IMG/VR virus record: IMGVR_UViG_3300037808_000672
Span: 1 to 35,980 of that record
From: a virus
Length of the DNA stretch: 35,980 nt
Reading direction: 5' to 3' (one strand)
A model generated the notes under the pieces. It made no database searches. It was not told the DNA's origin and saw only the letters and a program-made list of their open reading frames with translations. The position numbers and the translations under genes were made by a program. Of this stretch, positions 1-35,980 are shown one piece after another; within the stretch, counting starts at the first letter, position 1; each line of letters opens with the position of its first letter.

Positions 1-99
1 TCTGTCCAGAATGAGAGGCTACGGATTAAAATTAACAAAATCCAGAGAGGTCGAAAGATATGGGAAAAACTATTTTAAAATGATTTTTGAAATACCAAA
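1..99 (+). repeat. 99-bp exact direct repeat, copy 1 (copy 2 at 35224-35322)
   Basis: Every base from 1 to 99 matches 35224-35322. After that, copy 1 continues with GGATGAAAA and copy 2 with TACCGATGA. The repeat begins exactly at the first base of the window and its length is a common de Bruijn k-mer size, so an assembly-graph branch is likely. A real duplication flanking the terminal methyltransferase gene is the alternative. Confidence 0.95.
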
Positions 100-112
100 G
101 GATGAAAATTGA
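1..112 (+). CDS. 3' part of a small basic protein, cut by the window start
   Basis: The frame is open from base 2 and ends at TGA 110-112, giving about 36 residues. Bases 1-99 are identical to 35224-35322, so this is the C-terminal half of the same gene found intact at 35153-35338, but the last residues differ (PKDEN here, PNTDDE there). It is either the same locus seen again because the genome is circular or permuted, or a second copy. The function is unknown. It overlaps the next small gene by 11 nt. Confidence 0.6.
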   Translation, partial: LSRMRGYGLKLTKSREVERYGKNYFKMIFEIPKDEN

Positions 113-188
113 GCCAGACGATATTGCTATAATCTTTGTTTTTGTGATCTGTATAATTGCTTTTTTGGTTGAGGCAAACCAGATTTAA
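102..188 (+). CDS. 28-aa single-pass membrane peptide
   Basis: ATG at 102 opens a 28-residue frame ending in TAA at 186-188. After a short acidic head (MKIEPDD) it is almost one hydrophobic stretch of about 17 residues rich in Ile, Val and Phe, followed by EANQI. It looks like a single transmembrane segment with no recognisable family. The start overlaps the end of the preceding gene, as is usual in this phage. Function is unknown, and such a short frame could be fortuitous. Confidence 0.4.
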   Translation: MKIEPDDIAIIFVFVICIIAFLVEANQI

Positions 189-197
189 AAAAAAATA

Positions 198-238
198 TTT
201 GGAATTACCGAAATATTGTTTATATTTGTATAGACAAA
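198..238 (+). promoter_or_regulatory. Bacteroidota-type promoter A with dyad over the -7 box
   Basis: TTTG at 198-201 (-33 element), a 19-nt spacer, then TATATTTG at 221-228 (-7 element). TTTGTATAGACAAA at 225-238 is a dyad (TTTGT/ACAAA) covering the -7 box and the expected start of transcription. The leader AAACACAGAAAAAC follows and leads to the ATG at 258. Spacing and dyad recur at 11697, 13892, 19126 and 32030. Confidence 0.75.
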
Positions 239-257
239 CACAGAAAAACTAAACAAA

Positions 258-803
258 ATGAAACCAGTCATAAACACAGATATAAAAAAGCAAACATATA
301 CCCATACTCATAAAAACGGTAGAGTATCTCACGTAGAATATGACCTTTGGAATTTAACATTCAGAGAGGGCAATTTATTTATTCAACACGATAGTATAAA
401 TGCACCAATTCGCAAAATACCAGCATTAAAAATTTTAGACGCTATAAAAAATAATAAGGAAATTGGACTTTATCACAATGATAAACCAAAATACGAAATA
501 GTTGTAAAAAAACTGATTGAGTATAGCTGGAAATATGGAGCAGTTTATTTAACTAAGGATTATGAAAATAATGTTAACGGACTGGATTATTATGTAGGGA
601 AACTAACAGAGGATTATATTCGAGCTACAAAAAAACGTAATCTTCGTTGGAATAGATATAACGAACAAATCAAAATTGAAAAAAACAATAGAAAAATAAA
701 TTTATCTAATGGCGTTCGTACTTGTGGCCGTTGCGGTGGTAGTGGCGTTTATATGCACTACGGGGTATGTTACGGGTGCGGTGGTAGTGGAACAAAAGTA
801 TAA
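258..803 (+). CDS. Early protein with a C-terminal DnaJ-like zinc motif
   Basis: This 181-aa protein is the first gene behind promoter A. The body (residues 1-150) is basic and of no family I recognise. The C-terminus carries two CxxCxGxG motifs, CGRCGGSG (C156, C159) and CYGCGGSG (C171, C174), which match the zinc-binding repeats in the central domain of DnaJ/Hsp40. There is no J domain, so a co-chaperone role is not implied. Small phage proteins with this zinc ribbon may bind nucleic acid or a host protein. The gene is more AT-rich than the late genes, and holds the only GGCC I found in the window (near 726), which fits recent acquisition. Confidence is high for the gene and low for function. 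Confidence 0.8.
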   Translation: MKPVINTDIKKQTYTHTHKNGRVSHVEYDLWNLTFREGNLFIQHDSINAPIRKIPALKILDAIKNNKEIGLYHNDKPKYEIVVKKLIEYSWKYGAVYLTKDYENNVNGLDYYVGKLTEDYIRATKKRNLRWNRYNEQIKIEKNNRKINLSNGVRTCGRCGGSGVYMHYGVCYGCGGSGTKV

Positions 804-850
804 ACCAACGGGGACAACTAAGCCTCCTTAATAATTTAAACACAAAGCAA

Positions 851-1051
851 ATGAAACACATACTAATAGTAACTTGGAAAAAACAGCGTATTCGGGAGGC
901 TTATGCAACGTTGACAGCGATCTGCGACAATCCGAATATGCCAAAGATGGACACGATCAATACGTATCTGTCCAGAAAAAAAATCCCGTATGAAAATGAC
1001 GAGGTAATTATTGAAAAATTCAGAATAAAACGTAAAACCTATAAACGATAA
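851..1051 (+). CDS. Small basic protein of unknown function
   Basis: 66 aa, starting after the A-rich leader AAACACAAAGCAA, a variant of the leader seen before many genes here. The sequence is rich in Lys and Arg, ends KRKTYKR, and contains no obvious domain, signal or membrane segment. It lies 3 nt before the RecT gene and is probably co-transcribed with it from promoter A. A nucleic-acid-binding accessory role would fit the charge but is speculation. Confidence 0.65.
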   Translation: MKHILIVTWKKQRIREAYATLTAICDNPNMPKMDTINTYLSRKKIPYENDEVIIEKFRIKRKTYKR

Positions 1052-1054
1052 ATT

Positions 1055-1825
1055 ATGAGTAACACAGAAAACAAATTGCAGCTTTATACGAAAGTTGCCG
1101 AGCTGACAGGCTACGAAAAAAACCAAGTCGCTGTTATCCAGCAGAATGTAGCAAAAGGAACGACAGCATCTGAACTGGCTTATTTCCTCAACGTCTGCCA
1201 GACGATGGAGCTAAATCCATTTAACAAAGAAGTCTGGTGCTATAAGGATGGCAAAGGAAACTTATTAATTTTCGCTGGACGGGATGGCTTTTTATCCAAA
1301 GCGCAAAAAAACCCAGCGTTTAACGGAATAAGATCCGCAGAGATACGAGAAAATGACGAATGGGAGTTGGACATACCAAACGCACAGATAACGCATAAGA
1401 TCACAGGAAAACAAGCCGAGAGAGGTGCAATCGTTGGAGCTTATGCAATGATCTTTCGAAAAGGTGGAGAACCGACTATCGAATGGGCAGAGTTTGACAC
1501 CTATAACAAACGTTATTCAGCTTGGAAATCACATCCAGCGGAAATGATCAAAAAGGTCGCAGAGGCACACGCATTAAAAAAAGCTTTCGGAATCTCTGGA
1601 ATACAATCCGAATACGACTGGGATGTTAAAAACGGAGTGGCAAAGCCAATTAATACAGAGGATATCGACGCAAAAATTGTAATGTCTGACGATGAAATGA
1701 AAGCCAAAATAAAAGCGATTAACGATCACGATGAACTGGTGGATTTTGCTTTAAATAATGAGATTGACAAAAATCCAGAGCTGTCGGAACTGGTCAGAGG
1801 TCGCATAACAGAATTAAATCCTTAA
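1055..1825 (+). CDS. recT: RecT/Bet-family single-strand annealing protein
   Basis: 256 aa, the usual size for Bet-like recombinases. The core matches the Bet/RecT pattern as I know it: a helical N-terminus ending in FLNVCQTMELNPF, then the KEVWCYKDGKGNLLIFAGRDGFLSKA block, then an aromatic stretch around SAWKSHPAEMIKKVAEAHALKKAF. Proteins of this family anneal complementary single strands during phage recombination and recombination-dependent replication, normally with a 5'-3' exonuclease. The likely partner is the PD-(D/E)XK nuclease at 32350-33183, which is distant on this linear contig but about 4-5 kb upstream if the ends join. The C-terminal 60 residues are acidic, as is common in the family. 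Confidence 0.9.
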   Translation: MSNTENKLQLYTKVAELTGYEKNQVAVIQQNVAKGTTASELAYFLNVCQTMELNPFNKEVWCYKDGKGNLLIFAGRDGFLSKAQKNPAFNGIRSAEIRENDEWELDIPNAQITHKITGKQAERGAIVGAYAMIFRKGGEPTIEWAEFDTYNKRYSAWKSHPAEMIKKVAEAHALKKAFGISGIQSEYDWDVKNGVAKPINTEDIDAKIVMSDDEMKAKIKAINDHDELVDFALNNEIDKNPELSELVRGRITELNP

Positions 1826-1841
1826 AAAAAACACAGAAAAA

Positions 1842-2117
1842 ATGGAAAAATTTTACGAAAAACGCTATTCAAAGCAGTTGGAAACACAGGAGAGATTTAG
1901 AAAAAATATCCTCCAAATTCAGAAAGAAGTATTTGCCCTTGAGCGAAAACTGATTTATCCAATGAACAAGGTTAACAGCCTTTTAAAAAAGTTTGATTAT
2001 TACACCGAAAGCGAACAAACAAAAGGCTATCTAAAAACACAGCTGGAAAAAATACAAAGAGAGCTGGAGGAAATAAAGCAGCTAAAAATTAACACCGAAT
2101 ATCTTGATCTATTATGA
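1842..2117 (+). CDS. Small coiled-coil protein
   Basis: 91 aa, preceded by the AAACACAGAAAAA leader directly before ATG. Nearly the whole chain is charged and helix-favouring (Glu/Lys/Gln/Leu), with Leu and Ile spaced as in a coiled coil over residues 15-85. There is no membrane segment. It overlaps the next gene by 4 nt (ATGA). Function is unknown; its position between RecT and the replication initiator suggests a role in recombination or replication. Confidence 0.65.
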   Translation: MEKFYEKRYSKQLETQERFRKNILQIQKEVFALERKLIYPMNKVNSLLKKFDYYTESEQTKGYLKTQLEKIQRELEEIKQLKINTEYLDLL

Positions 2118-2407
2118 AAATTCTAAAAAACAAGGAAATTATTAGAAAGATTTTAATGAAATTTCCAAAAACAAGGGATTGCGACAAAAAATTAATAGCT
2201 CGGTTCTGGAGCTGGGAAAAACGGAAAAAAAACATCACAGGCGATTTTCTAGAGGAATTTTACAAAGGCAAATTTGCCAATCCTGAAACAATCCGCAGAA
2301 CTAGAGCAAAGCTCCAAGAGAACGAGCCAGAGCTAAGAGGCAAAAACTACAAAATCAGACAGGGAAAAGAACAGGAGGAAACGAGATCCGAAATGCGGAA
2401 TAGTTAA
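2114..2407 (+). CDS. Conserved phage protein of unknown function
   Basis: 97 aa, basic. The stretch FLEEFYKGKFANPETIRRTR (residues about 45-64), followed by KLQENEPELRG, resembles a conserved phage protein I have seen in siphoviruses of several phyla, where PETIRR.RRKLQE..P.LRG is typical; its function is not known to me. It is coupled to the preceding gene by an ATGA overlap. The C-terminus is very polar and probably disordered. Confidence 0.7.
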   Translation: MKILKNKEIIRKILMKFPKTRDCDKKLIARFWSWEKRKKNITGDFLEEFYKGKFANPETIRRTRAKLQENEPELRGKNYKIRQGKEQEETRSEMRNS

Positions 2408-2418
2408 AACGAATCACA

Positions 2419-2625
2419 ATGATTACAAGTTTGGAAATAGAAAATGCACAACAGAGAATGAAAACTGATCACAGAGATGATTCGTTAATTGTTGAGATTT
2501 GGGAAAATGATAATACTTATATCTCCGATGGATTGATTGATAAAAAATTTGAGTTTGAAATAACCAAAGAAAATTCGATAAAATTGGCGAAAACTATACT
2601 AGCAGCTTATAATGTTAGTTTTTAA
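2419..2625 (+). CDS. Small acidic hypothetical protein
   Basis: 68 aa. It has a mix of predicted strand (LIVEIWENDNTYI) and helix (SIKLAKTILAAY) and no recognised domain. Codon use is AT-rich, without the CTGGA/CCAGA words that fill the neighbouring genes, so it may be a later addition. It follows the previous gene by 11 nt. Confidence 0.6.
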   Translation: MITSLEIENAQQRMKTDHRDDSLIVEIWENDNTYISDGLIDKKFEFEITKENSIKLAKTILAAYNVSF

Positions 2626-2642
2626 TGCTAAATAACTGAAAA

Positions 2643-2933
2643 ATGAGCTGTAATTATAATCCGAATCCTCCTAAAATTGAAACTGGATGTAGCAACATTC
2701 AGCCACACAACCGAATACAATCAATAGCTATTGACAATGATGGTAAACTTTACTTAAATGATGGTTTAATCGGAATAGTAAAAAGTTTTGAGGAAAATAA
2801 AATTACTTACGAAAAGCCTAATGGAGATTTACAAGTAATCCACATAATTAAAAACACAGAAAATGACACAGAAAAAAAATCATTTATCGCTAGACTACTG
2901 GATCGGCTATCTGGAAAATCTGCACGAATTTAA
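2643..2933 (+). CDS. Hypothetical protein with 71-nt overlap to the next gene
   Basis: 96 aa. Residues 1-75 (start MSCNYNPNPPKIETGCSN) look like a small beta domain with IAIDNDGKLYLNDGLIGIV; the last 20 residues are basic. Two Cys near the N-terminus could bind metal, but no pattern is clear. The 3' 71 nt are shared with the next gene in another frame. Codon use is AT-rich compared with neighbours. Not recognised. Confidence 0.55.
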   Translation: MSCNYNPNPPKIETGCSNIQPHNRIQSIAIDNDGKLYLNDGLIGIVKSFEENKITYEKPNGDLQVIHIIKNTENDTEKKSFIARLLDRLSGKSARI

Positions 2934-3105
2934 AGAGAACGGAAAAAAAGATTTCTGGAAACAATCGTCAGAACCGATCGAGCTGGTTTACAATGTTGAA
3001 TCGGTATTAACACCAGTTGACGAGAGCAAAATTGACGCAGAAATAGATCGGTGCAAAGCCATTATTTCAATTCTTTCTTATAAATTTGAGGTCTATTATG
3101 AATGA
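2863..3105 (+). CDS. Hypothetical protein before the replication initiator
   Basis: 80 aa. The ATG at 2863 is preceded by AAAACACAGAAA, the same leader as other early genes, which supports this start despite the 71-nt overlap with the gene before. It is helix-rich, with an ESKIDAEIDRCKAIISIL stretch that could form a short coiled coil. It ends at TGA 3103-3105, overlapping the ATG of the initiator gene at 3098. Function is unknown. Confidence 0.55.
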   Translation: MTQKKNHLSLDYWIGYLENLHEFKENGKKDFWKQSSEPIELVYNVESVLTPVDESKIDAEIDRCKAIISILSYKFEVYYE

Positions 3106-3871
3106 CACAGAAAACCAAGAGCCTCCACACGGAAACTGGATGGCTGTAATTCCAGCGACGATTTTATTTGATAATAAGCTAAACGACAGGGATAAAATTA
3201 TCTATGCGATAATATCCAATTTAACACACGAAAGAGGCTACTGCTGGGCAACAAATAAATATCTGGCACAGAAACTCGATTGTACTGTTATAACCGTTCA
3301 GAGAGCTTTAAAAAAGCTATCAGACAGAAATTATCTGGACATTGAAGTTTTAAGAAACGAAAGCGGAACATCCAGAATTATTCGTTTAGAAAATTATCAA
3401 AATATTACTGTCCAAAAGGGTGTATCAAAAAAGAAACGGGATGGCACATCAAAAATGATACAGGGGCATAGCAAAAAAGATACCCATAATAATATAATAG
3501 AATATAATAGTATTACTAAGAATAGTAATACCTCTGGAGTTAATGAAAAAACGACATCTAAGCTGTTAAAATTTATCAATGATAGATACAGCCGTAATTT
3601 TAGAAAGATCAACGCAAATCGCTTAAAAATGCGTTTAAAAACGTATTCGCTGGATGAAATTCTAATGGCAATCGAAAACGCACACGCTGATAAATTTCAT
3701 ATTGACAGCAAATTCAAGTATCTTACTCCAGAGTATTTTACAAGGAATGACGATATTATCGATAAATGGCTGAACACAAAACCACAGAAAAATGAAGAAA
3801 CAGGAAAAACAACTTTCTCGGACTGGGCAAAATCAGTTAGCTCCGAGCTGGGATGGTCTGATCCCGATTAG
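3098..3871 (+). CDS. Helix-turn-helix replication initiator / replisome organiser
   Basis: 257 aa from ATG 3098; an in-frame TTG at 3086 would add four residues, but the ATG sits in the usual overlap context. The N-terminal domain has the winged-helix pattern of phage replication proteins (HTH_36-like): a helix around LNDRDKIIYAIISNL, then NKYLAQKLDCTVITVQRAL as the helix-turn-helix, then a wing around NYLDIEVLRN. The middle (about residues 105-145) is polar, low-complexity and Asn/Ser-rich, and the C-terminal half is helical. Such proteins bind the phage origin and recruit helicase-loading factors. The low-complexity segment is AT-rich with repeated AATAATAT-like words near 3485-3530, so the origin could lie inside the gene; that is inference. 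Confidence 0.75.
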   Translation: MNDTENQEPPHGNWMAVIPATILFDNKLNDRDKIIYAIISNLTHERGYCWATNKYLAQKLDCTVITVQRALKKLSDRNYLDIEVLRNESGTSRIIRLENYQNITVQKGVSKKKRDGTSKMIQGHSKKDTHNNIIEYNSITKNSNTSGVNEKTTSKLLKFINDRYSRNFRKINANRLKMRLKTYSLDEILMAIENAHADKFHIDSKFKYLTPEYFTRNDDIIDKWLNTKPQKNEETGKTTFSDWAKSVSSELGWSDPD

Positions 3872-4472
3872 AAAAACTCACGAGGCTGATATTCAGAAGG
3901 CAATTACATACGGTTGTATGCTAGTCGGATTAAAGCCAGAGCCGTTGGAAATTACAATAGTTAGTAAATTCGTAAAAGACAATTTTAAAAATCTGACTAT
4001 AAAAAATGTAATCAAAGCATTTGAGATAAACAGCTCTGGAAAATATTGGGAAACAATCGAGCCATACGGAGTTTTAGACACAATTTTTATCGGCAAGATC
4101 CTACGCAATTACACAGAGGAAAAAAGAAAATATCTGGTCAGACAAAAACAGAAAGCAAACCAAACACGATTGGCAGAGGGAAAACCAGCGACAAATGAAA
4201 CAGCAAAATCTTGGCTGGATAAAATAAGATCTGAAATAATAAGCCACAACAAGCCACAGGAACAAAATCCAGAGAGCAAAGAAATTAAACGCAATACGCT
4301 GAAACAAGATGTGGAGGATTACGCAAAAATTCTTCCAGATATGTCCAAAGGCGATTTGAAAAATCTATTGCACAACTGCAAAAAATCCGTAACTTTCGGA
4401 CTGGATGGAACTCGGTACAATCCATACAACGAACTAATAAATAAAATCGAGAACGAAATGAAAAAAAGATAA
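3792..4472 (+). CDS. Probable replication-initiator partner (helicase-loader-like), unconfirmed
   Basis: 226 aa, opening inside the previous gene in another frame (80-nt overlap). The ATG at 3792 follows ACCACAGAAAA, the recurrent early leader, which supports the long overlap. The middle (residues 30-115) is a compact helical domain with a conserved-looking YGVLDTIFIGKILRNY stretch; residues 115-175 are highly charged and probably disordered; the end is helical again. Position right after an initiator suggests a helicase loader or primosome part, but I see no Walker motif and do not recognise the family. Confidence 0.6.
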   Translation: MKKQEKQLSRTGQNQLAPSWDGLIPIRKTHEADIQKAITYGCMLVGLKPEPLEITIVSKFVKDNFKNLTIKNVIKAFEINSSGKYWETIEPYGVLDTIFIGKILRNYTEEKRKYLVRQKQKANQTRLAEGKPATNETAKSWLDKIRSEIISHNKPQEQNPESKEIKRNTLKQDVEDYAKILPDMSKGDLKNLLHNCKKSVTFGLDGTRYNPYNELINKIENEMKKR

Positions 4473-4473
4473 A

Positions 4474-4683
4474 ATGAGTGATTACAAAATAAAAGACGTT
4501 TGCTATCCGAAAAACTACAAAACAAACACAGGAGAGGAAAAAACCAGATGGCTGAAAATCGGCACATCATTCGAAAAGGATGGTAAACAATCAATCGAAA
4601 TTTCAGCATTTCCGCTGGATGCAATCGGCAAAGGAGAATTAAAGCTACAGATATTCGAAAGACCAGAAAAAACCCCAATATGA
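4474..4683 (+). CDS. Small hypothetical protein, possible beta-barrel
   Basis: 69 aa. Alternating strand-like segments (TRWLKIGTSFE, KQSIEISAFPL, GELKLQIFERP) suggest a small beta barrel. A single-strand-binding or nucleotide-pathway accessory role is conceivable from the replication context but not shown. The stop TGA at 4681-4683 overlaps the next ATG (ATGA). Confidence 0.6.
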   Translation: MSDYKIKDVCYPKNYKTNTGEEKTRWLKIGTSFEKDGKQSIEISAFPLDAIGKGELKLQIFERPEKTPI

Positions 4684-4838
4684 GAACAGCTATATCAATC
4701 GGCTTTGTTATCAGCTGGAATTTATCAACGTGGTGGAGCTGGTCGCTGGGAGGTCTGTTTATCGCTGTATGCCTTTTAATTGATCTCTGGGTGTCATCAG
4801 ACCAGATTAACGAATACAATGCCCGAAGATCTTCATAA
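4680..4838 (+). CDS. 52-aa single-pass membrane protein
   Basis: ATG 4680 overlaps the previous stop and the frame ends at TAA 4836-4838. Residues 4-40 are hydrophobic and Trp-rich (WWSWSLGGLFIAVCLLIDLW), long enough for one membrane helix or a hairpin, with a polar C-terminus. Tight coupling on both sides (4 nt and 20 nt overlaps) supports a real gene despite its size. Function unknown; small early membrane proteins in phages often act in superinfection exclusion, which is only a possibility here. Confidence 0.6.
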   Translation: MRTAISIGFVISWNLSTWWSWSLGGLFIAVCLLIDLWVSSDQINEYNARRSS

Positions 4839-4989
4839 GGAGCTACAAAATCTGTTCAGCTGGAAACAGTTTTACCAATGGCAATACAACACAGCCAAAG
4901 CAAAAGAAATCCAGCAAAAAATCGATGTAATTCAACATCTAATCGATACGAGTGAAAACTACCAAAATGGCAAAAAAAGTGGAAATTAA
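4819..4989 (+). CDS. Small helical protein
   Basis: 56 aa from ATG 4819; an upstream in-frame ATG at 4780 would lie deep in the membrane-protein gene and is less likely. The sequence is helix-rich and Gln/Lys-rich (AKEIQQKIDVIQHLID), compatible with a short coiled coil. It ends inside the beginning of the methyltransferase gene. Not recognised. Confidence 0.5.
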   Translation: MPEDLHKELQNLFSWKQFYQWQYNTAKAKEIQQKIDVIQHLIDTSENYQNGKKSGN

Positions 4990-6199
4990 AACGGAACTGA
5001 TTGCCATTACTAAAATTAAAAGCAATCCAAATAATCCGAGAGTATTAAAAGACGATAAATTTAAAAAATTAGTTCAATCGATTAAAGACTTTCCGAAAAT
5101 GCTGGAAATCAGACCTATTGTTGTTAATAACGATATGGTAGTTCTGGGAGGTAATATGCGTTTAAAAGCCTGTAAAGAAGTCGGACTAAAAGAAATTCCA
5201 ATAATAAAAGCAGCCGATTTAACAGAGGAACAGCAAAGGGAATTTATAATAAAAGATAACGTTGGGTTTGGCGAATGGGATTGGGATATAATTGCAAATG
5301 AATGGGATGCAGAGCAGTTGGATGATTGGGGATTAGATATGCCTTTTGATTTCGGAGCAGAGTTGGAAGCAGAGGAGGATGATTACGAGATGCCCGATGA
5401 AATAAAAACAGACATTGTATTGGGGGATTTGATTGAGATTGGAGAGCATAGATTGTTGTGCGGAGATAGTACAGATGCAGACCAAGTGGCAAAGCTGATG
5501 GATGGAGAGATGGCTGATATGGTTTTTACAAGCCCACCATACAACGGCAATACAACAATGTATGATTATGTTATTGTAAACGGTCAGAAAAAAAGGAAAG
5601 ACAAACCTCTTTATCAAGACAACGAAACAGACAACAAAAGTTCTTCGGAATATATTGATTTTTGTAATTCTGTTATGAATTTGTGTTTTTTACACACTTA
5701 CGGATATATTTTTTGGAATATCAATTATAATGCAAAAAGTAGATTTGAATATATTGAAACAATTTATCCTTATAAAGAAAAACTACACGAAACAATAATA
5801 TGGAAAAAAAACGCCATACCAACGGCAAACGGATTGACTAGGAATTTTGAATTTATTTTTATGCTAAAAACAGATGAAGAAATAAACCATCTAAATAAAG
5901 AATACGACGTAACGCATAATGTTTGGGATATTAACAATATAGGAAGTCAGCATAATAATCATAAAGCTTGTTTTCCTGTTGAATTACCAAGTAAAGCAAT
6001 ATCATTAAACGAAAGAACCAAACTTTTATTTGAACCGTTTACAGGCAGCGGTTCAACAATGGTAGCAGCACACCAATTAAAACGCAAATGCTACGGAATG
6101 GAATTAGACCCAAAGTATTGTCAAGTGATAGTTGACAGAATGATGCAACTTGATGAATCTTTGACCGTTAAAATAAACGGAGCAGAATATAAAAAATGA
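4967..6199 (+). CDS. ParB-like nuclease domain fused to a class-beta DNA methyltransferase
   Basis: 410 aa from ATG 4967 (an in-frame GTG at 4952 would add five residues). Residues 10-100 form a ParB/Srx-like domain with the VLGGNMRLKAC box near residue 60. After an acidic linker comes a methyltransferase: motif IV TSPPYN near residues 187-192 and, further on, motif I EPFTGSGSTMVAA near 355-367, then CYGMELDPKYC. Motif IV before motif I is the class-beta order; SPPY fits N4-cytosine or N6-adenine methylation of DNA. This ParB-methylase arrangement is known from many phages, where it protects DNA from host restriction. The central part (about 5550-6050, the expected target-recognition region) is visibly more AT-rich than the flanks, suggesting that the specificity region was exchanged. 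Confidence 0.88.
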   Translation: MAKKVEIKTELIAITKIKSNPNNPRVLKDDKFKKLVQSIKDFPKMLEIRPIVVNNDMVVLGGNMRLKACKEVGLKEIPIIKAADLTEEQQREFIIKDNVGFGEWDWDIIANEWDAEQLDDWGLDMPFDFGAELEAEEDDYEMPDEIKTDIVLGDLIEIGEHRLLCGDSTDADQVAKLMDGEMADMVFTSPPYNGNTTMYDYVIVNGQKKRKDKPLYQDNETDNKSSSEYIDFCNSVMNLCFLHTYGYIFWNINYNAKSRFEYIETIYPYKEKLHETIIWKKNAIPTANGLTRNFEFIFMLKTDEEINHLNKEYDVTHNVWDINNIGSQHNNHKACFPVELPSKAISLNERTKLLFEPFTGSGSTMVAAHQLKRKCYGMELDPKYCQVIVDRMMQLDESLTVKINGAEYKK

Positions 6200-6233
6200 T
6201 TTCGTAACTTTATTGTAATAAATATTTACAAAA

Positions 6234-6632
6234 ATGGACACTATAAAAAAGGAGCAGAGCAGAACTGTAAAAGCGAAAGCGGATTTTATACAATCTTTGC
6301 AGAAAAGTTTAGGAGTCATAACGACAGCCTGTAAAAACTCTGGAATATCTCGACAGAGTTATTATACGTGGTACAACAACGATTTAGAATTCCAAAAGGA
6401 AGTAAACGACATCGACAATATTGCTCTGGATTTTGCAGAATCTAAATTGCATAGTTTAATACAAGATGGTAATTGTTCGGCAACCATTTTTTTTCTGAAA
6501 ACAAAAGGTAAAGAAAGAGGTTATATTGAACGCATCGAAAATGTCAACAGCCAGAAAGATCCGTTTGCTGATATGTCAGACGATGAAATAAAAACTCGTT
6601 TAAACGAACTTAGATCCAAACGTGATAACTAG
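6234..6632 (+). CDS. terS: Small terminase subunit
   Basis: 132 aa. The N-terminal half is a helix-turn-helix (FIQSLQKSLGVITTACKNSGISRQSYYTW, residues about 18-46), as in phage terminase small subunits and related HTH proteins, followed by a helical oligomerisation region and KERGYIER, which I have seen repeatedly in Bacteroidota phage TerS-like proteins. It lies immediately upstream of the large subunit, overlapping it by 11 nt, which is the standard arrangement. The protein would recognise phage DNA and hand it to the large subunit for packaging. Confidence 0.8.
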   Translation: MDTIKKEQSRTVKAKADFIQSLQKSLGVITTACKNSGISRQSYYTWYNNDLEFQKEVNDIDNIALDFAESKLHSLIQDGNCSATIFFLKTKGKERGYIERIENVNSQKDPFADMSDDEIKTRLNELRSKRDN

Positions 6633-8037
6633 ACAGGAGCTGGAGGAATTAAGGCTACTGGAGGAACTGGAGAGGCGTTCAGCAATAGATTCATTTATTG
6701 ATTTTACTACGTACACCAAATCGGATTATTCAGTTCAATGGTTTCATAAATCTGTATGCGAACACATAGAGGCTTTCGAGAATAAGGAAATAAAAAAGCT
6801 GATGATCTTTGTACCTCCACAGCACGGCAAATCGGAACTTTCAACCAGACGTTATCCAGCTTGGACATTGGGCAGAAATCCAAATCAAAAACTGGGCGTA
6901 ATATCTTATAACCAAACTGTGGCAAGTAAGTTCGGCAAAGACATCCAAAGAATAATGGAGGATCGTACATACAAAAACATTTTTCCCGATTTAAAACTAT
7001 CTGAAAATCTGCGACACGGCTATTTAAAAAACAGCACGGAATTTGAAATACCAGATTTCAGAGGCTCTTTAGTTTCAGTCGGAGTCGGTGGAGCTTTGAC
7101 ATCCAGACAGATCGACAAACTTATTATTGACGATATTTACAAAGATTCAAAAGAGGCGTGGAGTCCAACAGTCCGAGCCTCTGTCTGGGATTGGTTTACA
7201 TCGGTTGCGGAAACCAGATTACACAACGACAGCCAGATATTGGTTGTCTTTACCAGATGGCACGAATACGATTTAGCTGGACGATTGCTACAAGATGAAG
7301 CAGACGAGTGGGAAATTGTCAGCTTTCCAGCAATCAAGATTGGCAGACCAACGAAAAAAGATCCACGAAAAAACGGGGAGGCTCTCTGGGAAAACAGACA
7401 CAGCAAAGAAAAACTAATGAAAGTTAAGCGGAAAAGTCCAGTCGTATTCGCTAATTTATATCAGCAAGATCCAAAGCCACAGGAGGGTTTATTATACACT
7501 AGATTTCAGACGTATAAAAAGCTCCCAGATGAATCAGAAAGAGGAATGGTAAAAGCCTATTGCGACACAGCGGACACAGGATCTGACTATCTTTGTTCGG
7601 TTGTTTATATGGAATCGAATCAACGAGCTTTTGTTCTGGATGTTATTTACACACAAGATCCGATTGAAATCACAGAGGATCTAGTCGCTGACCAATACAC
7701 CAAACACCAAGTTAACGAGGCTGTAATCGAGTCCAACGCTGGAGGTCGGAGCTTTGGTAGAAACATCGAAAGACTACTGGAGGAAAGAAGTAATATAAAA
7801 ACGCATATTGTACCCTATTATCAATCAAAAAACAAAGTAACCAGAATCATAACAGAGGCATCAGCCGTTCAAAATGCTGTATATTTTCCCGAATATTGGC
7901 AGACTAAATTCCCAGAGTTTTACGATGCTATGACTAAATATGGTCGCACAGGAAAGAACGAACACGATGACGCACCAGACACAATAACTGGAGTCGTTGA
8001 GGAACTACAAAGAACTGAACAAGCCTTTATTTTATAG
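6622..8037 (+). CDS. terL: Large terminase subunit (packaging ATPase/nuclease)
   Basis: 471 aa. The start is GTG 6622, overlapping terS; the next in-frame ATG lies past residue 55, next to the Walker motif, so it is too late. The ATPase domain has a Walker A variant VPPQHGKSELS (residues about 63-73) and Walker B KLIIDDIY (about 165-172), then FTRWHEYDLAGRL, the coupling region typical of terminases. The RNase-H-fold nuclease shows the acidic positions expected: YCDTADTGSDY (about 313), AVIESNAGG (about 368) and HDDAPDTITG (about 449). It cuts and translocates concatemeric DNA into proheads. Length is normal for the family. Confidence 0.95.
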   Translation: MITRQELEELRLLEELERRSAIDSFIDFTTYTKSDYSVQWFHKSVCEHIEAFENKEIKKLMIFVPPQHGKSELSTRRYPAWTLGRNPNQKLGVISYNQTVASKFGKDIQRIMEDRTYKNIFPDLKLSENLRHGYLKNSTEFEIPDFRGSLVSVGVGGALTSRQIDKLIIDDIYKDSKEAWSPTVRASVWDWFTSVAETRLHNDSQILVVFTRWHEYDLAGRLLQDEADEWEIVSFPAIKIGRPTKKDPRKNGEALWENRHSKEKLMKVKRKSPVVFANLYQQDPKPQEGLLYTRFQTYKKLPDESERGMVKAYCDTADTGSDYLCSVVYMESNQRAFVLDVIYTQDPIEITEDLVADQYTKHQVNEAVIESNAGGRSFGRNIERLLEERSNIKTHIVPYYQSKNKVTRIITEASAVQNAVYFPEYWQTKFPEFYDAMTKYGRTGKNEHDDAPDTITGVVEELQRTEQAFIL

Positions 8038-8050
8038 TTTGGAAAATCGT

Positions 8051-8058
8051 TATATTTG
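8051..8058 (+). promoter_or_regulatory. -7-like box TATATTTG, 4 nt before the portal ATG
   Basis: A perfect TAnnTTTG element ends 4 nt before ATG 8063. A transcript starting at the usual distance would begin at or inside the start codon, so it would be leaderless. No clear TTTG lies 19-20 nt upstream. The same placement occurs at 9347, 14204, 26057 and 31658. Confidence 0.45.
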
Positions 8059-8062
8059 ACCT

Positions 8063-9346
8063 ATGAATCTGCTCCAAAAACTTTTAACAAGGGTTTCCAT
8101 TCCGTTCGATAGATTAGATGGCAACAAATATTTTACCTCAATTCTGCAATATGTTGGCTTTAATCGTCTGGTTTTTGATCCAGTAAATAAGACAAAATTA
8201 ATCGCTGATGGCTATTCACAAACCAACGATGTTTATTCTATTGTCAGCAAAATAAGTCGATCCGCTGCGTCTGTTAAATGGTATGTGGAGGAAGTTTTTG
8301 ACGATGGCACAACAGAAAGAGTCTACGACTCCAGAGCAAACGAAATTCTTGCCTGTCCGAATCGCTTAGAAACGTGGTCGGAGTTCATCGAGGGGCATTT
8401 GACATATCGGTTAACTACTGGAGATTCATACGTTTACGGCTTACAGCCAGAGGGGTTTCCATACTTTGCAGAGCTGAACAATTTACAAGCTCAATACGTG
8501 GTTATAGTTACAGGAAATGACATTGATCCGATTGCTGGTTATAGAATGGAGTGGGATAATTCAATGATAAAATTTTCAAATGACGAGGTACTGCATTTAA
8601 AATACATAAATCCAGGTGGTTATCAGTCAGATAGTTTATACGGTTTGAGCCCATTATCGGCAGCAATAAAGGTCTGGAAGACATCAAATGAACGCTGGGA
8701 GGCATCCGCAAATGTTCTTGCAAACAAAGGTATTTCGGGCATCTTGTCGGATGAATCAGAAAGACCGATGCGACCAGATGAAGCAGCAGACCTCCAGACA
8801 CAGGCTAACAGCGAAATGGGAGGATCAAGCAAGTTTGGAAGGATTAGAGTATCAAACAAAAAATTAAGGTTCTTACAGCTCGGTTTATCTCCACAGGATT
8901 TACAACTATTAGAACAGGGCGTTATTGCTTTGCGTTCATTGTGTAATGCGTTTCACGTAGACAGCTCTCTATTTAATGATCCAGAAAATAAAACCTATTC
9001 AAATCGAAAAGAGGCTGAAAAATCATTTTGGACAGACGCTGTAATTCCAGAGCTTGAAAAGACAAAGCAAGGTTTAAACGATTGGCTGATGAAAGGCATA
9101 TCCGAATTTGAAAATAGAAATTTGCGTTTAGGCTATGATACAAACCAGATCGAGGCATTACAGCCAGACATTCATTTGAGAGCTGACAGGCTATCTAAAT
9201 TAAGGCTGTCGGGCATAATAACGGGCAACGATGCAAGGCGAGAACTAGGACTGCCAGAGATCGAAGCGGAGGAAATGAACGAGGTATTTATTCCAACAAG
9301 CCAACAGCAAATCGACTTAACTGATAATCGGAACGCTGAAAATTAA
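8063..9346 (+). CDS. Portal protein, HK97-like
   Basis: 427 aa, typical size for HK97-family portals. It shows the family layout: the N-terminal region with a conserved DVYSIVSKISRSAASVKWYVEE, a central YGLSPLSAAIKVW segment, then GGSSKFGRI...LRFLQLGLSPQDLQLLE and the NDPENKTYSNRKEAEKSFW region before a helical C-terminus ending in RRELGLPEIE. The portal forms the dodecameric ring at one capsid vertex through which DNA enters and leaves. It lies directly after terL and before the protease, the canonical order. Confidence 0.92.
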   Translation: MNLLQKLLTRVSIPFDRLDGNKYFTSILQYVGFNRLVFDPVNKTKLIADGYSQTNDVYSIVSKISRSAASVKWYVEEVFDDGTTERVYDSRANEILACPNRLETWSEFIEGHLTYRLTTGDSYVYGLQPEGFPYFAELNNLQAQYVVIVTGNDIDPIAGYRMEWDNSMIKFSNDEVLHLKYINPGGYQSDSLYGLSPLSAAIKVWKTSNERWEASANVLANKGISGILSDESERPMRPDEAADLQTQANSEMGGSSKFGRIRVSNKKLRFLQLGLSPQDLQLLEQGVIALRSLCNAFHVDSSLFNDPENKTYSNRKEAEKSFWTDAVIPELEKTKQGLNDWLMKGISEFENRNLRLGYDTNQIEALQPDIHLRADRLSKLRLSGIITGNDARRELGLPEIEAEEMNEVFIPTSQQQIDLTDNRNAEN

Positions 9347-9354
9347 TATATTTG
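9347..9354 (+). promoter_or_regulatory. -7-like box TATATTTG, 4 nt before the protease ATG
   Basis: TATATTTG ends 4 nt before ATG 9359, spanning the stop region of the portal gene (ends 9346). The spacing is identical to that before the portal gene. No strong -33 element is visible, so it may be a promoter giving leaderless mRNA or a translation signal of similar sequence. Confidence 0.42.
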
Positions 9355-9358
9355 TAAT

Positions 9359-10174
9359 ATGGCTCAAAAAAGTAAAACACACAATTATCGAAATATGGCT
9401 GGTAGTCTAGTCATTAAAGATGTTGATACTAAATCGGGAATAGTCGCTGGATATTTTTCAGCAACTGGAAACATCGATGCTGATGGAGATTTAATCGAGA
9501 AAGGTGCGTTTTCAAAATCCATACAAGAGAGGGGAGCAGACACAACGAGCAATCGTAAAATATCACATTTAGCGTTTCACGATGTCCGCAGACCAGTTGG
9601 CGATATTCAAGTATTAAAAGAGGATGATCACGGTCTTTATTTCGAGTCGAAAATGGGCAGCCATACAGACGGACAGGATGCCTTGAAAATGTACGATTCG
9701 GGAATTATCAGAGAGCATTCAATCGGCTTTCAGTACATCGGAGATAAAACCAAGTGGATTGAGCTGGAGGATGGCTCGACAGATTTGCCGATGACTGAAC
9801 AGGGCAAAGATTTTGTTTCGTCAATGGCTGGTTACTACCAGATTTCAGAAGTCAAACTCTGGGAGGGTTCATTCGTTACTTTTGGAGCAAACAGCGAAAC
9901 ACCGAGCTTTGGAGTTATCAAATCATTAGCACAGAAAAAAACAATGTTAGCAGATATTAATGAACGGATGAATTTGATCCGTAAAGAAATCTGCAATGGT
10001 ACTTATTCGGATTCAGTATTTTCAATGCTCGACACCGAATTAGCGTATGTCCAAGAATGTTATAGTTCACTTGTAAACACAGAGCCATCTGTTAAAGATA
10101 CTCTGGCAGCCGAGCCGAAAAAAGACGAATCTGGGCGTTTATTTTTACTCAAATCATTAATTCAAAAACCATAA
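9359..10174 (+). CDS. HK97-type prohead protease
   Basis: 271 aa. Family signature: GIVAGYFSATGNIDADGDLIEKGAF near residues 27-51, HLAFHDVRRPVG (H70 and H74), YFES (E96) and REHSIGFQ (S121). H, E and S at these distances agree with the His/Glu/Ser catalytic set of the HK97 protease. The C-terminal 70 residues (after FGVIK) are helical and probably cleaved or scaffold-like. The enzyme removes the capsid N-terminal delta domain during maturation. It lies between portal and major capsid genes as expected. Confidence 0.92.
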   Translation: MAQKSKTHNYRNMAGSLVIKDVDTKSGIVAGYFSATGNIDADGDLIEKGAFSKSIQERGADTTSNRKISHLAFHDVRRPVGDIQVLKEDDHGLYFESKMGSHTDGQDALKMYDSGIIREHSIGFQYIGDKTKWIELEDGSTDLPMTEQGKDFVSSMAGYYQISEVKLWEGSFVTFGANSETPSFGVIKSLAQKKTMLADINERMNLIRKEICNGTYSDSVFSMLDTELAYVQECYSSLVNTEPSVKDTLAAEPKKDESGRLFLLKSLIQKP

Positions 10175-10178
10175 TAAA

Positions 10179-11450
10179 ATGGCAGAATTTGTAACAAAAT
10201 CGGCTGAAGAATTGTCTGGAATGGATGCGGAGGCTTTAGCTGGTTATTACAATGATCTGAATGCTCACAAAACAAACGAGCTGACAGAACTCATTGAAAG
10301 CAAAGCTGGTATGGAAGAAATCGAAGCTCTTAAAACGGAGCTGAACGATTCCAGAGATCAGCAAATGAAACAACTGAACGCAGTACTTGAAACACAAGGT
10401 CTGGCGATCAAAAAACTATCAAAATCAGAGAAAGTTTTCAAACATCAAACATTGGTGGAAAGCGTCAAAGAAGCTCTGGAGTCTAACAAAGAAAATCTGG
10501 ACAACCTAAAAGCGGAGAATAAATCGACTGCTGCTGGTTCTGGGTTCTCATTTAAGGCTGTCGGAACGATGCTAATAAGCTCGAATGTTACTGGTGGAAA
10601 TGTACCAGTTGAGCAAAGAGAATCTGGATTGAACAGAATCGCAAGACGAGAGCCGTTTGTACTGGATCTTGTAAACAGAGGTACAGCGGTATCGAATGTT
10701 ATCAGCTGGGTTGAACAACAGAATCCAGAAGGTGGAGCTGGTGGAACAGCAGAGGGCGATGAAAAAAATCAAGCGGATTTCGATTTGGTTGTTGTTAATG
10801 AGTCGGTTAAGAAAAGAACCGTATTCATAAAAATTTCAACTGAAATGCTAGACGATATTGATTTTATGGCATCTGAAATCAACAACGAACTGGTAGAGCT
10901 TTTACTATTGGATGTTGACGATCAAGTATTGAACGGAAACGGAGTTGGAACAAACTTAACAGGAATCGTTTCACAGGCTACAGCGTTTGCTGGTGGAACA
11001 TTTGCTGGAACAGTTGACGAGGCGAACGATATCGATGTTTTGACCGTTGCAGCGAACCAGATACGGATCGCACAGCACAACCCAAACTATATATTAATGC
11101 ACCCATCTGATGTAACTGCATTGAAATTAATCAAAGTAAGCACAACGGATCGCAGATATGTAGATCGTTTGATAATGACAGCTGGACAGCTTAATTTGGA
11201 TGGTACTCCTATCATTCAAAATACTGGCGTTGCTGTTGGTACTTATGTCATCGGAGATTTCACGAAATCAACGGTGTTTGACAAAGGTGCGATGAACATT
11301 GACATCGGTCTTTCTGGCGATGATTTCACTAAAAACCTACGAACCATCCTAGCGGAATGGAGAGGTTTACAGCGAATCAAAGGAAACGACACGACTGCTT
11401 TTGTAACAGGAACATTTGTTACTGATGCTGCTGTATTGGAAACTCCTTAA
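10179..11450 (+). CDS. Major capsid protein, HK97 fold
   Basis: 423 aa. Residues about 10-115 are helical and charged, like the delta/scaffolding domain that the protease removes. From about residue 120 the HK97 pattern begins: GTMLISSNVTGGNVP, then GTAVSNVISWVEQQNPEGGAG, KKRTVFIKISTEMLDDIDFM, LLLDVDDQVLNGNGVGTNLTGIV, PNYILMHPSDVTALKLIK and GTYVIGDFTKSTVF. It assembles the icosahedral shell. The strong terminator 40 nt downstream ends the head operon here. Confidence 0.93.
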   Translation: MAEFVTKSAEELSGMDAEALAGYYNDLNAHKTNELTELIESKAGMEEIEALKTELNDSRDQQMKQLNAVLETQGLAIKKLSKSEKVFKHQTLVESVKEALESNKENLDNLKAENKSTAAGSGFSFKAVGTMLISSNVTGGNVPVEQRESGLNRIARREPFVLDLVNRGTAVSNVISWVEQQNPEGGAGGTAEGDEKNQADFDLVVVNESVKKRTVFIKISTEMLDDIDFMASEINNELVELLLLDVDDQVLNGNGVGTNLTGIVSQATAFAGGTFAGTVDEANDIDVLTVAANQIRIAQHNPNYILMHPSDVTALKLIKVSTTDRRYVDRLIMTAGQLNLDGTPIIQNTGVAVGTYVIGDFTKSTVFDKGAMNIDIGLSGDDFTKNLRTILAEWRGLQRIKGNDTTAFVTGTFVTDAAVLETP

Positions 11451-11489
11451 TTTGGCATAAATTAAGAGTATTTTATATGTTGATCAAAT

Positions 11490-11521
11490 AGCCTCTGGAG
11501 AAATCTGGAGGCTTTTTTTTT
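11490..11521 (+). terminator. Rho-independent terminator after the capsid gene
   Basis: AGCCTC at 11490-11495 pairs with GAGGCT at 11507-11512, enclosing TGGAGAAATCTG, followed by a run of T to 11521. It ends transcription of the head genes. The next ATG (11526) lies only 3 nt after the G that closes the T run. Confidence 0.85.
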
Positions 11522-11525
11522 GCTT

Positions 11526-11693
11526 ATGTATATAGTTTTAGTCATAACGAATTTGGGTAACGGAGAAATGATCGATTACCATTACGAGCCACGTTTGGAT
11601 CTGGCAATTCGCACAGCAAAACGGCTGAAAGGAAAGGTAATTAACGAGGCTGATTTATTACCAGACGAAAAAAAAATGAAAAAAAAGCTTTGA
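11526..11693 (+). CDS. 55-aa protein directly behind a terminator
   Basis: ATG 11526 to TGA 11691-11693. The sequence begins MYIVLVITNLGNGEMIDYHYE and ends in a Lys-rich tail (DEKKMKKKL). The start lies 4 nt after the terminator T run (TTTTTTTTGCTTATG), so there is almost no room for a leader. Two other genes, at 14215 and 19458, have the same placement. It looks like a compact alpha/beta protein of unknown function. Confidence 0.55.
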   Translation: MYIVLVITNLGNGEMIDYHYEPRLDLAIRTAKRLKGKVINEADLLPDEKKMKKKL

Positions 11694-11696
11694 GAA

Positions 11697-11737
11697 TTTG
11701 GATTTACAGAAATAAGCAGTATATTTGATTCATCAAA
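11697..11737 (+). promoter_or_regulatory. Bacteroidota-type promoter B with dyad
   Basis: TTTG 11697-11700, 19-nt spacer, TATATTTG 11720-11727. TTTGATTCATCAAA at 11724-11737 is a perfect 6-bp dyad around TC, covering the -7 box and the expected start of transcription. The leader ACACAGAAA runs to ATG 11746. The same dyad word occurs at 32058. Confidence 0.75.
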
Positions 11738-11745
11738 CACAGAAA

Positions 11746-11919
11746 ATGAAAGCAACTTTAAAATTTCAAACCAACGAACAAGCCGAGTCATTTGCACTAG
11801 CATACAGCAGAAATACTTTAGGAGGTCATATAGTTGGTAACGCTGAAGTAACTGTTTTTAACATAGGCGAAAATGAAAAAGCATTTATCGAAAATTATAT
11901 AAAACAACTTAACAAATAA
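11746..11919 (+). CDS. Small hypothetical protein, first gene of an accessory cassette
   Basis: 57 aa from ATG 11746; an in-frame TTG upstream lies in the promoter and is rejected. It has a predicted beta-alpha-beta-beta pattern (ATLKFQTNEQAESFALAYSRN, GNAEVTVFNI, EKAFIENYIKQL). It is more AT-rich than the structural genes. Function unknown. Confidence 0.6.
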   Translation: MKATLKFQTNEQAESFALAYSRNTLGGHIVGNAEVTVFNIGENEKAFIENYIKQLNK

Positions 11920-11934
11920 AAAACACAGGAAACA

Positions 11935-12198
11935 ATGAAAATTTACAAGACAGCAAAAACGCTCAAACGAGCAAAGGAGATAATAACGGATTCAGTAACG
12001 GAACAGCAGCTGGATGTCAACGATGGATTTTTTACAATGCGTTCAGCACAATGCGAATGCGGAGAAACTCAACTGATCCAATGGAGAGGACTAAGTAAAA
12101 CACAGGAGGCTGTTCACGATGTACAGGCAGCAATCTGCGAAAGCTGTGGAGATAATGACGCAGCTGGGATTGACATCGTAAAATCAACAATCATATAA
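11935..12198 (+). CDS. Hypothetical protein with two Cys pairs
   Basis: 87 aa, with leader AAACACAGGAAACA before the ATG. CECGE (residues about 40-44) and CESCGD (about 68-73) place four Cys as two close pairs, as in a small zinc ribbon. The C-terminus ends STII, and the last codons plus stop (within 12186-12200) are repeated behind the following methyltransferase gene. Function unknown. Confidence 0.6.
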   Translation: MKIYKTAKTLKRAKEIITDSVTEQQLDVNDGFFTMRSAQCECGETQLIQWRGLSKTQEAVHDVQAAICESCGDNDAAGIDIVKSTII

Positions 12199-12200
12199 AA
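12186..12200 (+). repeat. 15-bp direct repeat flanking a methyltransferase gene, copy 1 (copy 2 at 12813-12827)
   Basis: The sequence AACAATCATATAAAA occurs exactly at 12186-12200 and 12813-12827. Copy 1 is the 3' end and stop codon of the gene at 11935; copy 2 lies right after the methyltransferase and leads into ATG 12827. This suggests insertion of the methyltransferase with duplication of the upstream gene end. Confidence 0.7.
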
Positions 12201-12210
12201 CACACAGGAA

Positions 12211-12810
12211 ATGGAAATATTAAATCTGTATTGTGGTATTGGTGGAAATAGAAAATTGTGGGGAGATAATCATAATATAGTTGCAGTTGAATTAGATGAA
12301 AAAATTGCTAATAAATATCAAAAACTTTACCCAAATGATGAGGTAATTGTTGCGGATGCACATCAATACTTGTTACATAATTATGATAGATTTGATTTTA
12401 TTTGGAGCAGTCCTCCTTGTCAAACACACAGCCGAGCAAACTATTTTATCAACTACATTACCAATAGCAGATATCCCGATATGAGCTTATGGCAAGAAAT
12501 CATTTTTTTAGAAACATTTTTTAAAGGGAAATACTGCGTTGAAAACGTAATTAGTTACTATCAATATTTTATACCTCCGCAAACAATCGGGAGGCATTAT
12601 CTATGGGCAAATTTCCACATTCCTAAAATTGATTTACCAAAAAATGACATCGGAACAATGATGTCTAAATATGTTGGTACAGGCAAACACGCTCACGATA
12701 AAAGCATTGAGGACAGAAACTGCGTAGATGCAAAACTTGGAGAGCATATTTTAAATATTGCTATGGGCATTTATGAACATAACAACAGAGAACAGGGCAA
12801 ATTATTTTAA
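12211..12810 (+). CDS. Small C5-cytosine-methyltransferase-like protein
   Basis: 199 aa. Motif I LNLYCGIGGNRK (residues 4-15), an acidic VAVELDE (about 25-30), motif IV SSPPCQTHS with the catalytic Cys at 70, motif VI VENV (110-113) and GRHYLWANF near 128 (motif VIII-like) match DNA cytosine-5 methyltransferases. It lacks a clear target-recognition domain and is half the usual length, as in several phage enzymes of this type. It would modify phage DNA against restriction. Codon use is distinctly AT-rich, without the CTGGA/CCAGA words common nearby, and the gene is flanked by a 15-bp repeat, both signs of acquisition. Confidence 0.78.
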   Translation: MEILNLYCGIGGNRKLWGDNHNIVAVELDEKIANKYQKLYPNDEVIVADAHQYLLHNYDRFDFIWSSPPCQTHSRANYFINYITNSRYPDMSLWQEIIFLETFFKGKYCVENVISYYQYFIPPQTIGRHYLWANFHIPKIDLPKNDIGTMMSKYVGTGKHAHDKSIEDRNCVDAKLGEHILNIAMGIYEHNNREQGKLF

Positions 12811-12826
12811 ATAACAATCATATAAA

Positions 12827-12928
12827 ATGGAAAACCAGAAACCAGAACAGGATTCAACTGGAGCAGCTTTGCAGCTCATTGTAGGGCTTATCGGAGTCGG
12901 ATTAGGTTTGTACCTCCTATTCGGATAA
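12827..12928 (+). CDS. 33-aa membrane peptide
   Basis: ATG 12827 to TAA 12926-12928. A polar head (MENQKPEQDSTG) is followed by one hydrophobic, Gly-rich helix (ALQLIVGLIGVGLGLYLLFG). It is the last gene before a terminator. It could be a tiny membrane protein of the accessory cassette; function unknown. Confidence 0.5.
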   Translation: MENQKPEQDSTGAALQLIVGLIGVGLGLYLLFG

Positions 12929-12950
12929 AAGTCGCTTAAAACGAAAATAC

Positions 12951-12977
12951 AGGAGGATCTCGGTTCTCCTTTTTTTT
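12951..12977 (+). terminator. Rho-independent terminator
   Basis: AGGAGGA at 12951-12957 pairs with TTCTCCT at 12964-12970 (one G-T pair), loop TCTCGG, followed by T to 12977. It closes the cassette started by promoter B. Confidence 0.8.
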
Positions 12978-12978
12978 A

Positions 12979-12986
12979 TACATTTA
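12979..12986 (+). promoter_or_regulatory. Degenerate -7-like box TACATTTA, 5 nt before an ATG
   Basis: It lies between the terminator T run and ATG 12992 and differs from TAnnTTTG only in the last base. The terminator-box-ATG order repeats that at 14179-14215. Confidence 0.3.
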
Positions 12987-12991
12987 AGGTT

Positions 12992-13195
12992 ATGCAAAAA
13001 CCAGAGATAATCGCAGACCGTAATCTGTTACGTTTAACTGTTTACTTTATGCTGCTGGATCAGATAGATCACAGGACTTGGAATCTCGATTTAGTATTCA
13101 ATAAGCACCGAAAGACGAAGCTATCGTTTAACAAAAACAACTGGACAAAATATACAGCATATCCAGTAAATGAGAGTCCCGAGGATCTTAATTGA
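12992..13195 (+). CDS. Small basic hypothetical protein
   Basis: 67 aa, from ATG 12992 only 14 nt after a terminator to TGA 13193-13195. The N-terminal half is helical (NLLRLTVYFMLLDQIDHRTWNL), the rest polar and basic. No family recognised. The upstream terminator means it needs its own promoter or read-through. Confidence 0.55.
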   Translation: MQKPEIIADRNLLRLTVYFMLLDQIDHRTWNLDLVFNKHRKTKLSFNKNNWTKYTAYPVNESPEDLN

Positions 13196-13223
13196 AAAAA
13201 AAAAATAAAAAAAATTGAAAACG

Positions 13224-13266
13224 CTAGGATTTACAGAAATAAAATGTATATTTGTAATGAATCAAA
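13224..13266 (+). promoter_or_regulatory. Bacteroidota-type promoter C
   Basis: CTAG at 13224-13227 replaces the TTTG -33 word; a 19-nt spacer is followed by TATATTTG at 13247-13254. TTTG and CAAA (13263-13266) again face each other but with N8 instead of N6. The -33/spacer text GGATTTACAGAAATAA matches promoter B closely. Leader AACACAGAAACA, ATG 13279. Confidence 0.65.
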
Positions 13267-13278
13267 AACACAGAAACA

Positions 13279-13680
13279 ATGACAAAAAAAATCACATTAT
13301 TCGAAGAACTGGCAGAGATCACAAAGCCAGAAATCGCTGGAGTTTCATTTGCGACAGACTACCAGCCAAAATTTAACGAGGCTCTTATTTACGATGTTAA
13401 CAGCGAGGATAAATACACCAGCGGAACTGAGGTGGAATTTCAGCATAATGGCAAACCGTATTTAATCGATGTGCTTTCATACACGCCAAAGGTCGACACT
13501 CGTGAAGATATGATAACAGCGGACATTCACGAGTGGAGAATATTTTACTCCGAGCTGGATATTGCAGAGGATTTTGTTTTGCTCGATCCGTCTATTATCA
13601 AGTTGGAAACTTTACAGGAATTTGAACAAAAGTGCATCGAGCATTTATCGGACACTTTAGATCCGTCAGAAATCGATTAA
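13279..13680 (+). CDS. Acidic hypothetical protein
   Basis: 133 aa, strongly acidic (many Glu and Asp throughout, ending DPSEID). Strand-like segments around residues 36-65 and 75-95 suggest a compact alpha/beta domain. An acidic DNA-mimic (anti-restriction or anti-defence) is one possibility in an accessory cassette, but no family match is visible. It is expressed from promoter C. Confidence 0.6.
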   Translation: MTKKITLFEELAEITKPEIAGVSFATDYQPKFNEALIYDVNSEDKYTSGTEVEFQHNGKPYLIDVLSYTPKVDTREDMITADIHEWRIFYSELDIAEDFVLLDPSIIKLETLQEFEQKCIEHLSDTLDPSEID

Positions 13681-13690
13681 ATTTATTCAG

Positions 13691-13864
13691 ATGGAAAACT
13701 ATAAGGAAAGAGAGATTAAAGCTCTTAAATCAAAGATAAACGAGTTTGAGAGCTATGTAATGGACATCCGCAACGGCATCGGATCAGTTGTAAACGAGCC
13801 AGACAGCAAGAAAGTCGGAGTAGTTTTAATTGATTTGCTGAATGTTAAAAAACCGAGATTGTAA
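13691..13864 (+). CDS. 57-aa helical protein
   Basis: ATG 13691 to TAA 13862-13864, 10 nt behind the preceding gene. It starts with a basic helix (MENYKEREIKALKSKINEFE) with heptad-like spacing, and ends with a hydrophobic VGVVLIDLLNV segment. Function unknown. Confidence 0.5.
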   Translation: MENYKEREIKALKSKINEFESYVMDIRNGIGSVVNEPDSKKVGVVLIDLLNVKKPRL

Positions 13865-13891
13865 ATTTTTTTTAATTTTTTTCTTGAAATA

Positions 13892-13933
13892 CTTGTGTAA
13901 TACAAAAAAAGGTTATATACTTGTATCAACAAA
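13892..13933 (+). promoter_or_regulatory. Bacteroidota-type promoter D with dyad
   Basis: CTTG 13892-13895, 20-nt spacer, TATACTTG 13916-13923, dyad CTTGTATCAACAAA at 13920-13933 (TTGT/ACAA). The stretch from the -7 box to codon 5 of the gene is nearly identical to promoter E at 19149-19200. Confidence 0.7.
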
Positions 13934-13952
13934 CACGGAAAAACTAAACAAA

Positions 13953-14156
13953 ATGAAAAATTCAAACATTATTATAGCAAACAGATCAGCACACCAACCA
14001 ATAACATTCTTTGATAAGATCTTTACAATCGGAGGGATGATAATTCCACAATTTACAGATTCGAAAAATGCAACCAAATTTCACACCAAAGCAGATGCAC
14101 AGGCGATACTTGACAAATTGCCACAGGCAATAAAAGATGATTGCATAATTCTTTAA
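13953..14156 (+). CDS. Small hypothetical protein of a promoter-gene-terminator cassette
   Basis: 67 aa from ATG 13953; the frame is open further upstream through the promoter, but the conserved leader fixes this start. It begins MKNSN, like the MENSN of the gene at 19186, and then diverges. Residues 8-35 are mixed hydrophobic (ITFFDKIFTIGGMII), the rest polar with a DAQAILDKLPQAIKDD helix. A terminator follows 22 nt later. Function unknown. Confidence 0.6.
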   Translation: MKNSNIIIANRSAHQPITFFDKIFTIGGMIIPQFTDSKNATKFHTKADAQAILDKLPQAIKDDCIIL

Positions 14157-14178
14157 CAGAATAAACATACAAAATACT

Positions 14179-14202
14179 GGAGGCAAAAGCCTCCTTTTTT
14201 TG
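14179..14202 (+). terminator. Rho-independent terminator immediately before the connector gene
   Basis: GGAGGC and GCCTCC pair around an AAAA loop, followed by seven T. It ends just 2 nt before a TATATTTG box and 13 nt before ATG 14215. Confidence 0.88.
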
Positions 14203-14203
14203 T

Positions 14204-14211
14204 TATATTTG
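14204..14211 (+). promoter_or_regulatory. -7-like box TATATTTG, 3 nt before ATG 14215
   Basis: A perfect TAnnTTTG element is squeezed between a terminator T run and the start codon. Unless polymerase reads through the terminator, the neck/tail operon must start here, giving a leaderless transcript. The -33 position falls in the terminator stem. Confidence 0.5.
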
Positions 14212-14214
14212 CGT

Positions 14215-14946
14215 ATGGCATTTATTCAAACAACGGACTTTCTAGGCGATATAAAAATCAGCCAAAATTCGAAAGAGTCCGCAGACCTCCAGAGCTACAT
14301 TGACCAGACACAGGAAAGGGTGTTGCGCAATTTACTTGGCGATTCGGAGTACAATTTATTTATCGCTGATCTGGTTGCTGGAGTTCCTCAAACTCAAAAA
14401 TGGCTAAACTTTCTGAACGGCTTTACGTGGGTTGACGATTCAGATTACGACAATAATTACACAGGCATAAAACAATTTTTAAGATACTTTACATACTTTG
14501 AATTCGTCAGAAATCTCAACGCAAAAACAACGACCATTGGCATCCAGTTTGCAGATGCTGAAAATTCTTTACAGGCTACGCAGATCCAGAGCAATGTCGT
14601 TACTGAACAGCGATACAATAAGGGCGTTGACCTTTACAAAGAGGCAACGAAAATGCTCCTGTACTACGAAAAGAGAACGGAGAGTTATACAACGATCACA
14701 GAGATCGGAGCTGGAACATATCAAGTCGCATTGTCCAGAAACATTGATTTCGTCACGCTATCCGATACTGTAACGATTCTGGCAACGGATTACACGGTTA
14801 CGGGCGTTGATTATGGACTTTCAACTTTTAATTTTACAGCAGCAGCTGGATTAACTTTTGCGGATAATGGTCAAGTAACTTGGCAGCCATTTCCAAAGCT
14901 CCAGAACGAAGTCTATAACTGGTCTGTAATGGATGGTTTTTTATAA
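14215..14946 (+). CDS. Head-tail connector-like protein with C-terminal beta domain
   Basis: 243 aa from ATG 14215. The first 155 residues are helical (QSYIDQTQERVLRNLLGDSEYNLF, GIKQFLRYFTYFEFVRN), like the head-completion/connector proteins that follow the capsid gene in siphoviruses, and resemble a connector-like family of Bacteroidota phages (possibly DUF6712). Residues about 160-230 add a Thr/Val-rich beta segment resembling an Ig-like fold. Likely a neck protein. It is the first gene of the neck-tail operon. Confidence 0.65.
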   Translation: MAFIQTTDFLGDIKISQNSKESADLQSYIDQTQERVLRNLLGDSEYNLFIADLVAGVPQTQKWLNFLNGFTWVDDSDYDNNYTGIKQFLRYFTYFEFVRNLNAKTTTIGIQFADAENSLQATQIQSNVVTEQRYNKGVDLYKEATKMLLYYEKRTESYTTITEIGAGTYQVALSRNIDFVTLSDTVTILATDYTVTGVDYGLSTFNFTAAAGLTFADNGQVTWQPFPKLQNEVYNWSVMDGFL

Positions 14947-14949
14947 AAT

Positions 14950-15303
14950 ATGGTAATACCAGTTGACGACATATTCATTCCAAATCGGATCATTTACGAT
15001 GTAGCTGACGGCAACACCGTTTTGAATTTACAATCCTACGCTGGTTTTAAAGTTGGCATTTCGTTGGATTTAAACAGCCTGTCGGAAACTGGAATAACGT
15101 TTACGGCTATGCAGTCAAACGATGGCAGCTCGTGGACATCGATTAAACTGGACACGGATGTTTTAGAGATCCAGAACACCACAGGACAAGACCATTTAAC
15201 TTTAATGACAGATCTTTTTTATTTGCAGAATTTAGGACTAAAAATAGATGGTTTAACAGGAGCAGCAACGGGAACGATTACGGTAACATTAAGCTATAAA
15301 TAA
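14950..15303 (+). CDS. Putative virion protein, beta-rich
   Basis: 117 aa, almost wholly beta-strand-like (KVGISLDLNSLSETGITFTAMQ, TGAATGTITVTLSYK), with no Cys and few Lys. The composition fits a jelly-roll virion protein or head decoration. It sits between a connector and a fibre-like gene with 3-nt gaps on each side. Not assigned to a family. Confidence 0.55.
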   Translation: MVIPVDDIFIPNRIIYDVADGNTVLNLQSYAGFKVGISLDLNSLSETGITFTAMQSNDGSSWTSIKLDTDVLEIQNTTGQDHLTLMTDLFYLQNLGLKIDGLTGAATGTITVTLSYK

Positions 15304-15306
15304 CGG

Positions 15307-16002
15307 ATGGCAGAAAATTCAAAAACATTATTATCAACGCAACAGCCATCTGGTGTTACCGATGTAACTGGAACGCTGCCAATAACATCCACAGGAGGCA
15401 CAACGCCAGACGTTGGAATTAATGCTGCGACTCCATCGGCTGCTGGTTCGATGTCAGCAGCGGATAAAACAAAGCTGGATGGTATTCCGACATCTACGCT
15501 TTACGGTTTGTATGCACAAACGGTTGTTAGTGCAACGATAAACACAGCTCCAGAACAATCAATCGTTGGTACAGGAATTGGCACATTATCTGTTCCAGCA
15601 AATGCGTTCTCTGTTGGCGATTCGTTTCACGGAAAAATAGGAGGTTTAATAAACGCTACTGGTGGAGGTGGGCGATCAGAATTAATTTTGAGAATAAAAT
15701 CAGGGACAACGATTTTGGCAACGACTGGAGTATTCGACTTAGACAACGCAACGAATCAAGGCTGGGAATGTGAATTGGATTTTACGATTACTACCATTGG
15801 TGCAACGGGAACTATCTGTACGAATGGAAATTTTTGCTATACGAAGAATGGTAGCAGACAAGTATTTGGTTATATTTTTCAAGATGTTACGACAATAAAT
15901 ACAACGGTAACAAATACGCTGGACATAACGGTTGAATGGAACGTTATCAATGGTGGCGATGATATTTATTCGGCTAATTTTGTACTATATAAAACCTACT
16001 AA
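15307..16002 (+). CDS. Fibre-like or head-decoration virion protein
   Basis: 231 aa. The N-terminal half is Thr/Ser/Gly-rich and contains AAGSMSAADKTKLDGI (residues about 45-60), a short motif I know from many phage fibre and head-fibre proteins. The C-terminal half (85-231) is beta-rich and resembles jelly-roll receptor-binding or decoration domains. It probably forms a trimeric fibre on the head or neck. It overlaps the next gene by 1 nt. Confidence 0.6.
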   Translation: MAENSKTLLSTQQPSGVTDVTGTLPITSTGGTTPDVGINAATPSAAGSMSAADKTKLDGIPTSTLYGLYAQTVVSATINTAPEQSIVGTGIGTLSVPANAFSVGDSFHGKIGGLINATGGGGRSELILRIKSGTTILATTGVFDLDNATNQGWECELDFTITTIGATGTICTNGNFCYTKNGSRQVFGYIFQDVTTINTTVTNTLDITVEWNVINGGDDIYSANFVLYKTY

Positions 16003-17552
16003 TGGCATCAATGTCGCAAAATATAGTTGATTTGATTGGCATCTTTGTCGATGCTATGAGAACGACAGAAACCATTATTTCAGAGGTTGATAATGGCGAT
16101 GGCTCTATTACCATAACAACGAATGTCGCTGCTTTAGACGAGAACGATTATATTATTTTGGGTGGAAATAATTACAGCGTTTATGATCTCAATACAATCG
16201 CTGGAACGTTCAAAATTAATGCGACATTTCCAACAGGCGAAACAGAATGGAAAACGGCTGCACCCTATTATTATCACGGAACGCCACAGACGGTAAATAA
16301 AGAGGTCGATACACAAAATGAAACGCTGGACAAAGCTCGTTATCCAGCTGTTATTCTCTGGGAAGTTATACGGCAAGATTTCGACAAAGATCCGATTTCG
16401 GTTGTGGGAAATACAGCCAGATTAACAATGTCATTTCTGGACACGACAAACAAAATCGACTGGACTATTGAGGAACATTACGATAATGTTATCGACAAAA
16501 TGGAGGATCAAGCGGATCGTTTTATTTCTATCTGCAAAAACCATCCATACATTTCCAGATTTGACGATTACAGTTATATCAAACATTTCAACTGGGGAAC
16601 TGTCGTAAAGGATAAAGGGCACGTACGTTATATTCTGGATGAAAATTTGTCTGGGTTAAATCTGGAAATCGCTTTACCGATAAAGAAAAATTGTCTGAAT
16701 AAATATGCCAGACTTTTGCCATCGGGCGTTCCTCCATTGCCAACAGCGGATGGAACATATACAAATTCAGATAATTCGTTTACAAGATTGATCGCTGGAG
16801 GCACAATTTTCACAGCTCCAGATATTTCGTTTACTGATTCGGATGGTACAGTTATTCTAAAACCAGCAAACACAGATATAATTTCAACGCCTTGTGCAGC
16901 AGCTGGAACAGTATTTAACAGACCTCCCGTAACGTATGGGCGTTCAACGGCTTATTATACGGGCGATGACGGTTGGCAGTTTCAAAATGGCACATACACG
17001 ACAGGATATGAGCAAACGGGCAACCTAGTTCAGCAGTTAGATGCTACTGATTTAAGCCGTGAAACATTACTTTATAACAATCAGCACGGCAACAAAAACC
17101 GATTCACAGACGGTCTAGGCGGTACAGACTGGACAAACGCAGTAATTGGAAATTTAACCGATAAACGCTGGTTGACGCAAGATCATTTAACTGGTTTAGA
17201 ATGGATAAATTATGATTTAGGAACGGCAACAAGTGGGGCGTTTCCAAACGCAACGTGGAAACTGAACATAGCAAATGCAATAGCAATGACTATTTACGGC
17301 TATTCAGACTATCGGATAGCTGCAATGCACGAAATGAATACTATTATCCCTCCGCAATGGGGCGTTACAGAGCCATTTAATAACGGTACATATATGAGGC
17401 AACAGCAAGTGGCTGGGGGTACTCAGGTTCATTCGTGTAGTTTAAGGACAACCAACAGATTCTTTAGTCGTTCAGCTGGTGTAATAACGGGTAACGGAAA
17501 TATTAATGCTGCGTCAATATTTGTACCCTACGTTTTAAGAACAATGACATAA
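16002..17552 (+). CDS. Neck/tail-completion-like protein fused to a DUF1566 (C-type-lectin-like) domain
   Basis: 516 aa with two different halves. Residues 1-240 look like a tail-completion or neck protein of Bacteroidota phages (ARYPAVILWEVIRQDFDKDPIS, then helices with IEEHYDNVIDKMEDQADRFI). A linker (246-300) carries an aspartate-rich DISFTDSDGT motif common in Bacteroidota fibre proteins. Residues about 310-516 resemble DUF1566/Lcl: DDGWQFQNG, then LTGLEWINYD near 396-405, ATWKLNIANAIAM and GYSDYRIAAMHEM at 433-445, matching the usual 'TGL.W... W..A... GYSDWRLPT..EL' pattern. Such C-lectin folds bind ligands and are common in phage receptor-binding proteins. The fusion would put a binding domain on the neck. 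Confidence 0.62.
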   Translation: MASMSQNIVDLIGIFVDAMRTTETIISEVDNGDGSITITTNVAALDENDYIILGGNNYSVYDLNTIAGTFKINATFPTGETEWKTAAPYYYHGTPQTVNKEVDTQNETLDKARYPAVILWEVIRQDFDKDPISVVGNTARLTMSFLDTTNKIDWTIEEHYDNVIDKMEDQADRFISICKNHPYISRFDDYSYIKHFNWGTVVKDKGHVRYILDENLSGLNLEIALPIKKNCLNKYARLLPSGVPPLPTADGTYTNSDNSFTRLIAGGTIFTAPDISFTDSDGTVILKPANTDIISTPCAAAGTVFNRPPVTYGRSTAYYTGDDGWQFQNGTYTTGYEQTGNLVQQLDATDLSRETLLYNNQHGNKNRFTDGLGGTDWTNAVIGNLTDKRWLTQDHLTGLEWINYDLGTATSGAFPNATWKLNIANAIAMTIYGYSDYRIAAMHEMNTIIPPQWGVTEPFNNGTYMRQQQVAGGTQVHSCSLRTTNRFFSRSAGVITGNGNINAASIFVPYVLRTMT

Positions 17553-17555
17553 ATT

Positions 17556-17864
17556 ATGGAAATATTTTACAAAGAAAATACAGGATTAAAAAATCCACAG
17601 GAGCGAAATCTGGATTATTTCGTTATCGAGCTGATTGGCAATGACCATCAAACAAATAGCTCTGGAGCATCTATTATATTTTACGAATATTTGGAGGATG
17701 CACAACAAAATAAAACGCCTCCAGCACAGCGAGATTTTTTGTGGACACCACAACTGGACTCCATTGCATTGATTCAACAGTCTTTATTTGACAAGGAAAA
17801 TATAACATCAACGGTTGGAGAAATTTTAAGTTTACACGATCCAACACAACAGCCAAATGAATAA
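17556..17864 (+). CDS. Hypothetical protein of the neck-tail operon
   Basis: 102 aa. Strand-rich start (LDYFVIELIGND), then a PPAQRDFLWTPQLDSIALIQQSLF helix. It sits between a neck-like protein and the tail tube candidate, the place where tail terminator or completion proteins usually lie, but the sequence alone gives no family. Confidence 0.55.
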   Translation: MEIFYKENTGLKNPQERNLDYFVIELIGNDHQTNSSGASIIFYEYLEDAQQNKTPPAQRDFLWTPQLDSIALIQQSLFDKENITSTVGEILSLHDPTQQPNE

Positions 17865-17877
17865 ACAAAAGTTTTCG

Positions 17878-17885
17878 TATATTTG
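17878..17885 (+). promoter_or_regulatory. Possible promoter before the tail tube gene
   Basis: TATATTTG at 17878-17885 with no clear -33 word; ATG 17925 follows after a 39-nt A-rich leader. Unlike the boxes at 8051 or 9347 this one leaves room for an ordinary 5' leader, which would suit a highly expressed tail tube gene. Confidence 0.4.
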
Positions 17886-17924
17886 AAACGCATACCAAAA
17901 TTCAAAAAATAAACACTTTAAAAA

Positions 17925-18872
17925 ATGGCAATAGATTGCACCTGTAACAACACTCTGGCGAACTTAGGAACTCCAGATTGCCCATCGGTCGGACAAGTTG
18001 CAAAGAAATTTATCTTTGTTCCTCGTTTCGCTGCGGATGGATCAGTAAATAAAATACTGAAAACAGACATTACTGCTGCGAATATGACGTTGAAAATCAA
18101 CGCAGCAAATCCAAAAGACAGATATTATCCAACGGCTGAATTCGAAAATGTCGAGGATGTCCGAGAAGATCCAGTAACGCAAGAGTTTAACTCTGGAAAA
18201 ATGATTACTGTTCGTGACGGTGTCCGAAAAAATGTCGGTATGATTCCATTGGGAACTTTCCAAGAGCTGGGAGCTTACAAGTCTTACGGCTGTGCCGAGT
18301 TTGGTGCATTCGTTATGGATGGCGGTGGAAACTTTATGTTTTACGAAGATCCAGCTGATCCATTGTACGCATATCCGATTTTAATCGATAACGAAACGTA
18401 TCACGCCAGACTGGTGAAAGCTACTGATTCAGAAGTTCAAATGTTGGAAATTTCTTGGCAATGGAAACAAAGCCAGAAAGACCAGAATCTACGACTTATT
18501 CAGTCAGATGGTTTGGATTTTGACGCTGACGATTTGGAGGGCTTATTTGATGCTGATGCTGTTTATAGTTTGATCTTAGGAACTTTCGATGGAGCAACGG
18601 CAACAATTACCACAACATTATTTGGAGTTCCTGTAGAGGGATTAGTTCCAACGGATTTTGTTTCGTCTGATTCTGGAGCAACATCGAATGTTTTCAATGT
18701 TACAACTGGACTGGATGTCGTTTTAACAGGAGCGACAGAAACATCGGCTGGAGTTTATACATTGAGCTGGACAGCAGCAGCAACAGGAAATGAAATCCGA
18801 GTGAAAGCTCTAAAGGATGGTTTTGATTTTTCTGCAATGGCTGACGGAACAAATGACATAACTCTCCCATAA
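17925..18872 (+). CDS. Probable major tail (tube) protein with Ig-like C-terminal domain
   Basis: 315 aa. The N-terminal 200 residues are mixed beta with conserved-looking FVPRFAADGSVNKI and GMIPLGTFQELGAYKSYGCAEFGAFVMDGGG. Residues about 215-315 form a Thr/Ala/Gly-rich beta domain (TFDGATATITTTLFGVPVEGL, VVLTGATETSAGVYTLSW) of the Ig-like type often appended to tail tube proteins. Position, between neck genes and the tape measure, and a separate promoter-like element support the tube assignment. I see no direct family motif, so this rests on context. Confidence 0.6.
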   Translation: MAIDCTCNNTLANLGTPDCPSVGQVAKKFIFVPRFAADGSVNKILKTDITAANMTLKINAANPKDRYYPTAEFENVEDVREDPVTQEFNSGKMITVRDGVRKNVGMIPLGTFQELGAYKSYGCAEFGAFVMDGGGNFMFYEDPADPLYAYPILIDNETYHARLVKATDSEVQMLEISWQWKQSQKDQNLRLIQSDGLDFDADDLEGLFDADAVYSLILGTFDGATATITTTLFGVPVEGLVPTDFVSSDSGATSNVFNVTTGLDVVLTGATETSAGVYTLSWTAAATGNEIRVKALKDGFDFSAMADGTNDITLP

Positions 18873-19048
18873 TGGCAGATAAGTGGATAACGGTTGGAAA
18901 GAGCCATTACAATGCGACAGCGTTGAAAGGCACGAGCAAAGCTGATTTTAAAAAGCAATTTGGACATCTACCAAGATGGGAAGTAGCTTACAAGCAGATC
19001 AGCGGAGGGAAGAAAACAACCAAAAAAAGCAAATCCGCAGACGAATAA
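18872..19048 (+). CDS. 58-aa basic protein after the tail tube gene
   Basis: ATG 18872 overlaps the preceding TAA by one base; stop TAA 19046-19048. The sequence (MADKWITVGKSHYNATALKG to KKTTKKSKSADE) is basic with a Lys-rich disordered tail. It shares the operon with the tube protein, so a tail role is plausible. A terminator follows. Confidence 0.55.
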   Translation: MADKWITVGKSHYNATALKGTSKADFKKQFGHLPRWEVAYKQISGGKKTTKKSKSADE

Positions 19049-19071
19049 ACGGTATGTATTTCACAAAAAGG

Positions 19072-19106
19072 ATGGCAGCTCTGAAATAGGGCTGTCATTT
19101 TTTTTT
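19072..19106 (+). terminator. Rho-independent terminator
   Basis: ATGGCAGCTCT pairs with AGGGCTGTCAT (11 bp including two G-T pairs) around a GAAAT loop, followed by a long T run. It ends the tube operon. Confidence 0.85.
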
Positions 19107-19125
19107 GCTTTTTTTTCTGAAAATG

Positions 19126-19166
19126 TTTGGTATTACAAATAAAAGCTGTATACTTGTATCAACAAA
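19126..19166 (+). promoter_or_regulatory. Bacteroidota-type promoter E with dyad
   Basis: TTTG 19126-19129, 19-nt spacer, TATACTTG 19149-19156, dyad CTTGTATCAACAAA at 19153-19166. Leader ACACAGAAAAACTAAACAAA to ATG 19186. Nearly identical to promoter D from the -7 box onward. Confidence 0.78.
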
Positions 19167-19185
19167 CACAGAAAAACTAAACAAA

Positions 19186-19377
19186 ATGGAAAATTCGAAC
19201 AAAAACTACGAACAATTAGAAAACGAGTGTAACAACTGCCTAGAAAATTTATTAAATTTAGATAGAGATCACTTGAAGGACGAACTGGAGCAACTTTTAC
19301 TGTCGCTTCAAGACAAAGGCGCTGACCTAAGCAAATTAAACGACTTTTTATTAAAAGGTGGTTGTAGACAAAAATAA
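19186..19377 (+). CDS. Small acidic Cys-containing protein in a self-contained cassette
   Basis: 63 aa from ATG 19186. It starts MENSN, shared with MKNSN at 13953, then differs. It is helical and acidic (YEQLENECNNCLENLLNLD, HLKDELEQLLLSLQDKGADL), with three Cys. Its own promoter lies upstream and a terminator 40 nt downstream, and the whole 320-bp unit interrupts the tail operon, so it is moron-like. It contains one of only two GCGC sites I found. Function unknown. Confidence 0.65.
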   Translation: MENSNKNYEQLENECNNCLENLLNLDRDHLKDELEQLLLSLQDKGADLSKLNDFLLKGGCRQK

Positions 19378-19416
19378 ATTTTTAAAAACAACTAAACATT
19401 TTGGGGTAATATAGAC

Positions 19417-19442
19417 AGGAGCTGAAAAGCTCCTTTTTTTTT
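19417..19442 (+). terminator. Rho-independent terminator closing the cassette
   Basis: AGGAGCT and AGCTCCT form a perfect 7-bp stem with a GAAA tetraloop, followed by eight T. The next ATG is at 19458. Confidence 0.92.
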
Positions 19443-19445
19443 GCT

Positions 19446-19453
19446 TATTTTTA
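19446..19453 (+). promoter_or_regulatory. Degenerate -7-like box TATTTTTA, 4 nt before ATG 19458
   Basis: It lies between the T run of a terminator and the ATG, at the same distance from the start codon as the boxes at 8051, 9347 and 26057. One base departs from TAnnTTTG. Confidence 0.32.
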
Positions 19454-19457
19454 TCCT

Positions 19458-19925
19458 ATGGATGAATTAATACAATATCTAAACGCCATTAAATCCAAAA
19501 TGAACTTTCGAGATGTTATGTTTCGGATCGGAAACGATAGGGAAGTTTTAGAGTTTATAATTCGTATGAATACCAGAGAGCAATTATTTGATAAAGGAAT
19601 AGATGCCACAGGAAGGCGTTTAGATGAAATCGGTGGTGGATATTCAGATTATACAATTCAGTTCTTTAAAATCCCTGAATCGCTGCCGTATGACCGTGTA
19701 ACATTATATCAGACAGGCGAGTTTTACGATTCGTTTGTTGCAAGGGTTATCGGAGCTGGAGATATTGAAATAACAGCCAACCCGATTAAAGAGGACACGA
19801 ATCTGGAAACAGAGTGGGGTAACCAGATTATTGGATTAACAAAAGAATCGCTGGAAAAATTGACACAGAAACTCCATCTGGAGCTAGAAAAATACTTGAT
19901 AAATGAAGTTTTTAAACTGGGCTAA
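19458..19925 (+). CDS. Tail protein of unknown function, upstream of the tape measure
   Basis: 155 aa. Helical start, then NTREQLFDKGIDATGRRLDEIGGGYSDYT (residues about 38-66), a pattern that I know from Bacteroidota phage genes preceding the tape measure and that resembles minor virion morphogenesis proteins. It starts 16 nt after a terminator. Overlaps the next gene by 23 nt. Confidence 0.6.
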   Translation: MDELIQYLNAIKSKMNFRDVMFRIGNDREVLEFIIRMNTREQLFDKGIDATGRRLDEIGGGYSDYTIQFFKIPESLPYDRVTLYQTGEFYDSFVARVIGAGDIEITANPIKEDTNLETEWGNQIIGLTKESLEKLTQKLHLELEKYLINEVFKLG

Positions 19926-20460
19926 ACGAAAGAAAAAAACAAAGAATGTAGAAAAAAAAATTACAACGAGGGTTTATCAAACGCTGGATGAACTACCTTT
20001 GTATCATTGGAACAAGGTATATCAAACGCAAGACTTTCGTTTTATACTTGTCGGCTCGACACCTCAAAATATCGACACCTTGCCATTTCACGAATCGGAT
20101 CTGATTTACGGCTGGGAAAAAATATACGATGAATATATGACTCTATTCGGATTAACCAGCAATTATAAAAGAGTCTTAAAAGCCGAGAGAAAAATTGCGT
20201 TACTGACTTGTGAAATGCTGTTAAAACAGCGTAAACATCTGGCAACAAAAATCGCTATTGCCAGAAAACAGTTGGCAGAAATGCAAGTCAAAAAAAACGA
20301 GGTTGCCGATTTTGACAGGCAAATCGGATATGTTGAAAAATGGATGGCTATCAGCATTGATCCAAAACAGATTTCAACTAAAAGATTTTACACCTATTTA
20401 CAAATGTATGACGAAGAAGCGAAGCGAGTAAACAAAAAAATGCAAGATGGCAAGAATTAA
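19903..20460 (+). CDS. Probable tail assembly protein preceding the tape measure
   Basis: 185 aa, helical and basic, beginning with a Lys-rich stretch (RKKKTKNVEKK) and then VYQTLDELPLYHWNKVYQTQDFRFI. Its place directly before the tape measure, and its overlap with the previous gene, fit a tail assembly chaperone; I see no slippery heptanucleotide at the overlap strong enough to claim frameshifting. It overlaps the tape measure start by 14 nt. Confidence 0.55.
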   Translation: MKFLNWAKRKKKTKNVEKKITTRVYQTLDELPLYHWNKVYQTQDFRFILVGSTPQNIDTLPFHESDLIYGWEKIYDEYMTLFGLTSNYKRVLKAERKIALLTCEMLLKQRKHLATKIAIARKQLAEMQVKKNEVADFDRQIGYVEKWMAISIDPKQISTKRFYTYLQMYDEEAKRVNKKMQDGKN

Positions 20461-23400
20461 AAAGGAGGATGTTTTTGATCCGAAGTTATTCACAGGAACG
20501 ACACAGGAAATAACTAAAATGATCGAGGTTGTCAAGGCTTTAAAACAAGAGCTTTTGGAGGTCTTAAAAGTATCTCAACAGGCATTGAAAGGTAACAAAT
20601 CAATGACCAACGCAGAGGACATTAAAAAACAAGCCAACGCCATTAACCAAGTAACACAAGCGGAGAAAAATTTAACGACTGTCGAGAAAGAAAGAATACG
20701 ATTGGAAAGCAGACTGGCACAGGCTCGGAGCAAAGAGAGTCAAGATTCTGCCAGAATTAAGCTGTTAATACAGGAGGAAAACAGAGCCAAAAAAGAGAGA
20801 GCCAGAGAAACGACAAAGGAGCTGGGAGCGTATAAAAACCTATCTGCAAAGCTCAATCGATTACGTACTGCTTATAAAAATCTGGCTGCTGCTGAAAAAC
20901 AGAATACAAAAGAGGGCAGAGCTTTACTAAAACAAATAACGAAACTGGATGTAAAACTAAAAACAATCGATGGCTCTGTCGGACAATTTCAAAGAAATGT
21001 CGGAAACTACGGAAATGCGTTGAAAAAAATGGGTTCTGGATTAAGGCGTTTGGCTGCTGGTTTTGGGATTTTTGCTGGAGTTTCAGCGTTTGCAAATTTG
21101 ATAAAAAAGTCGTTCCGATCCATTGTTGATTTTCAAAAAGCGAACTCGGATTTGGCTGCTGTTTTAGGCAAAACACGAAAGGAAATAAAAAATTTAACAA
21201 GGGATGCGAAACGGCTTGGATCAACGACTCGTTTTACTGCATCACAAGTTACTAAACTCCAGAAAGAATTTGCCAAACTTGGATTTTCTACGGAGGAAAT
21301 TTTAGGAGTTACGGAAGCTACATTAACTCTGGCAACAGCAACAAACACCGAGTTACCGAGATCCGCTGAAATCGTCGGAAATACATTAAGAGCTTTCCAG
21401 CTGGACAGTAGTCAAACAACAAGGCTGGTGGATGTAATGACAAAATCGTTTAACACCTCGGCTCTGGATATGGAAAAATTCAGTACAGCGATGTCAACGG
21501 TTGCCCCAATCGCCCGAAATTTTGGTTTCGATATTGAAAGAACAACAGCGATTTTAGGAGTTTTAGCGGACAACGGAATAGATGCCTCAACGTCTGGAAC
21601 GGCTTTACGAAATATCTTTTTGGAACTGGCAAAAAGCGGAAAGAGTTTCGAGGGTGCTATGAAAGAAATTAACGAGAGTACAAACAAAAACGCAAAAGCG
21701 TTGGATTTGTTTGGAAAACGTGGAGCTGCTGTCGGAACAATAATCGCACAGAACACAGATAAAATCGAGGATCTGAATGTCGCATTAATAGATTCTGGAG
21801 GCACAGCGGAGCAAGTCGCAGACGAGCAGATGAATACTTTGCAGGGTGCTATGTATGAATTAACGTCAGCGTGGGAGGGTTTTATATTTTCGATTGAGTC
21901 TGGAGATGGTGTAATATCGAAAGCGTTGAACTCTATCGTTAAGGGATTTACAACGCTATTAAACAAGCTAACGGAGTTAAATATGACTACGGAAGAATTG
22001 ATTGAAAAAGGTGTCGTGGAAGCGTCTAAAAGTGCAGAAAAGGAAATCGATAATATAGCCGTTGGATATCGAAAAGCAAGTTTACAGATAAACAAATCAA
22101 ACGAGGAATTATTAAAAGAGCTGTCGGACTGGAAAAAATTTAAAATTGTTCCAGACGAGTTTAAAGATAATGTTCCAGAGTTTCAGCGAATTACGGTTGA
22201 TTTATTAAAAATGAACAGAAAAAATTTATCTGTTGAGGAACAGAAACTGCGATTGTTAAGAAGGCAAACAGGACAAATTGTAGAAACATCACTAGCCGAG
22301 AATTTGAAAGACTTAAAGAATCCAAAAAGGATAAAAGTTTTGAAAGAACAGCTGGAACTGGAAAAAGAAAAATTAGCCGTTGTCGACGAACAAGTTGCTG
22401 CTGCTGATGGTTCAATTTTCGAGAGGGGTTATAGAGCTGTTTTAAAAGATTTTGTACAGGAGGGAAGTAAAGCGTCTGAAACGTTTGAAAACATAGAGAA
22501 AAGCAACGATGAACTGGCTTTGCAATGGGCTGAACAAAAGTTATTAGTAAAACAGTATGCAGATGAACTTGCTAAATCGACTAAAGCTGTTGAAGTAATC
22601 GACGGAGAGCTGCGAAATCTGTTTAAATCAATGCAGAAAGACGAGCTAAGAAAACTGGTTAAATCTGGAACATTAAGAAAATACGAGCAAGAAATAGCTG
22701 ATATAGTTCTGGCAACGAAAGATTTAAACAAAGCTCACGAAAATTCGGATGATGCCACAAAAGGAGCAGCGAAACGAGAAGCAGCCAGAATAAGAGCAGA
22801 AAAAAAACGTCTGGAGGCTATAAAAAAAGCTGCACAAAAACAAGTTGATCTAATCGAACAAATAAATCAAGAGGAATTTAAACAAGCCATAACAAGTGCG
22901 GAAGATCTTGTCGATGAAGAAATAGCAATTCAAGTTCGAAAAGGTCTGGCAGTTGAGGATGTCAATGTCGAAGCAATGGAGGAATTAATTAAAAAAGAAT
23001 TCGTGCTGCGTAAAAATGCTATGGAGTTGATTGCAGAGGCTGAAATAATGAAAGAGGGAAAAACAAAGGAGGAAATCGAACTGATTAGATTAAAACTAAA
23101 AGGCGATCTGGAGGAATTAGAAAAAGACAAAGCACAAACAATAATTGATGCAAACGATGAAGTAATCGAGGCACAAATCGAGGGAGCAAATCGAGTAAAT
23201 AAAAAAGCGGAGGAATCAGCGAAAAAACAGAAAGAACTAGCGGAGGAAAGAATCGAACGTCAGAAAGAACTGGCAGAAAGTTTAAACGCTACTTTGGATA
23301 TTTTACAAGACAGAACCAGACAGAGAACACAGGAGAGAATTGCGTTAATGGATGACGAAATATCTGCTGCCAGAAAACGACAGGAGGAATTAAAAAGACT

Positions 23401-24079
23401 AGCGGAACAGGGCAATATTGACGCACAAAAATCTCTGGCTGTCGAAGAAGCAAGGGAAAAAGAATTACAACTAAAAAAGCTCAAAGCTCAACGGAGGCAA
23501 CAATATATCGATGCTGCTTTATCTGGGTTTAAAGCGTATGCGTCAAAGGTGGAACAGGGTTCAAAAACTCCGCTGCGAGATACGATAAAGGATTTGTCTG
23601 GATTAGCTGCTTTTATCAAGACCTTGCCAACATTCTATGAAGGAACAGAAAATGTCGGAGAGGCTCTCGGAACGCCTCAAATCGCTGGAAAAGATGGTTA
23701 TATCGTGAGAGTGGATGCAGCAGAAAGAATTGTCGATCCGCAAACCAATAAAAAACTAGGTGGAATTTCAAATAATGATCTTGGCAGAATGGCAGAAAAT
23801 TACAGGAACAGAGAAATGCGACCGATAGCATACAGCCAGATTTCAGAACGTGCTGCTGATTTAATGAACAACGGCTGGAAAACAAACGAAGCTGTGTTGC
23901 AAAAATTCGATAAATTAGAGCAATCGACAAAACAGATTACCAGAGCGATTAAAAATATGCCATCAACAGAATGGAACTACGATCAAATGTCGGATGCAGT
24001 TGTTCAGAAAGTTAGAACGCTGGACAAGGTGGAGCAAAAACATTACAGAAACGGAGCATTATTTTCAACTAAAAAATGA
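20447..24079 (+). CDS. Tail tape measure protein, TP901 type
   Basis: 1210 aa, the longest gene. Residues 1-190 are coiled coil. The TP901 core begins with FRSIVDFQKANSDLAAVLGK near residue 225 and runs through LTRDAKRLGSTTRFTASQV, AFQLDSSQTTRLVDVM, FGFDIERTTAILGVLADNG and the AMYELTSAWEGF end near 485. Residues about 520-1030 are almost continuous charged coiled coil. One hydrophobic helix lies near 200-218. The protein sets tail length and fills the tube; by the usual rule of about 1.5 angstrom per residue the tail would be near 180 nm, so siphovirus-like. Confidence 0.93.
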   Translation: MARIKKEDVFDPKLFTGTTQEITKMIEVVKALKQELLEVLKVSQQALKGNKSMTNAEDIKKQANAINQVTQAEKNLTTVEKERIRLESRLAQARSKESQDSARIKLLIQEENRAKKERARETTKELGAYKNLSAKLNRLRTAYKNLAAAEKQNTKEGRALLKQITKLDVKLKTIDGSVGQFQRNVGNYGNALKKMGSGLRRLAAGFGIFAGVSAFANLIKKSFRSIVDFQKANSDLAAVLGKTRKEIKNLTRDAKRLGSTTRFTASQVTKLQKEFAKLGFSTEEILGVTEATLTLATATNTELPRSAEIVGNTLRAFQLDSSQTTRLVDVMTKSFNTSALDMEKFSTAMSTVAPIARNFGFDIERTTAILGVLADNGIDASTSGTALRNIFLELAKSGKSFEGAMKEINESTNKNAKALDLFGKRGAAVGTIIAQNTDKIEDLNVALIDSGGTAEQVADEQMNTLQGAMYELTSAWEGFIFSIESGDGVISKALNSIVKGFTTLLNKLTELNMTTEELIEKGVVEASKSAEKEIDNIAVGYRKASLQINKSNEELLKELSDWKKFKIVPDEFKDNVPEFQRITVDLLKMNRKNLSVEEQKLRLLRRQTGQIVETSLAENLKDLKNPKRIKVLKEQLELEKEKLAVVDEQVAAADGSIFERGYRAVLKDFVQEGSKASETFENIEKSNDELALQWAEQKLLVKQYADELAKSTKAVEVIDGELRNLFKSMQKDELRKLVKSGTLRKYEQEIADIVLATKDLNKAHENSDDATKGAAKREAARIRAEKKRLEAIKKAAQKQVDLIEQINQEEFKQAITSAEDLVDEEIAIQVRKGLAVEDVNVEAMEELIKKEFVLRKNAMELIAEAEIMKEGKTKEEIELIRLKLKGDLEELEKDKAQTIIDANDEVIEAQIEGANRVNKKAEESAKKQKELAEERIERQKELAESLNATLDILQDRTRQRTQERIALMDDEISAARKRQEELKRLAEQGNIDAQKSLAVEEAREKELQLKKLKAQRRQQYIDAALSGFKAYASKVEQGSKTPLRDTIKDLSGLAAFIKTLPTFYEGTENVGEALGTPQIAGKDGYIVRVDAAERIVDPQTNKKLGGISNNDLGRMAENYRNREMRPIAYSQISERAADLMNNGWKTNEAVLQKFDKLEQSTKQITRAIKNMPSTEWNYDQMSDAVVQKVRTLDKVEQKHYRNGALFSTKK

Positions 24080-25845
24080 GCGTTAAACCAGTTTTTAAAT
24101 TAGATGGTGCAGTTACTATTCCTCCCAAAGATTGGGGAGGCATTTCGATACTTGCGACCTTTGACGATAACGGTGGACAGGCAAATATTTCAACAGAGGA
24201 ATTTGTTTTTGTAAACGAAAACGCTGTCAAAATCCGTAACTACATTCTGGGCGGTCTGACAGGAACATCGGTTGGAATCTTTGAGGGATTACCGTTCTCG
24301 ATTGAGCTGCAAAATGGAACAAGCTACAATGCGTTTGAAGGGTTTTTGGATTTAAACGAATTTGTTGAATTAGATCCAGTTCACGTAAAATGTAAAATCA
24401 AAAAAGATCAAGGTCTAAACGCATTATCTGATCGTGCTGCTGGGTTGACTTATAGATACCTTTACAGCATCGGAGCATTGACACAGGGCGATTTTACGGA
24501 CATTCCATACGTCAGAGAAAAACCAGCAAACCAGACCATTGCGGAGGCAAGTATTTTGGCTGTTACTTTGTTTCTGATGGCTAAACAATTAGCTGATATA
24601 GTAAAGGAAATTTCGAAGGATGTCGCTGCAATAATCGCCCATTTTACGGATTACCCTCCGAACCCGTTAGGCTCAATTATCTGGACTATTGCTGTGGCTT
24701 TAATCAATACGATTTACGCTGCGTTAATAACCATTTATTTGATTCAATTAACCATTGATTTGATAGACTTGCTAATTCCTCCGACAAGGCTCTGGAGAGG
24801 GTGCAAAATCAAAACGCTGATCGAAAAGGCTCTGACTTATTTGGGTTATAGTTATTCCAGTTCGATTTCGGAGCTGAATAATATGTACTATTTGCCCAGC
24901 AAAAATGACGAGGGCAGACGGTTTATTTTGAGTCCATCGACAACGGCTCTTGGTATTCCAGATACCGTTGATTTTGGTTATACGTTATCGGAAATGTTAG
25001 AACTTGTTAACAGGATGTTTTCGGCACAGTTAACCATTATAGGAAACACGGTACACCAAGAACCATTGATAAACGATTCGTTCTGGTTGAGCTTGTCAAC
25101 TTATCAACTGCCCGATGTTGAAAACGAAGTTAAACTGTACAACACAAAGGATTTGGAAGGTCGTTATCTGGTTTCATTTGATACGGATTTAACAGACGAA
25201 TGGACTATTATTAACTTTCTTGGAACTAATTACGAAGTAGTAACACAGCCGACAGTTATTAACAATAAAAAACGGGTGTTAACAACTGGCTTTGGGGAAA
25301 CAAGAATACCAATGGCATTACCGAATCGTAAGGATAAATTAAGTCTTTTGGAAGAAAGCGTATTGAAAGTTGCACAAGTTATCGACGGAGTTGTTAACTT
25401 TTTTGGAGGTTCATCCAATCAAGCTGCCAGAATAAAAAGCCGAGTCGGATTGCTGAAAGTAACAGGAGATAACACACAGACAGCAAAGCTGGTTTTAATG
25501 GATGCTGGAGGCTCGTTTGGTTATACCATTCCGACCAACCACAGAGATATTTTAAACGCCAAATATTTATGGCTAAATTATGTTTCTGATCGGTCTTTCG
25601 TTCTGCACGGCAAGAGAGGTCAAAAAAGATTATTCAAAGACTTGAAAATTCCGTTTGGATTTACTGATTTTTTACAACTTATTAACAACAGTTATTGCAT
25701 TACGCACACAGGACAACGGGCAAAAATTGAAAAAATAGCGTGGAGTTTCGATCAAGATTTTGCCGTAATCGATGGCTGGATTCGAGAACCGTACACAAAT
25801 AATTTAACAGAATATGAACACCAAGGATCAACAGACGCAGTTTAA
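24076..25845 (+). CDS. Tail tip / baseplate hub-like protein with membrane-type helices
   Basis: 589 aa, following the tape measure with an ATGA overlap, where distal tail or hub proteins lie. Residues 1-150 and 240-589 are mixed beta, as in hub proteins. Unusually, two hydrophobic segments, about 157-178 and 200-234 (IIWTIAVALINTIYAALITI and onward), are long and apolar enough to span a membrane, ending at DLLIPPTR. They could insert in the host envelope during DNA entry. I do not recognise a named family. Confidence 0.62.
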   Translation: MSVKPVFKLDGAVTIPPKDWGGISILATFDDNGGQANISTEEFVFVNENAVKIRNYILGGLTGTSVGIFEGLPFSIELQNGTSYNAFEGFLDLNEFVELDPVHVKCKIKKDQGLNALSDRAAGLTYRYLYSIGALTQGDFTDIPYVREKPANQTIAEASILAVTLFLMAKQLADIVKEISKDVAAIIAHFTDYPPNPLGSIIWTIAVALINTIYAALITIYLIQLTIDLIDLLIPPTRLWRGCKIKTLIEKALTYLGYSYSSSISELNNMYYLPSKNDEGRRFILSPSTTALGIPDTVDFGYTLSEMLELVNRMFSAQLTIIGNTVHQEPLINDSFWLSLSTYQLPDVENEVKLYNTKDLEGRYLVSFDTDLTDEWTIINFLGTNYEVVTQPTVINNKKRVLTTGFGETRIPMALPNRKDKLSLLEESVLKVAQVIDGVVNFFGGSSNQAARIKSRVGLLKVTGDNTQTAKLVLMDAGGSFGYTIPTNHRDILNAKYLWLNYVSDRSFVLHGKRGQKRLFKDLKIPFGFTDFLQLINNSYCITHTGQRAKIEKIAWSFDQDFAVIDGWIREPYTNNLTEYEHQGSTDAV

Positions 25846-26059
25846 TAATTTTGCAAACCAGATTCAAAAGGATCTAAAAAAGTACAAACAGATGTATAAT
25901 AGCCAGATGTCAGAGCTGGAAAAATCGGTAAAAGATTTGAATCCAGAGCAGCAAAAAGTCTGGACAGAACGACAGGAGGCGATAAAAATCCACACAAAAA
26001 ATCAAAATACAAAAGGGTTACTTTCATTACTTGACGAGATAAAGTCGGAAATTGGTTAA
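25814..26059 (+). CDS. Small coiled-coil protein of the tail module
   Basis: 81 aa, overlapping the previous gene by 32 nt. It is Gln/Lys-rich with heptad spacing (FANQIQKDLKKYKQMYNSQM, SELEKSVKDLNPEQQKV). No membrane segment. Possibly a tail assembly factor; function unknown. Its stop codon overlaps the -7-like box at 26057. Confidence 0.58.
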   Translation: MNTKDQQTQFNNFANQIQKDLKKYKQMYNSQMSELEKSVKDLNPEQQKVWTERQEAIKIHTKNQNTKGLLSLLDEIKSEIG

Positions 26060-26064
26060 ATTTG
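26057..26064 (+). promoter_or_regulatory. -7-like box TAAATTTG, 4 nt before ATG 26069
   Basis: A full TAnnTTTG match whose first three bases are the stop codon of the preceding gene. Spacing to the ATG is the same as at 8051 and 9347. Confidence 0.4.
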
Positions 26065-26068
26065 AACA

Positions 26069-28537
26069 ATGTTAAGAGTCAGAATTTTAGAGCAAAAATT
26101 TTATTCCCAAATCAGAAATGGCGAAACATTTGCCTCAAATCTGACTGATTACACAGACTATCTGGCTGGTAATGTTGGCGATAAAATAAAAGCAGTTACC
26201 AGCATCGACGTTGCTTGGTGGACATCGGCATCGACCTCAACAGTTATTACAATATCTGGCTCGTCAATGACACGAAGTTCTGGAGATTTTACAACGGAGG
26301 GCTGGGCGTTGGGCGATACGATTGTCTATGTTACAGCTGGAGGTGTTACGGTTGCGTCAAAGACCATAACATTTTTAGATCCAACCACAATAATAACCGA
26401 CACAGCTTGGTTGACAGGAACGGTAACGGTCACGAGTGGTATTTTTTATGGTCGGACTCCGATGGAGGGATGTATATTTAAATATAACTTAATAGAGAAC
26501 GCAGAGGTAACAAATTATAACAGCAAAATCGATGGAACTACACAGGAATTTTTCGCAGATGGAATTGTTACGGCTGCTGGAACTCCCGTAACTTTAAATC
26601 CAGCTGGAGTTTCAATACAGAAAGCGTGGCTCAATGGCTCTGTAACGTCAAAATTTGTCGGTCTTTCTCCAGATGGCAACATTCAGTATTTTGAAATCGA
26701 GCACGAGTTTATAATTCTGCCCTATTATGTCGATGGATATTTGCCCAATTTACAAACAGGAACGAACCCATTATTATTCGATGGTGCGAATAGTCTAAAA
26801 TATGTTATTGATGTCAGTTTTCGGGATGTCGTTTCGAATCCAAATACGAATAAAAATGTCGTGCTGGACGATAGGCTCGGAACAGTTGGATTTTTCAACG
26901 AGGCGTTTAACGGGTTTACAAATAATTATGCTTTAGGCTCTACGGCTTTAACAGATGGCTCTGGTGGAACTTTGGATGGTCTTTCGGTATCAAACACCAC
27001 AAACGTTGAAATAAGGGTTAACAGCTTAACAAATAGCTTTGGCGTTACTGATCCGATAATGGTCGGAGTTTCTTATTTACCAGACTCGATTAATTATGTC
27101 AATTTAGAAGATTTTGAAACGAATTTTATATATGATTCTAAGCGGACAATTTACGGAGCTGGAGCAGTTAACTCAACGGTTATACAGAATTTCACAGCAA
27201 CGAGAATTTCAAGCTCTCAAATCGTTGTCAATTTCGAAACGGTGTTTACACCATTACAGCAAACCAAATTAAATGACACGAGATTTTTTGCTATCTGGGT
27301 TGATGTTGGCGATGGAACGCTGACGAATCAAACCGATGACAGGGTAAATATTTTGGCGAAAGTTGACCAATATGATTACTCGGCTGATGTTCCAGATTTA
27401 GCATTTATCAGAGGATCTGACCACCAATTTTTTCCACATCCTATCGACTACACTCTGGCTGGTTATACTGATTTCAAAGGTTGGATGGAAGATGGATATT
27501 TATGGAATCTGGAAAATTTCAATGTCCGATTTTATATCAATGACGCTGGAGATCAAGAGCTGCCAATTATTCAAAGTGGTTCGTTTTTGTTAGCTGCTTA
27601 CAATGAATCAACTGGAGATTTATTTGAGCTGGACAGATACGATTTCGATGTTTTAGGTAATTCGGTTTTTGTGCCTGTTAGTGGATATTCATTTATCGAA
27701 CAAAAAATAGAGATAGACACAGAGCGAGGATTTACATTATTAACAGGCGATCAATTCAATTTTGTTAAATGGACATCGTTGGGATTTTTTGACAATCAAA
27801 CCAGATACGATATAAAAATTGCTTTCAAATTACGCTGGGAAGAATGGATAAATAATCCAGATGTAAACACTATTTTCTACGATCCAACAGAGCCGAACAA
27901 CGGCTTTAATATGGAGTCGTACAGATACTCTTTGAAAAATGGTTATGCAATTGTAACGGTGTTTGATGTTGATGTCCAGAGCGATACAAATGTTACACGG
28001 TACAGATGGATTTCGCCAGATGGAAATGTGCAGCTGTGGGATAAAAACGACACGGAAGATCCGAAAACATATTGTGCTGAAATTAATACATACGACTCGA
28101 TAGGTAATAACTTGAATGGAAACTATTTAACTGATGAAAATACATTTGTAAAAGCTCGTTTTACTCGGTGCGATGCTGGAGTTTTAACCGTTGACGATGA
28201 AACTATTTCTGGAGTTATCAGATTTGATATTGAAAATGGCGGTCTTTATTCCATTCACGAGTTATCAACATTCAGAGATCCAGAGGGTGGGAGTCCGCTG
28301 ATTCCTTTGGCTGGAGAAACGCACACAAAAATAACAGTTGATCCAGCTCTTTTTTATGTCGATTTGGAATGTATGATAGATTATACACAACTAATCGCTG
28401 GGAGTACCTATTGCATTACTGGTCGTGTATGGTGGGAGGATAAAGATGGTGGAGGAATAATAATCGGAGAGGATGACGAAATAATAGTAATCGAGGGCAA
28501 ATCTGGAAATCCAGAAATTCCATTTAAAGTCGAATAA
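26069..28537 (+). CDS. Large tail tip / fibre-like structural protein
   Basis: 822 aa, beta-rich and acidic throughout, with Thr/Ser/Gly-rich repeats of Ig-like character near residues 45-130 (STVITISGSSMTRSSGDFTTEG, GTVTVTSGIFYG). Later parts contain DPTEPNNGFNMESYRYSLKNGY and pairs of Cys near the C-terminus. There is no signal peptide or coiled coil. Position after the hub-like gene suggests the central tip or receptor-binding structure of the tail. No enzymatic motif seen. Confidence 0.6.
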   Translation: MLRVRILEQKFYSQIRNGETFASNLTDYTDYLAGNVGDKIKAVTSIDVAWWTSASTSTVITISGSSMTRSSGDFTTEGWALGDTIVYVTAGGVTVASKTITFLDPTTIITDTAWLTGTVTVTSGIFYGRTPMEGCIFKYNLIENAEVTNYNSKIDGTTQEFFADGIVTAAGTPVTLNPAGVSIQKAWLNGSVTSKFVGLSPDGNIQYFEIEHEFIILPYYVDGYLPNLQTGTNPLLFDGANSLKYVIDVSFRDVVSNPNTNKNVVLDDRLGTVGFFNEAFNGFTNNYALGSTALTDGSGGTLDGLSVSNTTNVEIRVNSLTNSFGVTDPIMVGVSYLPDSINYVNLEDFETNFIYDSKRTIYGAGAVNSTVIQNFTATRISSSQIVVNFETVFTPLQQTKLNDTRFFAIWVDVGDGTLTNQTDDRVNILAKVDQYDYSADVPDLAFIRGSDHQFFPHPIDYTLAGYTDFKGWMEDGYLWNLENFNVRFYINDAGDQELPIIQSGSFLLAAYNESTGDLFELDRYDFDVLGNSVFVPVSGYSFIEQKIEIDTERGFTLLTGDQFNFVKWTSLGFFDNQTRYDIKIAFKLRWEEWINNPDVNTIFYDPTEPNNGFNMESYRYSLKNGYAIVTVFDVDVQSDTNVTRYRWISPDGNVQLWDKNDTEDPKTYCAEINTYDSIGNNLNGNYLTDENTFVKARFTRCDAGVLTVDDETISGVIRFDIENGGLYSIHELSTFRDPEGGSPLIPLAGETHTKITVDPALFYVDLECMIDYTQLIAGSTYCITGRVWWEDKDGGGIIIGEDDEIIVIEGKSGNPEIPFKVE

Positions 28538-28538
28538 A

Positions 28539-29459
28539 ATGATAGTTGAAAGATTAGGAAATACCAGTCCTGAAACGCTTGGAATAATGGCGGTCAGATC
28601 GTGCGGACAAGCGAAATCAACGGTTGACGCACAGGCTCTGTGCGACTGCCATTGCGAGGATTGTTTACAGACCTTAAATGTATTTGCGGATGTTGGTTCT
28701 AGTGATCCAAAAAGAAACGATAAAAGAGAGTTTTTGTTTCGGGTTCTGGATGTTGGCGATACGGCTGTGATGAAGCTGTTTAAAAACGGCACAGAGGTCG
28801 CAACGTTAAACACAGGAGCATACGGCACATTTTACGATTTGGGAAGTTTAGGAACGGGCGATCAGCAGTATTACACAGGCTATTTAATCGAGTGGCAAAA
28901 TGTCCTGTCAGCTCACGGAGTAGGCGATTATTATGTCAAAGCTGAATTAATCGTTTACGGTACAGCTATTGAGGTATTTTCGCAGATATATACGCTGATG
29001 AACTACGATGAAGAAACGGTGGATGGAACGGTGCGAATAATTACGTATCAAAATGGAAACATTGAAAGCTCTGATTTTGATTACACAGATTTAAACTGGT
29101 ATCAAGAAATCAGAATCAAAGGTATTTTCTGGCAGAAAAGACCAGAGCTGACAACGGACACCTATTTTACAACGGCTCGAAAAGTAACACAAATACAGGA
29201 TTCTATAAAATACAAATACACGCTGGAAACCAGATTTATGACAGGGAAAACCAGCGATTATTTAGTTTCAAACAAAATGTTAGCAAATGACATTTTAATA
29301 ACTGACTATAATAAATGTAATACAGAGGCTTATTGCGATCTTCCAGTAACCATCGAGGAATTTGACACGACGGAAGAATTATCGTACTTTAGAGGTCGTT
29401 ATCACGTTATAACTTTTGCGGATCGTACTCAAAATATAAGGAAAAGAAACTTTAAATAA
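28539..29459 (+). CDS. Minor tail structural protein
   Basis: 306 aa, one base behind the previous gene. A Cys cluster near residues 23-48 (SCGQAKSTVDAQALCDCHCEDC) is unusual for a virion protein and may bind metal. The rest is beta-rich with VGDTAVMKLFKNGTEVATLNTG and a C-terminal TFADRTQNIRKRNF. Likely part of the tail tip complex with its neighbours. Confidence 0.58.
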   Translation: MIVERLGNTSPETLGIMAVRSCGQAKSTVDAQALCDCHCEDCLQTLNVFADVGSSDPKRNDKREFLFRVLDVGDTAVMKLFKNGTEVATLNTGAYGTFYDLGSLGTGDQQYYTGYLIEWQNVLSAHGVGDYYVKAELIVYGTAIEVFSQIYTLMNYDEETVDGTVRIITYQNGNIESSDFDYTDLNWYQEIRIKGIFWQKRPELTTDTYFTTARKVTQIQDSIKYKYTLETRFMTGKTSDYLVSNKMLANDILITDYNKCNTEAYCDLPVTIEEFDTTEELSYFRGRYHVITFADRTQNIRKRNFK

Positions 29460-30019
29460 TGGCAATAAAAATTTCAGATTTAACGGATTTAGAAACCAGA
29501 CAAGCGTGGGCAGACGAGGATCGAATTTTGCTGTCTGTAAAAGATCAGCCATTACCTACGCAATGGGAATCCAGAGCTGTCGAAGGCTTGGTTTTAAAAG
29601 GAATGATGGCATCGGTCGTTACGACTACTATTGAACCAGCGAAAATTTTGCAGCTGGGAACTGTTCCAGCATTGTTAACAGGCGAGAGCTTTGCAACGGC
29701 AAATAAATATATAGTTCCCGATGGTTTTGTTTTCAATCTTGATTATCAAGGCAACAAATACGAGGGTAACGTCAACATCGAAATCGGGTACACGAATGGA
29801 GCTGTATTTGTTCCAACGGATGCGGTCATAACATCGCAAACCATTCTTGACGCTACGCAAGACTATGTTTATGCCATACCTCCAGACCTTATAAAAGACA
29901 AGGCGTATGGCATCAAGCAAAATTTTAATCTGGGCATACAGGCAACGGGAGGAACGCAGCCCATTACAGGCGATTCACGAATGATTATACGTACTATTTA
30001 TCGAGTATTTGAGGTTTAG
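29459..30019 (+). CDS. Virion-associated protein, end of the tail module
   Basis: 186 aa, overlapping the previous stop by one base. The start (MAIKISDLTDLETRQAWADEDRILLSV) is of the sort found at the N-terminus of phage fibres and structural proteins. The rest is beta-rich, with an Ala/Thr/Gly-containing VFVPTDAVITSQTILD segment. It is the last structural candidate before the lysis genes. Confidence 0.55.
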   Translation: MAIKISDLTDLETRQAWADEDRILLSVKDQPLPTQWESRAVEGLVLKGMMASVVTTTIEPAKILQLGTVPALLTGESFATANKYIVPDGFVFNLDYQGNKYEGNVNIEIGYTNGAVFVPTDAVITSQTILDATQDYVYAIPPDLIKDKAYGIKQNFNLGIQATGGTQPITGDSRMIIRTIYRVFEV

Positions 30020-30021
30020 AA

Positions 30022-30456
30022 ATGTTGTGGAATTTGCTACAAATAGATGCAATGGCAGAGGCAACATTTAATTTAAAGGATGTTATCTACGTAATGACTG
30101 GAGTTGTGGGAATTGGCAGCTACATTTTACGGGATAAAATCAAGTCTGAAAAAATGAGTCATACGCTGGAGCAAATGAAAACGGAATGTGCAAAGGATGT
30201 AAACGATTTAAAGGAGAAACAGCTCGGATATTCGGCAAGTAAAAAAGCAACGATAAAGGAGTTAAAATCAGATTTGGAAAAATCCGATAAAATAGTTCAC
30301 GCCAGAATTGATAAATTTAAAGGCGATTTTGAGAGCTATGTCAAAGAAACACAGGCTGAAATGAAAGAAGTTACCAAAATGTTTAACGATCTCGATAAAA
30401 AACTGGACACAGAATTTGCCAGTATAAAAGCCGAGATTAAAAACTTGCAAAAATGA
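30022..30456 (+). CDS. Membrane-anchored coiled-coil protein of the lysis region
   Basis: 144 aa from ATG 30022; an internal ATG at 30052 is a possible start. One membrane segment (VIYVMTGVVGIGSYIL, residues about 21-37) is followed by about 100 residues of charged coiled coil, the layout of XhlA-like proteins that often accompany holins. It overlaps the holin-like gene by 4 nt. A tail-anchored structural role is the alternative. Confidence 0.6.
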   Translation: MLWNLLQIDAMAEATFNLKDVIYVMTGVVGIGSYILRDKIKSEKMSHTLEQMKTECAKDVNDLKEKQLGYSASKKATIKELKSDLEKSDKIVHARIDKFKGDFESYVKETQAEMKEVTKMFNDLDKKLDTEFASIKAEIKNLQK

Positions 30457-30659
30457 ACCGTTTATTTAAAAATGGAATAGTAACTACCATAGTCGGATTA
30501 GTGTTAATCGCTGGAGCTGTGTATATGTATTTGTCAAAATCATTTTCAACGATGGAGGCTGGAGAATTAGCAGCTTTGTCGCTGTTGTTTTTGCGATCAA
30601 AAGACTCGCTGATAGGTCTGGCAAAAAAGGAGGAAAAACCAAAACTAACGAAGAAATAA
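30453..30659 (+). CDS. Holin-like protein
   Basis: 68 aa. A short basic head (MNRLFKNG), a hydrophobic helix at residues 9-29, a second hydrophobic stretch at about 37-57 (ELAALSLLFL), and a Lys-rich tail. Size, two helices, charged C-terminus and its place directly before a peptidoglycan peptidase (1-nt overlap) fit a holin controlling lysis timing. There is no sequence-specific motif, so the call depends on topology and context. Confidence 0.62.
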   Translation: MNRLFKNGIVTTIVGLVLIAGAVYMYLSKSFSTMEAGELAALSLLFLRSKDSLIGLAKKEEKPKLTKK

Positions 30660-31048
30660 TGTCCAAAAGGCTGACCAAAAATTTTAACCAGTCGGAGTTT
30701 GATTGCTCTGATGGTTCAACGATGCCAATTGAAGTATACGATAATGTCGTGGAACTTGCGGAAAATCTGCAAGTTTTACGGGATTACGTAGATAGACCGA
30801 TAACAGTCAATTCTGGTTATCGATCTCCAGATTATAATGCTCTGGTTGGCGGTGCAACTAAAAGCCAACATTTGCTTGGAAAAGCTGGGGATATTGTTAT
30901 AGCAAATCTGAAACCAGAGGAAGTCGGAGATATAATAATGGAGCTGATAAATCTGGGTAAAATGGAACAGGGCGGTATTGGAATTTATAACTCGTTTACG
31001 CATTACGATATAAGAGGAACAGCAGCGAGATGGGATTACCGAAAATAA
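30659..31048 (+). CDS. M15-family peptidase, endolysin
   Basis: 129 aa, a single catalytic domain. The M15_3-type zinc and catalytic motifs are in place: SGYRSPDYN (residues 52-60), SQHLLGKAGDIV with H71 and D78, and THYDIRG with H115 and D117. The enzyme would cleave peptide cross-links of the host cell wall at lysis. There is no signal peptide, so it depends on the holin for export. The 3' end overlaps the spanin-like gene by 19 nt. Confidence 0.9.
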   Translation: MSKRLTKNFNQSEFDCSDGSTMPIEVYDNVVELAENLQVLRDYVDRPITVNSGYRSPDYNALVGGATKSQHLLGKAGDIVIANLKPEEVGDIIMELINLGKMEQGGIGIYNSFTHYDIRGTAARWDYRK

Positions 31049-31353
31049 GACCAGTTTACGTTTTGGGTTTTTTGTTTCTGGTCAGCTTTGGTCTAAACAT
31101 TTATTTTGCCTCACAGAGCTATTTTAAAGGCTCTAGGCTGGTTGAATACGAAAAGACAATAGAACATATCAATCAACAGGAGAAAGAGGCTAAAAAGCAA
31201 ATTATAGAGCTTTCGGCAAAAGTGGATGAGTTAAACAGTTTAGAGGATGACGTTAAGAATTTTTACGATAGTATTTCCGTTTCTGTTGGTACAGATTACA
31301 GGGTACAAGACAGCATTTTGTCAGCCATCCTCCACAGACACAATCTGCATTGA
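31030..31353 (+). CDS. Inner-membrane spanin-like protein (Rz type)
   Basis: 107 aa. A basic head is followed by one membrane helix (VYVLGFLFLVSFGLNIYFA, residues about 9-27) and then a long charged coiled coil (YEKTIEHINQQEKEAKKQIIEL and on). This N-in, single-span, coiled-coil-out design, immediately after the endolysin, is typical of i-spanins that fuse inner and outer membranes at the last step of lysis. The last 107 nt overlap the next gene in a different frame, as Rz and Rz1 do. Confidence 0.68.
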   Translation: MGLPKIRPVYVLGFLFLVSFGLNIYFASQSYFKGSRLVEYEKTIEHINQQEKEAKKQIIELSAKVDELNSLEDDVKNFYDSISVSVGTDYRVQDSILSAILHRHNLH

Positions 31354-31651
31354 TAAAATAAAATACACAGCGATTGTAAACGGGTTGATCCAGTTGGATC
31401 TGAAAGACAGTCTGCTGACTATCTGCAATAAAAAAGCGGATTATCTGGACTCTATAAGCCAGTCAAAAGATGAAATAATATCTGGACAGGAAATGAAATC
31501 GCTGGTGTTTAAAGACCAGATTAACAGTCAAGAAAACACGATCAATTTACAGTTAAATCAAATCGGAAAATTGAAATTAACCAAAACGATTTATGGACTT
31601 GGTTTCTGTATTTCCGCTGGTGGATTATTGACGATTTTGTTATTACAGTAA
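31247..31651 (+). CDS. Second spanin-like protein: signal sequence, coiled coil and C-terminal membrane helix
   Basis: 134 aa, starting inside the i-spanin gene in the +1 frame. Residues 1-24 form a signal-like hydrophobic leader (MTLRIFTIVFPFLLVQITGY) ending at KTAFC, with Cys25 a possible lipidation site, although Phe at -1 is not canonical. Residues 35-110 are charged and helical; residues about 114-133 are a C-terminal membrane helix. Outer-membrane lipoprotein plus C-terminal helix is the design of unimolecular spanins. Overlap with an i-spanin gene makes the pair unusual. Confidence 0.6.
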   Translation: MTLRIFTIVFPFLLVQITGYKTAFCQPSSTDTICIDKIKYTAIVNGLIQLDLKDSLLTICNKKADYLDSISQSKDEIISGQEMKSLVFKDQINSQENTINLQLNQIGKLKLTKTIYGLGFCISAGGLLTILLLQ

Positions 31652-31657
31652 AATCCT

Positions 31658-31665
31658 TAAATTTG
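31658..31665 (+). promoter_or_regulatory. -7-like box TAAATTTG, 4 nt before ATG 31670
   Basis: A full TAnnTTTG match, same spacing to the ATG as the boxes at 8051, 9347 and 26057. It may drive a leaderless transcript of the last late gene. Confidence 0.4.
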
Positions 31666-31669
31666 TATT

Positions 31670-31948
31670 ATGGCAACAGCAAAAAAACCAACGGCATCAA
31701 AACCAAAGGCAACGGAAAGCAAACCAGAAACGTCTGAACCAAAAGCAGAAACAAAACCAAAAGCTCCAAAGCGTAAAGCGATAACGACGCCAAAAAAGGT
31801 TCTGGATGGTGTACAGAGAGAAAATTACGTTACGGTTGAGTTTACTATTGATATGCCTAAACAAAAAATTAACAAAGGAGATCAGTATTCCGTTGGAAAA
31901 TCAACGGCTGACAGCCTTGTAAAGCTCAAACGAGCTAAGATTCTATAG
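31670..31948 (+). CDS. Lys/Pro-rich low-complexity protein
   Basis: 92 aa. Residues 1-42 are a disordered tract of Lys, Pro, Ala, Ser, Thr and Glu with repeated KP units (KKPTASKPKATESKPETSEP). The rest (43-92) is a small beta-containing domain (ENYVTVEFTIDMPKQKINKG). The basic tract resembles histone-H1-like or PAK-type tails and could bind DNA or cell-wall polymers. Located at the end of the late region before two hairpins; function unknown. Confidence 0.6.
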   Translation: MATAKKPTASKPKATESKPETSEPKAETKPKAPKRKAITTPKKVLDGVQRENYVTVEFTIDMPKQKINKGDQYSVGKSTADSLVKLKRAKIL

Positions 31949-31961
31949 GTCGAACAGACCT
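31947..31961 (+). terminator. Short hairpin at the end of the late operon
   Basis: AGGTC and GACCT pair around GAACA, overlapping the TAG stop codon; GTTTTC follows, so it is a weak terminator or an mRNA 3'-end stabiliser. Confidence 0.45.
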
Positions 31962-31977
31962 GTTTTCTGTGTAAAAG

Positions 31978-32010
31978 CCTCTCGGAGTTATGTCTGGGAG
32001 GTTTTTTTTT
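31978..32010 (+). terminator. Rho-independent terminator of the late operon
   Basis: CCTCTCGG pairs with CTGGGAGG (two G-T pairs) around an 8-nt loop, followed by nine T. It separates late from early transcription. Confidence 0.82.
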
Positions 32011-32029
32011 ACATTTTTTTTTGGAATCG

Positions 32030-32071
32030 TTTGGTATTTACAAAAATAATGCTTTTCTTTGATTCATCAAA
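32030..32071 (+). promoter_or_regulatory. Bacteroidota-type promoter F with dyad
   Basis: TTTG 32030-32033, 20-nt spacer, degenerate -7 TTTCTTTG 32054-32061. TTTGATTCATCAAA at 32058-32071 is the same perfect dyad as in promoter B. The leader has the CACAGAAAA unit twice before ATG 32091. It would start the second early module. Confidence 0.65.
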
Positions 32072-32090
32072 CACAGAAAAACACAGAAAA

Positions 32091-32339
32091 ATGAAAACTA
32101 AAGAGATTAAAAAACTACTGAGTAAACTTGAAAATCTAAGAGAAGAAATTGAATTTACAATTCAAGAGATCATAGATGAACGGGAAGAAAAATTTGACAA
32201 CCGTTCGGAAAAATGGCAAGAATCAGAAAAGGCAGATGAGTTTACTGAAATTTCCGATGAAATTGAAAGCATTAAAGATGACTCTATCTTTTCAGTTGAA
32301 GAGGCTATAGAAAGAATTAATGAATTTACAGAACTTTAA
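32091..32339 (+). CDS. Small acidic coiled-coil protein
   Basis: 82 aa from ATG 32091. Almost entirely Glu/Lys/Ile/Leu with heptad spacing (KKLLSKLENLREEIEFTIQE), net acidic, with a short EKWQESEKADEF hinge. AT-rich codon use, unlike the nuclease gene that follows. First gene behind promoter F. Function unknown. Confidence 0.62.
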   Translation: MKTKEIKKLLSKLENLREEIEFTIQEIIDEREEKFDNRSEKWQESEKADEFTEISDEIESIKDDSIFSVEEAIERINEFTEL

Positions 32340-32349
32340 ACACAGAAAA

Positions 32350-33183
32350 ATGAAAAATTACTTACAACGATTTGAGATCCAGAAACCGAATCTGGAAAAG
32401 CGAAAATTAAGCTATTCATCACTAAAGCAATTCGCACGGAGTCCGATACATTACATCCAATATTTGAACGAAAAATTTGAACCAACAGACAGTATGGTTC
32501 TCGGCTCGGTTGTGGATTGTCTTTTATTAACTCCAGACGAGTTTGAAAATAAATATTTAGTAATTCCAAAAATCGACAGGAGATCAAAAGCTGGAAAAGA
32601 GGCTTATGCAGAGGCACAGAGCAGAGCAGCGGAGAACAATCTGACAATCGTTTCAGAGGTTCAATATAACACAGCTCAAATAATGGTCGATCAAGTCTGG
32701 AACAATCCAGAGGCTAAAGCCATTTTAAACGGCACTACGGAAACGCAAAAGAAAATCGAGTGGAAACATAAGGAGCTGCCATTTGTGGGTTATCTGGATG
32801 GAGCTGGAGAATTTCACGATGGAAAAAAATTCATATTCGATTTGAAAACGACATCGGATGCGAGTTTGGATGCGTACACAAAGCAGTTGATCAACTTAAA
32901 ATACGATTTGCAAATTGCTATGTATTATATCGCTTACCAGCGACAGCATTTCGAACAGCCTTTGGCGTATCATATCGTGGTCGAAAATAAAGCTCCGTAT
33001 TCCTGTAATGTATTCAAACTATCAGACACAGTTCTGGAGGCTGGAAAACGAGTTTATGACAGTCTATGCGACAAGTTCAAAGAATGTCTGGAGGATGAAA
33101 ACTGGGGAGCTGGTTACGAATTTTTTCAACAGCCAAACCAGATTTTGGAGCTGCCAGAATGGTACATTAATAAACTAGTATAA
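32350..33183 (+). CDS. RecE-like PD-(D/E)XK exonuclease
   Basis: 277 aa from ATG 32350, which directly follows ACACAGAAAA; an in-frame ATG at 32320 inside the previous gene is less likely. The layout fits the RecE/PDDEXK_1-like exonucleases: YSSLKQFARSPIHYIQYLN near the start, VLGSVVDCLLLTPDEF (about 59-74), FVGYLDGAGEF, then the catalytic FIFDLKTTSD (D and K, about 160-169) and YDLQIAMYYIAYQ. It would resect double strands to feed the RecT-like annealer at 1055. The last 49 nt are repeated with three silent changes at 33875-33923. Confidence 0.82.
   Translation: MKNYLQRFEIQKPNLEKRKLSYSSLKQFARSPIHYIQYLNEKFEPTDSMVLGSVVDCLLLTPDEFENKYLVIPKIDRRSKAGKEAYAEAQSRAAENNLTIVSEVQYNTAQIMVDQVWNNPEAKAILNGTTETQKKIEWKHKELPFVGYLDGAGEFHDGKKFIFDLKTTSDASLDAYTKQLINLKYDLQIAMYYIAYQRQHFEQPLAYHIVVENKAPYSCNVFKLSDTVLEAGKRVYDSLCDKFKECLEDENWGAGYEFFQQPNQILELPEWYINKLV
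33135..33183 (+). repeat. 49-bp imperfect direct repeat flanking a methyltransferase gene, copy 1 (copy 2 at 33875-33923)
   Basis: The 3' end of the nuclease gene, including its TAA, matches 33875-33923 at 46 of 49 positions. All three differences are synonymous in the nuclease frame (TTG/CTG, TAC/TAT, AAT/AAC). Confidence 0.95.
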
Positions 33184-33185
33184 TT

Positions 33186-33875
33186 ATGAAAATATTAGTA
33201 AGCTGTGAAGAAAGCCAAGCAGTAACAAAAGAGCTTAGAAAATTAGGACACGAGGCGTTTAGCTGCGATTTATTACCCTGTTCTGGAGGGCATCCAGAGT
33301 GGCATTTTCAAGACGATGTAATCGAAATAATGAAACACGGTTGGGATATGATGATCTCGTTTCCTCCTTGCACACATTTGGCAACAAGTGGAGCCAGACA
33401 TTTTAAACAAAAAATCGCAGATGGCAGACAGCAACAGGGAATCGATTTTTTTATGGAAATGATCAATGCACCGATTGATAAAATTGCTGTTGAAAATCCG
33501 ATTGGAATAATGTCAACGAAGTATCGCAAACCAGATCAAATAGTACAGCCGTGGCAATTTGGGGATAAAGCACAGAAATCGACTTGTCTTTGGCTAAAAA
33601 ACGTACCAAAACTGGAGCATACGGACATAGTGGAAAAAGGGGAATTTTTTGAATTTATAAGCAAAAAAGGAGTTAAAAAGAAGATGCCGATGTGGTATTA
33701 TAAAGCATTGCAAAATGCCAAAACTCCAGCTGAACGCAGCACGTTAAGGAGCAAAACATTTCAAGGAATTGCCAAAGCTATGGCAGAACAATGGACAATG
33801 GAATCAAATGCAGTTAAAAAACCTAAGTACATACAAACTGACATTTTTAATTATTTACAATTTGAACAAAAATAA
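33186..33875 (+). CDS. Phage DNA cytosine-methyltransferase-like protein
   Basis: 229 aa. KILVSCEESQAVTKELRKLGHEAFSCDLLPCSGGHPEW (residues 2-39) is the start of a common phage methyltransferase-like family, with an AdoMet-binding loop and the acidic residue D28. MISFPPCTHLATSG places a PPC at 60-62, as in motif IV of C5 methyltransferases, and AVENPIG (101-107) is like motif VI. The target domain is short. It probably modifies phage DNA, but the base and site are not deducible. It is inserted between the nuclease gene and a remnant copy of that gene's end. Confidence 0.75.
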   Translation: MKILVSCEESQAVTKELRKLGHEAFSCDLLPCSGGHPEWHFQDDVIEIMKHGWDMMISFPPCTHLATSGARHFKQKIADGRQQQGIDFFMEMINAPIDKIAVENPIGIMSTKYRKPDQIVQPWQFGDKAQKSTCLWLKNVPKLEHTDIVEKGEFFEFISKKGVKKKMPMWYYKALQNAKTPAERSTLRSKTFQGIAKAMAEQWTMESNAVKKPKYIQTDIFNYLQFEQK

Positions 33876-33923
33876 AACCAGATTCTGGAGCTGCCAGAAT
33901 GGTATATTAACAAACTAGTATAA
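33875..33923 (+). pseudogene. Remnant of the RecE-like nuclease 3' end
   Basis: The reading frame QILELPEWYINKLV plus stop is the same C-terminus as the nuclease at 32350-33183, but no start or upstream part is present. Differences to the intact copy are synonymous, so the remnant comes from a related, diverged nuclease gene rather than from a recent copy. It leads directly into the leader of the gene at 33935. Confidence 0.85.
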
Positions 33924-33934
33924 ACACAGAAAAA

Positions 33935-34315
33935 ATGACACAAATGAAAATCGAAGAACTACAGAAAACCAAAAGAACAAGAATGTCTAAAAGCTCAATG
34001 AACTATCTGATGGACGTGATCAAAAAAACGATGGATGAAATGCCGAAAGTATTTACATCGCACGAGTTCAATGCGAAGGCTATAAAAAACGGTTATCCAG
34101 AGGGGTTATTACAAAGAAAAGGACTGGCAAAGTACATTCGAAAATATGCGGATAATGGCGAAGAATTTTCTAAAACTTGGACAAAAATACCAGTTCAAAA
34201 AGAAACAAAACTTTGTGAATATATCAGCGAAAACGACACAGAGTTGATGATCTTTTATTTGAAGAAAAAAGGATATAAAATAATGAAGCCTGTCAGCGAA
34301 TGGGTTGAATGTTAA
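33935..34315 (+). CDS. Hypothetical early protein
   Basis: 126 aa, preceded by AAACACAGAAAAA. It is basic and helical; residues 18-75 (SSMNYLMDVIKKTMDEMPKV, then SHEFNAKAIKNGYPEGLLQRKGLAKYIRKY) look like a winged-helix or similar small DNA-binding fold. Residues 75-126 are mixed. In the recombination/repair neighbourhood a DNA-binding role is plausible but unproven. Confidence 0.6.
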   Translation: MTQMKIEELQKTKRTRMSKSSMNYLMDVIKKTMDEMPKVFTSHEFNAKAIKNGYPEGLLQRKGLAKYIRKYADNGEEFSKTWTKIPVQKETKLCEYISENDTELMIFYLKKKGYKIMKPVSEWVEC

Positions 34316-34327
34316 TAACCACAGAAA

Positions 34328-34747
34328 ATGAATAAACACACAATCGAAAAGCGTTTGATCCTACATTCAGAAATGACAGGGCAAACGCTGGTGGCAAAAA
34401 ACATTTATTTGTTTGATCGCTGGGAGTCTGACGTATTAACTGTCAGCTACGATGACAGGACAACGGAAATCGAAATTAAAAGGAGTCGGAGCGACTTTCT
34501 GGCTGATTTTAAAAAGGAGGAAAAACATTATCAGACCTCAAACGGTTACGGAGCAAACTATTTTTATTTTGCCTGCCCAGATAAATTGATTACTCTGGAG
34601 GAAATACCAGAATACGCTGGACTGATTTACGTCAATCCTAAAGGAGCTTGGATAAAAAAGAAAGCTCCACAGCTCCACAACGATTTAATGAGCTTTAAAC
34701 AGCTTAAAAAGGTCGCAGAACGCATTTATATAACCAAGCTCCGATAA
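34328..34747 (+). CDS. MmcB-like PD-(D/E)XK nuclease
   Basis: 139 aa. D35 followed by the strand TEIEIKRSRSDFLADF (E49 and K51) forms a PD...ExK signature, then KHYQTSNGYGANYFYFACPDKL and EYAGLIYVNPKGAWIKKKAP, the pattern of small MmcB/VRR-like repair nucleases. Substrate and role are unknown; it may process DNA in phage recombination. It follows the leader ACCACAGAAA and is 1 nt from the next gene. Confidence 0.68.
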   Translation: MNKHTIEKRLILHSEMTGQTLVAKNIYLFDRWESDVLTVSYDDRTTEIEIKRSRSDFLADFKKEEKHYQTSNGYGANYFYFACPDKLITLEEIPEYAGLIYVNPKGAWIKKKAPQLHNDLMSFKQLKKVAERIYITKLR

Positions 34748-34748
34748 T

Positions 34749-35153
34749 ATGAAAAACGAATATATCGGAGTTTTTAAAAAGGATGCCAGAAATAACATAA
34801 TCTGGAAAGACAGACACGATTTCGAAAAGCTGTTGAAAGATCTTCCAGAGGGGAGTTATTATTTTTCCATTAGTAAATACACAGGAAAGCGAACCATTGA
34901 ACAGAATCGGCTGTACTGGAAAATTCTGGCGATTGTATCGGATTACACAGGCTATGAGAAAGACGAGCTGCACGAGATCTTTAAATACAAGTTTCTCAAA
35001 CGCAGCAAACAAGATGAAAATACTGGAGAGATCTTTGAATACATAAAGACCACAACGAAATTAAAAGTTCCAGAGTTTTCGGATTACATCGACAAAGTAA
35101 AGCGATATTGCACAATAAATCTGGGTTGTAAATTGCCCGAAAATTTAACATAA
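34749..35153 (+). CDS. NinB-like recombination protein
   Basis: 134 aa. The core TGKRTIEQNRLYWKILAIVSDYTGY...DELHEIFKYKFL (residues about 45-85) follows the pattern of NinB/Orf-like phage proteins, in which a QNRLYW segment and an ELH..(F)K..FL segment are conserved. NinB-type proteins bind single-stranded DNA and assist recombination mediators. The context (RecE-like nuclease, MmcB-like nuclease) agrees. It overlaps the next gene by one base. Confidence 0.65.
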   Translation: MKNEYIGVFKKDARNNIIWKDRHDFEKLLKDLPEGSYYFSISKYTGKRTIEQNRLYWKILAIVSDYTGYEKDELHEIFKYKFLKRSKQDENTGEIFEYIKTTTKLKVPEFSDYIDKVKRYCTINLGCKLPENLT

Positions 35154-35338
35154 TGAGCAGACGAAAATACATATTAAAAAGACCAAAAAATAAAGAACTG
35201 GAGGCAAAAGAAATAGAAGAAACTCTGTCCAGAATGAGAGGCTACGGATTAAAATTAACAAAATCCAGAGAGGTCGAAAGATATGGGAAAAACTATTTTA
35301 AAATGATTTTTGAAATACCAAATACCGATGACGAATGA
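35153..35338 (+). CDS. Small basic protein whose 3' part is repeated at the window start
   Basis: 61 aa, starting MSRRKYILKRPKNKELEAKE and followed by a compact region with YGLKLTKSREVERYGKNYFK. Very basic at the N-terminus. Bases 35224-35322 are identical to 1-99; the C-terminal six residues differ. Its TGA overlaps the ATG of the methyltransferase gene. Function unknown. Confidence 0.6.
   Translation: MSRRKYILKRPKNKELEAKEIEETLSRMRGYGLKLTKSREVERYGKNYFKMIFEIPNTDDE
35224..35322 (+). repeat. 99-bp exact direct repeat, copy 2 (copy 1 at 1-99)
   Basis: Identical to the first 99 bases of the window. It lies inside the gene at 35153-35338. After it, the sequence leads to a methyltransferase gene, whereas copy 1 leads to a membrane peptide and the early promoter. 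Confidence 0.95.
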
Positions 35339-35874
35339 ACGTGTTGGAACTATTTGCTGGAAGTAGGTCGATCGGAAAAGTCTGCGACAAAATGGATGGT
35401 GTCAATGTTTTTAGTGTTGACATAGAGCCATTCGAAAAAATCAACTTGCAAGTTGATATTGAACAAATAAAAATAACAGACATTCCATTCAAACCAGCTG
35501 TTATCTGGGCATCAATTCCCTGTACAACGTACTCAATCGCAGCGATTTCGCACCATCGAGATATGGGAAAGCCAAAAACAGATTTTGCAGAAAAATCAGA
35601 TCGATTATGTTTGAAAGTTCTGGAGCTAATAAAATATTTTGACTGTATTTATTACATTGAAAATCCACGAGGTTATTTACATAAAATGGATTTTATGAAA
35701 TCACTACCAAGAACAACAATTTGGTATTGTCAATATGGCGATTTTAGAGCAAAACCGACAATGATTTTCAGTAATAACGTTTATAATCCAATGTTTAATC
35801 CAGACGGTTGGAAACCTAGACCAGAGTGCCACAATGGAAACAATAATTGTCATCACGAGGCAGCTCCGAGATGA
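35335..35874 (+). CDS. C5-methyltransferase-like protein, interrupted by an in-frame TGA
   Basis: 179 aa to TGA 35872-35874. Motif I VLELFAGSRSIGK (residues 3-15), an acidic SVDIEPF (27-33), motif IV WASIPCTTYS with Cys63, and motif VI YYIENPRGYL (106-114) identify a DNA cytosine-methyltransferase-like enzyme of a type common in phages. The frame does not end naturally: after the TGA it stays open to the end of the window. The stop replaces what is a Gly codon in relatives as I remember them (APRGSKTGTQG), a single G-to-T change. The protein may still fold, since the lost part is the C-terminal helix region. The start overlaps the previous gene by 4 nt. Confidence 0.72.
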   Translation: MNVLELFAGSRSIGKVCDKMDGVNVFSVDIEPFEKINLQVDIEQIKITDIPFKPAVIWASIPCTTYSIAAISHHRDMGKPKTDFAEKSDRLCLKVLELIKYFDCIYYIENPRGYLHKMDFMKSLPRTTIWYCQYGDFRAKPTMIFSNNVYNPMFNPDGWKPRPECHNGNNNCHHEAAPR

Positions 35875-35980
35875 TCTAAGACAGGAACACAGGGATTAAA
35901 GGGAAATTACGAACGATCAAAAATACCAGAGTTATTATGTCGAGAAATAATCGAAAGCACAGCAAACAAATTAAAATTGA
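35875..35980 (+). pseudogene. In-frame remainder of the methyltransferase after the TGA, cut by the window end
   Basis: The same frame continues for 35 codons without a stop: SKTGTQGLKGNYERSKIPEL and then LCREIIESTANKLKI. TGTQG and the IPELLCREII segment are the usual C-terminal elements of this phage methyltransferase family. There is no plausible separate start. Either the TGA is a nonsense mutation or sequencing error, or it is read through. Confidence 0.75.

Follow-up and report, generated by a model that had tools for sequence, protein, structure and literature searches.

Restriction-site avoidance has long been known. For phages, the part of the survey by Rusinov et al. (2018; PMC6286503) drawn on here reports elimination for 7.1% of phage/orthodox Type II site pairs, for less than 0.5% with other R-M types and for no Type IIG sites. 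Elimination is, in that part of the survey, the exception for any given site and most common in non-temperate phages. For plasmids, the portion of Shaw et al. (2023; PMC10359461) used here reads the avoidance of R-M targets as an adaptation to R-M systems and describes it as more pronounced in smaller and broader-host-range plasmids; the targets are mainly of 6 bp there, compared with a near-total loss in the phage described here. This phage is IMG/VR record IMGVR_UViG_3300037808_000672, and the window, i.e., the whole stretch of DNA that was analysed, comprises its positions 1 to 35,980; the word counts cover all 35,980 bases. Like the cases in the cited part of Rusinov et al. (2018; PMC6286503), it is an apparently non-temperate dsDNA phage with Type II sites at observed/expected ratios below 0.1. 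It differs in that five tetranucleotides and a dozen further 5-mers are lost at once, asymmetric ones included, although the contrast for asymmetric words is limited, the survey's table being supplementary. The breadth of avoidance in this phage is unusual.

Among 39 sets surveyed for lost words, which were chosen by us (several for palindrome losses) and whose lengths of about 20–40 kb make the power differ between sets, the clade of the window is the most extreme. No tetrapalindrome is lost in 36 of 89 sets (window and relatives counted in, loci shorter than 7 kb and duplicate contigs left out; L100 and L103 seem close to identical). Hardly any word is lost in Cellulophaga phage phi18:1 or in set G009. 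Many other contigs also show losses of GGCC, GATC, and CTAG. Flavobacterium phage vB_FspS_snusmum9-1 (MN812237, locus L235; counted over 35,351 of 38,743 bases) resembles the window in having a related capsid protein, with strong losses of CGCG, CTAG, and GATC and weaker ones of GGCC, GCGC, and CCGG. Unlike the window, it has three 4-mers and two further 5-mers that pass the codon null, with neither CATG nor the window's asymmetric motifs among them. The IMG/VR contigs L100, L103, L090, and L092 have capsid proteins 55–56% identical to that of the window. As in the window, CATG and CTCAG are lost in all four, CASTG in L100, L103, and L092 but not in L090, and GGCC in L100, L103, and L090. Unlike the window, they lost GATC and CTAG, GCGC is not listed among their losses, and fewer words are lost in these 21 kb pieces.

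The window probably represents the complete genome of a siphovirus that infects Bacteroidota and is apparently lytic. Its terminase and capsid genes are as follows:

6622..8037, + strand: large terminase; 67 of the 80 kept relatives from sequenced genomes are in records titled Bacteroidota.

10179..11450, + strand: major capsid protein; its closest counterparts among isolates are in Flavobacterium phages (50% identity over 75%).

Alignment of the terminase yielded 142 relatives, 80 of which were kept, at 52% identity or less. The first of them is a MAG labelled Selenomonadales. The named-phage portals closest to the window portal are from Parageobacillus and Geobacillus phages (26–28% identity), followed by Flavobacterium and Cellulophaga phages. 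The phage is apparently lytic, judged by its genes: a PHROGs scan of 40 of the 52 window ORFs turned up neither an integrase nor a repressor family, with larger ORFs (recT, terminase, portal, capsid, exonuclease) lying outside the scan.

An earlier note on this DNA had reported CATG, CCGG, and CGCG as absent, and the counts bear this out. All three have 0 copies, with 118, 44, and 44 expected from base composition and 75 (z −10.3), 37, and 29 under a maximal-order Markov model. GGCC occurs once, at 726, as had been stated (44 and 42 expected). GCGC is rare as claimed, but there are three copies (1301, 14325, and 19319; 44 and 30 expected) and not two, the one at 1301 having been overlooked. 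The claimed selectivity is real as well: GATC (148), AGCT (200), and TCGA (162) are plentiful, and when all 16 palindromic tetranucleotides are compared with the maximal-order Markov model, five are near zero and the remaining eleven lie at 0.64–0.99 of expectation, slightly low ones being ACGT (69 observed, 108 expected) and AATT (346 observed, 432 expected). A stricter null of 60 shuffles preserved proteins, codon usage, and dinucleotides. The ORF counts remained extreme under it, at (observed/expected) 0/45 for CATG, 0/14 for CCGG, 0/31 for CGCG, 3/43 for GCGC, and 1/26 for GGCC. None of base composition, codon usage, protein sequence, or dinucleotides accounts for the losses. The four leftover sites are:

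726..729, unstranded: sole GGCC, within ORF 258-803, in a stretch without counterpart in the relative G001.

1301..1304, unstranded: GCGC, enclosed by a recT-like gene, also in G001.

14325..14328, unstranded: GCGC, within ORF 14200-14946, also in G001.

19319..19322, unstranded: GCGC, in the variable stretch 19178-19414, which is missing from G001.

Leftover sites had been said to lie mostly in cassettes that look recently acquired. Two are indeed in such stretches, but of four exceptions rather than three. Cassettes, taken as window stretches absent from G001, were also considered as a refuge for the wider list of 25 motifs given below; they hold 12 of 124 expected copies, compared with 23 of 494 in the core (p = 0.054), a weak excess that leaves the cassette argument weak as well.

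The earlier note had proposed long selection at 4-bp sites. Selection is retained, but the restriction to 4-bp palindromes is not, as asymmetric and gapped words are almost gone as well: GTCTC, CASTG, CTCAG, GGTGA, CCWGG, GCSGC, and GCNNGC. Together with the palindromes, these losses can be given as one feature:

1..35980, unstranded: 25 restriction-site-like motifs, depleted, with 39 matches remaining in the whole record.

The list of 25 was our choice. Apart from the five palindromes, its 20 other motifs were selected with the help of window and G002 data, which makes testing them on G002 circular in part. As a descriptive figure, the 25 motifs have 35 copies in the ORFs, compared with 618 (mean of 12 shuffles) or 685 (one shuffle). 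Among 496 testable 5-mers of the window, 22 are below 10% of expectation and form a discrete near-zero group apart from the many words at normal frequency. Twelve eliminated 5-mers contain no eliminated 4-mer. Eight of these 12 are Type II sites, compared with 24 of 484 tested (p = 5e-9), on a list of 26 known 5-bp site classes that was drawn up once the eliminated words had been established and may be biased by this. The enrichment for listed Type II sites is not significant in two (L090 and L129) of 15 sets with at least four eliminated 5-mers. We know of no restriction site matching the eliminated 5-mers CCTGC, CGCCG, GACCC, and ACCTG. Recognition-like words are avoided in the window, being at about 10% of expectation or less.

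Strand-biased avoidance in the style of Type III systems was considered and rejected: wherever enough copies are expected, the window has few of each avoided asymmetric motif on either strand, CCTGA being the weakest case (3 observed, 8.6 expected); for several motifs, one of the two orientations has an expectation below 6. Some one-sided words exist outside this list, and CTTC and AGTG are partly depleted.

We compared the window with two relatives, G001 (95% identical) and G002 (81% identical). G001 shows the same losses, and the five palindromes, which had been named from the window alone, are lost in G002 too. Synonymous differences yielded no gain of the five palindromes in G002 (113 expected, 2859 differences) and one in G001 (45.5 expected, 958 differences), whereas four control palindromes were gained 261 times in G002 (183 expected) and 76 times in G001 (64 expected). 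When only isolated differences were counted, gains of the five were 1 of 19.8 expected (G001) and 0 of 18.4 (G002), and those of the controls 33 of 27.1 and 23 of 30.9. The 5-mer controls of this test (72 seen, 47 expected; 288 seen, 131 expected) held words already known to be enriched; hence, we rely on the palindrome controls. Selection goes on removing new sites. Nine of the window's 12 eliminated 5-mers pass the same thresholds in G002, CCCGC is at 0/8 (observed/expected), and GGGAC and ACCTG are not eliminated. Lost in G002 alone are CTAG (0/28), GACGC (0/20), and CCGTC (0/28), and GGGAC is kept (16/18). The sister lineages differ motif by motif in discrete losses, and such different sets in related phages serve as an internal control for telling restriction pressure apart from compositional effects.

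The phage also has methyltransferase-like and nuclease-like ORFs:

4952..6199, + strand: ParB domain and N6/N4 DNA methyltransferase (Pfam PF02195, PF01555; phrog_498); no match in G001, and in G002 and G005 a match to the ParB part only.

12211..12810, + strand: short C5-cytosine methyltransferase-like ORF (PF00145; phrog_363); no match in G001, G002, or G005.

33186..33875, + strand: DNA methyltransferase-like ORF, matched by phrog_757 but by no Pfam family; homologue in G002 (77%), none found in G001.

35335..35874, + strand: C5-methyltransferase-like ORF; 99% counterpart in G001.

32320-33183: PDDEXK nuclease-like ORF.

34328-34747: MmcB-like nuclease-like ORF.

Cytosine methylation by host or phage could in principle erode CCGG, CGCG, GCGC, GGCC, and CCWGG by C-to-T decay without any cutting, and many of the lost words are GC-rich and three C5-methyltransferase-like ORFs are present in the phage. 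However, CATG, GTCTC, CASTG, GGTGA, and CTCAG are lost too, and complete absence requires the removal of new copies, as seen in the 0 gains where 113 were expected. Moreover, of the window's own four methyltransferase-like ORFs, only 35335..35874 was found in G001, where the avoidance is unchanged. We consider such erosion very unlikely. Base modification by the phage itself, if it made the sites uncuttable, would leave no need to remove them; of the four ORFs that might provide it, three have no match in G001, and the avoidance there is as in the window. The two nuclease-like ORFs are what speaks for self-immunity, in which site-specific nucleases of this or co-infecting phages would destroy host DNA and the phage's own genome must lack the sites. 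By their family names, both would seem to serve recombination or repair; besides, the enzymes of one phage could hardly account for more than 20 unrelated motifs, and the recurrence of GGCC, GATC, and CTAG losses in many other contigs also argues against this explanation, which we regard as extremely unlikely.

Searches for a host covered proteins, spacers, and enzymes. Capsid alignment against genome contigs returned 35 pattern matches with no relative among them, and terminase alignment revealed no close prophage. CRISPR spacers in 395 Bacteroidota genomes gave no clear match, with two first-look candidates scored per genome; matches in the spacer searches were weak or short, in 24 and 9 genomes. 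Fitting REase families are sparse: of 296 genomes, 4 have the HaeIII family and 8 the HpaII family, seven of the latter over the cut-off. G260, which has REases of both families, was read as a guess at a host: in 160 kb, read against the same protein, codon, and dinucleotide null as the window, its lowest ratio is 0.41 (CCWGG), and no word is eliminated.

Pooled across 20 Bacteroidota chromosome pieces, which came from genomes matched in earlier searches rather than from a random draw (one of 7.7 kb), the five palindromes are at 0.77–1.01 of expectation. Single palindromes are low in four pieces (CCGG 0/14 and 0/10, GGCC 2/24 and 4/41, observed/expected). The full set of losses is found in none of the 20 pieces or in the 160 kb of G260, these genomes being sampled Bacteroidota and not known hosts. 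A composition or codon-context effect common to the host chromosome would agree with the single low palindromes and with the higher-order context effects that the partly depleted CTTC and AGTG and some enriched words reveal. Yet the losses survive the null that keeps protein, codons, and dinucleotides, their set occurs in no chromosome piece read, and the 36 sets without a lost tetrapalindrome, as well as phi18:1 and G009, speak against such an effect, which is highly improbable.

Selection by restriction enzymes, the agent suggested in the earlier note, fits best. Site-creating synonymous changes are missing and control changes are present, the palindrome loss is shared with the 81%-identical relative, motifs turn over between the sisters, listed Type II sites are enriched, and the sampled chromosomes lack the set. 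Points on the other side are the lack of a host in the searches above, the sparse REase families, the single palindromes that are low in some chromosome pieces, the four eliminated 5-mers with no known matching site, and an excess of CTGGAG described below. Very likely, many Type II restriction enzymes exert a lasting selection on this apparently lytic siphovirus of Bacteroidota. What we infer from these patterns is the role of such enzymes as the agent, their action in the phage's own hosts, the involvement of several hosts, and the lytic lifestyle. The phage DNA would enter cells unprotected. Over many generations, and in hosts that probably belong to several strains or species, it would be screened by a large number of Type II enzymes, comprising palindromic 4–6 bp cutters and ones with asymmetric or gapped sites. 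Site-bearing copies would be cut and lost, so that nearly all sites are gone; new sites would be purged and existing ones removed largely through synonymous change. We think it fairly likely that more than 20 restriction specificities were purged at once, including those for asymmetric words, with possible Type IIG sites among the latter.

If this is true, the word table lists in legible form which R-M systems an uncultured population of Bacteroidota hosts has at its disposal, and the restriction enzymes of such a population could be deduced, with predicted specificities, from the virus sequence alone. Enzymes would then be predicted for CCTGC, CGCCG, GACCC, and ACCTG from the window and for CCGTC, CGCTC, and ACGGG from G002, and we know of no enzyme for the latter three.

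Some words are enriched. CTGGAG is observed 63 times, compared with 29 expected under a null free of avoided sites and 19 under a null lacking that constraint. Enrichment as a mere by-product of avoidance, considered for CTGGAG, CCAGA, and AGCTC, accounts for only part of the excess, and that of CTGGAG is beyond what avoidance explains.

The window, 35,980 bases long and with a GC content of 37.7%, comprises one virus record. An earlier note had claimed, from counts by eye, that CATG, CCGG, CGCG, GGCC, and GCGC are nearly absent from it, and computed counts over the whole window bear this out. The single GGCC at position 726 was located correctly, whereas GCGC occurs three times (1301, 14325, and 19319), the copy at 1301 having been overlooked. 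When all 16 tetranucleotide palindromes were compared with a maximal-order Markov expectation, as the note had proposed, only these five were nearly lost: CATG (0 found, 75 expected), CCGG (0, 37), CGCG (0, 29), GGCC (1, 42), and GCGC (3, 30). The remaining eleven range from 0.64 (ACGT) to 0.99 (AGCT) of expectation. Hereafter, a word is called lost or eliminated at about 10% of expectation or less, and x/y denotes observed/expected.

The likely genes, 52 ORFs, all lie on the + strand; minus-strand ORFs (longest 227 aa) overlap them. For a codon null, codons were shuffled in such a way that protein sequences, codon usage, and dinucleotide composition did not change (60 shuffles for the palindromes). 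Against this null, the ORFs of the window gave CATG 0/45, CCGG 0/14, CGCG 0/31, GCGC 3/43, and GGCC 1/26. When this null was applied to 160 kb of one Bacteroidota genome (40% GC), no 4- or 5-mer with an expectation of at least 25 fell under 0.41. Pooled Markov ratios over 20 Bacteroidota chromosome pieces were 0.84 for CATG, 1.01 for CCGG, 0.85 for CGCG, 1.00 for GCGC, and 0.77 for GGCC. Individual pieces may miss one palindrome (CCGG 0/14 and 0/10, GGCC 2/24 and 4/41); the whole set of five losses occurred in 0 of 20. The sampled Bacteroidota chromosomes (the 20 pieces and the 160 kb) do not show the set.

Two close relatives do share it. G001 (95% identical to the window, 28.6 kb aligned) and G002 (81%, 27.2 kb aligned) have the same losses; G001 retains one CCGG and two GGCC, and G002 additionally lacks CTAG (0/27). 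In the more distant G005 (terminase 60% identical), CATG is not avoided (86/90), and GATC (1/76) and GGCC (1/22) are lost.

Avoidance is much broader than the five palindromes. Many non-palindromic or gapped words are also almost absent from the window ORFs under the codon null: GTCTC 0/31, CASTG 0/39, CTCAG 3/45, CGSCG 0/22, GCSGC 0/20, GGTGA 1/23, CCWGG 1/18, GTSAC 3/22, CCTGC 2/34, and GGNCC 0/14. GCNNGC stands at 1/46.5, and at 0/69 in window and G002 pooled when only words that other avoided motifs leave unexplained are counted. The distribution of 5-mer ratios has a distinct bottom, with 22 of 496 testable 5-mers below 10% of expectation, words containing a lost 4-mer included. From the codon-null and word-survey results we selected 25 motifs (the five palindromes and 20 other restriction-site-like words), of which 39 matches remain across the whole window.

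Selection against new sites is still operating. The window differs from G001 by 958 and from G002 by 2859 synonymous changes, and these create almost none of the five palindromes, whereas the control palindromes GATC, AGCT, TCGA, and GTAC arise freely.

Sites created by differences between the window and its relatives, seen vs expected (random placement for the five palindromes, synonymous)
Difference; motifs; G001; G002
Synonymous; five palindromes; 1 vs 45.5; 0 vs 113
Synonymous; control palindromes; 76 vs 64; 261 vs 183
Isolated synonymous; five palindromes; 1 vs 19.8; 0 vs 18.4
Isolated synonymous; control palindromes; 33 vs 27.1; 23 vs 30.9
Synonymous; 20 other motifs; 14 vs 117.5; 37 vs 318.7 (partly circular)
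Amino-acid-changing; 25 motifs; 8 vs 51.4; 11 vs 206
Non-coding; 25 motifs; 2 vs 9.7; 2 vs 34.8

The set also turns over. CTAG, GACGC, CCGTC, CGCTC, and ACGGG are lost in G002 but stand at 42-98% of expectation in the window and G001; conversely, GGGAC and ACCTG are lost in the latter two and retained in G002 (16/18 and 13/30). A global bias would not act in this way, word by word between sister lineages. In a comparison with a list of 26 Type II 5-bp site classes, 8 of the 12 5-mers eliminated in the window belong to the list vs 24 of the 484 tested words (p = 5e-9), and over 39 partly related sequence sets such sites make up 17 of the 48 distinct eliminated 5-mers. Enzymes that we presume to match lost words include NlaIII, HpaII, HhaI, HaeIII, BsmAI, TspRI, HphI, FauI, and Cac8I.

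Among 89 sets of at least 7 kb, window included, five (window, G001, G002, and the IMG/VR contigs L100 and L103) have at least five lost tetrapalindromes and 36 have none. In the codon-null survey of the 39 sets, a rough ranking as lengths are unequal, lost 4-mers plus further 5-mers number 5 + 12 in the window, 5 + 13 in G001, and 6 + 18 in G002, followed by L166 (4 + 9), L100, L103, and L188 (5 + 6 each), and L168 (4 + 6); Cellulophaga phage phi18:1 has 0 + 1 and Flavobacterium phage 11b none. In L166, L168, and L188, terminase-bearing contigs from three MAGs, the non-palindromic CCAG is eliminated (0/42, 0/53, and 1/33), possibly a restriction site of just four asymmetric bases, and CCTTC and GGACC are likewise lost. 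Asymmetric CGTC is eliminated in L100 (0/17), L103 (0/17), and L092 (0/13), contigs with 55-56% identical capsid proteins, alongside CTAAG and CTCAG; AGCTC is lost in L100 and L103.

The agent of the losses would be restriction, cutting unmodified incoming phage DNA. HaeIII-family enzymes occur in 4 and HpaII-family enzymes in 8 of 296 Bacteroidota genomes. As these families are sparse and more than 20 sites are lost, this suggests either a host rich in restriction-modification systems or many hosts over time. We consider many hosts the likelier case, broad-host-range plasmids being the analogue (PMC10359461). According to Rusinov et al. 2018 (PMC6286503), elimination affects 7.1% of the pairs formed by a phage and an orthodox Type II site and <0.5% for other types, and Types I and IIG show no avoidance. 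Among the open-licence papers listed in literature searches, none describes, judging by title and abstract opening, a phage with a comparable number of eliminated motifs.

The window carries siphovirus-type genes (terminase, portal, protease, HK97-like capsid, tape measure, endolysin, RecT, and exonuclease). A PHROGs scan of 40 of the 52 ORFs gave no integrase or repressor family, the larger ORFs outside it being otherwise assigned. Of 142 terminase relatives in sequenced genomes, 80 were kept, 67 of them in records titled Bacteroidota; the top one is a MAG labelled Selenomonadales. The nearest isolated phages infect Flavobacterium by capsid and Porphyromonas and Bacteroides by terminase; the portal comparison ranks Parageobacillus and Geobacillus phages first (26-28% identity). 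Neither a capsid search of genome contigs nor a comparison with CRISPR spacers from 395 Bacteroidota genomes gave a nearer host. The repeats are as follows.

1-99 and 35224-35322: 99-base repeat
105-112 and 35973-35980: repeat
192-263, 11691-11762, 13218-13289, 13887-13958, 19120-19191, and 32025-32096: six promoter-leader copies, 61-81% identity to the first
33119-33183 and 33859-33923: 65-base repeat (85%), copy of the exonuclease gene 3' end

The end of the window runs on into position ~113, as in G001, which means a circular or permuted genome. An alternative path that bypasses methyltransferase ORF 35335-35874 is marked by the 99-base repeat; this suggests a sampled population in which versions with and without the ORF coexist. 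TAnnTTTG, which we take to be a Bacteroidota promoter element, is present in three of the six leaders. Five of the six adjoin stretches without a match in G001, and we regard these loci as interchangeable cassette sites under one common leader. The 65-base repeat flanks methyltransferase ORF 33186-33875 like an insertion footprint. Three of the four methyltransferase-like ORFs of the window have no match in G001; as G001 shows the same losses, avoidance appears neither to depend on these three nor to be replaced by them. Such ORFs may protect non-avoided sites.

Some words in the window ORFs are in excess: CTGGAG/CTCCAG occurs 63 times vs 19-29 expected, and CCAGA and AGCTC are likewise strongly over-represented, which avoidance does not fully explain. 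A few others are lost in one orientation only in the window and G002 ORFs (CCACT 1/18 vs AGTGG 33/45, ACCGC 1/16 vs GCGGT 14/19), which might be an effect of strand-biased enzymes.
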